DNA from: Rhodococcus sp. SGAir0479
GTDB lineage: Bacteria; Actinomycetota; Actinomycetes; Mycobacteriales; Mycobacteriaceae
DNA length: 64,000 bases
Reading direction: 5' to 3'
Assembly (NCBI RefSeq): GCF_005484805.1
Contig: NZ_CP039432.1
Span: 1,860,001-1,924,000 of the forward strand
The position numbers and the translations under genes are program-made. Every line of letters starts with the position of its first letter. Within the stretch, counting starts at the first letter, position 1. Of this stretch, positions 1 to 64,000 are shown piece after piece. Below the pieces are notes generated by a model. It did not search any database. It had not been told where the DNA came from and saw only the letters and a list, made by a program, of their open reading frames with translations.

Positions 1-727
1 GCCGCGGGTTGGTCAGGAGCTCGCGCGGCTCCCCCGCCTCCACGACCACACCGCCGTCCATGAACACCAGCTGATCGGCGACCTCGCGGGCGAACCCCAT
101 CTCGTGGGTGACGACAACCATCGTCATGCCGTCCTGCGCCAGTTCCTTCATGACCCCGAGCACCTCCCCGACCAGTTCCGGGTCGAGCGCCGACGTGGGC
201 TCGTCGAACAGCATCAGTTTCGGTTCCATCGCCAGGGCGCGGGCGATCGCGACGCGCTGCTGCTGCCCACCGGACAACTGCACCGGGTAGGCGTCGGCCT
301 TCGACGCCAGCCCCACCCGGTCGAGCAGTTCCCGAGCCTGTGCGACGGCCTTCGCGCGCGGCACCTTCTTCACCAGCACCGGCGCCTCGACGATGTTGTC
401 GAGCACGGTCCGGTGCGGGAACAGGTTGAAGTGCTGGAAGACCATACCGATGTCGCGCCGTTGCCGGGCGGCGGCGCGGGGACTCAGCTCGTGGAGTTTG
501 CCGCCGCGTTCGGCGTAGCCGACGAGGTCGCCGTCGACGTACAGGCGGCCCGCGTCGACGCGCTCGAGGTGATTGATGCAGCGCAGAAACGTGGACTTGC
601 CGGAGCCGGACGGCCCGATCAGGCACAGCACCTGACCGCGAGCGACCTCGAGCGAGATGCCGCGCAGCACCTGCAGTGCCCCGTAGTTCTTGCAGACGCG
701 ATCGGCGCGGACCATCGGAGCCGTCAT
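1..727 (-). CDS. polar amino-acid ABC transporter ATPase (partial)
   Basis: ATP-hydrolysing subunit of a GlnQ/HisP-type importer that powers amino-acid uptake from the inner face of the membrane. The 242 visible codons contain the Walker A motif GPSGSGKS, the Q-loop region ([11 protein letters not shown]), the ABC signature LSGGQQQRV and Walker B LMLFDEP, in family order. The C-terminus runs off the left edge of the window. The ATG at 727 overlaps the stop of the permease gene (ATGA), so the two are probably translationally coupled in a binding protein-permease-ATPase operon. The family is clear. The substrate (glutamate/glutamine-like, or another polar amino acid) cannot be fixed from sequence alone. 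Confidence 0.93.
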
Positions 728-1668
728 GCCGGGCCACCTTCGTCACGGCGCTGCGCGTCCGCCAGCGCCTGGAGCTGTCCGGCAGTGAGGGTCCGAGACG
801 CACCCTTGGAGTAGTGCCGTTCGATGTAGTACTGGCCGACCATCAGGATGCTCGTGATCGCCAGGTACCACGTGGAGGCGACCAGCAGCAGCGGCACCGG
901 GTAGAAGTTGGCCCCGGAGATGTCCCGGGCACGCCCGTACAGTTCGAGGCTGTAAGGCACTGCCGCGACCAGCGATGTCGTCTTGAGCATGCTGATGAGT
1001 TCGTTGCCGGTAGGCGGGATGATGACCCGCATCGCCTGCGGGAGCACCGTCCGGCGCATGGTCTGCGCCCACGACATACCCAGCGCGGTCGACGCCTCCG
1101 TCTGGCCCTCGCTCACCGAGCCCACGCCGGCGCGGACGATCTCGGCCATGTAGGCGGCCTCGTTGAGTGCCAGTCCGATCACCGCGAACAGGAACCCGGC
1201 CTCCAACGTCTGGATGTCGAGGTGCACGAACTGCGGCCCGAACGGGATTCCCAGGTCGATCGTCTTGTAGATGGCCGGGAACAGGCCCCAGAACACCAAC
1301 TGCACGTACACCGGCGTGCCGCGGAACACCCACAGATAGACCCACGCGGCAGACCGCAACACCGGGTTCGGTGAGAGCCGCATGACCGCCAGGACCACGC
1401 CTAGCACGATCGCGATGACCATCGCCAGCACCGTGAGCTGGATCGTCTTCCACGCCGCGGCGGTGATCCGCTTGTCGAAGAGGTACTGCCCGTAGACGTC
1501 CCAGTGGAATGCCTCGTTGGTGGCAGCCCCGTAGACGAACAGGGCGAACAGCGCCAGCACGACGACCGCCGCGACCCAGCGCCCGGGGTGCCGCAACGGG
1601 ACCGCTTTGATCGGTTCCGGCTCGGAGGCGGCCCCGACGTCCGGCGGCCGGCTCTCGTTGGCTGGCAT
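724..1668 (-). CDS. polar amino-acid ABC transporter permease
   Basis: Membrane subunit (HisM/GlnP family, 314 aa) of the same importer. After a hydrophilic N-terminal stretch of about 30 residues there are several hydrophobic helices (the first around residues 30-50) and a BPD_transp_1 core. The cytoplasmic EAA loop that docks the ATPase is recognisable ([20 protein letters not shown], followed by an A-L-G motif). It lies between the solute-binding lipoprotein gene (21 bp upstream) and the ATPase gene (4-bp overlap). The presence of a single permease gene suggests a homodimeric channel. Family assignment is firm; substrate is unknown. Confidence 0.93.
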
Positions 1669-1689
1669 GGCTGTTCCCTCTCCTGTGCT

Positions 1690-2586
1690 TCAGTTCGATG
1701 CGCCGTTGACGACCGATGTCTCGATCGCCCCCGCCTCGACGCCCCACGCCTCGGCGATCGTGCGGTACTGGCCGCCGTCGATGAGGTACTGCACGGCCTG
1801 CTGCAGCACGGGCGCGAGAGGTGATCCCTTCGCGACCACCCATCCGTACGGGCTCGCGTCGTACACGCCTCCGGCGGGCACGATGCGGCCGTCGCTGCGC
1901 TTGATCGCGTACGCGGTCACCGGCGAGTCGGCCGACAAGGCGTCCACGCGGCCGAGGATGAGCGCGTTGGCCACGTCGTCCTGGCTGTCGTATTTGATCT
2001 TGCGGATCGGCGGCTTGCCGGCCGCGACGCAGGCCGCGCTCTTCGCCGGCACCTCGTCGATGTCCTCGATGGTGGTGGTCTGGACCCCCACCCGCAGTCC
2101 GCACGCGTCGTCCGGGTCGACGTCGTCGCCCGCCCGCTGCGCCCACTGCACGCCGGCGCTGTAGTACGTGACGAAGTCGACGCTCTTCTCACGTTCGAGC
2201 GTGTCGGTGAACGACGACATCCCGACGTCGAGCGTGCCGGCCTGGACCGCCGGAATGATCTTGTCGAAGTCGGTCTGCTTGATGTCGAGGGTCAGGCCCA
2301 GGACCGCGCCCGCGGCCTCCAGCAGATCGACGTCGAACCCGACGATCGCGCCGGTCTCGTCCTTGAATTCGTTGGGCGCGTACGGCGGGTTGGTACCGAC
2401 CCGGAGTTTCCCGGAGTCGGCGATCGCCGGCGGCAGTTGCTCGGCGATCGCGGCGACGCGGGGGACGTCGATCTCCGGCAGCACCGGAACCAGCCCCTCG
2501 TCGTTCGTGACGCATCCGGCGGCTCCGAGAGCGACGACGGATGCCACGACGGCAGCGGTCACGCGACTTGCGAATCGAGCGAACAC
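1690..2586 (-). CDS. amino-acid ABC transporter substrate-binding lipoprotein
   Basis: Extracytoplasmic solute-binding protein (SBP_bac_3 family, 298 aa), first gene of the importer operon. The N-terminus is a lipoprotein signal with a hydrophobic core and lipobox LGAAGC, giving lipidated Cys25; Lgt, encoded at 27.9 kb, would modify it. The body carries family hallmarks: GTNPPYAPNEF near the start of the mature domain, then VGFDVDLLEA and DVGMSSFTDT, which shape an amino-acid pocket. The order binding protein, permease, ATPase is standard. The ligand is probably a polar amino acid, but this is not shown by sequence. Confidence 0.92.
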   Translation of the reverse strand: MFARFASRVTAAVVASVVALGAAGCVTNDEGLVPVLPEIDVPRVAAIAEQLPPAIADSGKLRVGTNPPYAPNEFKDETGAIVGFDVDLLEAAGAVLGLTLDIKQTDFDKIIPAVQAGTLDVGMSSFTDTLEREKSVDFVTYYSAGVQWAQRAGDDVDPDDACGLRVGVQTTTIEDIDEVPAKSAACVAAGKPPIRKIKYDSQDDVANALILGRVDALSADSPVTAYAIKRSDGRIVPAGGVYDASPYGWVVAKGSPLAPVLQQAVQYLIDGGQYRTIAEAWGVEAGAIETSVVNGASN

Positions 2587-2671
2587 GCGCGCCTCGAACC
2601 TCCGTTTTCCGACCGGCGAACCCGGGACACACTACTGCCTGGACGGGCCGGTGACCGAACGGGACCCGTGC

Positions 2672-3769
2672 TCATCGGCGGAACACCCGTGCGATAACGG
2701 ACTCGGTGAACTCGCTCGTCGACGCGAGCCCGCCGAGGTCGGCGGTGACCACCCCGGACGCGACCGTACGCTCGACCGCCCCGCGGATCCGCTCGGCCGC
2801 GGTTCCCAGGGCGGGCTCGTGCCGCACCGCGGCGAGCCAGTCGAGCAGCATCGCCGCCGACATGATCATCGCGGTGGGGTTGGCCCGGTTGCGGCCGGAG
2901 ATGTCGGGCGCCGCACCGTGGGCCGCCTGCGCCATCACCTTGGTATCGGACGCGTTGATGGACGCGGCCGTGCCCAGCGAACCCGACAGCTCACCGGCGA
3001 GGTCGGAGAGGATGTCGCCGAACATGTTCTCGGTGACGATCACGTCGTAGTCCTCGCCGCGCCGCACCAGGTGCGCGGCCATCGCGTCGACATGTGCATC
3101 GTCGACGTCGACGTCCGGGTAGTGCCGACCCATCTCCCGGCAGACGTCGCGGAACAGTCCCGTGGTGATCGACAGCACATTCGCCTTGTGCACCACCGTG
3201 ACGCGCTTGCGCCGCTGCTGCGCGAGTCGGAACGCGGTGTGCGCGATCCGCTCACACGCAGCCCGGGTCACGACCCCCACGGCCAGCCCCACGTCGGGTG
3301 TCGGCATGAACTCGCCGACCCCGGCGAACATGTTCCGGTCCGCGTAGAACCCCTCGGTGTTCTCACGGACGATGACGAGATCCATGTGCGGCGACACCGC
3401 GCGCACTCCCGGGAGCGCGCGGGCCGGACGAATGTTGGCGTACAGGTCGAACCGTTTGCGGATGGCGCCGCCCGGAGTGAGCTGCTGCCGGAAGGGGTCG
3501 GGGTACGAGGCGCTGTCGTGCGGGCCCAGAATCCACGCGTCGAGATCGGCGAGTGCGACCAGCGTGTGCTCGGGCGTCGGCGTGCCGTACGTCGAGATGG
3601 CGTCGGAGCCGATGGGAAGTGGCACCCAGTCGACTTCCGGCAGTGCTACGGCGGCCAGCGCCGCGTCCACGACGTCCCGGGCGGCCGGGACGATCTCCCG
3701 CCCGATCCCGTCGCCGACGAGCAGTCCGACGCGCGGATTCCCCGGATCTCCTGTACTCCCACTACCCAC
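2672..3769 (-). CDS. isocitrate/isopropylmalate dehydrogenase family protein
   Basis: NAD(P)-dependent beta-hydroxyacid oxidative decarboxylase, 365 aa, starting at GTG. Family features include the N-terminal GDGIGREI loop, the substrate-binding arginines in DLYANIRPARALPG, the RENTEGFY segment, the K in VVHKANVL and the metal/substrate aspartates in VTENMFGDILSDLAGEL. RENTEGFY is closer to isocitrate, homoisocitrate or tartrate dehydrogenase types than to ordinary LeuB, so the substrate is left open. No leu genes lie beside it. It is divergent from the 2'-5' RNA ligase family gene with only 19 bp between the starts, so their promoters must overlap the coding ends. Confidence 0.85.
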   Translation of the reverse strand: MGSGSTGDPGNPRVGLLVGDGIGREIVPAARDVVDAALAAVALPEVDWVPLPIGSDAISTYGTPTPEHTLVALADLDAWILGPHDSASYPDPFRQQLTPGGAIRKRFDLYANIRPARALPGVRAVSPHMDLVIVRENTEGFYADRNMFAGVGEFMPTPDVGLAVGVVTRAACERIAHTAFRLAQQRRKRVTVVHKANVLSITTGLFRDVCREMGRHYPDVDVDDAHVDAMAAHLVRRGEDYDVIVTENMFGDILSDLAGELSGSLGTAASINASDTKVMAQAAHGAAPDISGRNRANPTAMIMSAAMLLDWLAAVRHEPALGTAAERIRGAVERTVASGVVTADLGGLASTSEFTESVIARVFRR

Positions 3770-3788
3770 CGGACCATCATTGCTGACG

Positions 3789-4316
3789 ATGGTCCAGTCC
3801 GTGGAGTTGCTGCTCGACCGCCAGGTCGACGCGACGGTGCGCGCCGAGTGGCGGCGGCTGACGGCCGCGCGCCTACCGAGTCAGGACCGCATCACCGCCG
3901 AATCCAATCGACCCCACGTCACGCTGGGCGTCGCGAGCCACATTCCGCCGGAGGTCGAACACGCGCTGGTGCGGGAACTACCATCCGCCCCGCTCCCGAT
4001 CCGGCTCGGTGGCGTGGTCGTGTTCGGTGGACGACGACTGACGCTCGCCCGGCTGGTGGTGCCGACCACCGAACTACTGACGCTGCAACGCGTCGTCTAC
4101 GAACTGATCGTGGATTGCGAGGGCGTCCCGCCGCACATCGTGCCCGGCGAGTGGACGCCGCACGTGACGCTGTCCCGCCGAATCCAGGCAACCGATCTCG
4201 GGACGGCCGTCGTCGTCACCCGCGCCGGCAACCGCGACGTGGTGGGGACCTCCGACGGAGTCCGCCGGTGGGATTCCGACGCCAAGCGGGAGTGGCGCAT
4301 CACGCGACGCGCCTGA
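3789..4316 (+). CDS. 2'-5' RNA ligase / phosphodiesterase family protein
   Basis: 175-aa protein of the 2H (LigT-like) phosphoesterase superfamily. Two H-x-T/S motifs at the expected spacing (HVTLG in the first half, HVTLS in the second) would form the paired-histidine active site acting on 2'-5' or cyclic phosphodiester bonds, or on ADP-ribose cyclic phosphates. Start chosen at ATG 3789. The open frame continues far upstream, but only across the opposite-strand dehydrogenase gene. No strong ribosome binding site is visible. The physiological substrate of these actinobacterial copies is unknown. Confidence 0.75.
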   Translation: MVQSVELLLDRQVDATVRAEWRRLTAARLPSQDRITAESNRPHVTLGVASHIPPEVEHALVRELPSAPLPIRLGGVVVFGGRRLTLARLVVPTTELLTLQRVVYELIVDCEGVPPHIVPGEWTPHVTLSRRIQATDLGTAVVVTRAGNRDVVGTSDGVRRWDSDAKREWRITRRA

Positions 4317-4456
4317 TCGGACCTGCCGCGACCGCTTCCGACGCCGCCGTGCGGAAGAATTCGGGCAGCGGAAGCGTTGCACGGGCCGACGGACAGATGT
4401 CCGACCGATCCCTGACGGGCCGCGCGTCCGCCTCACCCCCACGGAAAGGAGCCTTC
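4317..4456 (+). promoter_or_regulatory. thioredoxin gene upstream region
   Basis: 140-bp gap before the thioredoxin gene. It presumably carries its promoter, although no confident -10/-35 pair was identified. A clear Shine-Dalgarno sequence GGAAAGGA (4443-4450) sits 6 nt before the GTG start and decides that start. Confidence 0.4.
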
Positions 4457-4822
4457 GTGGCTACCCAGACCCTCACCCAGCAGAACTTCAAGGAAACCGT
4501 CGAGGACAACGACATCGTCCTCGTCGACTTCTGGGCGTCGTGGTGCGGACCGTGCCGCTCCTTCGCCCCCACCTTCGAGGCGTCCTCGGAGAAGCACCCC
4601 GACGTCGTACACGGGAAGATGGACACCGAGGCCGAGCAGGAGTTCGCCGCCGGCGCCGGTATCCGCTCGATCCCCACGATCATGGCGTTCCGCGAGGGTG
4701 TGCTGGTCTTCAACCAGGCGGGCGCGTTGCCTCCGGCCGCGCTCGAAGACCTCATCACGCAGGTCAAGGCCCTCGACATGGATGCCGTCCGCCAGGAGAT
4801 CGCCGCTCAGACCGGCAACTGA
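4457..4822 (+). CDS. thioredoxin family protein
   Basis: 121-aa single-domain thioredoxin, a cytosolic disulfide reductant. The active site is WCGPC with Cys30 and Cys33, preceded by VLVDFWASW and followed by the cis-proline segment SIPTIMAF, all at standard positions. GTG start chosen because of the strong GGAAAGGA upstream. It stands alone: no thioredoxin reductase gene is adjacent, so it is probably an accessory thioredoxin rather than the trxA/trxB pair. Convergent with polA, the two being separated by a large shared hairpin. Confidence 0.93.
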   Translation: MATQTLTQQNFKETVEDNDIVLVDFWASWCGPCRSFAPTFEASSEKHPDVVHGKMDTEAEQEFAAGAGIRSIPTIMAFREGVLVFNQAGALPPAALEDLITQVKALDMDAVRQEIAAQTGN

Positions 4823-4844
4823 GCGACCCCCTCTCGACGCACCC

Positions 4845-4892
4845 GCTGGGACGCCGTCCCGCGCACCGATCAGTGCGCGGCGGCGTCCCAGC
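4845..4892. terminator. bidirectional hairpin between thioredoxin gene and polA
   Basis: GCTGGGACGCCG (4845-4856) pairs perfectly with CGGCGTCCCAGC (4881-4892). Inside it CCGCGCA (4859-4865) pairs with TGCGCGG (4874-4880), giving a nearly continuous 19-bp stem with an 8-nt loop. The right arm includes the polA stop and its last codons. No long T run follows, as is common in high-GC actinobacteria. It lies between convergent genes, so a two-way terminator is the simplest reading. Confidence 0.75.
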
Positions 4893-7608
4893 TGCGTCCG
4901 GTACCCACCGACACGTCGAGCGGCACCGAAAGCTCGATCGCCGACGCCATCTTGTCGCGCACCAGTTGCTCCACCTGCTCGCGCTCGGCGGCGCACACCT
5001 CGAGTACCAATTCGTCGTGAACCTGCAGCAGCATCCGCGAGCGCAACCCGGCGTCCTTGAGTGCGCGCTGGACGTCGATCATCGCGACCTTGATGATGTC
5101 GGCGGCCGTGCCCTGGATGGGCGCGTTCAGCGCGGCCCGCTCGGCGACCTCACGGCGCTGCCGGTTGTCGCTGTTGAGGTCCGGCAGGTAACGGCGGCGC
5201 CCGAACAGGGTCTCGGTGTACCCGACCTTGCGAGCCTGTTCGACCACCTCGCGCAGGTAGTCGCGCACCCCGCCGAAGCGGGCGAAGTACGCCTCCATCT
5301 GCTCGCGCGCCTCCTCGGTGGAGATCTTGAGCTGCGCGGCCAGCCCGAAGGCGCTGAGCCCGTACGCGAGTCCGTACGACATCGCCTTTACACGGCGCCG
5401 CAGTTCCGGGGTGACGTCGTCGATCGGCACTCCGAACGCCCGCGAACCGACGAAGCTGTGCAGGTCCTCGCCGGTGTTGAACGCCTCGATCAGCCCCTCG
5501 TCGCGCGAGAGGTGCGCCATGATGCGCATCTCGATCTGGCTGTAGTCGGCGGTGAGGAGGGCGTCGAAGCTCTCCCCCACGACGAAGCCGTCGCGGATCT
5601 GACGGCCCGCGTCCGTGCGGACCGGAATGTTCTGCAGGTTGGGCTCGGTGGACGAGAGACGTCCGGTGGCCGCGACGGTCTGGTTGAACGTGGTGTGGAT
5701 CCGGCCGTCGTCGGCGACGGTCTTGAGCAGGCCGTCGACCGTCACCTTCAGCCGGGTCGCGTCGCGGTGCTCGAGCAGGTGCTCGAGGAACGGGTGCTGC
5801 GTCTTCTCGAACAACGACTGCAACGCGTCGGCGTCGGTGGTGTACCCGGTCTTGGTCTTCTTGGTCTTGGGCATGTCGAGTTCGTCGAACAACACCACCT
5901 GCAGCTGCTTCGGCGACCCCAGGTTGATCTGCTTGCCGATCACCTCGTACGCGGCGTCGGCCGCCTCCGCGACCCGGGCCGCGAACGTCGACTGCAAATC
6001 GTGGAGATGGTCGATGTCCACCGCGATGCCCGTCGCCTCGAGCTCGGCGAGCACGCCGAGCAGCGGCAGCTCCATGTCCGCGAGCAGACCGGTGCCCTCG
6101 ATGTCGGCGAGTTCGGCGTCGAGGGCGGCAGCCAGGTCGACGACGGCCCGGGCCCGCAGGATCTCCCCCTCGGCCGCCTCGGCGTCCGCGGCGTCCTCGT
6201 CGTCCAGCAACGAAAGCTGTTGCTGCCCGGACTCTTCCACGCGCAGCTCTCGCTTGAGGTACCTCAGCGACAGGTCGTCGAGGTTGAACGTGCGCTGTCC
6301 CGGCCGCACGAGGTAGGCGGCCAGCGCGGTGTCACTGGTGAGCCCCGCCAGCGTCCAGCCGCGACCCCACAGGGCATGCAGCGCCCGCTTGGCCTCGTGC
6401 AGCGCCTTGGGTTGCGCAGGATCGGCGAGCCACGCGACGAGCGCGGCCTCGTCCTCCGGGGTGACCACCGTGGTGGAGATGTAGGCGCCCTCGCCGTCGG
6501 ACGCGGCGATAGCGACAGCCGTCACGTCGCCGCCGTACGGCGCGCCCACACCGACGACGGACAACCCGTGCCGCTCCCCCGTCGACGCGTGCTCGGCGAT
6601 CCACGCCGCCACCTCACCGGCCGCGAGCGCGCGCCCGCGGACCTCGAATCCCTCCTCGGCCTCGGGTTCCGTCGACGTCAGCGTCGAGAACAGCCGGTCG
6701 CGCAGCACCTTGAACTCGAGATCGTCGAACAGCGCGTGGATCCGTTCCCGGTCCCACGGCGCCAGCGCCAGCTGGTCGGGCGTGTACGGCAGCGCGACGT
6801 CGCGCACCATCTCGGTGAGGTGCCGGTTGAGCAGCACACTGTTGACGTTGGCGCGCAACGCGTCCCCGACCTTGCCGCGCACCTTGTCGACGTCGTTGAC
6901 GAGGTTCTCGAGGGAGCCGTACTCCCGAATCCACTTGGCCGCGGTCTTCTCTCCGACGCCGGGGATGCCGGGCAGGTTGTCGCTGGGGTCGCCGCGCAGG
7001 GCCGCGTAGTCCGGGTACTGCTGCGGGGTGAGGCCGTACTTGTCCTCCACCGCCTCGGGCGTGAACCGCGTCAGGTCGGAGACGCCCTTGCGCGGGTACA
7101 GCACGGTGACGTCGTCGGTGACCAACTGCAGCGAGTCCCGGTCGCCGGTGACTACGAGCACCCGGTAGCCCAGCGCGGTGGCCTGCGTCGTGAGGGTCGC
7201 GATGATGTCGTCGGCCTCGTAGCCCTCGATGGCCATCACCGGGATGCCCATCGCGCCGAGCACGTCCTTGGTGATCTCGACCTGGCCCTTGAACTCGTCC
7301 GGCGTCTTGCTGCGATTGGCCTTGTACTCCGGGAACGCCTCGGCCCGGAACGTCTGGCGGGACACGTCGAACGCGGCCGCGACGTGCGTGGGCTGCTCGT
7401 CACGCAGCAGGTTGATGAGCATCGACGTGAACCCGTACACCGCGTTGGTGGTCTGCCCGCTCTGCGTCTTGAAGTTCTCCGCCGGCAGCGCGAAGAACGC
7501 GCGGTAGGCCAGGGAGTGTCCGTCGAGAAGCAGCAGCGTCGGCCGGTCGGAACCGGGCGCGGCGGCGGATGCGGAGGCGGTGGACGAGGATGTGGTTGCG
7601 GGGCTCAC
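4870..7608 (-). CDS. polA: DNA polymerase I
   Basis: Family A polymerase (912 aa) for Okazaki fragment processing and repair gap filling. N-terminal 5'-3' exonuclease (FEN-like) domain from about residue 24 (LLLLDGHSLAYRAFFALP), with metal-binding segments such as EGYEADDIIATL and VTGDRDSLQLV. The central 3'-5' proofreading-like domain is degenerate, as in other actinobacteria. The C-terminal polymerase carries motif A (TADYSQIEMR), motif B (RRRVKAMSYGLAYG) and motif C (QVHDELVLE). Length fits mycobacterial PolA. GTG start. The neighbouring pdtaR gene matches the M. tuberculosis neighbourhood. Confidence 0.97.
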   Translation of the reverse strand: MSPATTSSSTASASAAAPGSDRPTLLLLDGHSLAYRAFFALPAENFKTQSGQTTNAVYGFTSMLINLLRDEQPTHVAAAFDVSRQTFRAEAFPEYKANRSKTPDEFKGQVEITKDVLGAMGIPVMAIEGYEADDIIATLTTQATALGYRVLVVTGDRDSLQLVTDDVTVLYPRKGVSDLTRFTPEAVEDKYGLTPQQYPDYAALRGDPSDNLPGIPGVGEKTAAKWIREYGSLENLVNDVDKVRGKVGDALRANVNSVLLNRHLTEMVRDVALPYTPDQLALAPWDRERIHALFDDLEFKVLRDRLFSTLTSTEPEAEEGFEVRGRALAAGEVAAWIAEHASTGERHGLSVVGVGAPYGGDVTAVAIAASDGEGAYISTTVVTPEDEAALVAWLADPAQPKALHEAKRALHALWGRGWTLAGLTSDTALAAYLVRPGQRTFNLDDLSLRYLKRELRVEESGQQQLSLLDDEDAADAEAAEGEILRARAVVDLAAALDAELADIEGTGLLADMELPLLGVLAELEATGIAVDIDHLHDLQSTFAARVAEAADAAYEVIGKQINLGSPKQLQVVLFDELDMPKTKKTKTGYTTDADALQSLFEKTQHPFLEHLLEHRDATRLKVTVDGLLKTVADDGRIHTTFNQTVAATGRLSSTEPNLQNIPVRTDAGRQIRDGFVVGESFDALLTADYSQIEMRIMAHLSRDEGLIEAFNTGEDLHSFVGSRAFGVPIDDVTPELRRRVKAMSYGLAYGLSAFGLAAQLKISTEEAREQMEAYFARFGGVRDYLREVVEQARKVGYTETLFGRRRYLPDLNSDNRQRREVAERAALNAPIQGTAADIIKVAMIDVQRALKDAGLRSRMLLQVHDELVLEVCAAEREQVEQLVRDKMASAIELSVPLDVSVGTGRSWDAAAH

Positions 7609-7693
7609 GGTGGACCAGTCTAGGGAGCCGCGCCGACAGGCACGTCGTTCCTCCCCGTGCGCCCGGCGCCGGCGCCACCGCCGACGCCGTCAC

Positions 7694-8311
7694 TCAGGCG
7701 GGGCCGCCACCGCCGAGCGTGTCGAGGACCACCTCGGCGACGGCCTTCATCGTCGTGCGGCGATCCATCGCCGCGCGCTGGATCCACTTGAACGCCTCCG
7801 GCTCACTGAGCCCCTGCGACTGCATGAGCACACCCTTGGCGCGCTCGATCACCTTCCGGGTCTCGAGCCGATCCGACAGGTTGGCGACCTCCCGCTCGAG
7901 GAGCGCGACTTCGGTGAACCGGCTGGCCGCGAGCTCGACGGCCGGTACCAGGTCGGCCTTGGAGAACGGCTTGACCAGATACGCCATCGCGCCGGCGTCC
8001 CGAGCCCGCTCGACCAGCTCACGCTGACTGAACGCAGTCAGGATCACCACGGGCGCAATTCTTTTCGCCGCGATCTCGGACGCGGCGTCGATGCCGTCCC
8101 GGCGCGGCATCTTGACGTCCATGATCACGAGATCGGGGCGCAACTCCTCGGCCAACTCGACGGCCCGCTGGCCGTCACCGGCCTCGCCGACCACGTCGTA
8201 GCCCTCCTCGCGGAGCATCTCCACCAGGTCGAGCCGGATGAGCGCCTCGTCCTCGGCCACCACCACGCGGCGCGGCTGTCGTTGCGTGCCCTGCGCGGGG
8301 GTAGCGTCCAT
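7694..8311 (-). CDS. pdtaR: ANTAR-domain response regulator
   Basis: Two-domain antitermination regulator (205 aa from ATG 8311). The N-terminal receiver domain has acidic residues VVAEDEALIR, the phospho-acceptor Asp in VIMDVKMP, the Thr in ILTAFS and the Lys in YLVKPF. The C-terminal ANTAR domain (ERAKGVLMQ, then EAFKWIQRAAMDRR) binds paired RNA hairpins to prevent termination. It closely resembles M. tuberculosis PdtaR (Rv1626), the partner of the sensor kinase PdtaS. No kinase gene is adjacent, as in M. tuberculosis. An in-frame GTG at 8317 is an alternative start; GAGGAG lies 10 nt before the ATG and 4 nt before the GTG. Confidence 0.94.
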   Translation of the reverse strand: MDATPAQGTQRQPRRVVVAEDEALIRLDLVEMLREEGYDVVGEAGDGQRAVELAEELRPDLVIMDVKMPRRDGIDAASEIAAKRIAPVVILTAFSQRELVERARDAGAMAYLVKPFSKADLVPAVELAASRFTEVALLEREVANLSDRLETRKVIERAKGVLMQSQGLSEPEAFKWIQRAAMDRRTTMKAVAEVVLDTLGGGGPA

Positions 8312-8377
8312 CGTCACCTATCTCCTCGGGTCGGCGCCCGTCGATCCGGGCACGAACGCTACGAGGGTACCGGTGGT

Positions 8378-8405
8378 TTGACTGTGCTCCGTGATCTTCT
8401 AGAGT
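8378..8405 (+). promoter_or_regulatory. housekeeping-type promoter of the tRNA gene
   Basis: TTGACT (8378-8383), a 16-bp spacer, then TAGAGT (8400-8405), placing the start of transcription a few bases before the mature tRNA end at 8418. The -35 is nearly consensus and the position suits a stable-RNA gene. Confidence 0.65.
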
Positions 8406-8417
8406 GGTAACCCGCAC

Positions 8418-8494
8418 GCCCTCGTATCCCAATTGGCAGAGGAAACGGATTCAAAACCCGTGCAGTGTGAGTTCGAGTCTCACCGAGGGCACCA
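8418..8494 (+). tRNA. tRNA-Leu (CAA), class I-like variable arm
   Basis: 74-nt tRNA body plus encoded CCA (8492-8494). The 7-bp acceptor stem GCCCTCG/CGAGGGC is perfect. The D loop has TTGG and the T arm GTGAG-TTCGAGT-CTCAC is canonical. The anticodon loop TTCAAAA gives anticodon CAA (leucine UUG codons). The closing pair of the anticodon stem is an A-C mismatch. The variable region is only about 5 nt (GCAGT), whereas bacterial tRNA-Leu normally has a long class II arm. The gene is certain as a tRNA; leucine identity follows from the anticodon only. Confidence 0.85.
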
Positions 8495-8673
8495 CGACAG
8501 ACCAGGACCGGCGATACCGAGACCGGCACCGAACCGGCCACCGAAGGGGCCGAGCGTCTTTCGGGATCCCGCTCCGGCCGTGCGGCACTCGCGGGCTGCG
8601 GTGGATTCGCGTGCCGACAGCCGTTCATGCAGTTCCCGCGCTTTCGAACCGCGAGCGTTCTACAGTTGGCTCC

Positions 8674-9771
8674 ATGGCAGAGCGCGGAGCTACTCCACCG
8701 GTGCCGGCACCGTGGAGAGCCGCGCTGCGCGCGGTCCGGCACCTGTTCACGCCACTGCTGCCCGACGACTACCTCGAGCTGATCAACCCGTTGTGGACCA
8801 CCCGGGAACTGCGCGGCCGGGTCGAGCGGATCGAACCCGAGGGCTCCGACGCCGCCACAGTGATGATCCGCCCCGGCTTCGCGTGGCAGGGACACGCACC
8901 GGGCCAGTACGTGCGGCTCGGCGTGCTGATCGACGGCCGCTACCACTGGCGGGCGTATTCGCTGACGTCCGACCCGGACGACGAGGACGGGCTGGTCAGC
9001 GTCACCCCCAAGAAGGTCGACAAGGGCGTGGTGTCCCCCTATCTCGTGCAACGCATCCGCCCGGGCGAGGTGGTGCGGCTCGGCGAGGTGGAGGGAGTCT
9101 TCACGCTGCCCGATCCGCTGCCGGCCTCGATGCTGTTCATCAGCGCCGGCAGTGGTGTCACACCGATCATCAGCATGCTGCGCAGCCTCCACCACCGGCG
9201 AGCACTCGACGACGTCGTCGTGATCCATTCCGCCCGGACCGAGCGACAACTCATGTTCGGTGCGGCACTGCGCGAGCTGGACCGCCGGCACGACGGCATG
9301 CGACTGGAACTGCGCCTCACCGAGCACCAGGGCCGGATCACCCCGGACGACCTGGACCGGCTGTGCCCCGACTGGCGCGAGCGGGAGGCCTTCTGTTCCG
9401 GCCCCGGCGAGATGCTCGACGGCCTCGTCGAGCACTGGACCGAACACGGCGACCCGACCCGCATGCACCTCGAGCGTTTCCAGCCGATCATCGGCGGCGG
9501 GGTCGGCGAGGGCACCGGTGGCAGTGTCCGCTTCCTGCGCAGCAAGGTGACGGTGGACTGCGACGGCGGCACGCCGATCCTGGTGGCCGGCGAGAAGGAG
9601 GGGCTCACCCTCCCGTTCGGCTGTCGCATCGGCATCTGCCACACCTGCGCCGGCACGGCCCGCTCCGGCACGATCCGCGACCTGCGCACCGGCGACGTCG
9701 CAGACGTGACCGGCAAGGTCATCCGCACGTGCGTCAACACCGCGGAGGGCGACCTCGAGATCGAACTCTGA
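8674..9771 (+). CDS. ferredoxin reductase-type electron carrier for desaturase
   Basis: 365-aa fused oxidoreductase. N-terminal FAD-binding domain (WRAYSLTS flavin-binding motif around residue 95), then an NAD(P)-binding domain (FISAGSGVTPIISML), then a C-terminal plant-type [2Fe-2S] domain with Cys ligands in GCRIGICHTC and a distal RTCVN. It passes electrons from NAD(P)H to a di-iron desaturase. It closely resembles M. tuberculosis Rv3230c, partner of DesA3 (Rv3229c), and the desaturase gene follows 44 bp downstream as in that pair. Start at ATG 8674, the first Met before the conserved domain; the longer frame crosses the tRNA. Confidence 0.92.
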   Translation: MAERGATPPVPAPWRAALRAVRHLFTPLLPDDYLELINPLWTTRELRGRVERIEPEGSDAATVMIRPGFAWQGHAPGQYVRLGVLIDGRYHWRAYSLTSDPDDEDGLVSVTPKKVDKGVVSPYLVQRIRPGEVVRLGEVEGVFTLPDPLPASMLFISAGSGVTPIISMLRSLHHRRALDDVVVIHSARTERQLMFGAALRELDRRHDGMRLELRLTEHQGRITPDDLDRLCPDWREREAFCSGPGEMLDGLVEHWTEHGDPTRMHLERFQPIIGGGVGEGTGGSVRFLRSKVTVDCDGGTPILVAGEKEGLTLPFGCRIGICHTCAGTARSGTIRDLRTGDVADVTGKVIRTCVNTAEGDLEIEL

Positions 9772-9815
9772 CCCACCGTCCCCGACCACCGGAACCGAAG
9801 GACAGGAGGCCGCAG

Positions 9816-11219
9816 ATGACCCCGACCGCGAGCACCGTCGACGCGAACAGTCCCCTCGCCCATCTGACCGAGACCGACCTCGGGAAGCTCGAGCGCGAGT
9901 TCGATGCGATCCACGACGAGGTCTACGCCGACCTCGGCGAACGGGACCGCCGGTACATCAAGGCGGTGATCTCCGCGCAGCGCCAGTTGGCCGTGGCCGG
10001 ACGGGTGCTGCTCCTGGGATCGTCCCGCCGAACGACCTGGGTACTCGGCACCGCGTGCCTGGGGATGGCGAAGATCCTCGAGAACATGGAGATCGGCCAC
10101 AACGTGATGCACGGCCAGTGGGACTGGATGAACGACGCGGACATCCACTCGTCGACCTGGGACTGGGACACCGCCTCCACGGCGGAGGCGTGGAAACACT
10201 CGCACAACTACATCCACCACACCTTCACCAACATCCGCGGCAAGGACAAGGATCTCGGGTACGAGATCATGCGGATCGATCCGAAGCAGAAGTGGCATCC
10301 GGTCTATCTGGCCCAGCCGTTCTACAACGTTCTGCTCATGGCGCTGTTCGAGTGGGGTGTCGCCGTCCACGACATGGACATCGAGGCCGTGCGGACGGGT
10401 GAGAAATCGTGGTCCGAGGTCCGGCGCGACCTGCGGGGCATCTCCGGCAAGGCGCGCGCCCAGATCGTCAAGGACTACCTCGGCTGGCCGCTGATCAGCG
10501 CCGGCGCGTTCGGTCTCGCCCAACTGGCGGCCGGTGGTCGCCTGCCGCAGCCCCGGACGTCGCGGATCGGCAACCGACTCCGGAAGGCGGGCGGCGGCCG
10601 ATGGACCCGAATCGCCGACGTCGCCGACCGCACCCTCGCCGGAATCGAGAGAACCTACCTCGCCACGGCGGCGGCCGACGCGACTGCCAACCTGATCCGA
10701 AACGTGTGGGCGCACGCCATCATCTTCTGCGGGCACTTCCCCGACCAGGCCTACACCTTCAGCGAGGCCGAGACGAAGAACGAGAGCCGGGGCGGCTGGT
10801 ACGTGCGGCAGCTCGTCGGCGCCGCGAACATCGAGGGCAGCCCTCTGTTCCACGTCGTCAGCGGAAACCTCGGGTACCAGGTGGAGCACCACCTGTTCCC
10901 GGACATGCCCAGCACCAGGTACTCCGAGATCGCCCCCAAGGTGAAGGACATCTGCGAGCGGTACCAGCTGCCCTACAACACCGGCCCGTTCGGACAGCAG
11001 TGGTGGATGGTGCACCGCACGATCGCGCGGCTGGCCTTCCCGGGTGGACACCCCCGCCCCAAGCCGGGGCCGTACCGCAGCAACGACGAGCGCCGTCCCG
11101 ACGCCTCGGGAAGCGAGGCCGCCCGGTTCCGGGCCCGGGTTCCGGCCGAGAGCCCGATCGCCGGTCCGGAACACGAATCCGGTGGTGTCGAGGTCGCGCC
11201 GCCGCCCCGGAACCAGTGA
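9816..11219 (+). CDS. membrane acyl-CoA/fatty-acid desaturase (DesA3-like)
   Basis: 467-aa membrane di-iron desaturase inserting a double bond into long-chain acyl groups (stearoyl-type delta-9 in the M. tuberculosis homologue DesA3). The three histidine boxes are present: GHNVMHGQ, HSHNYIHH and GYQVEHHLFP. Hydrophobic segments lie between the boxes. The C-terminal 60 residues are Pro/Arg-rich and not conserved-looking. The ATG at 9816 has GGAGG 8 nt upstream. Cotranscribed with its reductase. Confidence 0.93.
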   Translation: MTPTASTVDANSPLAHLTETDLGKLEREFDAIHDEVYADLGERDRRYIKAVISAQRQLAVAGRVLLLGSSRRTTWVLGTACLGMAKILENMEIGHNVMHGQWDWMNDADIHSSTWDWDTASTAEAWKHSHNYIHHTFTNIRGKDKDLGYEIMRIDPKQKWHPVYLAQPFYNVLLMALFEWGVAVHDMDIEAVRTGEKSWSEVRRDLRGISGKARAQIVKDYLGWPLISAGAFGLAQLAAGGRLPQPRTSRIGNRLRKAGGGRWTRIADVADRTLAGIERTYLATAAADATANLIRNVWAHAIIFCGHFPDQAYTFSEAETKNESRGGWYVRQLVGAANIEGSPLFHVVSGNLGYQVEHHLFPDMPSTRYSEIAPKVKDICERYQLPYNTGPFGQQWWMVHRTIARLAFPGGHPRPKPGPYRSNDERRPDASGSEAARFRARVPAESPIAGPEHESGGVEVAPPPRNQ

Positions 11220-11341
11220 GATCGGCGGCCGGTCACAGCACCGCGAAGATGTGGTGAGCGCCACCGGCGCCGACCGGCGACGGGAGACCGCCCGCTCGCT
11301 AGCGTTGAGCGTGCGGTCCACCCCGACGAATGGTGTTGCTC

Positions 11342-11872
11342 ATGACCGATCCATGCGAACCTTCTGCGCCCCAATCGAACTCGCAGTCGAAACCGACTCA
11401 CACGACCGATGACGGCGTCGTCGTGCGCCCGGCCGCCGGCACCCACACCGGCGCCCTCGCCGACCTGCACCGACGGTGCTCGGCCGAGACCCTCTACGAC
11501 CGGTACCACACCGGTCTGCACGCGTTACCGCCCCGATGGGCAGCAGCGCTGCTCGCGCCCGCACACGGATGCGCGTTCGTCGCCGAGAAGGATTCCGCGC
11601 TGGTCGGGTACGGCCAGCTGATCGCCACGGTCCACGAACCGGGGCTGGCGGAGGCCTCGTTGCTGGTCGAGGATGCCTGGCAGCACCGGGGCGTCGGTGC
11701 GGCCCTGCTCTCGTCCGCGTGCACGGCCGCCCGCAGTCGCGGGATCACGCAACTGTTCGGGCGGTCGCTGGGCAGCAGACGGGGCTTCGAACGCACGGCG
11801 CGACATCTCGGGCTCGCGGTGTCGACGCACTCCGAACCCGGGGTCACCATCGTCGATGTGAAGGTGCCGTAG
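11342..11872 (+). CDS. GNAT family N-acetyltransferase
   Basis: 176-aa acetyl-CoA-dependent acetyltransferase. The acetyl-CoA pyrophosphate loop appears as VEDAWQHRGVGAALL (motif A, Q/R-x-x-G-x-G/A type), preceded by the beta strand VGYGQLIATV. An early LHRRCSAETLYDRYH segment resembles N-terminal regions of GNAT domains fused to actinobacterial acyl-CoA ligases or protein acetyltransferases, so a protein target is possible. Start at ATG 11342; an upstream in-frame ATG at 11330 would add four residues. A convergent terminator follows. Confidence 0.8.
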   Translation: MTDPCEPSAPQSNSQSKPTHTTDDGVVVRPAAGTHTGALADLHRRCSAETLYDRYHTGLHALPPRWAAALLAPAHGCAFVAEKDSALVGYGQLIATVHEPGLAEASLLVEDAWQHRGVGAALLSSACTAARSRGITQLFGRSLGSRRGFERTARHLGLAVSTHSEPGVTIVDVKVP

Positions 11873-11903
11873 GCCCGTCCTCCGGGGCACCCCGGGACAC
11901 GAG

Positions 11904-11934
11904 AAGGCCCCGAGATCGAGGACCCCGGGGCCTT
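11904..11934. terminator. bidirectional terminator after GNAT gene
   Basis: AAGGCCCCG (11904-11912) pairs with CGGGGCCTT (11926-11934) across a 13-nt loop, between the convergent acetyltransferase and hydrolase genes. It can act on either strand. Confidence 0.75.
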
Positions 11935-12032
11935 CCGTCTCCCCTACCAAAAGGAGCAACTTCCAGAGTGCCACACGTTTCAGTCGGCGCCCAGGGCGAA
12001 GCGAGTGAAAAGGATGGTGAAATTCGACGCGG

Positions 12033-12908
12033 CTACGCGCACTCGGCGAGCGAATCGAAGATCGCGCGGTAGTGCAGATGCGCCATGAAGTGCCCGCCGG
12101 TACCGATGTTCAGCGTGGATTTCGGGATCCGAGTGGCGAGCTGAGAGGGCCACTCCTTCGGTACGAGCCGGTCGCCGTCGCCCCACCACACGTCGACCGG
12201 GACCTCGAGGTCCTCCGGCGCGAACCCCCACGGCCGGGCCCAGGCGCGGTACTCCTCGACGACACCGGCGGGAAGGCGTAGACCCTCCCCCGTCAACGCC
12301 GCGAAGTCGCGCGGATCGTTGCGCACCACCTCCGCGTCCAACGGGGCGAGCGCCCGGGCGGACAACCGGGCGAACTGTCCGGGCATCGAGCGGGCGACCA
12401 CCGACATCGCGCGGAACCACCCCGTCGCCAGAGCAGGACAGTGCAGCGACATGTAGGTGTGCCAGCGGTCGAAACCTGCGAGCCGCGAGATCACACCGTC
12501 CTCGGTGAGCGGTAGGGCGCCGGCGACGATAGCGACCCGCCGGATCCGGGCGGCCAGCGCGTAGCCGAGGGCGGCAGCGTACTGGCCGCCCATCGACCAG
12601 CCGAGCACGCTCATCCGCTCGATCCCGAGCCGGTCCACCAATTCCTCGACGTCGGCCGCCCAGTCGAGCACCGTGCGGCCCGGGCTGGGATCCGACAGTC
12701 CGATGCCGGGACGGTCGGGTGAGATGAGTCGGATGCCGGCGGCCTCGGCCACCGGGGCGGCCGCCCGGATGTCGAGGCGGCACGACAGTCCACCGTGCGC
12801 ATTGATGACGACGAAGCCGTCCGCGGGACCGTAGTCGGCAAACCCCATCGACCGACCATCGCGCAGACGGATCATCCGATCCTCGGGTCTGACAGTCACT
12901 CTGAGCAC
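12033..12908 (-). CDS. alpha/beta hydrolase
   Basis: 291-aa alpha/beta-hydrolase-fold protein. The oxyanion segment NAHGG, the DRPGIGLSDP loop typical of the family and the nucleophile elbow GWSMGG (Ser in G-x-S-x-G) are clear. The acid Asp lies in WWGDGDRLVP and the catalytic His in GTGGHFMAH near the C-terminus. Substrate unknown. GTG 12908 chosen because GGAGG lies 6 nt upstream; a longer frame to 13445 has no such support. Confidence 0.85.
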   Translation of the reverse strand: MLRVTVRPEDRMIRLRDGRSMGFADYGPADGFVVINAHGGLSCRLDIRAAAPVAEAAGIRLISPDRPGIGLSDPSPGRTVLDWAADVEELVDRLGIERMSVLGWSMGGQYAAALGYALAARIRRVAIVAGALPLTEDGVISRLAGFDRWHTYMSLHCPALATGWFRAMSVVARSMPGQFARLSARALAPLDAEVVRNDPRDFAALTGEGLRLPAGVVEEYRAWARPWGFAPEDLEVPVDVWWGDGDRLVPKEWPSQLATRIPKSTLNIGTGGHFMAHLHYRAIFDSLAECA

Positions 12909-13268
12909 AGTGCACCTCCGACGACTCGCGCGATCACGATAACGGTCGGTCGCCCGACAGTGCCGTAGATCAACCGCAGAATCCCGGCGTGTTGCCCAAA
13001 CAACCGATCGACGCCGACACCGGACGACCCGGGCGTGCCCGATTCGGTCGAATGTTCGTATTGGCGGGCGCGACCCGGGGCGCGGGGACTCCCACTGGGC
13101 GGGCCCCGTGGACCGGCGCCCGGAGAAAACCCTCCTGCCCGATTCGCGTCGTCCGGTGGATGGGATCACGGGTGGGGAATCAGTTAACTCATGCCATACT
13201 GCAACCCGTTCCGATGTCGGTCGCCGCGGCGAGCGGCCGATCAGGCTCGACAAGCAGATGAGGTTTGC
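12909..13268. other. 360-bp divergent intergenic region
   Basis: Between the divergent hydrolase and DUF35 genes. No coding frame with support was found. A possible -10 CATACT (13195-13200) about 70 bp before the DUF35 start is the only promoter-like element noted on the plus strand, with no good -35. GATGAGG (13258-13264) serves as ribosome binding site for the DUF35 gene. Nothing else recognised. Confidence 0.3.
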
Positions 13269-13721
13269 ATGAGCGACACCGCCACACCGGCCGTCGAGGG
13301 CTGGTTCACCACCGGGCCGCAGCCGGCCCTGATCGGTACCGAGTGCCGGTCCTGCGGGAACATCTCGTTCCCGAGGGAGACCACCTTCTGCAAGAACCCG
13401 GCCTGCTCCGGCGAGGAGTTCGACGACGTCGAGCTCTCCCGTCACGGCAAGGTGTGGTCCTACACGGACGCGCAGTACAAGCCGCCCGCCCCGTACATCT
13501 CGAACACCGACCCGTACGTGCCGTTCGCGCTCGCGGCGGTGGAACTCCCCGAGGGTCTGGTCGTGCTCGGGCAGGTCGCCGACGGTTTCGGCGTCGCCGA
13601 TCTGAAGGTCGGCGACGACGTCGAACTCGTCGTCGAGACCCTCTACACCGACGAAACCGGAGATCGCAGCATCTGGCGCTGGAAGCCGGTGGCGGCAGCA
13701 CAGAACGGGGCACAGGCATGA
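13269..13721 (+). CDS. DUF35 OB-fold / zinc-ribbon acyl-CoA-associated protein
   Basis: 150-aa protein with an N-terminal rubredoxin-like zinc ribbon (CRSCG around residue 26 and a C-x4-C pair CKNPAC) followed by an OB-fold. DUF35 proteins pair with thiolase-like enzymes; in steroid degradation the ChsH2 DUF35 domain partners with the Ltp2 aldolase. Here it overlaps the thiolase-like gene by 4 bp (ATGA) and resembles M. tuberculosis Rv1628c, whose neighbour Rv1627c is the same thiolase. The role is probably acyl-CoA binding or a complex partner. Substrate unknown. Confidence 0.82.
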   Translation: MSDTATPAVEGWFTTGPQPALIGTECRSCGNISFPRETTFCKNPACSGEEFDDVELSRHGKVWSYTDAQYKPPAPYISNTDPYVPFALAAVELPEGLVVLGQVADGFGVADLKVGDDVELVVETLYTDETGDRSIWRWKPVAAAQNGAQA

Positions 13722-14914
13722 GCACCAACAACGATGTGGCCGTCCTCGGTGTCGGCATGCACGCGTGGGGCAAGTGGGGACACTCGTTCGTCAAGTACGG
13801 CGTCGCCGCCGCGCGTGCCGCGCTGGCCGATTCGGGCGTCGACTGGACCGACGTCGACCTGATCGTCGGCGGCGAGACCGTCCGCAACGGCTACGGCGGA
13901 TACGTCGCCGGCGCGACCTTCGCGCAGGCGCTCGGCTGGAACGGGGCGCGCGTCGCGACGTCGTACGCGGCCTGCGCCACCGGCGCCCAGGCCCTCGACA
14001 CCGCCCGCGCCCGCATCCTCGCCGGCCTGTCCGACGTCGCGCTCGTCGTCGGCGCGGACACCACCCCCAAGGGCTTCCTGGCGCCCAACGCCGGCGAGCG
14101 TTGGGACGATCCGGACTGGCTGCGCTTCCGCCTGATGGGCATGACCAACCCCGCGTACTTCGCGCTCAACGCCCGTCGCCGCATCGACCTCTACGGGGCC
14201 ACCCCCGAGGACTTCGCAGCGGTCAAGGTCAAGAACGCCAAGCACGGCCTGAACAACCCGTACGCGCGGTACCGCAAGGAGGTCGCCGCGGCGGACGTGC
14301 TGGCCTCTCCGATGGTGGCGGACCCGCTGCACCTGCTCGACATCTGCGCCACCTCCGACGGCGGAGCTGCGATCATCCTGACGTCGATGGAGTACGCCCG
14401 CAAGAAGGGCATCGTCGATCCCGTTCGCATCAAGGCGATCTCGACCGTCACGCCGACGTTCCCGCAGACGATCATGGACATGCCGAACTTCTCGACCGAG
14501 TCCGCGTCGGCGGTACCCGCGCCGGAACGCACGTTCAAGGAGTCGATCGGCTACGCGGCCTACGAGGAGGCCGGTATCGCCCCGGAGGACGTCGACGTCG
14601 CGGAGGTGTACGACCTCGCCACGTCCGTCGAGTTGGACTGGATCGAGGACCTCGGACTGTGCAAGCGCGGTGAGGCCGAGCAGTTGCTGCGCGCCGGTGA
14701 CACGTCGATCGGCGGCCGGATCCCGGTCAACCCGTCCGGCGGCCTGGCCTGCTTCGGCGAGGCGGTCCCCGCGCAGGCGCTGGCCCAGGTCTGCGAACTC
14801 ACGTGGCAGCTCCGCGGGCAGGCCGAGGGCCGTCAGGTCGAGGGTGCCCGCGTGGGCATCACTGCCAACCAGGGCCTGTTCGGCCACGGCTCCTCGGTGA
14901 TCGTGTCGGCCTGA
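13718..14914 (+). CDS. thiolase-like lipid-transfer/aldolase family protein
   Basis: 398-aa thiolase-fold protein of the SCP-x/Ltp type, close to M. tuberculosis Rv1627c. The Cys position of the first half is present (SYAACATG, Cys86). The C-terminal region reads NPSGGLACFGEAVPA where a true thiolase has a GHP-x-G(A/S) segment with a catalytic His, so ordinary Claisen chemistry is doubtful. Retro-aldol cleavage, as in Ltp2, is an alternative. Strict coupling with the DUF35 gene supports a heteromeric complex. Annotations as acetyl-CoA acetyltransferase would be over-specific. Confidence 0.83.
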   Translation: MSTNNDVAVLGVGMHAWGKWGHSFVKYGVAAARAALADSGVDWTDVDLIVGGETVRNGYGGYVAGATFAQALGWNGARVATSYAACATGAQALDTARARILAGLSDVALVVGADTTPKGFLAPNAGERWDDPDWLRFRLMGMTNPAYFALNARRRIDLYGATPEDFAAVKVKNAKHGLNNPYARYRKEVAAADVLASPMVADPLHLLDICATSDGGAAIILTSMEYARKKGIVDPVRIKAISTVTPTFPQTIMDMPNFSTESASAVPAPERTFKESIGYAAYEEAGIAPEDVDVAEVYDLATSVELDWIEDLGLCKRGEAEQLLRAGDTSIGGRIPVNPSGGLACFGEAVPAQALAQVCELTWQLRGQAEGRQVEGARVGITANQGLFGHGSSVIVSA

Positions 14915-14930
14915 CCGCCCACCGCGCCGA

Positions 14931-14974
14931 CGAGACGCGGCTCGCCTTCGCGGCGGGCCGCGTTTCGCGTCTCG
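14931..14974 (+). terminator. hairpin after thiolase-like gene
   Basis: CGAGACGCG (14931-14939) pairs with CGCGTCTCG (14966-14974); alternatively ACGCGGC (14935-14941) pairs with GCCGCGT (14957-14963). The two mutually exclusive stems lie directly after the thiolase-like gene and end 30 bp before the next start. Probably a terminator; the competing stems are noted without claiming regulation. Confidence 0.5.
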
Positions 14975-15004
14975 GACGCCGCGCGGTCTGATTGGATTCG
15001 GACC

Positions 15005-15661
15005 ATGACGGACGATCCGGCCCACCTCGACGAGTTCGTCCGACCCCACTGGGAGTCGTCCGCGCTCCTGGTGGTCGACATGCAGAACGACTTCACCGAC
15101 GACGGCCCGCTGCCCGTCGCCGGCACCACCGGCGTGGTGCCGGCGCTCGCCTCGCTGGCGGTCGCCTTCCGGCGAGCCCGGCGACCGATCGTGCACGTCG
15201 TCCGCCTCTACGCCGGCGACGACGTGGATCTCGTTCGCCGAGGGGCGATCTCGCGAGGCGATGCCGTCGTTCGCCCCGGGTCGGCGGGATCCCTGATCGT
15301 CGACGCTCTACTGCCCGGCGGTGCGCCGCCGCTCGACCACGAACTCCTCCTCACCGGCGCCGAGCAGCCCCTGGGCCCCCTCGAGACGGCGATGTGGAAG
15401 CCGCGGTGGAGCGCATTCCACCGCACCGCCCTCGACGCACGGCTCCGCCGGGCCGGCATCGACACCGTGGTGGTCGCGGGCTGCAACTTCCCGAACTGCC
15501 CGCGCGCCACCCTGTTCGACGCGTCCTCTCGCGACTACCGCGCCGTCGTCGCCACGGACGCCACGTCCGGTGTCGACGACGCTCGGCTCACGGATGCCCG
15601 CGGGATCGGCGTGGTGCCCCTCGGGGTCGTCGACATCGCGCGTCGCGTCGCCGCCTTGTGA
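15005..15661 (+). CDS. isochorismatase-family cysteine hydrolase
   Basis: 218-aa cytosolic hydrolase. The cysteine-hydrolase triad is complete: Asp25 in LVVDMQNDF, Lys132 in MWKPRWSAF, and Cys160 in VVVAGCNFPNC after the usual beta strand. The typical T-G-x-x of nicotinamidases is replaced by AGCNFPNCPRAT, which is common in actinobacterial members that cleave C-N bonds in amides or carbamates. It stands alone, so the substrate cannot be inferred from context. Confidence 0.85.
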   Translation: MTDDPAHLDEFVRPHWESSALLVVDMQNDFTDDGPLPVAGTTGVVPALASLAVAFRRARRPIVHVVRLYAGDDVDLVRRGAISRGDAVVRPGSAGSLIVDALLPGGAPPLDHELLLTGAEQPLGPLETAMWKPRWSAFHRTALDARLRRAGIDTVVVAGCNFPNCPRATLFDASSRDYRAVVATDATSGVDDARLTDARGIGVVPLGVVDIARRVAAL

Positions 15662-16099
15662 CCGGCCCGTTCGCGCGGTTGGCCCACCGGCGTCCGGTTC
15701 GCGCCCCATGACTCGATGACGTCACGCGAGTGCTTCGCGCCGGTCTCGAAGTGACGCACGTCACCCCCTGCCAGTGACGCTCGTCACGGTTTGGACCCGG
15801 ATGCATGTTTCCCGCGATCCCTCGATCCGCCGCCCACCTGGGGGCATGGCGGGACGCCGTCCGCAATGCGGGACCGCCGTCCCAGAAAATCGGCTGGTGA
15901 CTGGCCGCGCGATCCGTCCTAGCGTCGTGACCGGCTCGACACACCGAGCACCGTCCCGCTTCACAGCTGTTCCGCCCCAGCGGGATCGGATACGGGAAAA
16001 CCTTCCAGGGGCACGACGAGGCACGCAGCTCCGGCCGACTCGAACGCAGCGTCGGCACACACCGGAGTCCTCGTCATCAACCACGGAGAGGACACACGC
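15662..16099 (+). promoter_or_regulatory. long rpf leader with tandem CRP/GlxR-like sites
   Basis: 438-bp gap upstream of rpf. Two near-identical palindromes, GTGACGCACGTCAC (15751-15764) and GTGACGCTCGTCAC (15774-15787), each fit the CRP/GlxR pattern GTGA-N6-TCAC and are 23 bp apart centre to centre. A related shorter palindrome TGACGTCA lies at 15717-15724. More than 300 bp then separate these sites from the rpf start, leaving room for a long 5' leader. I looked for the c-di-AMP (ydaO) riboswitch known before some actinobacterial rpf genes and could not see its conserved core. GGAGAGG precedes the start. Confidence 0.6.
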
Positions 16100-16429
16100 A
16101 TGTCGAAGTACACCGTCAAGCGCACCATCGGCACCGCAGCGGCGGCCACCGCGCTCGTCGCAGCACCACTGACCATGACCACCTCGGTGGCCAACGCGGC
16201 CTCCGGCGACTGGGATTCGGTCGCACAGTGCGAGAGCGGAGGAAACTGGGGCACCAACACCGGCAACGGGTACTACGGCGGCCTGCAGATCAGCGCCGAC
16301 ACCTGGAATGCGCACGGCGGTAACGGATTGCCGCACAACACCTCCCGCGAGGCACAGATCCAGGTGGCGGAGTCCATCCTGGCGAGCCAGGGTTCCGGCG
16401 CCTGGCCGACCTGCGGACAGTACCTCTGA
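16100..16429 (+). CDS. rpf: resuscitation-promoting factor, transglycosylase-like
   Basis: 109-aa secreted muralytic protein of the small Rpf type, comparable to the short mycobacterial RpfC/D/E. A Sec signal peptide (about residues 1-33, ending S-V-A-N-A) precedes the lysozyme-like domain. This contains WDSVAQCESGGNW with catalytic Glu45, then a GGLQIS segment, and a C-terminal Cys (PTCGQYL) that would form the family disulfide Cys44-Cys105. It cleaves peptidoglycan to help dormant cells regrow. No LysM or G5 domain is attached. Upstream CRP/GlxR-like sites suggest cAMP-linked control. Confidence 0.95.
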   Translation: MSKYTVKRTIGTAAAATALVAAPLTMTTSVANAASGDWDSVAQCESGGNWGTNTGNGYYGGLQISADTWNAHGGNGLPHNTSREAQIQVAESILASQGSGAWPTCGQYL

Positions 16430-16435
16430 CCCGCA

Positions 16436-16473
16436 CCGGGGGCCTTTCACGCGCGTACGTGAAAGGCCCCCGG
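16436..16473. terminator. strong bidirectional terminator after rpf
   Basis: A perfect 16-bp stem, CCGGGGGCCTTTCACG (16436-16451) with CGTGAAAGGCCCCCGG (16458-16473), and a 6-nt loop. It lies between convergent rpf and the BacA-type transporter gene. The internal CCTTT/AAAGG gives a partial U tract in either direction. Confidence 0.88.
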
Positions 16474-16496
16474 GCTCGGCATCAGCGATGTTCCGC

Positions 16497-18350
16497 TCAA
16501 CTGAGAGCCAGTTCCGACAACTGCCACGGACCGTTTCCCAGCAGTTCGAGCCGTCGCGTGTGGTGCCGGTCGACGGTGCTGCGGTGGCTGACGCTGAAGA
16601 TCATGCACTCCGGCACGTCCTCCCGGACCAGCCGGTAGAGCTGGCATTCGAGTCCCTCGTCGACGGCCGAGGTCGCCTCGTCGAGGAACGCCACCTGCGG
16701 CCGGATCAGCACGATGCGCGCGAAGGCCACGCGTTGCTGTTCCCCCGGCGAGAGTATCGACGACCAGTCCGCGTGCTCGTCCAGCCGGTCCACCAGGTGT
16801 CCCAGCGCCACCTTGCCCAGCACGTCCCGGATCGCGTCGTCGCCGAGATCGCCGGCCCGCGCCGGGTACGCCACGGCTGCCCGCAGGTCGCCGAGCGGAA
16901 GGTACGGCAGTTGCGAGAGGAACAGGGCGTCCGAGCCGGTCGGCCGGCGCACGGTCCCGCCGGCGTAGGGCCACATCCGCGCCAGGGTACGCAGGAGCGT
17001 CGTCTTCCCGGAACCGGACGGCCCCGACACCAGCAGCGCGTCGCCGGGAGCCAGCCGCAGCGTCAGGTCCTCGACGAGGGGACGCCCGTCCGGCCGCTCG
17101 ACGCGCACCGCGGACAACTGCACCTCGCCCTCGACGCTTTCGGTGCGCACTGCGGGCAGGTCGCGGGACCGCGCGTCGGAGTGGAGGAGCCCGTCCAACC
17201 GCACGAGGGCGGCGCGGTAGCCCGCGAAGGTGTCGTACGACTGCCGGAAGAACGACAACGAATCGGACACCTGACCGAAAGCCGTTGCGCTCTGGGTGAT
17301 GTCGCCGAGCGTGATCGTTCCGGCGAAGAACCGAGGAGCCTGGACGAGCAGCGGGAACACCACCGCTACCTGACTGACACCCAGGTTGAAACCGTTGAAC
17401 TTCAACGTTCGGAAGACGATTCGCCACGCGTTCGCGATCACCGCGGTGAAGCGCCCGAGCAACCCCGACTTCTCCACCGTCTCACCGTGATAGAACGCGA
17501 CGCTTTCTGCGCGGTCCCGCAGCCGAACCAGCGCATAGCGGAAGTTCGCGGTCAGTCGTTCGTCGAGAAAATTCAGGCGGATCAGCGGGCGCCCGATCCG
17601 GAAGGCGACGACGGTCGCCGTCAGGACGTAGACGTACACCAGTACCACCATCGCGCGGGGCACCTCGACGCCGAACAACGACATGGGCCCGGACAGGTCC
17701 CAGAGGATCTTGGTGAAGGCCACCACCGAGGTGACCGCAGTGACCAGCCCCATCGACAACGACTGCGTGATGGTGGTCATGTCGGTGACGTCGGCCTGGA
17801 TACGCTGATCCGGGTTGTCGATGCCGCTGTCGACGAAGCGTCCGCGATAGTAGGCGCGCCCATCCAGCCAGTCCGACGCCACGCGGTCGGTGAGCCACAC
17901 CCGCCAGCGGATGACGAACGCCTGCCCCACGTAGTAGTCCAGCAGCGAGCGGACCACGTGCACGGTCGCGAGGACCGCGAAGACCGCGATCGACCGCCAG
18001 AACGTCGACTTCGCCTCGGCGAGCGCCACGCTGTCGCCGCCCGAGAATGCCTGGGCGGCGTACTGCAACGAGGTGTACATCTCGTTGCCCTGATACGACA
18101 GCAGAATCGTCAGCCGCACACCCAGGACGGCCAGGAAGAGCATCACCGCGACCGTCGCCCACGTGCGCCGGCTGTCGCGTCCGGAGAAGTAGGCGCCCGA
18201 GACCGTCCAGAACTGTCGGCCCCACCGAGTGTGGCGGGCCAGCAGGTACCCGACGGTCACCAGACAGACGATCGCGATCGCGAACGCCCGTGCGGTCCAG
18301 AGGAGGCTCGCGACCGCCTCGTGATTCCAGTCGATCGGTTCGCTGCGCAT
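16497..18350 (-). CDS. bacA: SbmA/BacA-type ABC transporter (permease-ATPase fusion)
   Basis: 617-aa half-transporter of the ABC transporter family containing M. tuberculosis Rv1819c (BacA), which takes up cobalamin and other hydrophilic molecules including antimicrobial peptides. The N-terminal half has about six membrane helices and the conserved SbmA/BacA segments YYRGRFVDSGIDNPDQRI and SVAFYHGE. The C-terminal ATPase has Walker A SGPSGSGKTT, signature LSPGEQQRVAFAR and Walker B VAFLDEATSA. ATG start. Cobalamin uptake is suggested by homology only; no B12 riboswitch was seen upstream. Confidence 0.88.
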   Translation of the reverse strand: MRSEPIDWNHEAVASLLWTARAFAIAIVCLVTVGYLLARHTRWGRQFWTVSGAYFSGRDSRRTWATVAVMLFLAVLGVRLTILLSYQGNEMYTSLQYAAQAFSGGDSVALAEAKSTFWRSIAVFAVLATVHVVRSLLDYYVGQAFVIRWRVWLTDRVASDWLDGRAYYRGRFVDSGIDNPDQRIQADVTDMTTITQSLSMGLVTAVTSVVAFTKILWDLSGPMSLFGVEVPRAMVVLVYVYVLTATVVAFRIGRPLIRLNFLDERLTANFRYALVRLRDRAESVAFYHGETVEKSGLLGRFTAVIANAWRIVFRTLKFNGFNLGVSQVAVVFPLLVQAPRFFAGTITLGDITQSATAFGQVSDSLSFFRQSYDTFAGYRAALVRLDGLLHSDARSRDLPAVRTESVEGEVQLSAVRVERPDGRPLVEDLTLRLAPGDALLVSGPSGSGKTTLLRTLARMWPYAGGTVRRPTGSDALFLSQLPYLPLGDLRAAVAYPARAGDLGDDAIRDVLGKVALGHLVDRLDEHADWSSILSPGEQQRVAFARIVLIRPQVAFLDEATSAVDEGLECQLYRLVREDVPECMIFSVSHRSTVDRHHTRRLELLGNGPWQLSELALS

Positions 18351-18436
18351 GAGGCTCCCCCATCGGCGACGGCGTGCCGGCTCGGAAGAACCAGAATTCT
18401 ATCGGCCCCCGGCCGACCCCGATACGGGTTCGACGG

Positions 18437-19333
18437 TCATCGCCGCGGGGGGAAGTGCCTGATCACGCCCTCTTGGACAACCGTCGCGATCAGCTGTCCG
18501 TCCCGGGTGAAGAAATGCCCGGTCGCCAGGCCGCGGGAGCCGGAGGCCACCGGCGATTCGGTGGCGTACAACGCCCAGTCGTCGAAGCGGAACGGGCGAT
18601 GGAACCAGATGGAGTGGTTGACGGTGGCCGCGACGATCCGGTCGAGCCCCCAGGACAGGCCGTGGGTGGTCAGCACGGAATCGAGCACCGTCGTGTCGGA
18701 GGAGTAGGCCAGCGCCGCCGCGTGCACCCACGGATCGTCCGGCAGGGATCCGTCCGCCCGCAGCCACACCCGGTTGTGGTTCAGCCGTTCCCCGGTGCCC
18801 TTGAGCACCCAGGTGGGGTCGTTGGCGTACCGCATCTGCATCGGCTTGAGCGCGTCGACGAACACGCGCAGACGATCCTCGTACCCGACGATGTGATCGT
18901 CGAACGAGGGCAGCGTCTCCGGTGCGGGCACCGCAGGCATGTCGACGCCGTGTTCGAGACCGGTGGTCCAGTCCTGGAACGCCGCGAACATCGAGAAGAC
19001 CACGTTGCCGCCCTGGTAGGCGGTCACCTGACGGTTCGCGAACGCCCGCCCGTCCCGGTGCCGGTCGACGCGGAACTCGATGGGCGCCTTCACGTCGCCG
19101 CCCCGAATGAAGTGGGCGTTGAGCGCGTGGACCGGACGATCGCCGTCGACCGTCCGGTCCGCGGCCACCAACGCCTGTGCCGTCAGCTGCCCCCCGAAGG
19201 TGCGGCTGCCGACCTGCCGCGGGTGATGCCCCAGGTACGTGTCCTCGCCGATCTGCTCGAGATCCAGGAGCGAGAGCATCGTCTCCAGATCCGCCGACCG
19301 CGGCGCACGCACGTCCGCACCCAGATCGCTCAC
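18437..19333 (-). CDS. tesB: acyl-CoA thioesterase II
   Basis: 298-aa double-hotdog thioesterase hydrolysing medium- and long-chain acyl-CoA. Hallmarks: RTFGGQLTAQALVAA in the first hotdog, ALNAHFIRGGD, then SLDRIVAA-like and HSIWFHRPFRFDDW in the second hotdog, including the catalytic Asp/Thr/Gln region. Starts at GTG, 13 bp after the pyruvate kinase gene in the same direction. The pyk-tesB arrangement matches M. tuberculosis Rv1617-Rv1618, so the two are probably cotranscribed. Confidence 0.92.
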   Translation of the reverse strand: MSDLGADVRAPRSADLETMLSLLDLEQIGEDTYLGHHPRQVGSRTFGGQLTAQALVAADRTVDGDRPVHALNAHFIRGGDVKAPIEFRVDRHRDGRAFANRQVTAYQGGNVVFSMFAAFQDWTTGLEHGVDMPAVPAPETLPSFDDHIVGYEDRLRVFVDALKPMQMRYANDPTWVLKGTGERLNHNRVWLRADGSLPDDPWVHAAALAYSSDTTVLDSVLTTHGLSWGLDRIVAATVNHSIWFHRPFRFDDWALYATESPVASGSRGLATGHFFTRDGQLIATVVQEGVIRHFPPRR

Positions 19334-19346
19334 CCGGCTACCCCTT

Positions 19347-20765
19347 CTAGTGGTCTTCCTCCCCGATCCGGTGGACGTGGATCAGGTTGGTCGAGCCTAC
19401 TGTGCCGGGCGGCGAACCCGCGACGATCACCACGAGATCCCCGCGGTTGTAGCGGCCGAGGGACAGCAACGCGTGATCGACCTGGAAGAACATCTGATCG
19501 GTCGAATCGACCGGATCCACGATGAACGTCTCGGTACCCCACGAGAGCGCCAACTGGCAGCGCACCTCCTCGAGCGGGGTGAACGCCAGCAGCGGCAGCG
19601 GCGAGTGCAACCGCGCCAGCCGGCGGACGGTGTCCCCGGACTGGGTGAAGGCCACCAACGCCTTCGCGTCCAGGCGCTCACCGATGTCCCGGGCGCCGTA
19701 GGAGATCACACCGCGCTTGGTGCGCGGCACATGGGTGAGCGGCGGCACCCGCGCGGGATCGGTCTCGACGGCCTCGAGAATCCGAGCCATCGTCTGCACC
19801 GTCTCCATCACGTACTTGCCCACGGACGTCTCGCCCGAGAGCATCACCGCGTCCGCACCGTCCAGGACCGCGTTCGCGACGTCGGACGCCTCGGCGCGGG
19901 TGGGACGGGAGTTCTCGATCATCGATTCGAGCATCTGGGTCGCCACGATCACCGGCTTGGCGTTCTCGCGGGCGATCTGGATGGCCCGCTTCTGCACCAG
20001 CGGCACCTGCTCGAGGGGCAACTCCACCCCGAGGTCGCCGCGGGCCACCATTACCGCGTCGAACGCCAGCACCACGGCCTCGAGGTTCTCGATCGCCTCC
20101 GGCTTCTCGAGCTTGGCGATCACCGGGACCCGCCGGCCCACGCGGTCCATGACGTCGTGCACCAGTTCGACGTCGGCGGGCGAGCGCACGAACGACAGCG
20201 CGATGAAGTCGACGCCCAGGCGCAGCGCGAACTCGAGGTCGGCGATGTCCTTCTCCGACAGCGCCGGAACCGAGACGTTCATCCCGGGCAGCGAGACGCC
20301 CTTGTTGTTCGAGACGGGGCCGCCCTCGGTGACGCGGCACACCACGTCGTCACCCTCGACGGCCTCGACCACGAGCCCCACCTTGCCGTCGTCGACCAGC
20401 AACCGGTCGCCGGGACGGGCGTCCTCGGCCAGCTGCTTGTACGTGGTCGAGACGCGGTCGTGGGTCCCCTCGCAGTCGGCGACGGTGATGCGGATCTGTT
20501 CGCCGGTCTCCCACACGGTCCGGCCCTCCACGAACCGGCCGAGGCGGATCTTCGGACCTTGCAGGTCGGCGAGGATACCGACCGCGCGGCCGGTCACCTC
20601 GGACGCCTTGCGCACCCGCCGGTAGTTCTCCTCGTGATCGGAATGTTCACCGTGGCTGAAGTTCAGTCGCGCGACGTCCATCCCGCTCTCGACGAGCTCA
20701 CGGACGCGGTCACCGGTAGCAGTAGCAGGGCCAAGAGTGCAGACAATCTTCGTGCGTCGGGTCAC
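19347..20765 (-). CDS. pyk: pyruvate kinase
   Basis: 472-aa glycolytic enzyme converting PEP and ADP to pyruvate and ATP. N-terminal RRTKIVCTLGPAT, the NFSHG active-site segment, K/Mg-binding FDAVMVARGDLGVELP, and the C-terminal allosteric domain with TQSGDTVRR. No PEP-utiliser extension. GTG 20765 chosen, giving an N-terminus like the mycobacterial protein; a TTG two codons upstream is an alternative. A -10-like TAGGCT ends 6 bp before the GTG, which would make the transcript nearly leaderless. Confidence 0.96.
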   Translation of the reverse strand: MTRRTKIVCTLGPATATGDRVRELVESGMDVARLNFSHGEHSDHEENYRRVRKASEVTGRAVGILADLQGPKIRLGRFVEGRTVWETGEQIRITVADCEGTHDRVSTTYKQLAEDARPGDRLLVDDGKVGLVVEAVEGDDVVCRVTEGGPVSNNKGVSLPGMNVSVPALSEKDIADLEFALRLGVDFIALSFVRSPADVELVHDVMDRVGRRVPVIAKLEKPEAIENLEAVVLAFDAVMVARGDLGVELPLEQVPLVQKRAIQIARENAKPVIVATQMLESMIENSRPTRAEASDVANAVLDGADAVMLSGETSVGKYVMETVQTMARILEAVETDPARVPPLTHVPRTKRGVISYGARDIGERLDAKALVAFTQSGDTVRRLARLHSPLPLLAFTPLEEVRCQLALSWGTETFIVDPVDSTDQMFFQVDHALLSLGRYNRGDLVVIVAGSPPGTVGSTNLIHVHRIGEEDH

Positions 20766-20837
20766 GAGCAAAGCCTAGTCAACTTCAGGAACGAACTCTA
20801 TTCGGCAGGCGAACGACCGGTGACGTCCCGGTGATCG

Positions 20838-22335
20838 TCAGACGACCGTCAGCGGCAGCGCCGTCGGATGCACCGGCGCGGGCAGTTCGGACCCTCCCGT
20901 CAGATAGACGTCGACGCCCCGCGCGGCCGACCTGCCCTCGGCGATCGCCCACACGACGAGTGACGCGCCGCGGTGGGCGTCCCCGCACACGAACACACCG
21001 GGAGTGGCGGTCTGCCAATCCGATCCACACGAGAGCGCGCCTCTCCTGTTCGTCTCGAGCCCGAGGTCCCCGAGCAGGGGCCCGGTCTCGATCCCCTCGA
21101 ATCCGATCGCGAAAAGTGCCAGATCGCAGGGTAATTCGATCTCCTCCCCCACGGGCACGATCATTCGCCGACCGTGTTCGTCGCGGCCGAGTCGCACCTC
21201 GGCCAGGACCATCGACCGCACGTGCCCTTCGGCGTCACCCAGAAAGCGTTGCACCGCAACCTCGTACCGGCGCACGCCGCCCTCTGCGTGCGCCGGGGAG
21301 GTGCGTAGCACCATGGGCCACGCGGGCCACGGTGTCGATCCCTCGTCGCGTTCGGTCGGCAGCGCCGGGTGGTAGTCGAGCTGCGTCACCGACAGCGCGC
21401 CCTGCCGGTGCGCAGTGCCCAGGCAGTCGGCTCCGGTGTCGCCGCCCCCGATGATCACGACGTGCTTGCCCCGCGCGGTGATCGGGGACGGGCCGTCCCC
21501 CTCGCACTCGTGGTTGGAGGCGACGAGATGCTCCATCGCCAGGTGCACGCCCTCGAGGTCGCGGCCCACGACGTCGCGGTTGTCCCGCGCCTTCAGCGCG
21601 CCGGTCGCGAGAACCACCGCGTCGAACCGGGACGTCAACGCCGACACCGGAAGTTCCACACCGACCTCCACGTCGGTGACGAAATGCGTTCCCTCCACCC
21701 GCATCTGCGTCAGCCGGTGATCGAGGACGGACTTCTCGAGCTTGAACGCCGGGATGCCGTACCGCAGCAGACCACCGAGACGGTCGTCGCGCTCGTACAC
21801 CGTCACCTCGTGCCCGGCCCGCGTGAGTTGCTGGGCCGCCGCCAGTCCTGCGGGGCCGGAACCGACGACCGCGACGTGCCGGCCGGTGTGCACGGTGGGC
21901 AGAACCGGGCCCACCTCACCCTTCTCCCAGGCGATGTCCGCGATGGCCTGCTCGATCCGTTTGATCGTGACGCTGCCCGTGGTGTGGGTGTCGGCGAGCG
22001 ACAGCACGCACGCGGCCTCGCACGGTGCCGGGCAGATCCGGCCGGTCACCTCGGGGAAGTTGTTGGTCGCGTGCAGACGCTCGGCCGCCGCGTCCCACCG
22101 TCCGCGCCGCACCAGGTCGTTCCACTCGGGGATGAGGTTGCCGAGCGGACACCCGGCGCTTCCGGAATGGCAGAACGGGATGCCGCAGTCCATGCAGCGG
22201 GTGGCCTGCTCCGCGACCTCCCGCTCGCGTTCGGCTGCAGGTTGCGGCTCGTACACCTCGCGCCAGTCGTGCACGCGCTCGGTCACCGGACGTTTGCGCG
22301 CCTCACGCTTGTCGATGTGCAGAAAACCCTGCGGA

Positions 22336-22343
<8 letters not shown>
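20838..22343 (-). CDS. gltD: glutamate synthase small (beta) subunit
   Basis: 501-aa NADPH-oxidising subunit of GOGAT. Cys clusters for [4Fe-4S] centres near the N-terminus ([10 protein letters not shown] and CPAPCEAAC), an FAD-binding Rossmann motif ([15 protein letters not shown]) and an NADPH-binding motif ([12 protein letters not shown]). It feeds electrons to GltB, whose gene overlaps its start by 8 bp. Together they make two glutamates from glutamine and 2-oxoglutarate. In M. tuberculosis gltBD sits elsewhere on the chromosome (Rv3858c-Rv3859c). Confidence 0.95.
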
Positions 22344-26925
<4,582 letters not shown>

Positions 26926-27197
26926 CGAACACCTCCACACCGGTCCAGCCTCGAAGCGGGGCCTCGCTGCGGGCCATCGCGCGTCGCGCACTTCTCCGGC
27001 GGCTCCCTGGCGGGGGTCGCCCATTACGGGTGCCGACTGCATCGATCGGGGTCCACCGGCACTGCTGTCGACCCGTGAAGGTTGCCGGAATCGCTTCCCG
27101 GCCGGGTCAGTTTACCAAGCTGGTGCCGTCCGAAGCGATGGCGAAAAATGCCGCACCGCCCACGCGGAGAGGGCGCGGGCGGTGCGTACGGGACGGG
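26926..27197 (-). promoter_or_regulatory. gltB upstream region and TM2-gene terminator zone
   Basis: 272-bp gap. Its left part must contain the gltB promoter and leader; no confident hexamers were found. Its right part holds the intrinsic terminator of the TM2 gene (separate entry). No coding frame was found. Confidence 0.35.
27153..27185 (-). terminator. intrinsic terminator of trp-lgt-TM2 unit
   Basis: GCACCGCCC (27153-27161) pairs with GGGCGGTGC (27177-27185). Read on the minus strand the stem is followed by GGCATTTTTCG, a real T run, 12 bp after the TM2 gene stop. This is the most classical rho-independent terminator in the window. Confidence 0.85.
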
Positions 27198-27893
27198 TCA
27201 GCTGCGGAGCTTGCGTCCCTGCGCGTCACGGACGTTGCCGGCGAGCATGACGATGCCGTCGATCACGGGCCACACGACGCCAAGACCGCACGTGAGCCAC
27301 GTGACGGCGATCTGGCCGATCGCGATGCCCGTGTGCCCGGTGTAGAAGCGACCGGCGCCGAACGCGCCGAGGAAGACCTGCAGCAGTCCGGCCGCGACCT
27401 TCGTCTTGTCCGACAACGGCTCCCCGGTGAGCGGATCACGACCGTACGGTGCGCCCGGATCTCCGTAACCGCCGTAGGCGGGCGGGTACGCCCCGGGGGC
27501 GGAGTAGGCCGACCCGGCGGGATACGACGGCGGCGCGGACGGCGGAGGCGGAGGGGGCGTCGGCCGGCCGTACTCGGGCTGCGGCGTCCCGTAGACGGGC
27601 CCGGGGGACGGCGGCAGCGGGTCGCTCGACGGCGGCGGATAGCTGGGTCCGCTGCCCCAGCCCGGACCGTTGCCGACACCGGAATAGGTGTCCCAGCCGG
27701 GGCCGGCGGAATTGCCTCCCGACGGCGGCACCGCGGACGTGCCGGAGGTCGACTCCGTCATCGACGCGTCGGCCGTCGGGTCGTAGTCGAACGGGGAACC
27801 GAATTCCGGGGGCGTGGGTTCCGACGACGCGTCCGCCCAGCCCTGCTCCCGGGGCTCGGGCGCGTCGTCGCCGGGCTTTCGGTCGTCACTCAT
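27198..27893 (-). CDS. TM2 domain-containing membrane protein
   Basis: 231 aa. The first 150 residues are a low-complexity Pro/Gly/Tyr-rich cytoplasmic-type region (repeated PPP and YGxP patterns). The last 60 form a TM2 domain with two hydrophobic helices (VAAGLLQVFLGAFGAGRFYTG and IAVTWLTCGLGVVWPVIDG) joined by a short GHTGIA turn. Function of such proteins is not established. It overlaps lgt by 8 bp and ends the trp-lgt transcription unit. Confidence 0.85.
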   Translation of the reverse strand: MSDDRKPGDDAPEPREQGWADASSEPTPPEFGSPFDYDPTADASMTESTSGTSAVPPSGGNSAGPGWDTYSGVGNGPGWGSGPSYPPPSSDPLPPSPGPVYGTPQPEYGRPTPPPPPPSAPPSYPAGSAYSAPGAYPPAYGGYGDPGAPYGRDPLTGEPLSDKTKVAAGLLQVFLGAFGAGRFYTGHTGIAIGQIAVTWLTCGLGVVWPVIDGIVMLAGNVRDAQGRKLRS

Positions 27894-28896
27894 TTCTGCT
27901 CCCCTTCACATCGGAACCGCCCCGGTCGGTCGGGTCGGCAACGCCGGACGCATCGGTCTGGTGGTCGACGCCGGAGTCGGACCGCTCACCGGCACCCACG
28001 GCCGCGGTCGCGCGGTCGGCTCGGTGCGGCTGCAACTCCTCGGGAGCCTCCCGGCCCTTGGTCGCGAGCACGAAGTAGGCGACCGCACCCACGAACACGA
28101 GGGCCGACGTGAACGAGTTGACCCGGATACCGAGGATGTGGGTCGCGTGATCCGAGCGCATGAGTTCGATCCAGAACCGGCCGGCGCAGTAACCCGCGAC
28201 GTAGAGCGCGAACAGGCGCCCGTGACCGATCCTGAACCGGCGGTCGACGATCACCAGGAGCACGACCACCAGCAGGTTCCACACCAGCTCGTACAGGAAG
28301 GTCGGATGCACCACCTGCTGGACGACGCCGTTGGAGACCCCGTCGAGGGTGTCGACCCGGCCGGCCGCGTCGGTGCGCTCGTAGATCTCGAGGCCCCACG
28401 GCACGGTGGTGGCGCGTCCGTACAGCTCCTGGTTGAACCAGTTGCCCACCCGGCCGATCGCCTGCGCCAGCACGATGCCCGGCGCGATGGCGTCACCGAG
28501 GGCCGGCAGCGGGATGCCGCGGCGCCGACAGCCGATCCACGCTCCGACGCCACCGAGGAGCACGGCGCCCCAGATGCCGAGGCCGCCCTGCCAGATCTTG
28601 AGCGCATCCGACGGTCGGCCGTCCGCCCCGAAATAGGTCGACCAGTCGGTGATCACGTGGTACAGCCGGCCGCCGACGAGACCGAACGGCACGGCCCAGA
28701 TCGCGATGTCGAGGACCGTGCCCTTCTCGCCGCCGCGGGCGACCCAACGGCGATCGCCCCACACGATGGCGACGACGATGCCGACGATGATGCAGAGCGC
28801 GTACGCGCGCAACGCCAGCGGCCCCACGTGCCACACACCCTGCGGTGGGCTCGGGAGGTACGCGAGCAGTTCGGTCGAGGTCACCATCGAAGTCAC
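27886..28896 (-). CDS. lgt: prolipoprotein diacylglyceryl transferase
   Basis: 336-aa membrane enzyme that adds diacylglycerol from phosphatidylglycerol to the lipobox Cys of prolipoproteins, the first step of lipoprotein maturation. Seven or so helices; the Lgt signature GRVGNWFNQELYG and the downstream R-F-x-I-E motif (GRFWIELMRSDH) are present. A hydrophilic acidic tail of about 60 residues follows, as in mycobacterial Lgt. GTG 28896 overlaps the trpA stop (GTGA); ATG 28886 is an alternative start. The trpA-lgt order matches M. tuberculosis Rv1613-Rv1614. Confidence 0.94.
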   Translation of the reverse strand: MTSMVTSTELLAYLPSPPQGVWHVGPLALRAYALCIIVGIVVAIVWGDRRWVARGGEKGTVLDIAIWAVPFGLVGGRLYHVITDWSTYFGADGRPSDALKIWQGGLGIWGAVLLGGVGAWIGCRRRGIPLPALGDAIAPGIVLAQAIGRVGNWFNQELYGRATTVPWGLEIYERTDAAGRVDTLDGVSNGVVQQVVHPTFLYELVWNLLVVVLLVIVDRRFRIGHGRLFALYVAGYCAGRFWIELMRSDHATHILGIRVNSFTSALVFVGAVAYFVLATKGREAPEELQPHRADRATAAVGAGERSDSGVDHQTDASGVADPTDRGGSDVKGSRNE

Positions 28897-29692
28897 GACG
28901 CCACGGTAGCCGAGCGCACACCCTCCGCCAGTTCGGCCGTGAGCGTCCGCACCGCCCCGAGGCCCTGCTCCACCGCCGACACGATCGCCGACCCCACGAT
29001 GACGGCATCCGCGTAGGACGCGATCTCGGCGGCCTGCGCGCCCGACCGCACACCCAGCCCGACGCCGACGGGGATGTCGGAGTGCGCGCGGATGCGGGCG
29101 GTGAGCTCGGGGGCCATCGAGGAGACGCTGTCGCGCGCGCCGGTCACGCCCATCGTCGACGCCGCGTAGATGAAGCCGCTGCTGGCGTCGAGGGTCTTCG
29201 CCAGCCGCTCCTCCGTGGACGACGGCGCGACCAGGAAGATGCGGTCGAGGTGGTGCTCGTCGGAGGCGCTCATCCACTCACCGGCTTCCTCGGGGATGAG
29301 GTTGGGAGTGATCATGCCCAGTCCGCCCGCCGCGGCGAGGTCACGGGCGAACGCGTCGACGCCGTACTTGAGTACCGGGTTCCAGTACGTCATGACGACG
29401 GCCTTGCCGCCGACGGACGCGATCTGCTCGACGATCGTGAACACGTCGCGCACCCGGACCCCGTTGCGCAGTGCCGTCTCGGCGGCGTGCTGGATGGTGG
29501 GGCCGTCCATCACCGGGTCCGAGTAGGCGACGCCGACCTCGATGATGTCGCAGCCGGAGTCGACCATCGCCTTGAAGACGTCGATGGACCCGGCGACGTC
29601 GGGATAGCCGGCCGGAAGGTAGCCCACGAGCGCGGCGCGATCCTCCGCGCGGCACTGGGCGAACGTCGGCGCCAGGCGCGAATCTCGTTGGC

Positions 29693-29696
<4 letters not shown>
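28893..29696 (-). CDS. trpA: tryptophan synthase alpha subunit
   Basis: 267-aa TIM-barrel enzyme releasing indole from indole-3-glycerol phosphate. Conserved GYLPAGYPD, catalytic Glu in [17 protein letters not shown], Asp in the next loop, and phosphate-binding GVGLGVRSG near the end. GTG 29696 overlaps the trpB stop by 4 bp (GTGA), giving coupled synthesis of the alpha-beta complex. Confidence 0.95.
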
Positions 29697-31033
<1,337 letters not shown>

Positions 31034-31075
31034 CGCCGCCGAGAACGAATGGTCGGGTCCGGATCCGCGCGGCCG

Positions 31076-31885
31076 TCAGCGAGCGGGCTTGGGGCACGAC
31101 GGATGCGCGCCCGCGGTCACGAGCTCGGCGACCGCCGCACGCGGGTCGCCGCTGGTCACCAGCCCCTCACCGACGAGCACGGCGTCCGCGCCCGCGCCCG
31201 CGTACGCGAGCAGATCCCCGGTGCCACGCACGCCGGACTCCGCGATCTTCACGACGTCGGTGGGCAGTCCCGGCGCGATCCGCCCGAACGTGTCCATGTC
31301 GACCTCGAGGGTCTTGAGGTTGCGGGCGTTCACACCGATGACGCTGGCGCCGGCTTCGAGGGCCCGATCCGCTTCCTCCTCCGTGTGCACCTCGACGAGC
31401 GCGGTCATGCCCAGTGATTCGGTGCGCTCCAGCAGCGAGGTCAGCACGCTCTGCTCGAGCGCCGCGACGATCAGCAGGATCACGTCGGCCCCATGGGCCC
31501 GGGCCTCGTGGATCTGGTACGGGCCCACGATGAAGTCCTTGCGCAGGACCGGGATGTTCACGGCGCGGCGCACGGCGTCGAGATCGGCCAGCGACCCGTG
31601 GAAGCGACGCTCCTCCGTCAGGACGCTGATCACCCGCGCCCCACCCGCCTCGTAGGCGGCCGCGAGCACCGCGGGGTCCGGGATGTCGGCGAGAGCACCC
31701 TTCGATGGGCTCGCCCGCTTGACCTCGGCGATCACCCCGATCCCCGACGCGCGCAGAGCGGCAGCGGCATCGAGGGCGGGCGGTGCGGCGGCCGCGGCAG
31801 CCTTCACCGCGGCGAGATCGAGAACGGCTTCGCGGGCGGCGACATCGGCGCGCACCCCGTCGAGAATCGAGTCGAGAACGGTCAT
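31076..31885 (-). CDS. trpC: indole-3-glycerol phosphate synthase
   Basis: 269-aa TIM-barrel enzyme of tryptophan synthesis. Conserved [13 protein letters not shown] (catalytic Glu and Lys), VLRKDFIV (catalytic Lys), [15 protein letters not shown] and the phosphate-binding [10 protein letters not shown]. Not fused to TrpF, as usual in actinobacteria, where PriA supplies that step. Fourth step of the pathway encoded in this operon. Confidence 0.95.
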
Positions 31886-31964
31886 CGAAGGCCCCGAGTC
31901 CTTTCCGGCATGTCAACCGATGTGAGGAAGCTCATCGGATCTTGACTCAGCCTAGAGGTTGCAG

Positions 31965-32636
31965 TTAGTCACCCTCCGGGCGGGTACCCGGAGCACCGGG
32001 GTGCTTCTCCCCGTCGTCGGTCGGGTCCTCGCCCGCGTCGAGCGCGTCCCACAGCATCCGCTGGGTTCGCGGCTGCTCGTGGCCCTCCCCGGCACCGCGA
32101 CGCGCGGTGGCCTCGCGTCGGGCCGCCGGGCTGTCGTACTTCGACGAAAGCCCTCCCGTCGCAGCCGGTTTGCGGACGAGGACTCCGGCCGCCGCGAGCG
32201 TGAGCAAGGACCCGAGCAGGACCAACAGCGCGGGCGCGGTCGCGACCTCGGTCGCCACGACCTGCGTTCCGACCCGCTCGAATCCCGCGATGTCCGCGGC
32301 CTGCTCGTCCGATGCGCCCCCGGTGAGCAGGCCCAGCGCCGGCAGCGCCGCGACGACCGCGACCACCGCGACGAGGACGCCGACGACGCGTACCACCCAG
32401 CCCCGGACCGCGAACGCCGCGGCGATCGCGGCGACGAGCACGAGCGCGAGCGGGGTGGTGGCCGCCGCCCACGTTCCGCCGTCGAGTTCGGTCACACGGT
32501 CCACGCCCAGGCCGTCGGACGAGGTGACCGTCACCCAGGTCATGCGCGAGGAACCCCACAGGCACAGCGCGGCCAGCGCCAGCAGCAGCGCCGCGATTCC
32601 CGTCGCGCGCCTACCGGCCTTTCTCTCACTCACCAC
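31965..32636 (-). CDS. Trp-operon-associated membrane protein (TIGR02234-type)
   Basis: 223-aa membrane protein found between trpE and trpC in many actinobacteria (M. tuberculosis Rv1610 position). About four hydrophobic helices: residues ~12-30, ~60-78, ~82-103 and ~130-155. The loop after the first helix is periplasmic-sized and carries a W-V-T-V-T motif; the C-terminal 60 residues are hydrophilic and charged. Function unknown; transport or sensing of tryptophan precursors has been suggested from context only. It overlaps the trpE stop by 11 bp, with GGAGG upstream of a double GTG start. Confidence 0.85.
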
Positions 32637-34227
32637 TGTTCACCTCCGTGCGACCGCCGAAGGGCCGCAGCGTCTGCGCCGCAGCGATGGCACTGAGCAC
32701 GGCCATCGCCTTGTTCCGGGCCTCGGTGTCCTCGTAGACCGGATCGGAGTCGGCGACCACTCCCGCACCGGCCTGGACGTACGCCGTGCCGTCCTTGACC
32801 AGTGCCGTGCGGATGGCGATGGCGGTGTCGGCGTCCCCCGCGAAGTCCAGATAGCCGACGATACCGCCGTAGATTCCCCGGCGCGTCGGCTCGAGCTCGT
32901 CGATCAGTTCCATCGCGCGCACCTTGGGCGCCCCCGACAGCGTGCCCGCCGGGAAACACGCGGTGACGGCGTCGAGCGCGTGCTTGCCCGCAGCCAGGCG
33001 CCCGGTGACGGTCGAGACGAGGTGCATTACGTGGCTGTAGCGCTCGATGTGGCGGTAGTCGTGGACCTTCACGGTGCCGGGCTCGCACACCCGGCCGAGG
33101 TCGTTGCGGCCGAGGTCCACCAGCATCAGGTGCTCGGAGTTCTCCTTCTCGTCCGCCAGCAGATCCTTCTCGAGCAGAATGTCGTCCTCCTCGGTGGCGC
33201 CGCGCCACCGGGTGCCGGCGATCGGGTGCGTGGTCGCGGTCCCGTCCTTGACCGTGACGAGCGCCTCGGGGCTCGACCCGACGATCGAGAACGCGGTCTC
33301 ACCGTCGGCGCCCGGCACCTGCACCAGGTACATGTAGGGACTCGGGTTGGACGCACGCAGCATCCGGTACACGTCGATCGGCGCTGCGTCGCAATCCATC
33401 TCGAAGCGTTGCGAGAGCACCACCTGGAAGGCCTCCCCCGCCTCGATCTCACCGATCAGCCGGCGCACGTCCGCACCGAAGCTCTCGGTGGTGCGCTGGC
33501 GTCGGTACTCCGGCTGCGGCCGCGCGAACGTCGACACCGTCGAACTCGCGGGGGCGGCGAGGGCATCGGTCATCCGGTCGAGGCGGGCGATCGCGTCGTC
33601 GTAGGCGGCATCGACGCGCTCGTCCGAGCCGTCCCAGTTCACCGCGTTCGCGATGAGCGTGATCGCCCCCTCGTGGTGGTCGACCGCGGCGAGATCGGTG
33701 GCGAGGAGCATCACCATCTCGGGAATCCCCAGATCGTCCACGGCGTGCGTGGGCAGCCGCTCGAGCCGGCGGACCGCGTCGTATCCGAGGAAGCCGACCA
33801 TGCCGCCGGTCAGCGGCGGCAGGTCCGGCAGCCGTTCGCTGCGCAGCAACTCGAGCGTCCGTCCGAGTGCGACGAGGGGATCGCCACCGGCCGGCGCGCC
33901 CGCGGGCACACTGCCGTACCAGGCCGCCTCGCCGTCCCGCACGGTCAGCGCGGCGGGGCTGCCGGCACCGATGAACGACCACCGCGACCACGACCGGCCG
34001 TTCTCGGCGGACTCGAGCAGGAAGGTCCCGGGCCGGTTGTCGGCCAGCTTGGTGTAGGCCGACAGCGGAGTCTCCGCGTCCGCCAGCACCTTTCGAGTGA
34101 CGGGAACCACCCGGTGTTCGGCGGCCAGCGCGCGGAACTGCTCACGCGTGGTCGTCGAATCGTGGGGGGCCGCCGCCCGGGCGGACGCCGAGGGAGCTGC
34201 TGGGATGGTGGTGGACTCGCCGCGCAT
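32626..34227 (-). CDS. trpE: anthranilate synthase component I
   Basis: 533-aa chorismate-using enzyme. The tryptophan feedback site LLESAENG is present near the N-terminus, and the catalytic half has [29 protein letters not shown] and [16 protein letters not shown]. It needs a TrpG amidotransferase, which is not encoded in this window. ATG 34227 chosen; ATGs at 34236 and 34239 and a TTG at 34269 are possible. Only 70 bp separate it from the upstream gene, leaving little room for an attenuator. Confidence 0.95.
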
Positions 34228-34297
34228 GCCCCCCATCATCCCAGGAGGACCGTGCGGGTCCGCCGCCAAGGGTCCCGCGCGCCGGGACCGGCACGCG

Positions 34298-35074
34298 TCA
34301 GGCGACCTGGATCGATCGCTTCGCCAGTCCCATCCAGAACCCGTCGATCACCTGCCGGGGAGCCAGCGCGGGATCGCTCGACGCGCCCAGCGTGACGAAC
34401 AGTGGAGCGAAGTGCTCGACCGTCGGATGCGCGTACGGCATGCCGGGCGCCTGCGCGCGGAAGTCGATCAGCGCGTCGACGTCGCCGGCGGCCAGCCGTT
34501 CACCGGCCCAGGCGTCGAAGTCCGCGGACCAGCCCGGCGCGACCGCGTCGGGGGACGGGTCCCGCAGAAACGGCAGCCCGTGTGTCGTGAAGCCCGATCC
34601 GACGATCAGCACGCCCTGCTCGCGCAGCGGTCGCAGGCGCCGCCCCAGTTCCAGCAATCGCGCCGGGTCCAGGGTGGGCATCGACACCTGCAGCACCGGG
34701 ATGTCGGCATCGGGGTACATCACGGTGAGCGGTACGTAGGCGCCGTGGTCGAGGCCGCGCCCCGGGGCCTGACGGACGGGCTCGTCGTCCGGCATCAGGG
34801 CAGCGACCTGCCGCGCCAGATCCGGTGCGCCGGGCGCCGTGTACGTCACGTCGTAGAAGCGGCGGGGAAAGCCACCGAAGTCGTACACGAGCGGGGTGCC
34901 GGTCTCGGTCGCACCGATCGTGAGCGGCGCGGACTCCCAGTGTGCCGAGATCACGAGGACGGCCGTGGGTCGAGGCAGTCCGGCGGACCACCGGGACAGT
35001 TCGGCCACCCACCGTTCGCTGTCCACCAGCGGGGGCGCGCCATGACTGAGGAAGAGCGCCGGCATGTCACTCAC
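34298..35074 (-). CDS. LigB/DODA-type class III extradiol dioxygenase
   Basis: 258-aa non-heme iron dioxygenase of the 4,5-DOPA dioxygenase-like family. Metal-ligand candidates are His in LFLSHGAPP, His in [10 protein letters not shown] and the His in [18 protein letters not shown] and [11 protein letters not shown] complete the pocket. It may cleave a catechol or act on an unknown aromatic. GTG 35074 chosen because AAGGAG lies 7 nt upstream. Divergent from a MarR regulator, with a palindromic operator just before this gene. Confidence 0.87.
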
Positions 35075-35088
35075 AGAGGAACTCCTTC

Positions 35089-35102
35089 GTTGAAGCTTCA
35101 AC
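35089..35102. promoter_or_regulatory. palindromic operator, probable MarR site
   Basis: Perfect 14-bp palindrome GTTGAAGCTTCAAC, located 15 bp before the dioxygenase start and inside the 145-bp divergent region with the MarR gene. TTGAA-N2-TTCAA is a typical MarR/DUF24-size operator. Binding by the adjacent MarR protein is inferred. Confidence 0.7.
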
Positions 35103-35219
35103 CTAACATGCCCATGAACGCGCGGATCCGGTCGCCTGTTCCCCACCGCGCGCGGGGTCGGTCCCGGTTTGACACCCTGGAACCCGAGAATCGGCTTCCA
35201 CTGATCGGAGAACGACCCG

Positions 35220-35714
35220 ATGGGCGCGCAGAACAGCACCGAGACCCCGTGGCTCAGCGAGGCCCAGCAGGACGCGTGGCGGGTCCTCGTCTCGCTGATC
35301 ACCAGGTTGCCCGCCGCGCTCGACACCCAGTTGCAGCGCGACTCGGACCTGACGCACTTCGAGTACTTCGTCCTGGCCGTACTCTCCGAGTCTCCGGAGC
35401 GCCGCCTGCGGCTGTCCGAGCTGGCGGGTCAGGCCAACGCGTCGCTCTCCCGCCTGTCGCACGTCGTCACGCGCCTCGAGAAGCGGGGCTGGGTACGCCG
35501 CGAGACCGTGAGCGGTGTCCGCGGCGCGTTCGCCGTCCTCACCGACGCCGGCATGGCCAAGGTCGTCGAGGCCGCACCGCAGCACGTCAGCACGGTGCAG
35601 GCACTGGTCTTCGCGGGCCTCGACGACGATCAGGTCGCGCAGTTGCGGTCGCTCGGCGCCGCGTTGGTGGCCCAGCTCGACGAGGGCATCGCGGCCGGCA
35701 CCGGAAAGGCCTGA
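35220..35714 (+). CDS. MarR family transcriptional regulator
   Basis: 164-aa dimeric winged-helix regulator. The central wHTH includes LRLSELAGQANASLSRLSHVV (recognition helix region) and the wing RLEKRGWVRRE, flanked by N- and C-terminal dimerisation helices. MarR proteins usually sense phenolic or oxidant ligands. The divergent LigB-type dioxygenase is the natural target, with the shared palindrome as operator. Confidence 0.92.
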   Translation: MGAQNSTETPWLSEAQQDAWRVLVSLITRLPAALDTQLQRDSDLTHFEYFVLAVLSESPERRLRLSELAGQANASLSRLSHVVTRLEKRGWVRRETVSGVRGAFAVLTDAGMAKVVEAAPQHVSTVQALVFAGLDDDQVAQLRSLGAALVAQLDEGIAAGTGKA

Positions 35715-35722
35715 GCGCGGAT

Positions 35723-35902
35723 CTAGCCGAGCGGTTCGCCGCCGACCCCCCAGTTCTCGCGGGGCACCTCGTCGATGGTGACCCACACCTTCGACGGGTC
35801 CTTGCCCGCGGCGTCGGCGTACGCCTGCGTCACCGCGGCGATCACTGCGCGCTTCTGCTCGGTGGTGAGTCCGGGGGTCTGGCTGATCTGTATCAACGGC
35901 AT
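35723..35902 (-). CDS. 4-oxalocrotonate tautomerase-like small protein
   Basis: 59-aa tautomerase-superfamily subunit. After Met removal the catalytic Pro1 (MPLIQIS) is at the N-terminus; a helix with TEQKRAVIAAVTQAYAD follows, then KVWVTIDEVPRENWGVGG, the second beta strand and the closing segment. Such subunits form hexamers that tautomerise keto-enol acids. It is convergent with the MarR gene. A role in the same aromatic pathway as the dioxygenase is plausible but not shown. Confidence 0.85.
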   Translation of the reverse strand: MPLIQISQTPGLTTEQKRAVIAAVTQAYADAAGKDPSKVWVTIDEVPRENWGVGGEPLG

Positions 35903-35931
35903 GCGTGGATTGTGCCAAACGACCCGCCCAG

Positions 35932-35956
35932 GATTACCGTCCGCGATCCGGGGTAT
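35932..35956 (+). promoter_or_regulatory. SigF/SigB-type promoter match
   Basis: GATT (35932-35935), 15 bp, GGGTAT (35951-35956), ending 9 bp before the SDR gene start. The -10 is the full mycobacterial SigF form; the -35 differs from GTTT at one base. Confidence 0.5.
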
Positions 35957-35965
35957 TCGACGTCC

Positions 35966-37030
35966 ATGACAGCTGATTCGGGACTACGCGTCGTCGTCTT
36001 CGGAGCCACCGGCAACGTCGGCACCAGTGTCGTCGAGGCGCTCGGTGAGCAGTCCGCGGTCGCCGAGATCGTGGGAGTGGCGCGGCGCCCGGTCGACGTC
36101 CGGTATCCCAAGACGACCTTCGTGACCGCGGACACCACCACCTCCGACCTCCACGGCATCGTCCGGGGGGCGGACGTCGTGATCCATCTGGCGTGGTTGT
36201 TCCAGCCGACCCACCGGCCCGAGGTCACCTGGGAGAACAACGTTCTCGGGGCGATCCGGGTGTTTCGCGCGGTGGCCGACGAGCACGTTCCCGCGCTCGT
36301 GTACACATCGTCCCTGGCGGCCTACTCGCCCGGCCCGTCGGACCGGGCGGTGTCCGAGGACTGGCCGACGGACGGCTGGCCCGGCGCGGCGTACCCGCGA
36401 GAGAAGTCGTATCTCGAACGGTGGCTCGACACGTTCGAGCTCCGCCACCCCGACACCCGTGTGGTCCGGATGCGGCCGTGCTTCCTGTTCAAACGGCAGT
36501 CCGCGACCGAACAGCGCAGGCTGTTCATCGGCCCGTTCGCACCGGGCCGGCTGGTGCGCCGGGGACTGGTCCCCGTCGTGCCGCTCGTCTCCGGCTTGAA
36601 GGCGCAGGTGCTGCACACGAGCGACGCCGCGGACGCGATCGTCCGCGCGACGCTACGCCCGGTGCACGGCGCCTTCAACCTGGCCACGACGCCTGCGGTC
36701 GACGGCCACTACCTCGCGGACCTACTGGGCGCACGTCCCGTCCGATTGCCCCGGCGCGCACTGCGATTCGCGGCGTGGGTGGGGTGGCACCTGCGGGCGG
36801 TGCCGGCGTCCCCGGGCCTGCTCGACACGGTCCTGCAGTTGCCGCTGCTCGACAGCACCCGGGCGGAGTCCGAACTCGACTGGCATCCGCGGATCACGCC
36901 CCGGGAGACGCTCGAGTCCTTCCTGGGCGGACTGCAGGACGGCGCCGGCCTGCCGACACCGCCGCTGGCCCCAGACTCCCCGCGCCGTCGGCTCGGCGAG
37001 TTGTCGAAGGGCGTGGGCGAGCGGGCCTGA
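35966..37030 (+). CDS. NAD-dependent epimerase/dehydratase family protein (1)
   Basis: 354-aa extended SDR. NAD-binding VVVFGATGNVGTSV at the N-terminus, the DVVIHLAWLFQPTHR segment, a Ser-Ser-rich strand (VYTSSLAAYSPG) and YPREK supplying the Tyr-x3-Lys pair. Substrate unknown. It shares the unusual HLAW-x-FQPTHR block with a second copy at 39997, so the two are paralogues. Preceded by a SigF-type promoter match. Confidence 0.85.
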   Translation: MTADSGLRVVVFGATGNVGTSVVEALGEQSAVAEIVGVARRPVDVRYPKTTFVTADTTTSDLHGIVRGADVVIHLAWLFQPTHRPEVTWENNVLGAIRVFRAVADEHVPALVYTSSLAAYSPGPSDRAVSEDWPTDGWPGAAYPREKSYLERWLDTFELRHPDTRVVRMRPCFLFKRQSATEQRRLFIGPFAPGRLVRRGLVPVVPLVSGLKAQVLHTSDAADAIVRATLRPVHGAFNLATTPAVDGHYLADLLGARPVRLPRRALRFAAWVGWHLRAVPASPGLLDTVLQLPLLDSTRAESELDWHPRITPRETLESFLGGLQDGAGLPTPPLAPDSPRRRLGELSKGVGERA

Positions 37031-37055
37031 GCCGAGGCCGTCCGGCCGGGGACGT

Positions 37056-37520
37056 CTAGGGCGTCGGCCGGCCGAACCGGTCGTACAGGCGGGCCGCCTC
37101 GTCGAGCACCGACCGGTCGATGCGGGCCAGGGGACGGAACTGGACGACCAACGGTTCGAGATCGAGGCTGTGCCCGATGACCGTCCCGGTCAGCAACCAC
37201 GGAAAATTCCCGCGCTCCTCGTCCAGACCACAGGACCGGTGCAGGCGCCGGGCCACCCACTCCTCCGCCGAGCGCGGCCACCACGGCTCGGGTGACAGTG
37301 GCGTCACGGTGAGGCCCGGCATGTCGACCCCGGACCCACGGTCCCGGCTCCTACAGTCCGCCGCGTCGGCGGCGGGGCCGGGCGAATAGCGCAGATACAT
37401 CCCGTGCGTGGTGACCGTCAGCGCGACCAACTCGTCCAGCGTCGTGAGCCGGACGAGCCGGTCCGCGGGCCGTTCGGGCTCGGCCGCCGGACCCGCCACC
37501 TCGTCATCTCGAACTTCCAC
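37056..37520 (-). CDS. DUF6098 family protein
   Basis: 154-aa hypothetical. The core has MYLRYSPGPAADA, SRDRGSGVDMPGLTV, PEPWWPR and GTVIGHSLDLEPLV, which I recognise as the DUF6098 pattern. No signal peptide or membrane segment and no known activity. GTG 37520 chosen because GAGGAG lies 10 nt upstream. Preceded on its strand by a SigF-type promoter match divergent from the one for the DUF6131 gene. Confidence 0.7.
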   Translation of the reverse strand: MEVRDDEVAGPAAEPERPADRLVRLTTLDELVALTVTTHGMYLRYSPGPAADAADCRSRDRGSGVDMPGLTVTPLSPEPWWPRSAEEWVARRLHRSCGLDEERGNFPWLLTGTVIGHSLDLEPLVVQFRPLARIDRSVLDEAARLYDRFGRPTP

Positions 37521-37571
37521 GGTCCACGAACTCCTCGACCACACGTGGGGACGAACACCGACAGCCGCGGG

Positions 37572-37596
37572 GTACCCACGCGACCGCGGCGTCAAC
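37572..37596 (-). promoter_or_regulatory. SigF/SigB-type promoter match
   Basis: On the minus strand GTTG (37596-37593), 15 bp, GGGTAC (37577-37572), 51 bp before the DUF6098 start. Divergent from the match at 37610. Confidence 0.5.
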
Positions 37597-37609
37597 CGTG
37601 TTCCGCGAC

Positions 37610-37635
37610 GTTTCACTTTCCGCCGGTCTGGGCAT
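37610..37635 (+). promoter_or_regulatory. SigF/SigB-type promoter match
   Basis: GTTT (37610-37613), 16 bp, GGGCAT (37630-37635), 73 bp before the DUF6131 start. The -35 is consensus; the -10 differs by one base. Confidence 0.55.
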
Positions 37636-37708
37636 ACCCACTGCGAGTGGATCTCCGGGCACCCCGTCAGGGCGCCGGATCCACCCCGAACGAAGGTGAG
37701 GTGCGGTC

Positions 37709-37864
37709 ATGATCGTGCTGGGCTTGATCTTGCTGGTCATCGGGTTCCTGGCGGGAATCCCGATCCTCTGGACCATCGGCATCATCCTCGTGGTGATCGG
37801 GGTGATCCTCGCACTGCTCGGCGCCACCGGACGCGCCGTCGGCGGCCGCCGCTACTGGTACTAG
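37709..37864 (+). CDS. DUF6131 family small membrane protein
   Basis: 51 aa, almost entirely two hydrophobic helices: residues 2-18 (ending in IGFLAGIP) and 19-40, with a terminal GGRRYWY. GGTGAGG precedes the ATG. Small hydrophobic proteins of this family are common in actinobacterial stress regulons; function unknown. Confidence 0.75.
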   Translation: MIVLGLILLVIGFLAGIPILWTIGIILVVIGVILALLGATGRAVGGRRYWY

Positions 37865-37911
37865 CGCGCCGGGCGAGCACTCCGAACGAACAGCCGAAGC
37901 GAGAGGCGTAC

Positions 37912-38385
37912 ATGAGATTCGAGGCGCACTGGGAAACCACCGCGTCCCCCAGCCGGGTGTGGGACGTACTGGCGGATGGTTGGCAATATCCGGGATGGGT
38001 CGTCGGCGCGTCCCGAATGCGGGCGGTCGACCCCGACTGGCCCGCCCCGGGCACTCGCATCCATCACTCGGTCGGGTTGTGGCCGTTCCTGATCGACGAC
38101 CACACCGAGGTTCTCGAGGCCGATCCCGGCCACTCCCTCACGCTCATCGCCCGAGCCAAGGCCTTCGGGCGCGCCCGGATCGAGTTGCAGGTGCGCCCCA
38201 ACGGCGTCGGCAGCGTGATCGAGATGGGCGAGCATCTCGCGTCCCCCCCGATGTCCTGGTTCCCGCAGAGCGCGGTGGAACTTGCTGCGGTGCCACGGAA
38301 CCGGGAGTGCATTCGTCGGCTGGCGCTGCTGGCGGAGGGCCCGGCGCATCCCGGTGACGGCTCGACGGCACCGAGACTCGGGTAG
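37912..38385 (+). CDS. SRPBCC (polyketide-cyclase-like) protein
   Basis: 157-aa single-domain START/SRPBCC hydrophobic-ligand-binding fold: FEAHWETTASPSRVWDVLADGWQYPGW (N-terminal strand-helix with a WDVL motif), then the central IHHSVGLWP and EVLEADPG strands. Ligand unknown. It lies 47 bp after the DUF6131 gene and 4 bp before the phytoene-desaturase-like gene, so all are probably one unit. Confidence 0.82.
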   Translation: MRFEAHWETTASPSRVWDVLADGWQYPGWVVGASRMRAVDPDWPAPGTRIHHSVGLWPFLIDDHTEVLEADPGHSLTLIARAKAFGRARIELQVRPNGVGSVIEMGEHLASPPMSWFPQSAVELAAVPRNRECIRRLALLAEGPAHPGDGSTAPRLG

Positions 38386-38389
38386 CACG

Positions 38390-39994
38390 ATGGCCGAACA
38401 AGTCGATGCGATCGTCATCGGAGCCGGCCCCAACGGCCTGGTGGGAGCGATCACTCTGGCCGATCGAGGGTGGGACGTCCTCGTTCTCGAGGCCGAGGAG
38501 ACGCCGGGTGGGGCGGTCCGCTCCGGCGAGCTCCATCCCGGGTTCCGGTACGACCGGTTCAGCGCGTTCTATCCCCTGAGCGCGGTCTCCCCCGCGTTCG
38601 AGACGCTCGACCTGCAGGCGCACGGCCTGTCCTGGAGCAGGGCGCCCATCGCGGTCGCGCACCCGCTGAGCGCCGACGACGAGTACGCGCCCGCCGTGCA
38701 TCCCGACCCCGCCGACACCGCCGCCGAGCTCGAGCAGTTCCGGCGCGGCGACGGGGACCGGTGGTTCGATCTCTACCGCACGTGGGAACGGATCCGCGCA
38801 CCTCTGCTCGACACGCTCTTCGGCCCGTTCCCGCCGCTGCGCGGGCCGGCCAAGCTGCTGCGCGAACTCGGTTCCGCCGAGGCACTGCGCATCCTGCGAT
38901 TCCTTCTGCTGCCCGCCAACCGGATGGGCCAGGAACTGTTCCGCGGCGAGGCCGCCAAGGTGTTGCTCCTCGGCAACGCACTGCACGCCGACGTTCCGCC
39001 GGACGCACCGGTCAGCGGCGCAATGGGGTTCCTCCTCGGCATGCTGGCCCAGGACGTGGGCTTCCCGGTCCCCGTCGGCGGGGCGGGCGCGCTCACCGAC
39101 GCGCTGGTCCGCCGACTCGAATCGGCGGGCGGCCGGGTGGAATGCAACAGCCGCGTCGACGGCGTGACCGTGGAGTCCGGTGCGGCCACCGGGGTCCGCC
39201 TCGCCGACGGCAGGACGTTCCGGGCCCGGCGCGCCGTGCTGGCCGACGTGTCGGCGCCGGCACTCTACGAGAAGCTGCTGCCACAGGACGCCGTTCCCGC
39301 CAACGTTCGATCCGCGCTGGAGAACTTCGAGTGGGACACCCCCGTGGTCAAACTCAATTACGCGTTGCGGCAGAAGATCCCGTGGAAGGCCGACGCCGTG
39401 CGCCGAGCCGGCACGGTGCACGTGGGCGGCGACACCACCAAACTCGCGAAGTGGCACACCCAGTTGGCGGCCGGGGAGATCCCCGAGCACCCGTTCCTGC
39501 TGGTGGGTCAGATGACGACCGCCGACCCCAGCCGGTCGCCGGAGGGCACCGAGAGCGCGTGGGCGTACACCCACCTGCCGCGCGGCGTGGCCGACGACGC
39601 GAGCGCCGAGAAGCTGGCCGAACGCACCGACGAGCAGCTCGAGCGGTTCGCCCCGGGCTTCGCGTCCAACGTGATCGCGCGCACCGTGCAACGACCGTCG
39701 GACCTCGAACGCGACGACGCCAATCTGGTCGACGGCGCGGTCAACGGTGGGACCGCGCAGCTGCACCAGCAGCTGGTGTTCCGCCCGATCCCCGGCTCGT
39801 CACGGCCCGAGACACCCGTGAAGAACCTGTTCCTCGCCAGTGCGTCCGCGCACCCGGGTGGGGGCGTCCACGGGGTGTGCGGCTTCAACGCCGCGCGCGC
39901 CGCCCTCGCCGAGCACAGTGTGAGCGGACCGGTGCGCCGCCGACTCAACCGCGCGGTCGCCGACATCGTGTGGCGTTCGGCGAAGGCGACCTGA
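38390..39994 (+). CDS. phytoene desaturase-like FAD oxidoreductase
   Basis: 534-aa flavin-dependent amine oxidase/phytoene desaturase family protein. N-terminal FAD motif AIVIGAGPNGLVGAITLA with the ribose-binding Glu (LVLEAEETPGG), and the C-terminal FAD-interacting segment NLFLASASAHPGGGVHGVCGFNAARAA. No crtB or crtI-type partner is nearby, so carotenoid synthesis is not supported. A lipid or terpenoid substrate is possible. ATG 38390 follows the preceding stop by 4 bp. Confidence 0.85.
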   Translation: MAEQVDAIVIGAGPNGLVGAITLADRGWDVLVLEAEETPGGAVRSGELHPGFRYDRFSAFYPLSAVSPAFETLDLQAHGLSWSRAPIAVAHPLSADDEYAPAVHPDPADTAAELEQFRRGDGDRWFDLYRTWERIRAPLLDTLFGPFPPLRGPAKLLRELGSAEALRILRFLLLPANRMGQELFRGEAAKVLLLGNALHADVPPDAPVSGAMGFLLGMLAQDVGFPVPVGGAGALTDALVRRLESAGGRVECNSRVDGVTVESGAATGVRLADGRTFRARRAVLADVSAPALYEKLLPQDAVPANVRSALENFEWDTPVVKLNYALRQKIPWKADAVRRAGTVHVGGDTTKLAKWHTQLAAGEIPEHPFLLVGQMTTADPSRSPEGTESAWAYTHLPRGVADDASAEKLAERTDEQLERFAPGFASNVIARTVQRPSDLERDDANLVDGAVNGGTAQLHQQLVFRPIPGSSRPETPVKNLFLASASAHPGGGVHGVCGFNAARAALAEHSVSGPVRRRLNRAVADIVWRSAKAT

Positions 39995-39996
39995 GG

Positions 39997-41064
39997 ATGC
40001 GCGTCGCGGTCACCGGCGCCACCGGGAATCTGGGGACGGCCGTGCTGCGCCGGCTCCGGCAGGACGGCGAGCACGAGATCGTCGGCGTCGCCCGGCGGCG
40101 TCCGCCCGACGAGGAACCGTACGCCGGGACGGCATGGCACACGGTCGACGTCGCGGCTCCCGACGCTGCCGAGCGCCTCCGGGTGCCGTTCGCGGGCGCC
40201 GACGCGGTCGTCCATCTCGCGTGGGGGTTCCAGCCCACCCACCGTCGGCGCTATCTGGGGGCCACCGGAGTGCACGGCACCGGTGCCGCGCTGGCGGCCG
40301 CGGCGCACTGCGGCGTCCGTCATGTGATCCACGTGTCGTCGTCCGCGGTCTACTCCCCCGGCTCCTACGGGCGCCCGGTGGACGAGTCGTGGCCGACGAC
40401 CGGGGTGCAGTCGTCGGTGTACAGCCAGGACAAGGTGGCCGCAGAGCGGACGATCGCCGCGCACGTCGCGTCCGGCGCCGGGCCCGCGGTCACGGTGCTG
40501 CGTCCCGGCCTGATCGGCCAGTACCAGGCGGGAAACCAGTTGCTGCACTACATCCTCCCGGACTGGGTTCCGGCCGGGGTGCTGCGCCTGGCACCGCTCG
40601 TCGTCATCGACAAGAAGCTGTGCATCCCCGCGGTGCACGCCGACGACGCGGCCGACGCGATCGTCCGCGCCCTGGGACACCCCCGCTCCCGGGTCTACAA
40701 CCTCGCCTCCGACGTGCCGGCGACGGGCGCCGACGTCCTGGCGGGGCTCAGTGCCGTCGGCGTCGACGTGCCCGCGTCCGCGCTGCGGTTCGTCGCGGAT
40801 GCGACGTGGCGGCTGCACGTGCAGCCGGTCGACGGCGGGTGGGTCGACCTGGCGTACGCGACGCCACTGGTCGATGCCGCACGCATCCGCGACGAGCTGG
40901 GCTGGACGGCACGCACGGACGGGCCCGCCGTCGTTCGTGAAGTGGTCGACGGGATGGTGCATCGCGCGGGAACGGGCAGCCCCGTGCTCGCGGACCGGTC
41001 GGTGCGCGAGCGGCTCGGATCCGCGGTTCGCCGCGGCAGTGTGGGAGTCCGCAAGCCGACGTGA
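39997..41064 (+). CDS. NAD-dependent epimerase/dehydratase family protein (2)
   Basis: 355-aa extended SDR. N-terminal AVTGATGNLGTAVLRRL, DAVVHLAWGFQPTHR, the strand HVSSSAVYSPGSYG and the YSQDK catalytic Tyr-Lys pair. It shares its unusual blocks with the SDR at 35966 and is coded 2 bp after the FAD oxidoreductase, so it is part of that unit. Substrate unknown. Confidence 0.85.
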   Translation: MRVAVTGATGNLGTAVLRRLRQDGEHEIVGVARRRPPDEEPYAGTAWHTVDVAAPDAAERLRVPFAGADAVVHLAWGFQPTHRRRYLGATGVHGTGAALAAAAHCGVRHVIHVSSSAVYSPGSYGRPVDESWPTTGVQSSVYSQDKVAAERTIAAHVASGAGPAVTVLRPGLIGQYQAGNQLLHYILPDWVPAGVLRLAPLVVIDKKLCIPAVHADDAADAIVRALGHPRSRVYNLASDVPATGADVLAGLSAVGVDVPASALRFVADATWRLHVQPVDGGWVDLAYATPLVDAARIRDELGWTARTDGPAVVREVVDGMVHRAGTGSPVLADRSVRERLGSAVRRGSVGVRKPT

Positions 41065-41081
41065 CCCGTCGGCGCCGCGTC

Positions 41082-41558
41082 TCAGTCGACGCGGTGCGAC
41101 GCGGGCTCGGCGTTCCGGGTTTCGAGCGGCGGCAGGAAGCCGCCGACGAGGATCATCACCACCGCGAGTCCGAGGTGCAGCCAGTTGTCGGCGTCGTTGA
41201 CGGGAAGGAAGTTGCCGGCGTCGTCGCGATTGATGCTCACGCCGTAGATCCACACCGCGAAGTAGACGACGCCGCCCCCTATCAGGTAGGTCCGGGCGAG
41301 CGACAGGCTGCGCGCCATCAGAAGGCCGGCCACTCCGAAGGCCAGGTGGACGACGTTGTGCAGAACCGACACCTCGAAGATGCCGAGCAGTTTCGCGTCG
41401 GAGTGGTGGCCGGCCCACGTCATCGTGTCGTAGTCGGTGGTGATTCCGGGGATGAAGCCCAGGACGCCGACGACCAGGAACACGATGCCGAGCACGAGCG
41501 CCACCCACTGCGTCGCCGAGCGTGCTCCTGCCGCCGCCGATCGGTTGTCTCCGGACAT
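41082..41558 (-). CDS. DUF4383 membrane protein
   Basis: 158-aa four-helix membrane protein: helices around residues 18-36, 62-82, 88-105 and 127-142. Conserved family blocks include LHNVVHLAFGVAGL and DNWLHLGLAVVM, with two His-containing helices. Function unknown; common in actinobacterial stress-induced sets. Convergent with the SDR gene 17 bp away. SigF-type promoter match upstream. Confidence 0.85.
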   Translation of the reverse strand: MSGDNRSAAAGARSATQWVALVLGIVFLVVGVLGFIPGITTDYDTMTWAGHHSDAKLLGIFEVSVLHNVVHLAFGVAGLLMARSLSLARTYLIGGGVVYFAVWIYGVSINRDDAGNFLPVNDADNWLHLGLAVVMILVGGFLPPLETRNAEPASHRVD

Positions 41559-41596
41559 GGTCCACCTCGCTCCGAGTCGACTCGTTCCGGCACCGG

Positions 41597-41621
41597 GTAC
41601 CCCCGATGGCCGCCGATAATC
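41597..41621 (-). promoter_or_regulatory. SigF/SigB-type promoter match
   Basis: On the minus strand GATT (41621-41618), 15 bp, GGGTAC (41602-41597), 38 bp before the DUF4383 start. Confidence 0.45.
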
Positions 41622-41643
41622 TCACCCGGTCGGCGCGGTCATG

Positions 41644-41669
41644 GTGTAGCCGTTCGGGCGACTGGGTAC
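41644..41669 (+). promoter_or_regulatory. SigF/SigB-type promoter match
   Basis: GTGT (41644-41647), 16 bp, GGGTAC (41664-41669), 65 bp before the acidic-protein gene. Divergent from the match for the DUF4383 gene. Confidence 0.5.
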
Positions 41670-41734
41670 TCCGGAAGACACCGAACCGATCCGTCCGCCG
41701 GCCGGCGATGTCGGCGGACACCGAGGAGGCAGTC

Positions 41735-42166
41735 ATGACCGGGGAACCGGGCGAACACCTGGAAGAGGAACCGCAGTCCGCGCGCGGGGCGCCGGGCTCG
41801 CGCGACACCGGCGCCGACGACCCCAGCGCCGGTGAGCACCGCAGAGAAGGCGCGTTCGACGAGGAGTCGATGATCTCGTCCGGCGAGCCGGGTTGGAAGC
41901 GGCCCGACGACGCCGGGAAGGGCGCCGCGCCGACGTCGGAGGAGTCGCCCGCACCGCCCTACGACGACAGACAGCAGGAGGCCCAGTCGGAGGAGCTCAT
42001 GCGGGCCCGCGCAGGGAATCCCGACGGCGGCGGACAGGCGCAGCGAAGTGCCGTCGAACACGACAAGCCGTCGAGTTCCGACCCGGGTGTCGGTCCGGCG
42101 CATCACGAGGGCACCCGGCGCGGTGAGGACCAACCGCCGGAGACGACGCATCCGGACGAACAGTAG
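41735..42166 (+). CDS. acidic low-complexity hypothetical protein
   Basis: 143-aa, very hydrophilic protein rich in Glu, Asp, Pro, Gly and Ser, with no membrane segment, signal or recognised domain. It looks intrinsically disordered. Contains short W-K-R-P and SEELMRAR blocks that may be conserved. ATG 41735 chosen because GAGGAGG lies just upstream; an ATG at 41708 is possible. Upstream SigF-type promoter match suggests a stress role. Confidence 0.6.
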   Translation: MTGEPGEHLEEEPQSARGAPGSRDTGADDPSAGEHRREGAFDEESMISSGEPGWKRPDDAGKGAAPTSEESPAPPYDDRQQEAQSEELMRARAGNPDGGGQAQRSAVEHDKPSSSDPGVGPAHHEGTRRGEDQPPETTHPDEQ

Positions 42167-42196
42167 GTAGGACCGGCGGAGAAAGGCACACGCACA

Positions 42197-42367
42197 ATGG
42201 AGATTCTCGTCATCGTCGCGCTGGTGGTCGTCGTCGCGGCGATCAACCTGCGCTGGTGGTACCGCAAGCGGCAGGGCAAGGCCCCGACAGCGGAACCGGG
42301 TACCGCGGAAGGCAAGACGCGTCAGATGAACGACGTGCACCGCGAGCGTCGGGAGAAGGAGGCCTGA
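42197..42367 (+). CDS. small single-helix membrane protein
   Basis: 56 aa. One hydrophobic helix (residues 2-18, ILVIVALVVVVAAINL), then a basic RWWYRKRQ junction and a charged tail with K-T-R-Q-M-N-D-V-H. Predicted to be anchored with the tail in the cytosol. 30 bp after the acidic-protein gene, probably the same transcript. Function unknown. Confidence 0.55.
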   Translation: MEILVIVALVVVVAAINLRWWYRKRQGKAPTAEPGTAEGKTRQMNDVHRERREKEA

Positions 42368-42416
42368 TCCGGTCCCGCGCAGAGTCCGAACGGGCGCGCC
42401 GCGCGGCCCGGCGCCG

Positions 42417-43724
42417 TCACGGACGACCGATGCCGCGGTAGGAGAAGCCCCCGGCCGTGACGACGGCCGGGTCGAGCACGTTTCGCGCGTCGACGACCAG
42501 GGGCCGGACCACCTCGCGCAGGGCCGCTGCCCAGTCGATCGTCCGGAACTCGGGCCATTCGGTGAGCACCACGATCACCGAGGCGCTCTTCGCGGCCAGC
42601 AGTGGTTCGTCGACCACCTGGAACGCGCCGTCGTGGTCGACGGCGGCGGCGCGCCGCGACCCGCAGGCCGGGTCGTAGGCCGTCACGGTGGCGCCGCGCG
42701 CGCACAGGTCCTGCACGACGGCCACCGCGGGCGAGTCGCGGGTGTCGTCGGTGCCCGCCTTGAACGTCAGCCCGAGGATCCCGATGCGGTGGCCGTGCAG
42801 TTCCCCCTCCGGATCGCCGGTGAGTGCCTCGGTGACGACGCGCACCAGACGCGCGCGGTGGTGGGCGTTGGCCTCGACGGCGGCCCGCACGGTGTCGAAG
42901 ACCGCCCCAGCCCGGTCGGCGGTGTCGAGCAGTCCACGGGTGTCCTTGGGTAGGCACGAGCCACCCCATCCGGGGCCGGGGGCGAGAAAGTGCCGACCGA
43001 TCCGCGGGTCCGCCGCCATCACCGCGGTCACATCCCGCACGTCGGCGCCGACGGCCTCGCAGAGGTCGGCCAGTTCGTTCGTGTAGGACGCCTTCACGGC
43101 GAGGAATCCGTTGCACGCATACTTCGCGAGTTCCGCACTGGCCCAATCTGTTCGGATGACCGGAGCGGAAATGTCGTGGTACATCTCGACGACGGCGGCG
43201 ACGGCCTCGGCCCGGCGACCGCCCACCACGATGCGGTCGGGCCGCAGGAAGTCGTCCACGGATCGTCCCTCGCGGAGGAACTCCGGATTGCTCACCACGT
43301 CGACCGGGCCGTCGCCGGCCGAGCGTTGCAGGGCGGCGGCGGTGCCCGGCGGGACCGTCGACTTCACCACCAGCACGACCGGGCCGGTGACCACATGCGC
43401 GACGGCCTCCGCCACGGAGACGACGCTCCGCAGGTCCGGGGCACCGCCCCGCCCCGACGGGGTCGGCAGACAGAGCACGACGATGCCGCATCCGGCAACG
43501 GTGTCGAGTCGGGTGTCGAACAGCAGCCGGCCGGCGCGCAGTCCGGCGGACACCAGCTGGGCCAGCCGCGGTTCCTCGATGTCCACCGACCCCCGCCGCA
43601 ACCGGGCCACCCGTGGCGCCGCGGTGTCCACGCAATGGACGACGTGTCCGAGGTGCGCGAGACACGCGGCGGTCGTCAACCCCACGTATCCGGCACCCAC
43701 GACCCCGATCCGCCGCGCCGTCAT
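42417..43724 (-). CDS. UDP-glucose/GDP-mannose dehydrogenase family protein
   Basis: 435-aa NAD-dependent sugar-nucleotide 6-dehydrogenase (UDP-glucose to UDP-glucuronate in most family members). N-terminal Rossmann motif IGVVGAGYVGLTTA, the conserved VVLCLPTP and VVSNPEFLREG segments, the catalytic Cys in GPGWGGSCLPKD, and the C-terminal GLTFKAGTDDTRDSPA. UDP-glucose is the favoured substrate because a UDP-glucuronate decarboxylase is encoded at 58.0 kb. Last gene of the heptose operon, 6 bp after the GT9 gene. Confidence 0.9.
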   Translation of the reverse strand: MTARRIGVVGAGYVGLTTAACLAHLGHVVHCVDTAAPRVARLRRGSVDIEEPRLAQLVSAGLRAGRLLFDTRLDTVAGCGIVVLCLPTPSGRGGAPDLRSVVSVAEAVAHVVTGPVVLVVKSTVPPGTAAALQRSAGDGPVDVVSNPEFLREGRSVDDFLRPDRIVVGGRRAEAVAAVVEMYHDISAPVIRTDWASAELAKYACNGFLAVKASYTNELADLCEAVGADVRDVTAVMAADPRIGRHFLAPGPGWGGSCLPKDTRGLLDTADRAGAVFDTVRAAVEANAHHRARLVRVVTEALTGDPEGELHGHRIGILGLTFKAGTDDTRDSPAVAVVQDLCARGATVTAYDPACGSRRAAAVDHDGAFQVVDEPLLAAKSASVIVVLTEWPEFRTIDWAAALREVVRPLVVDARNVLDPAVVTAGGFSYRGIGRP

Positions 43725-43730
43725 CGCCCC

Positions 43731-44651
43731 TCACCCACCCAACTGCGCCGACGCCGCCGCGACCACGCGGCCCTCGCCGATCCGGTCGAGTCCGGGGTCC
43801 AGTCGGGTGGCGTGCGGGTCGCCCCGTCGCCCCGCCCACAGCACGGTGTGCAGCCGGGCGTCGATGCGCGGCCCCCACTGCGCCGGCGGCGTCGGTCCGA
43901 ACAGCACCACCGAGGGCACCGCGAACGCGGTTGCGAGATGGGCGGTTCCGGTGTCGCCGCAGAGCACCAACCGGGCGTGGGCCACCACTGCGGCCAGCTC
44001 CGCCAGTCGGCACGGGACCGCCCGCCGGATCGGTACGCCCGGACCGACGGCACGGCAGACGGCGTCCACGAGCGCGCGCTCGCCCGGTCCGCCGGTGACC
44101 ACGACGGCGCCGCCGTACCCGGCCACCAACTCGCGGATCACGGCCCCGAACCGCGCGGCCGGCCAGCGGCGGGCGGCGCTGCCCGCCCCGGGATGCACCA
44201 CGATCGCGCCCTCGATGGGCGCGGTTCGGGGCGGGCGGATCCGTAGATCGGTCGGGTCGGCCACGACCCCGTGCCAGCCGAGCAGCCGGCACCAGCGATC
44301 CACCTCGTGCAGGCTCTCGTCCCACTCGGGTCCGTCGGCGCCGATGTCCGGATCACGGTGACACCAGAGCGCCCGCGGATCGGTGCGGCGCAACAGCTCG
44401 GTGCTCTGCGGTCCGCGGCCGTGCAGATTGACCGCCAGGTCGGGACGGTCGCAGTACGCCATCGCGCGCAGTCCCACGGTCGGCACGATGTCGTCGACGC
44501 CGCCGATCAGGCGGACGAGGTCCCGCAGGCCGATCGCGGTCGCCAGCCGCAGCCGTGCCCGCGGGCACTCGCGCCGGAGCGCCCGCACCGCCGGCACCGC
44601 GGTGAGCAGGTCCCCGAGTCCCAGCGCCCGCAGGACCAGCACGTCCTTCAC
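43731..44651 (-). CDS. heptosyltransferase-like GT9 glycosyltransferase (1)
   Basis: 306-aa GT-B-fold enzyme of family GT9 (ADP-heptose:LPS heptosyltransferase-like). N-terminal VLRALGLGDLLTAVPAVRAL matches the family's R-x-x-G-L-G-D-x-L nucleotide-facing loop; the C-terminal donor site has VVHPGAGS, VVVTGGPGE, and CGDTGTAHLA. ADP-heptose as donor is inferred from family and from gmhA/hldE in the same operon. GTG 44651 overlaps the preceding stop (GTGA). Confidence 0.87.
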   Translation of the reverse strand: MKDVLVLRALGLGDLLTAVPAVRALRRECPRARLRLATAIGLRDLVRLIGGVDDIVPTVGLRAMAYCDRPDLAVNLHGRGPQSTELLRRTDPRALWCHRDPDIGADGPEWDESLHEVDRWCRLLGWHGVVADPTDLRIRPPRTAPIEGAIVVHPGAGSAARRWPAARFGAVIRELVAGYGGAVVVTGGPGERALVDAVCRAVGPGVPIRRAVPCRLAELAAVVAHARLVLCGDTGTAHLATAFAVPSVVLFGPTPPAQWGPRIDARLHTVLWAGRRGDPHATRLDPGLDRIGEGRVVAAASAQLGG

Positions 44652-45337
44652 GGCCACGACGACTCTTCGGACGCGCACACGACCATCTCGCGGATCTCGC
44701 ACCCCACGGGCTGGCTCAGCGCGTGGACCACGGCGGCCGCCACGTCCTCCGGCCGATTCAGGTGGGCGTCGGGCGGCGGACGGTACTGCTCGGAGCGACC
44801 GTCGAAGAACGCGGTGTCCATCCCGCCCGGCACGAGGAGGGTGACGCCGAACCGGCCGGCCGTCTCGACCGCCAGCGCGCGTGTGAACCCGACGACGCCG
44901 AACTTGGCGGCGCAGTACGCGGTCGCGTCGCTCACCGCCTTCAAGCCCAACGTCGACGCGCACGTCACGATGCGCCCGGCGGGACTGGCCAGGTACGGCA
45001 GCGCGGCACGGACGACGGCCGCGGTCCCGATCAGGTCGACGGCGATCACCCGCTCCCAGTCGGACGCCGGCACCTGCTCCAGGCGGCCGCAGCAGTCGAT
45101 GCCCGCGGCGGTGAAGACACCGTCGAGCCGGCCTTCCACACCGGCCGCGAGGTCGGCGGTCGCGGCAGCCACCGCCTCGCTGTCGGCGATGTCCACCACC
45201 CGGTACGGATGCTCCGAGTCGGGCACCGCCAGATCGAGCACCAGCGGCGTCCCGCCGGCCTTGGCCACGGCGGTCGCGGTGGCGGCGCCGAGGCCGGACG
45301 CACCGCCGGAAATGAGCACGTTGCCGATGTCGGTCAC
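44648..45337 (-). CDS. short-chain dehydrogenase/reductase
   Basis: 229-aa classical SDR. NAD(P) motif VLISGGASGLGAATA, the Tyr-x3-Lys pair in YCAAKFGVV with upstream Ser in CASTLGL. Too short and of the wrong class for HldD, the ADP-heptose 6-epimerase, which is an extended SDR. It may oxidise or reduce a sugar nucleotide or the glycan precursor. 4-bp overlaps with both neighbours indicate tight coupling. Confidence 0.87.
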   Translation of the reverse strand: MTDIGNVLISGGASGLGAATATAVAKAGGTPLVLDLAVPDSEHPYRVVDIADSEAVAAATADLAAGVEGRLDGVFTAAGIDCCGRLEQVPASDWERVIAVDLIGTAAVVRAALPYLASPAGRIVTCASTLGLKAVSDATAYCAAKFGVVGFTRALAVETAGRFGVTLLVPGGMDTAFFDGRSEQYRPPPDAHLNRPEDVAAAVVHALSQPVGCEIREMVVCASEESSWP

Positions 45338-46782
45338 GGATTCCTCCCTTCGGACCCGAGACCGGTGCGGTCCCGGAATGCTTCCCGCTGCGATGCGATC
45401 GCGGCGACGACCTTGGTGGTCGAGTAGTCACCGAGCACCGGGACCACTCGCACGTCTCCCCCGTACCGGCGGACCACGTCGGCCTCCGGGAGGTCCGCCG
45501 ACCGGTAGTCGCCGCCCTTGACCCATACGTCCGGCCGCAGCCGCGCGAGCAACCGCGCCGGTGTGTCGTCGTCGAAGACCGCGACGGCGTCGACGGCGTC
45601 GAGCTCGCGGAGCATCGCGGCGCGCGCATCCTGCCCGAGCACGGGGCGGCCGTCGCCCTTGAGCCGGCGGACGGAGGCGTCCGAGTTGAGGCACACGATC
45701 AGCGCGTCCCCGAACGCGGCCGCCTGGTGGAGGAGCCGGAGGTGACCCGGGTGCACGATGTCGAAGCAGCCTCCGGTCGCGATCAGCCGACCGCCCCGGG
45801 CCCGTACCGCGTCGGCCACCGCGCACGCGTCGGCGCAGTTGCGTTGCGGGCGGTGCAGCCGGCGCGAGGTTCCCACCCGGTCGGCGGTGGCCATGGCTCC
45901 CGCCCCGCCGGCGGACACGAACCGCGACGCGTGGTCTACCGCCATCGCGACGGCCGCCGGCATCGACGCGCCCGTGGCCAACGCGGCCGCGGCCGCGGCC
46001 GCGAACCGGTCGCCCGCACCGCAGGTGTCCGGACGACCGACCCGCAACGTCACGGGCACGTCCGGCACCGGCACGGCGCGCGGCCGCCGCCCCCGTTCGA
46101 TCACGATCGCGCCCCCCGCGCCCTGCGTGACGGCCACCGCCGCCGTTCCCCACTTCTCGATCAGGCGGCGGGCGGCCTCGGCGGGCGCGAGCACCTCGGA
46201 GCCGGCGCCCAGCGCGCCGTATGCCTCGCGCAGGTTCGGGGTGACCAGCGCGCACTCGGCCGGCGGCACCTCGCCCCGCGGATGGGGATCCCAGACCACC
46301 GGCACATCCGCGGCCCGCGACCGCAGCAGGGACCGGAGGCCGCGGTGGCGGGTGGTGCCGCGCCCGTAGTCGGCGACGACTACCGCGTCGGCGCGTGCCA
46401 GAGCCTCCGCGGCCGCGGGTGGGACGGCCACGTCAGCGGTGACCCCGTCCCCCGAGTCGATCCGCAGAAGGTGCTGGACGTCGGTACGGACGCGCGTCTT
46501 GGTCACCGTCGTTCCCGTCAGCGGGAGCGGCGCGACGGTGCAGTGCGCGGAGACGAGGTCGACGAGTCGTCGGCCGTCGGCGTCCGCGCCCACCGCGGTC
46601 ACCAGCACCACGTCGTCGACGTCGCGGGCGGCCAGCACCGCCGCCAGCGCGGCGCCACCCGGACGGACCCGAATGTCGTCGGCGTCGAGAACGGGTACCG
46701 GGGCCTCGGGCGACACGCGGTCGACGTGGCCTTCGAGATCCACGTCGAGGACGGAATCGCCGAGCACCACGACGCGGGTCAC
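45334..46782 (-). CDS. hldE: bifunctional heptose-7-P kinase / heptose-1-P adenylyltransferase
   Basis: 482-aa HldE-type protein with both domains in the usual order. N-terminal PfkB/ribokinase-fold kinase (residues ~1-310): LGDSVLDVDLEG near the start, GGAALAAVLAARDVDD, and the substrate/ATP site VGRPDTCGAGDRFAA. C-terminal nucleotidyltransferase (~345-470) with GGCFDIVHPGHLRLL, the HxGH motif, then KGDGRPVLGQDARAAML. It makes D-glycero-D-manno-heptose-1,7-bisphosphate and later ADP-heptose. GTG 46782 overlaps the gmhA stop. Unusual for a Gram-positive-type genome. Confidence 0.9.
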   Translation of the reverse strand: MTRVVVLGDSVLDVDLEGHVDRVSPEAPVPVLDADDIRVRPGGAALAAVLAARDVDDVVLVTAVGADADGRRLVDLVSAHCTVAPLPLTGTTVTKTRVRTDVQHLLRIDSGDGVTADVAVPPAAAEALARADAVVVADYGRGTTRHRGLRSLLRSRAADVPVVWDPHPRGEVPPAECALVTPNLREAYGALGAGSEVLAPAEAARRLIEKWGTAAVAVTQGAGGAIVIERGRRPRAVPVPDVPVTLRVGRPDTCGAGDRFAAAAAAALATGASMPAAVAMAVDHASRFVSAGGAGAMATADRVGTSRRLHRPQRNCADACAVADAVRARGGRLIATGGCFDIVHPGHLRLLHQAAAFGDALIVCLNSDASVRRLKGDGRPVLGQDARAAMLRELDAVDAVAVFDDDTPARLLARLRPDVWVKGGDYRSADLPEADVVRRYGGDVRVVPVLGDYSTTKVVAAIASQREAFRDRTGLGSEGRNP

Positions 46783-47351
46783 GGGGCGCTCCCCAGGGCC
46801 GCGTCGATCTCGGCGCACAGCGCGTGCACCAGTACCAGGTGTATCTCCTGGACGGTCGACACGCTCGGCGCGTCGACCGGTATCGACTCGTCGACCAGTG
46901 ACGCCAGCGGATTGGGTTCGCGGCCCGTCATCGACCACGTCGTGACACCGAGTTCGTGGGCCGCCTTCGCCGCGGTCAGCACGTTGGGGCTTCGGCCGCT
47001 GGTGGACAGGCACAGCAACACGTCGCCGGTCCTGGCGTGCGCACGCACCTGCCGCGCGAACATCTCGTCCAAGCCGTAGTCGTTGGCGATCGCCGTGGCG
47101 GACGACGTCTCGGCGTGCAACGCGATCGCCGACAGCGGTCTGCGCTCCCCTTCGAAACGACCGACGAGCTCCCCCGTCAGGTGCTGCGCTTCGGCCGCAC
47201 TGCCGCCGTTTCCACATGTCAACAACCTGCCACCGTCGGACAGGACGGCGGCGAGGTGCCGGCCCCACCGCGCGAGGCGGGGGGTCGACGTCACCACCCC
47301 GTCCAGGGCCGCGTGCAGGCGCGCTGCGTGATCGTCGAGATGCTCCGACAT
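46779..47351 (-). CDS. gmhA: phosphoheptose isomerase (SIS domain)
   Basis: 190-aa SIS-domain isomerase converting sedoheptulose 7-phosphate to D-glycero-D-manno-heptose 7-phosphate. Sugar-phosphate loop TCGNGGSAAEAQHLTGELVG and LCLSTSGRSPNVL, with the GmhA-specific zinc-ligand His in HLTGEL and a late HLVLVHALC. ATG 47351 chosen because GGAGG lies 5 nt upstream. First gene of the heptose operon and directly preceded by a SigF-type promoter match. Confidence 0.92.
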   Translation of the reverse strand: MSEHLDDHAARLHAALDGVVTSTPRLARWGRHLAAVLSDGGRLLTCGNGGSAAEAQHLTGELVGRFEGERRPLSAIALHAETSSATAIANDYGLDEMFARQVRAHARTGDVLLCLSTSGRSPNVLTAAKAAHELGVTTWSMTGREPNPLASLVDESIPVDAPSVSTVQEIHLVLVHALCAEIDAALGSAP

Positions 47352-47384
47352 GGATGCCTCCGGTTCCGCGTGGGCGTCCACCGG

Positions 47385-47409
47385 CTACCCGGGCACGGAG
47401 GCGTCAAAC
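47385..47409 (-). promoter_or_regulatory. SigF/SigB-type promoter of heptose operon
   Basis: On the minus strand GTTT (47409-47406), 15 bp, GGGTAG (47390-47385), 33 bp before gmhA. Consensus -35 and near-consensus -10. Confidence 0.6.
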
Positions 47410-47438
47410 ACCGACCTTGCGGATTCCCGCCGGAGGGC

Positions 47439-47462
47439 GTGAGATCCCGGAATCCGGGGTAC
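47439..47462 (+). promoter_or_regulatory. weak SigF/SigB-type promoter match
   Basis: GTGA (47439-47442), 14 bp, GGGTAC (47457-47462). The -10 ends 8 bp before the ATG of the flavodoxin-like gene, which would give a leaderless transcript. Weaker spacing than the other matches. Confidence 0.3.
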
Positions 47463-47470
47463 CCGTGGTC

Positions 47471-48079
47471 ATGACTGCACCGACTGCACTGGTCCTCGTC
47501 TGCACCCTCAAACCCTCACCGGCACCGTCGAGCAGCGATCTGATCGCCCGGCAGGTCCTGGCCGAACTCGACAAGCACGGCGTGTCCGGACGCGCCATCC
47601 GGGTGGTCGACCACGACATCGCCCCCGGCGTCCAGCAGGACATGGGAGACGGCGACGAGTGGCCGACGCTACGGCGGGCGGTTCTCGACGCCGACATCCT
47701 GGTGATCTCGACGCCCACCTGGCTCGGGCAGATGTCCAGTGTCGCCAAGCGCGTCCTCGAGCGGCTCGACGCCGAACTGTCCGAGACGGACGAGGACGGC
47801 CGCCCCATTCTGTTCGACAAGGTCGCGACGGCCGCCGTCGTCGGGAACGAGGACGGCGCGCACGCAATAGTGGCGAACCTGTTCCAGGCGCTGAACGACC
47901 TGGGCTTCTCCGTGCCCGCGCAGGGCTGCACGTACTGGAACGGCGAGGCGATGACGCCCGGGGACTACAACGACCTCGACCAGATCCCGGACGCCGTCGC
48001 CGCCACCAACGCGACCATGGCCGCCAACGCCGCGCATCTCGCTCGCGTCCTCGGGGAACAGCGTTACCCGGCTTCATGA
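47471..48079 (+). CDS. flavodoxin-like NAD(P)H:FMN reductase family protein
   Basis: 202-aa flavodoxin-fold protein. N-terminal CTLKPSPAPSSSDLIA forms the phosphate-binding loop for FMN, and STPTWLGQMSSVAKRVLERLD is the second flavin loop. The closing region with GEAMTPGDYNDLD is unusual for simple reductases. Partner and substrate unknown. ATG 47471; the weak SigF-type match lies just upstream. Divergent from gmhA. Confidence 0.83.
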   Translation: MTAPTALVLVCTLKPSPAPSSSDLIARQVLAELDKHGVSGRAIRVVDHDIAPGVQQDMGDGDEWPTLRRAVLDADILVISTPTWLGQMSSVAKRVLERLDAELSETDEDGRPILFDKVATAAVVGNEDGAHAIVANLFQALNDLGFSVPAQGCTYWNGEAMTPGDYNDLDQIPDAVAATNATMAANAAHLARVLGEQRYPAS

Positions 48080-48120
48080 CGGCGGCACCGCCGCCCGCGT
48101 CGTGACGGCGGCACCGCCGC
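48077..48120. repeat. direct repeat pair
   Basis: TGACGGCGGCACCGCCGC occurs at 48077-48094 and 48103-48120 (26-bp period). Each unit is internally palindromic (GCGGC-ACC-GCCGC class), overlaps the flavodoxin-like gene stop, and ends 2 bp before the DUF6480 stop on the other strand. Could serve as a convergent terminator. Confidence 0.6.
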
Positions 48121-48121
48121 G

Positions 48122-48373
48122 CTACCACACGCCGGTCGCCATCAGGATGAGTCCGACGATCACCACCACGAAGACCAGCGCGATCAGGCCTACGACGACC
48201 ATCGTCGCGACGCCGGTCGCCGGGAAGGCTCGGCGGGTGTCGGGTTCGTGCTCGGACACGCCGGACGTATTTCCCGACGCGGGGGGCGTGGAACCGGCGG
48301 GAACTCCGCCGCCCGGCTCGAGGTCCGGGGTCTCACGCGGTTCGGGGTCGGGTCCGTGGGCTGGGTCGGTCAT
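48122..48373 (-). CDS. DUF6480 family protein
   Basis: 83 aa. Proline-rich N-terminus with the family-like pattern ETPDLEPGGGVPAGSTPP, then one C-terminal membrane helix (residues 57-80, VVVGLIALVFVVVIVGLIL). Predicted single-pass membrane protein. Function unknown. A GGGTAC (48407-48402 on its strand) lies 29 bp upstream without a good -35. Confidence 0.72.
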   Translation of the reverse strand: MTDPAHGPDPEPRETPDLEPGGGVPAGSTPPASGNTSGVSEHEPDTRRAFPATGVATMVVVGLIALVFVVVIVGLILMATGVW

Positions 48374-48517
48374 CGTGTCCTCCTCGTGATTCCTCGTCCC
48401 AGTACCCGATTCGGTCGCTGGTCATGCGTCCGGGCCGCGATCGTCCACACCCGTCGGCGTCAATCTGCCGTTTCGTGTTTGCCACCCCACGATCGCGGTT
48501 AACCGTCGCGTGGAGCG

Positions 48518-48542
48518 GTGTCGATCCGGGCCGTCGGGGTAC
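48518..48542 (+). promoter_or_regulatory. SigF/SigB-type promoter of gas-vesicle operon
   Basis: GTGT (48518-48521), 15 bp, GGGTAC (48537-48542), 34 bp before the first gene of the cluster. The -35 differs by one base from GTTT. Confidence 0.55.
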
Positions 48543-48576
48543 CGGGGACGCGTCTCCCATGTACGGAGGAACGGTC

Positions 48577-49347
48577 ATGAAAGGTGGCATGCGAGTCGCC
48601 GGAGCCGTCGCCCTCGGCTACTTCCTGGGTCGAACGCACAAGATGAAGGCCGCGCTGATGCTTGCGGGCGCGGGCGCGACCGGCCGGCTGCCGGGCAGCT
48701 CGGGTGACCTGCTGCGCGAGGGCGTCAAACGACTCGGTGGCTCCGCGGAGGTCGGAAAGCTGACCGAGAGCGTGCGAGGTGAACTGGTCGACGCCGCCAA
48801 GCGCGCCGCGGTCGCCGCCGCGAGCAACCGGATCGACGCGCTCACGGGTCGATTGGAAGGGACCCGAGAGGGTGTCGGTGAAGGAGTCGAGGAAGGCGCC
48901 GGCGCGGTCGGCGAGACCGTCGGTAAGGCCGGCGAAACAGTCGGGAAGGTCGGCAAGGGCGTAGGAAAGGCCGGAAAGGCCGTCGGTAAGGGCGTCGCCG
49001 GCTCCCGGAGAGGCGGAGGCGGAGGCGACGAGGAGCCGCCGGAGGAGGAATCGCAGGCGCAGGACGAGAGCAACGAGGACCAGGGCGACGAGGACCAGGG
49101 CGACGAGAACGAAGCGCGAGACGAGTCCTCCGGCGACGAAGGGGACGAACAGCAGGAGGAGGAAAAGAAGCCGTCGGAAGAGCGGTCGGCCCGAGGCGAA
49201 TCGCGCCGGCGCGCCGGCTCCGGGAGCACGCGTAGCTCCACCACCCGCCGCACACCGCGCACCCGCCGGGAATCCGAATCCGAGACGCGCACACGGTCTC
49301 GGTCCACGGCAGCGGGTGATGCGCCCGTTCGACGCACCGGAAGGTGA
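48577..49347 (+). CDS. gas-vesicle cluster low-complexity protein (GvpY-like position)
   Basis: 256 aa. Starts with a short hydrophobic stretch (GAVALGYFLGRTHKMKAALMLAGAG region), then a helical part, an amphipathic repeat of V-G-E/K-T/A-V-G-K-A-G units (about residues 108-145), a Glu/Asp/Gln-rich run and a basic Arg/Ser/Thr-rich tail. Intrinsically disordered over most of its length. Its place beside the SRPBCC protein matches gvpY/gvpZ of Streptomyces gas-vesicle clusters. Role in vesicle formation unproven. GGAGGA precedes the ATG. Confidence 0.6.
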   Translation: MKGGMRVAGAVALGYFLGRTHKMKAALMLAGAGATGRLPGSSGDLLREGVKRLGGSAEVGKLTESVRGELVDAAKRAAVAAASNRIDALTGRLEGTREGVGEGVEEGAGAVGETVGKAGETVGKVGKGVGKAGKAVGKGVAGSRRGGGGGDEEPPEEESQAQDESNEDQGDEDQGDENEARDESSGDEGDEQQEEEKKPSEERSARGESRRRAGSGSTRSSTTRRTPRTRRESESETRTRSRSTAAGDAPVRRTGR

Positions 49348-49352
49348 GAGCG

Positions 49353-50459
49353 ATGACGACGACCAAGGAGGACGGCCCGCCCGCGAGCGGTCCGGACCAA
49401 CTCAAGACGTCTCTGCAGCACCTCGTCGGTGCCGTGACCCAGAAGGGCGTCAAGTCGCTGACCGACACCGTGACGTCCACTGTCGGTCATCTCGACGAGT
49501 TCACCGCCAACGGCGGCAGCGGCGGTTTCGGCACGGCCATCTCCGGTCTGGCCCAGGGCGATTCGCCCGCAAAGGTGGCGGTCAAGGCCGGCATGTCCGG
49601 GCTGACGAACAAGATCAAGGAGAAGGGCAGCGATCTCAAGAACGCCATCACGGGAGGCAAGGGGAAGGGAAAGGGCAAGAAGGACAAGATCACCAACATC
49701 GTCGAGCAGGTCGACATCGGCGCACCGATCACCCTGGTCTACGACCAGTGGACGCAGTTCGCCGACTTCCCTCGCTTCATGAAGAAGCTCGAACAGGTGG
49801 AGCAGATCGAGGACGAGAAGCTGCGCTGGAAGGCCCAGGTCTTCTGGTCGCACCGCTCGTGGGAGTCGACGATTCTCGAACAGGTCCCCGACGAACACAT
49901 CGTGTGGCGCTCCAAGGGCGACAAGGGATATCTCGACGGTGCAGTGTCGTTCCACGAGCTCGCGCCGAACCTGACGAGGGTGCTCGTCTCCATCGAGTAC
50001 CACCCTCAGGGGTTCTTCGAGAAGACCGGCAACATCTGGCGCGCCCAGGGACGGCGGATCCGGCTCGAACTCAAGCAATTCCGGCGCCACGTCATGACGC
50101 AGACGCTGCTGCATCCGGACGACGTCGAGGGCTGGCTCGGTGAGATTCACGACAGCAAGGTCACCCCGCCGGAAGAGCGCGAGGAGGACGAAGCCGACGA
50201 GCAGGAGGGCGACGAGCAGGAACAGCCCGAGGACGGCGAAGGCACCGAGGACACCGAGGACGGCGAAGGCACGGACGACACCGAGGACACGGAAGAGACC
50301 GAGGAGAACGGCGACGCCGGAGACGACGAGAGCAACGAACTGAACGACGAGGACGGCGACGAACCGGACGACGACGAAGACGAGGACGGCACCGAACCGG
50401 ACGACGAGGCCGAGGACCGGGCACCCGCCAGGAGCCGGAAGGCCGCCGGGAAGAAGTGA
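49353..50459 (+). CDS. SRPBCC protein of gas-vesicle cluster (GvpZ-like position)
   Basis: 368 aa. A basic, lysine-rich N-terminal part (~1-115, with a [10 protein letters not shown] run) precedes an SRPBCC domain (~115-265: [25 protein letters not shown], then HRSWESTI and [14 protein letters not shown]). The last ~100 residues are an extremely acidic, low-complexity Glu/Asp/Thr tail. Similar cyclase-like proteins occur in actinobacterial gvp clusters. Function unknown. 5 bp after the preceding gene. Confidence 0.65.
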
Positions 50460-50466
50460 TGAGCGA

Positions 50467-50853
50467 ATGACCATGGTGCAAGGCGGTGGCGGAGCGGGCG
50501 GGCCCAGCTCCCGGAGTATCGCCGATGTCATCGACACGATTCTCGACAAGGGCCTCGTGATCGACGCCTACGTCCGATTGTCCCTGGTAGGAATCGAGCT
50601 GGTCACGATCGATGCCCGCGTCGTGGTCGCCAGCGTCGACACCTACCTGCGCTTCGCTTCGGCGGTCAACCGCCTGGAGATCTCCGAGACCCAACCGAAG
50701 GGCCTCCCGGACATGGTGCAGGACATGACGTCGGGCGTGGCCGAGGGAAAGACGAAGGGAGCCATCGAGGCCGCCGGCGAGAAGGTGCTCGACTTCCTCG
50801 GCGGTACCCAGGACGAACGCGAGCGGCAGGGTCGGGGAGGCAAGGACCGATGA
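50467..50853 (+). CDS. gvpA: gas vesicle structural protein GvpA
   Basis: 128-aa main shell protein family. Core (~17-68): [20 protein letters not shown], then [20 protein letters not shown] and VDTYLRF, the helix-strand-strand-helix pattern that packs into the vesicle wall. The C-terminal 60 residues are hydrophilic, longer than in cyanobacterial GvpA, as is usual in actinobacteria. First shell-type gene of the cluster; the next gene overlaps by 4 bp. Confidence 0.92.
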
Positions 50854-51632
50854 CGGAGACAGAATCCACCCCCGAGGCGCAGAAACCGGTGGTGTACGTC
50901 TACGGGATGGTGCCCGCGGACGTGGAGGTGAATCCGGGTGCGACCGGCATCGGATCGCCGCCCCGGCCGCTGGACGTCGTGACCTACGAGGACGTGGCGG
51001 CTCTCGTCAGCGAAATCGACGCGGATGCCCCACTGGGAACCCCGGCGGATCTTCGCGCGCACGCGACGGTCCTCGATTCGACGGCCGCGGTGGCGCCGGT
51101 GCTGCCGCTGCGGTTCGGGGCCGTACTGACCGACACCGAGGCGGTGGTGGCCGAGTTGCTCGAACCGTACCGGGACGAGTTCCGATCCGCGCTCGACCAA
51201 CTGGAAGGCTCGGTCGAATACATGGTCAAGGGTAGATACGTCGAGGACGCGATTCTGCGGGAGATCCTGGCCGACGATCCGGAGGCTCAGCGGCTGCGGG
51301 AGGCCATCCGCGACAAGCCGGAGGACGCCGCACGCGAGGAGCGCCTGGCTCTCGGCGAACTGATCAGTAACAGCGTGGTCGCCAGACGGGAGCGGGACAC
51401 CGCTCGCATGGCAGAGGCGGTGGACGACATCGCGACGGCCGTGAACGTTCGGGAGCCCACCCACGAGGAGGACGCCGGGTCGGTGGCGGTGCTCCTGCCG
51501 GCGGACCGGGTGGACGACCTCGACCGCGCCCTCGAGCCCCTGATCGAGGAGTGGGAAGGGCGCGTCGAGGTCACCGTCAGCGGCCCCCTCGCCGCCTACG
51601 ACTTCGTCAAGACGCGGACCCCGGGGAGCTGA
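50850..51632 (+). CDS. gvpF: gas vesicle protein GvpF/L family (1)
   Basis: 260-aa assembly/accessory protein. Two alpha/beta domains: N-terminal VVYVYGMVP with the middle [10 protein letters not shown] segment, and C-terminal [20 protein letters not shown] ending in the GPLAAYDFV strand. A minor vesicle protein thought to chaperone GvpA onto the growing shell. Starts overlapping gvpA (ATGA). Confidence 0.9.
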
Positions 51633-51636
51633 CGAC

Positions 51637-51891
51637 ATGGGTATCTTCTCGGCGATCCTCGGGCTGCCCCTCGCACCGGTCCGAGGTGTCCTGTGGATCG
51701 GGGAGATCGTTCGCGATCAGGTCGAGCAGGAGATGTCGAGCCCGGCTGCGATGCGCCGCGATCTCGAGGCGGTCGAGGAGGCGCTGCGCTCGGGGCAGCT
51801 TTCGGAGGAGGACGCCGCGCGCGAGGAGGACGCCATCATTCGGCGGGTGGTCGGCGGCGGAGGGACCGGCTCCACCGGTGGAGAGGAGTGA
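51637..51891 (+). CDS. gvpG: gas vesicle protein GvpG
   Basis: 84 aa. N-terminal GIFSAILGLPLAPVRGVLWIGE is the family's signature amphipathic start, followed by helical RDLEAVEEALRSGQLSEED. Accessory assembly factor of gas-vesicle clusters. 4 bp after gvpF. Confidence 0.9.
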   Translation: MGIFSAILGLPLAPVRGVLWIGEIVRDQVEQEMSSPAAMRRDLEAVEEALRSGQLSEEDAAREEDAIIRRVVGGGGTGSTGGEE

Positions 51892-51894
51892 CAG

Positions 51895-52194
51895 ATGACA
51901 GGCCCGGGTGACACGGGAGGACCCGTCGACGTCACCGCGCCCGAGGCCGCGACCGTGGCCGCCCGCCGGATCGCCGAACTCACCGGCCGGACCCCGATCG
52001 GGGCGGTCTCGGTCGCACCGAGCGACGAGGGCTGGTCCGTCGAGGTCGAAGTGGTCGAGGACCGGCGTATCCCCTCCTCGTCCGACATCCTCGCGATTTA
52101 CGTGGTCGCGCTCGACCTCGACGGAGAGTTGTTGTCCTACCGAAGGATTCGACAGTACATGCGCGGCCGGGACGCGGGAGGTGCCGAACGATGA
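51895..52194 (+). CDS. gvpO: gas vesicle protein GvpO
   Basis: 99 aa. Core AARRIAELTGRTPIGAVSV, then GWSVEVEVVEDRRIPSSSD and LLSYRRIRQYMRG, the GvpO pattern. Accessory protein needed for vesicle formation in halophiles and retained in actinobacterial clusters. It overlaps gvpJ by 4 bp (ATGA). Confidence 0.9.
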   Translation: MTGPGDTGGPVDVTAPEAATVAARRIAELTGRTPIGAVSVAPSDEGWSVEVEVVEDRRIPSSSDILAIYVVALDLDGELLSYRRIRQYMRGRDAGGAER

Positions 52195-52610
52195 CGGTCT
52201 CGGGAAGCGGAGGCAACTACCCCCAGCAGTACGGCCAGGGGCTCGGGAGTGGTGGACACGAGCCGACGAATCTGGGGGACATCCTCGAGCGGGTGCTCGA
52301 CAAGGGCATCGTCATCGCCGGTGACATCCGGGTCAATCTGCTCGACATCGAGCTCCTCACGATCAAACTCCGCCTGATCGTGGCGTCCCTCGAGACGGCC
52401 CGCGAGGTCGGCATCGACTGGTGGGAACACGATCCGTGGCTGTCCGGAAGCAACAGCGATCTGGAACTGGAGAACAAGCGCCTCCGCTCCCGCATCGAGG
52501 CGCTCGAGGCGAATGCGGGAACGGCGGGCGACATCACGACGGGATCGTCGGCGACGAGGGAGCCGGCCCCGCGGGCCGTCGACGAGGAGCGCGGCGATGA
52601 CGCCCGATGA
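52191..52610 (+). CDS. gvpJ: gas vesicle protein GvpJ (GvpA-like minor shell)
   Basis: 139 aa. GvpA-like core NLGDILERVLDKGIVIAGDI-RVNLLDIELLTIKLRLIVASLETA followed by a WW-containing segment and a predicted coiled coil (LELENKRLRSRIEALEANA). The Asn/Gln/Gly-rich N-terminus is extra. Thought to act at vesicle tips or nucleation. Overlaps gvpL by 14 bp. Confidence 0.88.
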   Translation: MTVSGSGGNYPQQYGQGLGSGGHEPTNLGDILERVLDKGIVIAGDIRVNLLDIELLTIKLRLIVASLETAREVGIDWWEHDPWLSGSNSDLELENKRLRSRIEALEANAGTAGDITTGSSATREPAPRAVDEERGDDAR

Positions 52611-53376
52611 CGGAGTATGGGTGTACGCCGTGACTGCCGGCAGCCCGTTTCCCGGCGGCATCTCGGGCATCCGCGGCGTCGCCGGCGAGGAGCTGCGCAC
52701 CGTGGACGCCGACGGGTTCACCGCGGTCGTCGGCTCCGTACGACTGGATGCGTTCGGTGAGGACGCGCTGCGGCGCAACCTCGAGGACCTCGACTGGCTC
52801 GCCGAGACGGCCCGACGGCACGATGCGGTCGTGGCCGCGATCTGCGCGGGCGGCGCCACCGTCCCCCTGCGGCTGGCGACGGTGTACTACGACGACGACC
52901 GCGTGCGAACAATGTTGCGGGACAATGCCGAGCAGCTGTCCGAGGCCCTCGAGCAGATCACCGACCGCTCCGAGTGGGGCCTGCGGTGCTACCTCGAGCT
53001 CCCCCGCACCGAGCAGCCGCCGTCCCGTCCGGAGGGCGGCAGACCGTCGGGTACGGCATATCTCATGCAGCGGCGCGCGAAGGCGGCTGCCCGCGAGCGG
53101 GCGGAGACGGTCGCCGCCCGCCGCGCCGACGAAATATTCGCCGAGCTCAGCCGGCTGGCGGTCGCCGGCGTGCGGCAACCGCCCTCGCCGCCCGACCTCG
53201 CCACCCGGCGTTCCCCGGAGATTCTCAACGCGTCGTTCCTGGTCGACAACGTACGCACTCACGAATTCGTCTCCGCCGTCGAAGGTGTCGACGCCCGCCT
53301 GGACGATGTGGAGACCGTGCTCACCGGTCCGTGGCCGCCGTACTCGTTCACCTCGGTCGAGGCAGGTGCTCGATGA
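52597..53376 (+). CDS. gvpL: gas vesicle protein GvpF/L family (2)
   Basis: 259 aa. GvpF/L fold: WVYAVTAGSPFP start, VVGSVRLDAFGED, ATVPLRLATVYYDDDRV in the middle and VLTGPWPPYSFTSVE at the end. Second copy of the family in the cluster, giving the usual F plus L pair. ATG 52597 lies inside the gvpJ end. Confidence 0.88.
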   Translation: MTPDDGVWVYAVTAGSPFPGGISGIRGVAGEELRTVDADGFTAVVGSVRLDAFGEDALRRNLEDLDWLAETARRHDAVVAAICAGGATVPLRLATVYYDDDRVRTMLRDNAEQLSEALEQITDRSEWGLRCYLELPRTEQPPSRPEGGRPSGTAYLMQRRAKAAARERAETVAARRADEIFAELSRLAVAGVRQPPSPPDLATRRSPEILNASFLVDNVRTHEFVSAVEGVDARLDDVETVLTGPWPPYSFTSVEAGAR

Positions 53377-53573
53377 GCAGCGCGTATCCCGAGCGCCGAC
53401 TCGCCCTCGTCGATCTTCTCGACCGGGTCCTGGGGGGCGGCGTGGTGGTCGCCGGCGAGATCACGCTCTCGATCGCCGACGTCGACATGGTCCACATCTC
53501 GCTCCGCACGCTCGTGTCCTCGGTCAGCGGACTCGTACCGGGCCCCGGCGAAACGCCGGAGAGCCCGCGGTGA
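53373..53573 (+). CDS. gvpS: gas vesicle protein GvpS (GvpA-like)
   Basis: 66-aa short GvpA-like protein: ALVDLLDRVLGGGVVVAGEI-TLSIADVDMVHISLRTLVSS with a Pro-rich tail. Fits the GvpS position (between gvpL and gvpK) of actinobacterial clusters. Overlaps both neighbours by 4 bp. Confidence 0.85.
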   Translation: MSSAYPERRLALVDLLDRVLGGGVVVAGEITLSIADVDMVHISLRTLVSSVSGLVPGPGETPESPR

Positions 53574-53908
53574 GCGATCCCGGGGGCGGCCGCCACCCAT
53601 CCGACGATCTGTCGGCCGACCGTCCCCCGTCGGTGCGCCAGCGGATCGACTCCGACCCGGAGTCGGTGGAGCGTGGCCTGGTGGCCCTGGTGCTCACGCT
53701 CGTCGAACTGCTCCGCCAGTTGATGGAGCGGCAGGCGCTGCGGCGGGTGGACGTGGGGGACCTCTCCGAGGACCAGATCGAACGGATCGGGACCACACTG
53801 ATGCTGCTCGAGGAGAAGATGGAGGAACTGCGCGAGCATTTCGGGCTCGAACCCGAGGATCTCAACATCGACCTGGGGCCGCTCGGTCCGCTCCTGGCCG
53901 AGGAGTGA
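53570..53908 (+). CDS. gvpK: gas vesicle protein GvpK
   Basis: 112 aa, mostly helical. Core ESVERGLVALVLTLVELLRQ followed by LMERQALRRVD and EQIERIG-like helices, ending in the acidic NIDLGPLGPLL. GvpK family is clear. GTG 53570 overlaps gvpS (GTGA). Last gvp gene; the first glycosyltransferase follows 40 bp later without a visible terminator. Confidence 0.9.
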   Translation: MSDPGGGRHPSDDLSADRPPSVRQRIDSDPESVERGLVALVLTLVELLRQLMERQALRRVDVGDLSEDQIERIGTTLMLLEEKMEELREHFGLEPEDLNIDLGPLGPLLAEE

Positions 53909-53948
53909 CACCCGCCCCGAGGGAACCCCGCACCGCAGGGAGGCTGCC

Positions 53949-54839
53949 ATGGCCCGCACCACCGTCGTCATCGCCACCCGGGACCGTCCGGTGGAGCTCG
54001 CCCGCACACTTTGCCGGTTGCGTACCGATCTGCCGGGAACACCGGTCGTGGTGGTGGACAACGCCTCGGCCGACCCGTTGGAGCCTTGGATCGCTGGGCA
54101 GTACCCCGACGTCGAGGCGATTCGGCTGGAGTCCAACCGCGGCGCCGCGGGCCGCACGGTCGGCGTGCGGCGCGCGCGGACCGAGTTCGTCGCCTTCTGC
54201 GACGACGATTCGACGTGGGATCCGGGCGCCGCCGCCGTCGCGGAACGAACGTTCGACGCTTATCCGACGTTGGGCCTGCTCGCCGCGCGCACACTCGTCG
54301 GCGAGGACCAGCGGCCCGACGCCATCACACCCGCGCTCGCCACCAGTCCCCTCCCGAGCATGCGTCCCCTGCCCGGACCGCGGGTCCTCGGCTTCCTCGC
54401 GTGTTCGGCGATCGTGCGCCGCCACGCGTACCTCGGTGCGGGTGGGTTCGATCCCCTCCTGCACTTCGCCGGGGAGGAGCGGCTGCTGGCGCTCGACCTG
54501 GCCGCGCGGGGATGGGATCTGTGTTACCTCCCCGAGTTGATCGCGCGGCACCATCCCTCGGACATTCGTCCACCGTCGGCGTGGCGTCGGCGCCGCGAGA
54601 TGCGCAACGATGCGCTCACCGAGTGGATGCGCCGGCCCGTGGGCGTCGCCCTGGGGTCCACGGCGCGCCTGGTCGGCCGTGGACTCACCGACGCGAGCGC
54701 ACGCGGCGCGGCGAGCGACGTACTGCGACTCCTGCCGTCCGCGCTGAGCCGCCGTCGCCCGCTGCCCGCGCCCGTCGAGCGGGACGTCCGTCTTCTCGAG
54801 AAGCATCCGCCCGGCACCCCGGCGGAGGTGTCGCCGTGA
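53949..54839 (+). CDS. GT2 family glycosyltransferase (1)
   Basis: 296-aa GT-A-fold enzyme using a nucleotide-sugar donor. N-terminal TTVVIATRDRPVELARTL, then FCDDDSTW (metal-binding D-D-D) and EERLLALDLAARGWDL, the acceptor/ED region. No membrane helix. GGGAGG precedes the ATG. It lies 40 bp after gvpK, so read-through from the gas-vesicle operon is likely. Confidence 0.87.
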   Translation: MARTTVVIATRDRPVELARTLCRLRTDLPGTPVVVVDNASADPLEPWIAGQYPDVEAIRLESNRGAAGRTVGVRRARTEFVAFCDDDSTWDPGAAAVAERTFDAYPTLGLLAARTLVGEDQRPDAITPALATSPLPSMRPLPGPRVLGFLACSAIVRRHAYLGAGGFDPLLHFAGEERLLALDLAARGWDLCYLPELIARHHPSDIRPPSAWRRRREMRNDALTEWMRRPVGVALGSTARLVGRGLTDASARGAASDVLRLLPSALSRRRPLPAPVERDVRLLEKHPPGTPAEVSP

Positions 54840-55729
54840 CGGACCGGACCACCGTCGTCGTCATCACCCACAACCGCCGCGACGAGCTCGAACGCACCCT
54901 GCACGCGATGACAGCTCTCCCCGACGCCGCCCCGATCATCCTCGCCGACAACGGATCCGGCGACGGCAGCGCGGACATGGTCGAAGCCGAGTTCCCCGAG
55001 GTCACCGTCCTCCGGTTGCCCCGCAATCTCGGTGCGACGGCCCGGAACCTCGCGGTGGAGCGTGTGACCACGCCGTACGTCGCGTTCTGCGACGACGACA
55101 CGGTGTGGCAACCCGGCGCGCTCACCACTGCCGCGGATGTCCTGGACCGGTACCCGGGGCTCGCCACGGTGACCGGCCGGTGCCTCGTCGCGCCGTCACT
55201 CGCGGAGGATCCCCTCACTCCCGAACTGCGGTACTCCCCCGTCGTCGGTCCGGACTGGATGCCGGGACCGACGCTGCTGGGCATCATGGCCGGGTTGACG
55301 ATGATCCGGTGCCGGGCGTTCCGCGAGGTGGGTGGCTTCGAGCCGCGGATGTGGCTCGGGGGCGAGGAGGAACTGCTCGCGCTGGACCTGGCCGCCGCGG
55401 GCTGGTGGATGTGCTGGCGCGAGGACGTGGTGATCCATCACCGGCCGTCGCAGGTGCGCGACGCGCGGCGACGCCGCCAACTCGGCATTCGCAACACGCT
55501 CTGGACGCTGTGGTTGCGCCGGCCGGTCCGCTCCGCGTTGCGCCGATCCGTCCAGATCCTCAGGTCCGCGCCGGCGGATCGATACACCGTGCTGGCGGTC
55601 GCGGAGGCCGCTCGGTCCGCGCCCTGGGTCGTCCGCAACCGTGCGGTCGTCCCGGCGGCCGTGGAGGCGGGCCTCCTCGCGCTCGAGGACTCCCAGGTCC
55701 GTTCCACCGCCCGCCGGTACGTGGGCTGA
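54836..55729 (+). CDS. GT2 family glycosyltransferase (2)
   Basis: 297-aa GT-A glycosyltransferase. N-terminal TTVVVITHNRRDELERTL, the metal-binding FCDDDTVW, and GEEELLALDLAAAGWWM. Clearly a sister of the preceding gene (similar blocks in the same places), probably from duplication, so they may transfer related sugars. GTG overlap (GTGA). Confidence 0.87.
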   Translation: MTDRTTVVVITHNRRDELERTLHAMTALPDAAPIILADNGSGDGSADMVEAEFPEVTVLRLPRNLGATARNLAVERVTTPYVAFCDDDTVWQPGALTTAADVLDRYPGLATVTGRCLVAPSLAEDPLTPELRYSPVVGPDWMPGPTLLGIMAGLTMIRCRAFREVGGFEPRMWLGGEEELLALDLAAAGWWMCWREDVVIHHRPSQVRDARRRRQLGIRNTLWTLWLRRPVRSALRRSVQILRSAPADRYTVLAVAEAARSAPWVVRNRAVVPAAVEAGLLALEDSQVRSTARRYVG

Positions 55730-55781
55730 GCAGGACGCCCGGGGTGGGCGCGCGTCCCGCGCACGATTACCTATCCATAGA

Positions 55782-55805
55782 GTTTGAACCCCGCGGAATC
55801 GGTAA
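55782..55805 (+). promoter_or_regulatory. weak SigF/SigB-type promoter match
   Basis: GTTT (55782-55785), 14 bp, CGGTAA (55800-55805) in the only sizeable gap (86 bp) of the glycan operon. The -10 ends 10 bp before the next start. Weak match. Confidence 0.3.
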
Positions 55806-55815
55806 CCCTCTCTGC

Positions 55816-56817
55816 ATGAGTGCTCGCGGCGACGCCCGGAACATCCTGGTCTGGCACGTGCACGGCTCGTGGCTCGACGCCTTCGTCCGCGGCGGCCATC
55901 GGTATCTGGTGCCCACCCTTCCGGGGCACGGGCCGTGGGGACGCGGCCGGATGGGACGCGACTGGCCGGCCGAGGTCGTGGAGGTAGGACCGCGCGAACT
56001 CGAAGACGCCGACGTGGACGTCGTCGTCGCCCAGAACCCGGGCGAGATCCCGCTCGCGACGCGGTGGCTCGGCCGCACCCCCGGCCGGGACGTGCCCCTC
56101 GTGTACGTCGAGCACAACACACCCGGCGGGCACGCCCCGACGTCCCGCCACCCGATGGCGGACCGCGACGACCTCACACTCGTCCACGTCACCCACTTCA
56201 ACCGGGTCATGTGGGACACCGGCCGCACGCGGACCCGCGTCGTCGCGCACGGGGTCGTCGATCCCGGCGCCCGCTACCGCGGACGCCTCCCCCGCAGCGC
56301 CACGATGATCAACGACCCGGTCCGCCGTTGGCGCGCGGTGGGGACCGACCTGTTGCCGCTGCTGGCGTCCGCCGCGCCGATCGACGTCTTCGGCATGCGC
56401 ACCGGTGAGCTCGCCCACCGGACCGACATCCCGCCGCTGGTCACCCCGTGTGGAGACCTCCCCCGCGACCGCCTGCACGACGCCGTCGCCGAGCGAAGGC
56501 TGTACCTGCACACCGCCCGGTGGACGTCGCTGGGGCTCTCGCTGGTCGAGGCGATGCTGCTGGCGATGCCGATCGTCGCCCTCGCCAGTACGGAGGTGGC
56601 GGTCTCGGTTCCCCCCGAGGCCGGGGCGGTCGCGACGGACCCCGCACGCATGGTCGCCGCCGCCCGCGACTACATGGACGATCCGGAGGCCGCGGCCGAG
56701 GCGGGCCGGCGTGCGCGCACGTACGCGCTCGCGCACTTCGCACTCGACCGATTTCTCCGCGACTGGGACGACGTCCTCGACGAGACCGCACGCCAACCGC
56801 TGTTGTCCAGGAGGTAG
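55816..56817 (+). CDS. GT4-like glycosyltransferase (1)
   Basis: 333-aa GT-B-like enzyme. N-terminal ILVWHVHGSWLDAFVRGGH, VYVEHNTPGGHAP in the middle and a C-terminal donor domain with SLGLSLVEAMLLAMPIVALAS, the E-x-M-x-x-x-P-I-V pattern of GT4. Shorter than most GT4 proteins. ATG 55816; the preceding gap holds a weak promoter match. Confidence 0.78.
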   Translation: MSARGDARNILVWHVHGSWLDAFVRGGHRYLVPTLPGHGPWGRGRMGRDWPAEVVEVGPRELEDADVDVVVAQNPGEIPLATRWLGRTPGRDVPLVYVEHNTPGGHAPTSRHPMADRDDLTLVHVTHFNRVMWDTGRTRTRVVAHGVVDPGARYRGRLPRSATMINDPVRRWRAVGTDLLPLLASAAPIDVFGMRTGELAHRTDIPPLVTPCGDLPRDRLHDAVAERRLYLHTARWTSLGLSLVEAMLLAMPIVALASTEVAVSVPPEAGAVATDPARMVAAARDYMDDPEAAAEAGRRARTYALAHFALDRFLRDWDDVLDETARQPLLSRR

Positions 56818-56820
56818 CGA

Positions 56821-58038
56821 ATGAAGATCGCGATGGTCTCCGACCACGCCAGCCCTCTCGTCGCGATGGGCGGGGTGGACACCGGTGGACAGAACGTCCA
56901 CGTCGCGGCCCTGTCGGCGGCGCTCGTCGGACGCGGTCACCAGGTGGAGGTGTTCACCCGACGCGACGACACCGTGCTGCCCGATCGGGTGCGCGCCGAC
57001 GACGGCTACGACGTCGTGCACGTGCCCGCAGGGCCGCCGCGGCGGATCCCCAAGGACGAGTTACTGCCCCACATGCAGGAATTCGCGTGCGGCCTGCGCG
57101 AGCATTTCGCGGAGGCGGAGTTCGACGTGGTGCACTCGCACTTCTGGATGTCGGGTCTCACCGCACGTCTCGCGAGTCGCGCGTGCGGCATTCCACTCGT
57201 GCACACCTTCCACGCACTCGGCATCGTGAAGAAGCGGTATCAGGGGGCCGCCGACACCAGCCCGCCGCAACGCGTTTCGCTCGAGTGCAAGATCGGTCAG
57301 AGTGCCGACGCCGTCGCGGCGACGTGCTCGGACGAGGTGTTCGAACTGGTCCGGATGGGCATTCCGCGCGCCCGGATCGCCGTGGTTCCGTGCGGAGTCG
57401 ACACGGCGGAGTTCCGCCCGGACGGCCCCCGTGCCCGCCGGACCGGGAGGCTGCGCCTCACCACGGTGGGACGACTGGTACGCCGCAAGGGGTTCGACGT
57501 CGCAATCCGAGCGTTGACCGCGCTTCCCGACGCCGAACTGGTGATCGCGGGCGGGCCCGCGGCCGGCGCGGTGTGCGAGGACGACGAAGGTGGCCGACTG
57601 CTCCGTCTCGCCGAGGAGATCGGGGTACGTGAGCGGGTCGCGATGCCCGGCCAGATCCCCCGCAGCCGCATGCCCGAACTCCTGCGGTCGAGCGACGTGG
57701 TCGTGTGCTCCCCGTGGTACGAGCCGTTCGGCATCGTGCCGCTCGAGGCGATGGCGTGTGGAAAACCCGTCGTCGCCAGCGCCGTGGGCGGACTCACCGA
57801 CACCGTCGTCGACGGAGTGACGGGCATGCACGTTCCGCCGCGCAACTCCGATGCACTGGCACGCGCCCTGCACCGGCTGCTGGCCCAGCCGGTCCAACGG
57901 GAGCAGTTCGGTCACGCGGGCCGGGACCGTGCGGTGCAACGGTATTCGTGGAATCGCGTGGCCGGTGAGACCGAACGGGTCTACGAGAACGTGCTCGGGC
58001 AGCTGATGCCGCGGGCCGCGGGCGGGGTGGGCCGATGA
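56821..58038 (+). CDS. GT4 family glycosyltransferase (2)
   Basis: 405-aa GT-B retaining glycosyltransferase, MshA/sucrose-synthase-like. N-terminal DTGGQNVHVAALSAALV (donor/acceptor glycine loop), HSHFWMSGL, TVGRLVRRKGFD, and the E-x7-E motif EPFGIVPLEAMACGKPVV. Probably adds a hexose to the glycan. 3 bp after the previous gene. Confidence 0.9.
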   Translation: MKIAMVSDHASPLVAMGGVDTGGQNVHVAALSAALVGRGHQVEVFTRRDDTVLPDRVRADDGYDVVHVPAGPPRRIPKDELLPHMQEFACGLREHFAEAEFDVVHSHFWMSGLTARLASRACGIPLVHTFHALGIVKKRYQGAADTSPPQRVSLECKIGQSADAVAATCSDEVFELVRMGIPRARIAVVPCGVDTAEFRPDGPRARRTGRLRLTTVGRLVRRKGFDVAIRALTALPDAELVIAGGPAAGAVCEDDEGGRLLRLAEEIGVRERVAMPGQIPRSRMPELLRSSDVVVCSPWYEPFGIVPLEAMACGKPVVASAVGGLTDTVVDGVTGMHVPPRNSDALARALHRLLAQPVQREQFGHAGRDRAVQRYSWNRVAGETERVYENVLGQLMPRAAGGVGR

Positions 58039-59030
58039 GCACCGGCCGGCGGCGGGGGCCACGTCGGGTCGTGGTGACGGGCGGCGCCGGTTTTCTGGGC
58101 CTGCACCTGTGTACGCGCCTGGCCCGGCGCGGGGATTCGGTGATCTGCGTGGACGACTTCTCGACGTCGGCGCCGTGGGCCCGCTCCACGTTGAGTGCCC
58201 TCGACCGGGTCACGGTGATCGACAGTTCGGTGACCGATCCACCGGTCCTGCCGCGTCGGATCGATCTCCTCGTGCACCTCGCGTGCCCGGCGTCGCCGCG
58301 GGACTACCAGAACGACGCCGTCGGCACGCTGGTGACCGGCGGACTGGGCACCCTCGAGATGCTCGACCGTGCCCAGGCGTCCGGCGCGCGTTTCGTCCTC
58401 GCCTCGACGAGCGAGGTGTACGGCGACCCGGACGTGCATCCGCAACCGGAAGCCTATCGGGGCAACGTCGATCCGGTGGGCCCGCGCAGCATGTACGACG
58501 AGGCGAAACGATTCGCTGAGGCGCTCGCGTCCGCGTTCCGCCGCCAGCACGGGACCGACACCGCCATCGTGCGCATCTTCAACAGCTACGGGCCGGGAAT
58601 GCGGGCCGACGACGGGCGGATGGTGCCGGCGTTCGTGTGCGCGGCCCTCGACGGTCGGCCGCTACCGGTGGCCGGGACCGGACGGCAGACCCGGTCGCTG
58701 TGCTACGTCGACGACACCGTCTCGGGGATCATCGCGCTGGCCGACAGCGATCATCCCGGACCGATCAACATCGGCTCTGCGCACGAGGTCTCGGTGCTGG
58801 ACGTCGCCGCCACGGTCAACCGCATCGCGCATTCGGATGCGGGTGTCCGCTTCGTCCCGGCGGCACCCGACGATCCACGGCGCCGGTGCCCCGACGTGGC
58901 TCTGGCCCGTCGCACGCTCGGCTGGCACGCGCGAGTGTCCCTCGAGAACGGACTGCGGCGCACGGTCGAGTGGTTCGCCCGGCCCTCCCGGGACCGGACG
59001 TACACGGCAGGGGGTTTCCGGTGCGGGTGA
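58035..59030 (+). CDS. UDP-glucuronate decarboxylase-like (UXS family)
   Basis: 331-aa extended SDR producing UDP-xylose from UDP-glucuronate. NAD motif VVTGGAGFLGLHLC; the UXS-type HLACPASPRDYQ, STSEVYGDPDVHPQPEAY, GNVDPVGPRSMYDEAKRFAE (Tyr-x3-Lys) blocks are nearly exact. The UDP-glucose dehydrogenase at 42.4-43.7 kb would supply the substrate. ATG overlaps the preceding stop. Confidence 0.9.
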   Translation: MSTGRRRGPRRVVVTGGAGFLGLHLCTRLARRGDSVICVDDFSTSAPWARSTLSALDRVTVIDSSVTDPPVLPRRIDLLVHLACPASPRDYQNDAVGTLVTGGLGTLEMLDRAQASGARFVLASTSEVYGDPDVHPQPEAYRGNVDPVGPRSMYDEAKRFAEALASAFRRQHGTDTAIVRIFNSYGPGMRADDGRMVPAFVCAALDGRPLPVAGTGRQTRSLCYVDDTVSGIIALADSDHPGPINIGSAHEVSVLDVAATVNRIAHSDAGVRFVPAAPDDPRRRCPDVALARRTLGWHARVSLENGLRRTVEWFARPSRDRTYTAGGFRCG

Positions 59031-60649
59031 TGGGTGTCAACGCGGTCTTCCACGACCCGGCCGCGGCGGTCGTGGTGGACGGCCGAGTGGTCGCGGCGGC
59101 GGAGGAGGAACGCTTCAACCGACGCAAGCACGGCAAACGCCCGTACGCGTTCTCGACGTGGGAGCTCCCCGAGCAGGCGATGCGTTGGTGTCTGGCGGAA
59201 GCCGGGATCACCGCCGCGGACCTCGACGCGGTCACCTACTCGTACGATCCCGGCCTCGTCGAGCCGGACCTGGCCGGCACGGAGCAGGACTGGGAGTTCC
59301 TGCGCACGTTGTACGCGGAGCGTTTCCCGCGCTTCCTCACCACCGCGTTGCCCGGGGTCGATCCGTCCGTCGTGCGCTTTCTCCCCCACCACCTCGCGCA
59401 CGCGGCGTCGGCGGCGCTCGCGTCCCCGCACCGGGACTGCGCGGTCCTGGTGGCCGACGGCCGCGGCGAGTCCACGTCGTATCTGGCGGGCGAGTTCCGG
59501 GACGGGAAGTTCACGCCCCTCGCGTCGCAGCGTCTGCCCCACTCGTTGGGCCTGATGTACGAGGAGCTGACCGAACATCTCGGGTTCGCGCGGTCGAGCG
59601 ACGAATACAAGGTGATGGCGCTCGGCGCGTACGGGACGCCGCGGCTGTTGCCCGAGTTCGAACGCCTCGTGACCACCACCGGGCACGGGACGTTCCGCGT
59701 CGCGCCGATCGACTGGGCGTCACTGGCGCCGCGGCGGCGACCGGAGGAGCCGTGGTCGCCGGCGCACGCGGATCTCGCGTGCAGCGCGCAGCGCCGCCTC
59801 GAAGACGTCCTGCTCGAGCTCGCGGGCTGGTTGCACGCGCGAACCGGCCACCCGCTCCTGACGTTGGCCGGCGGGGTGGCTCTCAACTGCGTGGCCAACA
59901 CGCGTCTGCACGCGGAGGGCCCGTACGACGAGGTGTGGGTGCAGCCGGCGTCCGGCGATGCCGGTACCGCGCTCGGCGGTGCGCTGCTGGCGGCCGCGGA
60001 ACTCGGCGACACGCCGCGACCCCGGCCCGGATACGACCTGGGGCGCGGCTGGACGGACGCCGAACTCGAGCACGCACTGCTGGCCGCGGCCGTGCCGTAC
60101 GAGCGTCCCCCCGACATCGCCGAGACCGTCGCCGAGGCTCTGGCCCAGGATCGGATCGTCGGGTGGTTCCAGGGCCGCGCGGAATTCGGGCCCCGTGCCC
60201 TGGGGCGCCGCTCGCTCCTGGCACATCCGACGCCGGCCGCGAACATCGACCGCCTGAACGCGGTGAAGGGACGCGAGCAGTTCCGTCCCGTCGCGCCCAT
60301 GGTCGCCGCCGACCGGGCGGCGGAGGTCTTCGGGCGCGGACCGGTGCCGAGCCCGTACATGCTGTTCGTGCACGACGTGGCGCCGGACTGGCAGGACCGG
60401 CTGGCCGCGGTGACCCATGTCGACGGCACCGCCCGGGTTCAGACCGTCGACCCGCGGACCGAACCGCTGGTCTCCCGCATGCTCGCCGCCTTCGAACGCC
60501 GGACTGGGGTTCCGGTGGTGGTCAACACCAGTTTCAACACCGCGGGGCGACCGATGGTCGACTCCCCCCGGGACGCACTCGAGTGCTTCGGGTCCGCACC
60601 GATCGACCTGCTCGCGCTCGGTCCCTACGCGGTTCGGAGACCGACATGA
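59021..60649 (+). CDS. carbamoyltransferase (NodU/TobZ family)
   Basis: 542-aa O-carbamoyltransferase. N-terminal Kae1-like domain: GVNAVFHDPAAAVVVDGRVV, AAEEERFNRRKHGKRP, and the metal-binding H-H-x3-H of LPHHLAHAASA; the RSSDEYKVMALGAYG block. The C-terminal YrdC-like part has FGPRALGRRSLLAHP and NTSFNTAGRPMV. It uses carbamoyl phosphate and ATP to decorate sugars or small molecules. GTG 59021 chosen (GGGGG 6 nt upstream). Confidence 0.92.
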   Translation: MRVMGVNAVFHDPAAAVVVDGRVVAAAEEERFNRRKHGKRPYAFSTWELPEQAMRWCLAEAGITAADLDAVTYSYDPGLVEPDLAGTEQDWEFLRTLYAERFPRFLTTALPGVDPSVVRFLPHHLAHAASAALASPHRDCAVLVADGRGESTSYLAGEFRDGKFTPLASQRLPHSLGLMYEELTEHLGFARSSDEYKVMALGAYGTPRLLPEFERLVTTTGHGTFRVAPIDWASLAPRRRPEEPWSPAHADLACSAQRRLEDVLLELAGWLHARTGHPLLTLAGGVALNCVANTRLHAEGPYDEVWVQPASGDAGTALGGALLAAAELGDTPRPRPGYDLGRGWTDAELEHALLAAAVPYERPPDIAETVAEALAQDRIVGWFQGRAEFGPRALGRRSLLAHPTPAANIDRLNAVKGREQFRPVAPMVAADRAAEVFGRGPVPSPYMLFVHDVAPDWQDRLAAVTHVDGTARVQTVDPRTEPLVSRMLAAFERRTGVPVVVNTSFNTAGRPMVDSPRDALECFGSAPIDLLALGPYAVRRPT

Positions 60650-62172
60650 CCGATCCGAGCTACACGATCGTCGTGCCCACGGTGCTGCGGCCGAGTCTGC
60701 ACACGCTGCTGGCGGCGCTCGCCCGGACCGCCGGCCCGCGGCCGTCGGAGATCGTCGTGGTGGTCGATCGTCCCGCCGCCGGTCCGCACGGCGGGCCGGA
60801 GTCCGAGTGCGGCGCGGTTCCCGTCCGGTGGCTGTCGTCGGGAGGCCGGGGGCCGGCGGCCGCCCGCAACCGGGGTTGGCGTGTCGCCCGGGATCCGTGG
60901 GTCGTCTTCCTCGACGACGACGTCGTGGTGCCCCACGACTGGGCGCGGCGGCTGGCCGCGGACCTGCGCCCACTCGGCCCGGAAGTGGCCGCCTCGTACG
61001 CCCGCATCGACGTTCCCGCGCCGGTCGGACGGCGTCCCACCGACGACGAGCGCCGCACGCTGAGCCTGCAGACGGCGCGATGGATCACCGCCGACGCGGC
61101 GGTGCGACGGTCCGCGTTGCTCGCGGTCGGCGGCTTCGACGAACGATTCCCGCGCGCCTACCGCGAGGACGCGGATCTGGCCCTGCGCCTCATGGCCGCG
61201 GGCTTCACCCTCACCGACGGCGCCCGGGTCACCCGGCACCCCGTGGGAGCGACGCGAGTGCTCTCGAGCGTCCGCGCCCAGGCCGGGAACGCCGACAACG
61301 CGCTGATGCGGCACCGCCACGGGCGCGGCTGGCGGCGGCGAGCGGGCGACGGGCCCGGCCGGTCGGGCCGGCACGCGGCGACGACCGCGGTCGCGGCGAT
61401 CGCGCTGGGCGCCGCCGCGACCGGACGCCGACGCACCCTGGCGATCGCGTCGACCGTGTGGCTCGCTGCCGTGGCGCAGTTCGCGGTCCGACGGATCGCC
61501 CCCGGGCCCCGCACGGCGCGGGAGGTCGCCGCGATGGTCGCGACGAGTGCGCTCATCCCGCCCGTCGCCGTCTGGCATCGCCTTCGCGGTGAGGTCGGAG
61601 TCCTGCGCGGCGGGACCGTGGTGCGGTCGCCCGTGCTGGCAGTCCTGTTCGACCGGGACGACACGCTCATCCACGACGTGCCGTACCTCGCGGATCACCG
61701 TGCGGTACAGCCCGTCCCGGGAGCCCACGATGTGCTGGCCCGCCTGCGCGCGGACGGGATCCTCGTCGGGGTGGTGACCAACCAGTCGGGCGTGGCGACC
61801 GGGCGGATCACCGTCGACCAACTCCGCGCGGTCAACGACGAGGTGGAACGCCGGCTGGGCAGGTTCGACACCTGGCAGATCTGCACGCATGCCGACGGCG
61901 GGCGCTGCTCCTGCCGTAAACCCCTGCCCGGCTTGGTCTTACGAGCAGCCGCCGATCTCGGGGTGCCGCCGGAGAGTTGTCTGATGATCGGGGACACCGG
62001 GGCCGACGTCGAGGCGGCCCGCGCCGCCGGGGCCGTCGGGGTGCTGGTTCCGACTGCCCGAACGCTCGGACGCGAAGTCGTGCGGGCGCGGGCCGCGGGC
62101 GCGTTGGCCGACAATCTTGCCGCTGCCGTCGCGGTCATCGGCCTGGGCCGGGACGGGACCACCGACCGGTGA
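60646..62172 (+). CDS. GT2 glycosyltransferase fused to GmhB-type HAD phosphatase
   Basis: 508-aa fusion. Residues ~1-240: GT2 with FLDDDVVVPHDW and GGFDERFPRAYREDADLALR. Residues ~245-325: hydrophobic/Arg-rich linker. Residues ~330-480: HAD phosphatase with VLFDRDDTLIHD (Asp336, Asp338), VVTNQSGVATG, the zinc-type Cys/His set C413-x-H415...C421-x-C423 and MIGDTGADVEAA. The zinc motif and length identify GmhB (heptose-1,7-bisphosphate 7-phosphatase), the third heptose enzyme. ATGA overlap with the carbamoyltransferase gene. Confidence 0.88.
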   Translation: MTDPSYTIVVPTVLRPSLHTLLAALARTAGPRPSEIVVVVDRPAAGPHGGPESECGAVPVRWLSSGGRGPAAARNRGWRVARDPWVVFLDDDVVVPHDWARRLAADLRPLGPEVAASYARIDVPAPVGRRPTDDERRTLSLQTARWITADAAVRRSALLAVGGFDERFPRAYREDADLALRLMAAGFTLTDGARVTRHPVGATRVLSSVRAQAGNADNALMRHRHGRGWRRRAGDGPGRSGRHAATTAVAAIALGAAATGRRRTLAIASTVWLAAVAQFAVRRIAPGPRTAREVAAMVATSALIPPVAVWHRLRGEVGVLRGGTVVRSPVLAVLFDRDDTLIHDVPYLADHRAVQPVPGAHDVLARLRADGILVGVVTNQSGVATGRITVDQLRAVNDEVERRLGRFDTWQICTHADGGRCSCRKPLPGLVLRAAADLGVPPESCLMIGDTGADVEAARAAGAVGVLVPTARTLGREVVRARAAGALADNLAAAVAVIGLGRDGTTDR

Positions 62173-63203
62173 GGGGCGACCACACACTCGTCGTGCGCCA
62201 GGACAACATCGGCGACGTCCTGCTGGCCGGTCCGTGCATCCGCGCCGCCGCCGCGGGTTCCGAACGGGTCACCGTCCTCGTCGGGCCCCGCGGCAGGGCG
62301 GCCGCCGACCTGCTGCCCGGTGTCGACGAAGTGATCGAGTGGGAGGCGCCGTGGATCGACCCGCAACCGTCGTGGCCGGGGCAGGCAGCGGTCCTGGACG
62401 TCGTCGATCGGATTCGGCGCCGCCGTATCGACCGTGCGCTGATCCTGACGTCGTTCCACCAGTCCCCCCTGCCGACCGCACTGGTGCTCCGGCTGGCCGG
62501 GGTGCCGTGGATCGCGGCCATCTCCGAGGACTACCCGGGCGCCCTGCTGGACGTGCGGCACCGGCTCGATGCCGACATCCCCGAATCCGAACGCGCACTG
62601 AGCCTCGCCCGCCGGGCCGGATTCGACCTGCCGCCCGGTGACGACGGCAGACTGCGGCTGCGCGCGGCGCTGCCCGACGTGTCCCGGCACATCGGCGCTC
62701 CCCCGTACGTGGTCGTCCACCCCGGCGCGTCGGCACCTGCGCGCACGCCCTCACGGATGTGGTGGACGCGAGTGGTGGACGCGCTGGTGGACGGCGGGCA
62801 CCGTGTGATCGTCACCGGTGGTGCCGACGAGACGGCGCTGACCCGCGCGGTCGCAGCCGACCACGCCGCCGACCTGGGCGGCCGGACCAGCCTGGCCGAG
62901 CTCGCCGCCGTGCTCCGCGGCGCCTACGCCACCGTCGCGCCGAACACCGGCGCCGCCCACCTGTCCGCGGCCGTGGGGACGCCGGTGGCGTCACTGTTCG
63001 CTCCGCTCGTGCCCGTCGAGCGGTGGCAACCGTACGGGGTGCGATGCGTCGTGCTCGGAGACCAGCGGGCACCGTGCCGAGGGACGCGAGTTCGGGAGTG
63101 CCGGCTCGCCGCGCACCCGTGCCTCGACGCGATCGAGCCCGAGGAGGTGACCACCGCCGTCGAGACGCTGTCGACACCCGTCGGCCTGGGAAATCCGCGG
63201 TGA
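62169..63203 (+). CDS. heptosyltransferase-like GT9 glycosyltransferase (2)
   Basis: 344-aa GT9. N-terminal LVVRQDNIGDVLLAGPCIRA matches the R-x-D-N-I-G-D-x-L family loop; C-terminal VVVHPGASAPARTPSRMWW, VIVTGGADET and NTGAAHLSAAVGTPVASLF form the donor site. With the first GT9 it provides two heptosyltransfer steps. Two Cys in RAPCRGTRVRECRLAAHPC near the end are unexplained. GTG 62169 overlaps the preceding stop (GTGA). Confidence 0.9.
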   Translation: MRGDHTLVVRQDNIGDVLLAGPCIRAAAAGSERVTVLVGPRGRAAADLLPGVDEVIEWEAPWIDPQPSWPGQAAVLDVVDRIRRRRIDRALILTSFHQSPLPTALVLRLAGVPWIAAISEDYPGALLDVRHRLDADIPESERALSLARRAGFDLPPGDDGRLRLRAALPDVSRHIGAPPYVVVHPGASAPARTPSRMWWTRVVDALVDGGHRVIVTGGADETALTRAVAADHAADLGGRTSLAELAAVLRGAYATVAPNTGAAHLSAAVGTPVASLFAPLVPVERWQPYGVRCVVLGDQRAPCRGTRVRECRLAAHPCLDAIEPEEVTTAVETLSTPVGLGNPR

Positions 63204-63206
63204 CGA

Positions 63207-63232
63207 GTTTGGGAGCCACGAGGCGCGGGAAT
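63207..63232 (+). promoter_or_regulatory. SigF/SigB-type promoter of anti-sigma/sigma pair
   Basis: GTTT (63207-63210), 16 bp, GGGAAT (63227-63232), 59 bp before the anti-sigma gene. Consensus -35 and a near-consensus -10, as expected for an autoregulated usfX-sigF type operon. Confidence 0.6.
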
Positions 63233-63291
63233 CTCTGGAACGTCGCAGCCGCTCCGACGGAGCCGTCAGACCGACTTCGAAGCGAGGAGTC

Positions 63292-63732
63292 ATGAGCGAA
63301 CTGTTCGCCTCCACCAGAAGACCTGAGGATTCCGGACCCGTGATCGAACTGCGAACGCCGGCCGAAGCGTCGCAGCTGGCGCCGATCCGGAGTGTGTCGG
63401 CGTCGTTGGCCGAGCAGTGCGACATGACGCTCGATCAGATCGCGGACTTGCGGCTGGCGGTCGACGAGGCGTGCAGCACGCTGTTCCGCATCGCGCTCCG
63501 CGACAGCGACATCGTGTGCAGGTTCCGGGTGTCGCCGCGCATGTTCCACTTCTCGGGCTGCGTGGCCACTACGGGCGAGGACGCCGACGGGCCCTACGAG
63601 CGCCGGTTCGGATGGCATGTCCTGCGAACCCTGACCGACGATCTGAAACTGCATCGCCACCACGGCAACGGGGACGGCAGACTGTCGACCGTCACCATCT
63701 CCTTCGCCGTGCGATGCGGGGACGTCACATGA
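63292..63732 (+). CDS. anti-sigma factor, RsbW/UsfX-like ATPase
   Basis: 146-aa GHKL-type serine kinase/anti-sigma fold. ATP-binding N box DLRLAVDEACSTLFRIA (Asn of the usual E-x-x-x-N replaced by T-L-F), and the G1-like segment GWHVLRTLTDDL. It would bind the following sigma factor and release it upon binding of an anti-anti-sigma factor. It overlaps the sigma gene by 4 bp, the usxF-sigF organisation. Confidence 0.85.
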   Translation: MSELFASTRRPEDSGPVIELRTPAEASQLAPIRSVSASLAEQCDMTLDQIADLRLAVDEACSTLFRIALRDSDIVCRFRVSPRMFHFSGCVATTGEDADGPYERRFGWHVLRTLTDDLKLHRHHGNGDGRLSTVTISFAVRCGDVT

Positions 63733-64000
63733 CTCCCCGGACCACCGACCGTCCCGACGAATACAGTGATGTGAAACCGATGTTCGCGTCCCTGCGGGAA
63801 CTCGACGACGACGATCCCGCCCGCCGGCAGTTGCGGGGGGCGATCATCACGCGGTGCCTGCCGCTCGCCGAGCACATCGCACGCCGATTCGACCGGCGCG
63901 GTGAACCGTTCGACGACCTGGTGCAGGTGGCGAGCGTCGGCCTGGTCAATGCGGTGGACCGCTACGACGTGGACCGCGGATCCGACTTCCTGGCCTTCGC
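63729..64000 (+). CDS. SigB/SigF/SigG-family sigma factor (partial)
   Basis: First 90 codons of a group 3 sigma factor, cut by the window end. Region 2.1-2.3 is visible: RCLPLAEHIARRFDRRGEP, then DDLVQVASVGLVNAVDRYDV and the start of the core-binding F-L-A-F. The anti-sigma gene directly before it supports a general-stress sigma of the SigF/SigB type. ATG 63729 overlaps that stop. Confidence 0.87.
   Translation, partial: MTPRTTDRPDEYSDVKPMFASLRELDDDDPARRQLRGAIITRCLPLAEHIARRFDRRGEPFDDLVQVASVGLVNAVDRYDVDRGSDFLAF

Follow-up and report, generated by a model that had tools for sequence, protein, structure and literature searches.

A widespread actinobacterial locus with ADP-heptose enzymes, apparently under the control of a general stress sigma factor

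Introduction

Heptose nucleotides are commonly read as a Gram-negative signature. Homologues of ADP-heptose enzymes nevertheless lie together in Rhodococcus sp. SGAir0479, in a 64,000 nt stretch of DNA (NZ_CP039432.1, positions 1,860,001 to 1,924,000; hereafter the window, whose own numbering is used throughout), which raises the question of what an actinobacterium makes with them, and when. Heptose enzymes are widespread in bacteria, and vertebrates detect their nucleotide products through the receptor ALPK1; the roles of these enzymes in the producers are little known, and neighbouring genes may hint at them (PMC11573728). A search of the open-licence literature, including searches for the promoter consensus and for carbamoyl-heptose, found nothing on this locus. 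The comparison with related loci reported here suggests that this is probably a single example of an old locus with which actinobacteria make a general-stress glycan.

Results

Gene content and layout of the locus

An initial sequence-only reading of the window had described a leftward operon with gmhA, a fused hldE and a GT9 gene, and, about 13 kb away, a rightward operon with a GT2-GmhB fusion and a second GT9. All these genes were located, and they lie within the interval proposed (42417..63203). The locus is larger than first described. Its leftward part also encodes a classical SDR and a dehydrogenase of the UDP-glucose type; to the rightward part belong, besides the fused GT2 and GT9b, two GT4s and two further GT2s, together with a UDP-glucuronate decarboxylase and a carbamoyltransferase of NodU/TobZ type. 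The features are as follows (position, strand, assignment, main evidence):

42417..43724, −, Ugd-like nucleotide-sugar dehydrogenase, UDP-glucose type (TIGR03026, E 2.8e-119)
43731-44651, −, GT9a, putative ADP-heptose glycosyltransferase (PF01075, E 6.1e-19)
44648..45337, −, SDRc, classical short-chain dehydrogenase (PF00106, E 5.6e-31)
45334-46782, −, HldE, heptose-7-P kinase fused to heptose-1-P adenylyltransferase (profiles and motifs)
46779-47351, −, GmhA, sedoheptulose 7-phosphate isomerase (TIGR00441, E 2.9e-47)
47386..47409, −, SigF/SigB-type promoter site (GTTT-N15-GGGTA) that precedes the gmhA start by 35 bases
47471..48079, +, NADPH-dependent FMN reductase-like gene, divergent from gmhA (PF03358)
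48424..53908, +, gas-vesicle gene cluster inside the glycan locus (PF00741 twice, PF06386 twice)
53949..54839, +, GT2a glycosyltransferase (PF00535, E 2.3e-13)
54836..55729, +, GT2b glycosyltransferase (PF00535, E 5.2e-21)
55782..55804, +, SigF-like site with one mismatch, 12 bases before GT4a; weak on its own
55816..56817, +, GT4a glycosyltransferase (PF00534, E 2.1e-6; 27.8 bits, cut-off 26.4)
56821..58038, +, GT4b glycosyltransferase, MshA/sucrose-phosphate-synthase-like group (TIGR03449, 256 bits)
58035..59030, +, UDP-glucuronate decarboxylase (UDP-xylose synthase) (PDB 2b69, 277 bits)
59030..60649, +, NodU/TobZ-type O-carbamoyltransferase (PF02543, PF16861)
60646-62172, +, GT2 fused to a GmhB-type HAD phosphatase, the C-terminal part (TIGR01656, above cut-off)
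62169-63203, +, GT9b, divergent GT9 (PF01075, E 1.9e-22)
63292..63732, +, RsbW-like anti-sigma factor, HATPase_c_2, after GT9b (PF13581, E 3.3e-9)
63729..64000 and past the window end, +, start of a SigB/SigF-family sigma gene (TIGR02980, 294.5 bits, above cut-off)

The FMN reductase-like gene probably lies outside the pathway. The first gene of the gas-vesicle cluster had no Pfam match and its start is uncertain (48424 or 48559); GT2a begins 40 bases behind the last. A sister species shows the same gas-vesicle interruption of the glycan locus. The locus looks like two operons because, in this genus, this cluster sits inside it. A defence system was also considered and dropped, as none of six proteins tested had a PADLOC match.

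An ADP-heptose route without HldD

Each of the four steps that lead from sedoheptulose 7-phosphate to ADP-D,D-heptose has a homologue encoded here, as the sequence-only reading held. GmhA scored 160.6 bits against TIGR00441 (cut-off 209.45), and its top PDB match was a phosphoheptose isomerase (E 3e-43); it was classed as an isomerase of this family. The nucleotidyltransferase domain of HldE reached exactly the cut-off of TIGR02199 (181.5 bits), while the kinase domain (TIGR02198, E 8.8e-41) stayed below its curated cut-off, with 140 of 345 bits. Both domains carry their motifs, GAGD and HxGH, and the protein was accordingly assigned to HldE; it reads V-L-G-D-Y-S-T-T, three positions off the (F/L)xxGRSTT motif. 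The phosphatase domain fused to GT2 fell below the TIGR00213 cut-off (E 1.6e-17), its top PDB match being a heptose-1,7-bisphosphate phosphatase (E 2.2e-14). It was classed as a GmhB-type phosphatase on its DxD and CxH...CxC motifs, to which we presume the roles usual in such domains. Curated NCBI equivalog or subfamily cut-offs were thus missed by the HldE kinase, GmhA, GmhB (TIGR00213) and also both GT9s.

No HldD was recognised, in agreement with the first description. The HldD profile gave four matches in the whole genome, all below cut-off (best 108.1 of 274.6 bits), and no protein in the genome could be classed as the 6-epimerase of the L,D branch. The extended SDR at 58035-59030 was rejected as the missing HldD, since it matches UDP-glucuronate decarboxylase (PDB 2b69). 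Because no HldD passes the cut-off, the D,D-heptose may be used as such, a reading already proposed from the sequence.

Transferases and other sugar enzymes

Both GT9 proteins were above the PF01075 cut-off and were the only matches to this family in the genome (E up to 0.001). Neither reached the NCBI equivalog cut-offs for the LPS heptosyltransferases WaaC/WaaF (GT9a, 65.7 of 185.3 bits; GT9b, 45.7 of 134.6 bits). GT9a retains the D-T-G-x-x-H-L motif of ADP-heptose transferases, which is conserved in an 85-row alignment. In GT9b, Asn replaces the Asp of D-T-G, invariantly in 33 rows (GT9b and 32 orthologues); this Asp we take to be catalytic. The claim of two heptosyltransferases is not supported as stated: GT9a is a putative ADP-heptose transferase, and for GT9b, with Asn at the motif Asp, ADP-heptose is only a putative donor.

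The Ugd-like dehydrogenase scored 337 bits with the TuaD model, below cut-off, and also matched PF03721, PF00984 and PF03720. SDRc has the usual active-site residues (S128, Y141 and K145), invariant in 31 rows; it was dropped as an epimerase candidate, no epimerase names appearing among the 60 of its 136 profile matches listed, which were assorted SDRs. The UDP-xylose synthase scored 277 bits with PDB 2b69 against 124 for the next other family. The carbamoyltransferase matched decarbamoylnovobiocin carbamoyltransferase (E 1.6e-94) and TobZ. GT4b was below both the MshA (TIGR03449, 256 of 462.5 bits) and sucrose-phosphate synthase (TIGR02472, 103.6 bits) cut-offs. Its top solved relative was PDB 6kih ('Tll1590 protein', 220 bits), which we take to be a cyanobacterial sucrose-phosphate synthase, followed by 3c4q/3c48 (181 bits), presumably MshA; it also matches polysaccharide enzymes (EpsE, 128 bits).

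The locus is a rearranged copy of a widespread gene set

Related loci were collected by HldE similarity (at least 593 candidates, at least 585 confirmed). The best 80 of these, not a random draw, were compared together with 16 further loci (96 in all), 82 of them in long stretches of 19 kb or more. Locus genes were located by tblastn with the window's proteins, and other genes by a GC-by-codon-position heuristic, which small genes may escape and which overlooked the sigma gene itself. The count of clustered genes took in eleven (two GT4, UDP-xylose synthase, carbamoyltransferase, GT2:GmhB, GT9b, gmhA, hldE, SDR, GT9a and UDP-glucose dehydrogenase).

Of the 82 long stretches that surround hldE relatives, 66 had at least nine of the 11 within about 20 kb, and 68 had both halves of the locus. 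By gene, the 82 stretches contained HldE in 82 (by selection), GmhA in 79, GT9a and GT9b in 75 each, SDRc and GT4b in 74 each, GT4a in 70, the carbamoyltransferase in 67, UDP-xylose synthase in 66, GT2-GmhB in 64, Ugd in 43, GT2a in 39 and GT2b in 21. In 47 of them at least nine genes formed one unbroken same-strand run. The split into two operons is not supported as a feature of the locus, and was dropped as the typical layout on the gene order of the relatives. The gene set, about 13 strong, is old and widespread, and the window carries it in rearranged form.

The locus is also less rare than first described: of 394 genomes of the class, 80 had an HldE nucleotidyltransferase domain above cut-off, and rarity in actinobacteria is further contradicted by the wide distribution of the enzymes and by their known use for septacidin. 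In a quick HldE+GmhA tree, without bootstrap, 27 genus labels needed 30 changes (minimum 26), and rows clustered by genus within Actinomycetota; the window row was long-branched and had no well-supported position. Recent transfer from Gram-negatives was considered and dropped; the tree covers Actinomycetota rows.

Promoter sites of SigF/SigB type

The sigma gene behind the locus (TIGR02980 match at genome positions 1923825-1924496) has an ATG that overlaps the anti-sigma stop. The consensus GTTT/GGGTA has been published for M. smegmatis SigF (PMC4694148, PMC7693655, as outlined there). The exact motif GTTT-N14-16-GGGTA matched the window once, ahead of gmhA (chance 0.06); it was spotted before being searched for, and the relatives provide the independent test. 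The site is retained in the sister species, with different spacer letters. Exact matching is confined to the gmhA-side half, since sites in the rightward half carry one mismatch; a one-mismatch site also lies at 48518-48541, near the start of the gas-vesicle cluster. Allowing up to one mismatch, the whole window holds 22 SigF-like sites, overlaps counted. A sigma-70 scan of 47000-64000 gave no promoter-like site, a result of little meaning for a GC-rich actinobacterium.

The best 80 loci contained 111 motif sites against three for the reversed motif. Spacers of 14, 15 and 16 accounted for 13, 81 and 17 sites; the remaining spacers between 4 and 30 gave 0 to 7 each. Of the 111, 65 lay at most 200 bases upstream of a locus gene and none inside one, whereas 79 letter permutations of the motif averaged 10 sites, 1.6 upstream. 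The further 16 loci had 30 sites, 19 upstream. The permutation GTTT/GGTAG gave 43 upstream matches in the best 80 loci and TTTG/GGGTA 14 in the further 16; these are probably the same sites shifted by one base. In the organism's own genome there were 38 motif sites against four of the reversed motif. Eight of the 38 come from one pair that is present four times, in the copy checked within 16S and 23S rRNA genes, which leaves 30.

In 49 of the 96 loci a site stood close upstream of locus genes: Mycobacterium-type (18/18), Amycolatopsis (10/11), Nocardia (8/10, plus 1/1 further), Prauserella (3/3), Saccharopolyspora (2/2), Saccharomonospora (1/1), Actinomadura (4/8), Actinophytocola (1/2) and Sphaerisporangium (1/3). 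None was found upstream of locus genes in Streptomyces (0/1, plus 0/2 rows of g28), Micrococcaceae (0/7), Microbacteriaceae (0/4), Nonomuraea (0/7), Microbispora (0/3), Streptosporangium (0/2), Lentzea (0/2), Frankiaceae (0/1) and others. Upstream sites of the form GTTT-N14-19-GGGTA, sought at spacings of 14-16, are thus present here but missing from several families, so that SigF control is not universal. A SigBF-like gene was present in 22 of the 96 stretches; the matches in Micrococcaceae and Leucobacter (34-40% identity) may be other sigma-70 family members. Promoter sites and gene neighbourhood together suggest that the locus is transcribed by a SigF/SigB-type sigma factor in Mycobacterium-type genomes, Nocardia and much of the Pseudonocardiaceae, and that it is apparently switched on by a general stress sigma factor. 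The passing mention of stress conditions in the sequence-only reading was apt.

Discussion

In the mechanism that we consider probable, Ugd and the UDP-glucuronate decarboxylase would supply UDP-glucuronate and UDP-xylose, from which, with the heptose, a short heteroglycan would be built at the cytosolic face by GT9a, the enzymes of families GT2 and GT4 and probably GT9b. The D,D-heptose would enter it without 6-epimerisation, there being no HldD; the NodU/TobZ-type enzyme would carbamoylate the glycan, perhaps on heptose, and SDRc would modify a sugar.

Where the product resides is less clear. The sequence-only reading favoured a heptose-containing surface polysaccharide or glycolipid, a Gram-positive counterpart of the LPS core with export machinery coded elsewhere, and this is a serious possibility, if one we lean slightly against. 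In its favour, the LPS core heptosyltransferases are GT9 enzymes, UDP-GlcA and UDP-Xyl commonly serve as envelope donors, and a pyruvyltransferase-like gene (one member tested) lies near the locus in 19 of 96 stretches. The Pseudomonas inner core offers a likeness in its GT9s (WaaC/WaaF) and in the putative carbamoyltransferase WapO, credited with carbamoylating core heptose (as outlined in PMC8005017); here, GT9b belongs to a divergent subfamily and the locus has no recognised ligase or Kdo gene. Nor was a flippase, exporter, polymerase (Wzx/Wzy or ABC type, judged by hydropathy and recurrence among heuristic gene calls) or priming transferase recognised in it, and unassigned families with at least two predicted spans recur in no more than six of 96 stretches. 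Since neither an exporter nor a polymerase gene recurs in the locus, 'surface or secreted' is not supported as stated, and a surface glycan is one possibility among others. The same absence, together with the SigF-type sites, would suit a soluble cytosolic oligosaccharide serving as stress protectant and begun on a sugar phosphate by GT4b. MshA and sucrose-phosphate synthase, the likely identities of GT4b's top solved relatives, act on soluble sugar phosphates. Salt-induced genes of Frankia include one named ADP-heptose:LPS heptosyltransferase and a SigF-type gene (in the data outlined in PMC5563000), a likeness by name, and the sole Frankiaceae locus compared lacks a SigF-type site. GT4b's scores below both family cut-offs, its EpsE match, and seven transferases, many for a solute, make this reading rather unlikely.

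A secondary metabolite cluster, aminoglycoside- or septacidin-like, appears very improbable. Streptomyces uses ADP-heptose for septacidin (as outlined in PMC11461863) and the carbamoyltransferase's top solved relatives are antibiotic-tailoring enzymes, but no aglycone-making gene was recognised in the locus, which is conserved within many genera, clusters by genus on the tree and carries general-stress promoter sites. That the enzymes were taken over for another sugar phosphate, ADP-heptose no longer being made, would fit the several families below curated cut-offs and the three divergent HldE positions; it is improbable given that GmhA, HldE and the GmhB domain co-occur in most relatives with conserved motifs. 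A bolder form of the general-stress glycan, which we put forward tentatively and regard as doubtful, is an ancient, unnamed glycan of D,D-heptose, probably with xylose or glucuronate and carbamoylated, made wholly in the cytosol and induced by SigF/SigB in many genera, that is neither LPS nor antibiotic. It would possibly be a protective oligosaccharide or a cytosolic-face glycolipid.

The locus resembles known ADP-heptose biosynthesis in having the isomerase, the fused kinase/adenylyltransferase and the phosphatase together; it differs in lacking HldD, in the fusion of GmhB to a GT2, and in its setting among glycan genes with a carbamoyltransferase and a UDP-xylose synthase. M. tuberculosis also makes an actinobacterial heptose nucleotide, GDP-heptose, by GmhA, HddA, GmhB and HddC (as outlined in PMC7705670), whereas here the ADP branch would run through a fused HldE. 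The M. smegmatis SigF regulon shares the promoter consensus and an rsbW-sigF pair; the main text describing it does not contain the words heptose, phosphoheptose or carbamoyl (PMC4694148). The new point relative to the earlier description is the apparent SigF/SigB-type control of a heptose locus. Conserved in several actinobacterial families and linked to stress, the locus is a neighbouring-gene hint of the kind called for, and the unnamed stress glycan, if true, would be a new use of ADP-heptose.

Locus organization and conservation in relatives

In the 4.97 Mb host genome, the locus genes of the window (C1:1860001-1924000) are arranged in two parts:

Minus strand, left to right: UDP-glucose-type dehydrogenase (Ugd), GT9a, classical SDR (SDRc), HldE, GmhA
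Between both parts: FMN-reductase-like gene, then gas-vesicle genes
Plus strand: GT2a, GT2b, GT4a, GT4b, extended SDR (UXS), carbamoyltransferase (Carb), GT2-GmhB fusion, GT9b

Inside both parts, adjacent genes mostly share 1 to 4 bases, which is typical of operons. The gas-vesicle genes (48424-53949) reach GT2a-GT2b with a gap of 40 bases, an arrangement also found in the sister species (G397); the two sets may be under common control.

Relatives of HldE were collected as the best 80 of at least 585 confirmed candidates, plus 16 further loci (96 in total), and gene layout was counted in the 82 stretches of at least 19 kb. At least nine of the 11 locus genes counted were present in 66 of these 82 stretches, and all 11 in 31; two stretches had only two. 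In 47 of the 82, at least nine genes formed a single same-strand run (gaps of up to 300 bases), and in nine the run contained all 11. The order in Nocardia was GT4a-GT4b-UXS-Carb-GT2:GmhB-GT9b-GmhA-HldE-SDRc-GT9a-Ugd. Several Amycolatopsis had GT2:GmhB and GT9b a few kb behind Ugd, and the gene order was different in Streptosporangiaceae and Thermomonosporaceae. Within the genus of the host, the window's HldE was found at E ≤ 1e-60 in two of 14 genomes; the second of these showed the identical split, with gas-vesicle genes immediately before GT2a-GT2b-GT4a and a longer distance to gmhA. A tree of HldE plus GmhA grouped the sequences by genus, those from two genera of the host's family lying among Mycobacterium and Nocardia. 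Presence was patchy: of the 394 genomes in the class, 80 had an HldE nucleotidyltransferase scoring over its cut-off.

The heptose genes named in the sequence-only reading were indeed present, and a profile search of the whole host genome found no HldD over its cut-off. The picture of a rare system, divided between two operons and making a surface glycan, was partly wrong: this is a widespread actinobacterial heptose-glycan locus.

Some genomes carried two HldE-type genes ~5 to 11 kb apart (e.g. G038:C1:4223784 and 4234428; G187:C11:461175 and 466152). Loci of a more distant type, whose HldE is ~37% identical to that of the window, often adjoined a GT4a-like gene. A pyruvyltransferase-like gene lay close to the locus in 19 of the 96 stretches (e.g. 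L091:1984-3222; one member was checked with Pfam); the portion of the locus inside the window showed none.

Pathway enzymes and glycosyltransferases

GmhA, the two HldE domains and the GmhB domain were all encoded with conserved motifs, several of the proteins falling below NCBI curated cut-offs. Their nearest solved relatives were heptose enzymes, except for the HldE nucleotidyltransferase domain, whose relative is listed as a 'putative cytidylyltransferase'. Promiscuity of this domain has been associated with the motif (F/L)xxGRSTT (PMC11573728). The window's HldE reads V-L-G-D-Y-S-T-T at this site, and is predicted to prefer ATP because of this departure (Tyr for Arg). The exact motif was found in 11 of 95 HldE relatives; at the Arg position, 54 of the 95 have Tyr, 36 Arg, four His and one Gln. 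According to the available part of PMC11461863, the STTR5 motif is not strictly required for promiscuity.

Since the extended SDR matched UDP-glucuronate decarboxylase by far the best (277 bits vs 124 bits for the next match), it should, together with the dehydrogenase, supply UDP-xylose. The carbamoyltransferase was close to antibiotic O-carbamoyltransferases. The portion of PMC8005017 available attributes carbamoylation of the LPS core heptose of Pseudomonas to WapO, a putative carbamoyltransferase; by analogy, one might guess at carbamoyl-heptose as the product of the window's enzyme.

GT9a retained D-T-G, plus an Arg-Trp-Pro stretch. In GT9b, Asn-258 replaces the motif Asp, as it does in all 32 aligned orthologues. 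GT9b is a GT9 family member by profile matches to WaaF (E 8.2e-17) and WaaC (E 4e-15, covering profile positions 2-279 of 339), with ADP-heptose as a candidate donor. The nearest solved relatives of GT4b were 6kih ('Tll1590 protein'), which we take to be sucrose-phosphate synthase, followed by 3c4q/3c48, presumably MshA.

Nature of the product

Hydropathy analysis of the locus proteins gave one candidate span each in GT4a and Ugd only, both probably buried as judged by eye. Among unassigned families with at least two spans, none recurred in more than six of the 96 stretches. With no recurrent membrane-span family, the product would be a soluble oligosaccharide, a glycolipid of the cytosolic face, or a glycan whose export machinery is encoded elsewhere in the genome. 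A surface glycan is a tentative assignment, somewhat short of even chances; a soluble oligosaccharide appears rather unlikely.

SigF/SigB-type sites and sigma-factor neighbourhood

The SigF consensus of M. smegmatis is given as GTTT-N14-19-GGGTA in the available excerpt of PMC4694148, and alternatively as GGWWT-N16-17-GGGTAY in that of PMC7693655. Exact GTTT-N14-16-GGGTA had a single match in the window, ahead of gmhA at 47386-47409; this site had been noticed before the pattern search, the relatives providing an independent test. The 80 best loci contained 111 sites vs three for the reversed motif, with a peak at spacer 15 (81 sites, plus 13 and 17 at spacers 14 and 16; 0-7 at each other spacer from 4 to 30), and none of the 111 lay more than 60 bases inside any locus gene. 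Taking as 'upstream' the 200 bases ahead of the point where a locus gene begins by tblastn, 84 sites were found in 49 of the 96 loci: 29 ahead of the carbamoyltransferase, 19 each ahead of UXS and GT2a, 12 ahead of GT4a and five ahead of GT2-GmhB. The sister species kept the gmhA-side site, with different spacer letters, as the sole site in 39.8 kb.

As background, six whole genomes (5.0 to 7.5 Mb) had 47 to 73 sites each (reversed control, 11 to 20), and the host genome 38 vs four. Eight of these 38 were a pair repeated four times (C1:1003319, 1808387, 4249769 and 4607028, partners ~4.1 kb off); the copy checked, at 1002500-1008500, falls in the 16S and 23S rRNA genes of an rRNA operon, so such counts need rRNA masked. 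Among the 96 loci, upstream sites were absent from those of Streptomyces, Micrococcaceae, Microbacteriaceae, Nonomuraea, Lentzea and Frankiaceae (a single locus); the pattern argues against SigF-type control being universal among these loci.

GT9b is followed by an RsbW-like anti-sigma gene, whose stop is overlapped by a SigB/SigF-family sigma gene extending past the window; the host genome has three SigB/SigF-type sigma genes over cut-off, any of which may be the one acting on the locus. A SigB/SigF-like gene was present in 22 of the 96 stretches (34 to 62% identity), 13 being of Mycobacterium type. The stretch beyond the sigma factor (L116, C1:1923001-1943000) is rich in stress-type genes. 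Pfam identifies an STAS anti-anti-sigma gene there, and inspection by eye suggests CsbD-like, manganese-catalase-like and SDR genes. The stretch also contains three more exact SigF-type sites (genome positions 1927153, 1931710 and 1936316).

As far as we searched the open-licence literature, a link of this locus to the SigF/SigB stress system was not found in print. In a salt-tolerant Frankia, the available part of PMC5563000 reports that a gene annotated as ADP-heptose:LPS heptosyltransferase is up about threefold under salt, and that a SigF-type sigma gene is raised too. This response, in which the gene is matched by annotation only, is an independent hint that the locus may be linked to stress.
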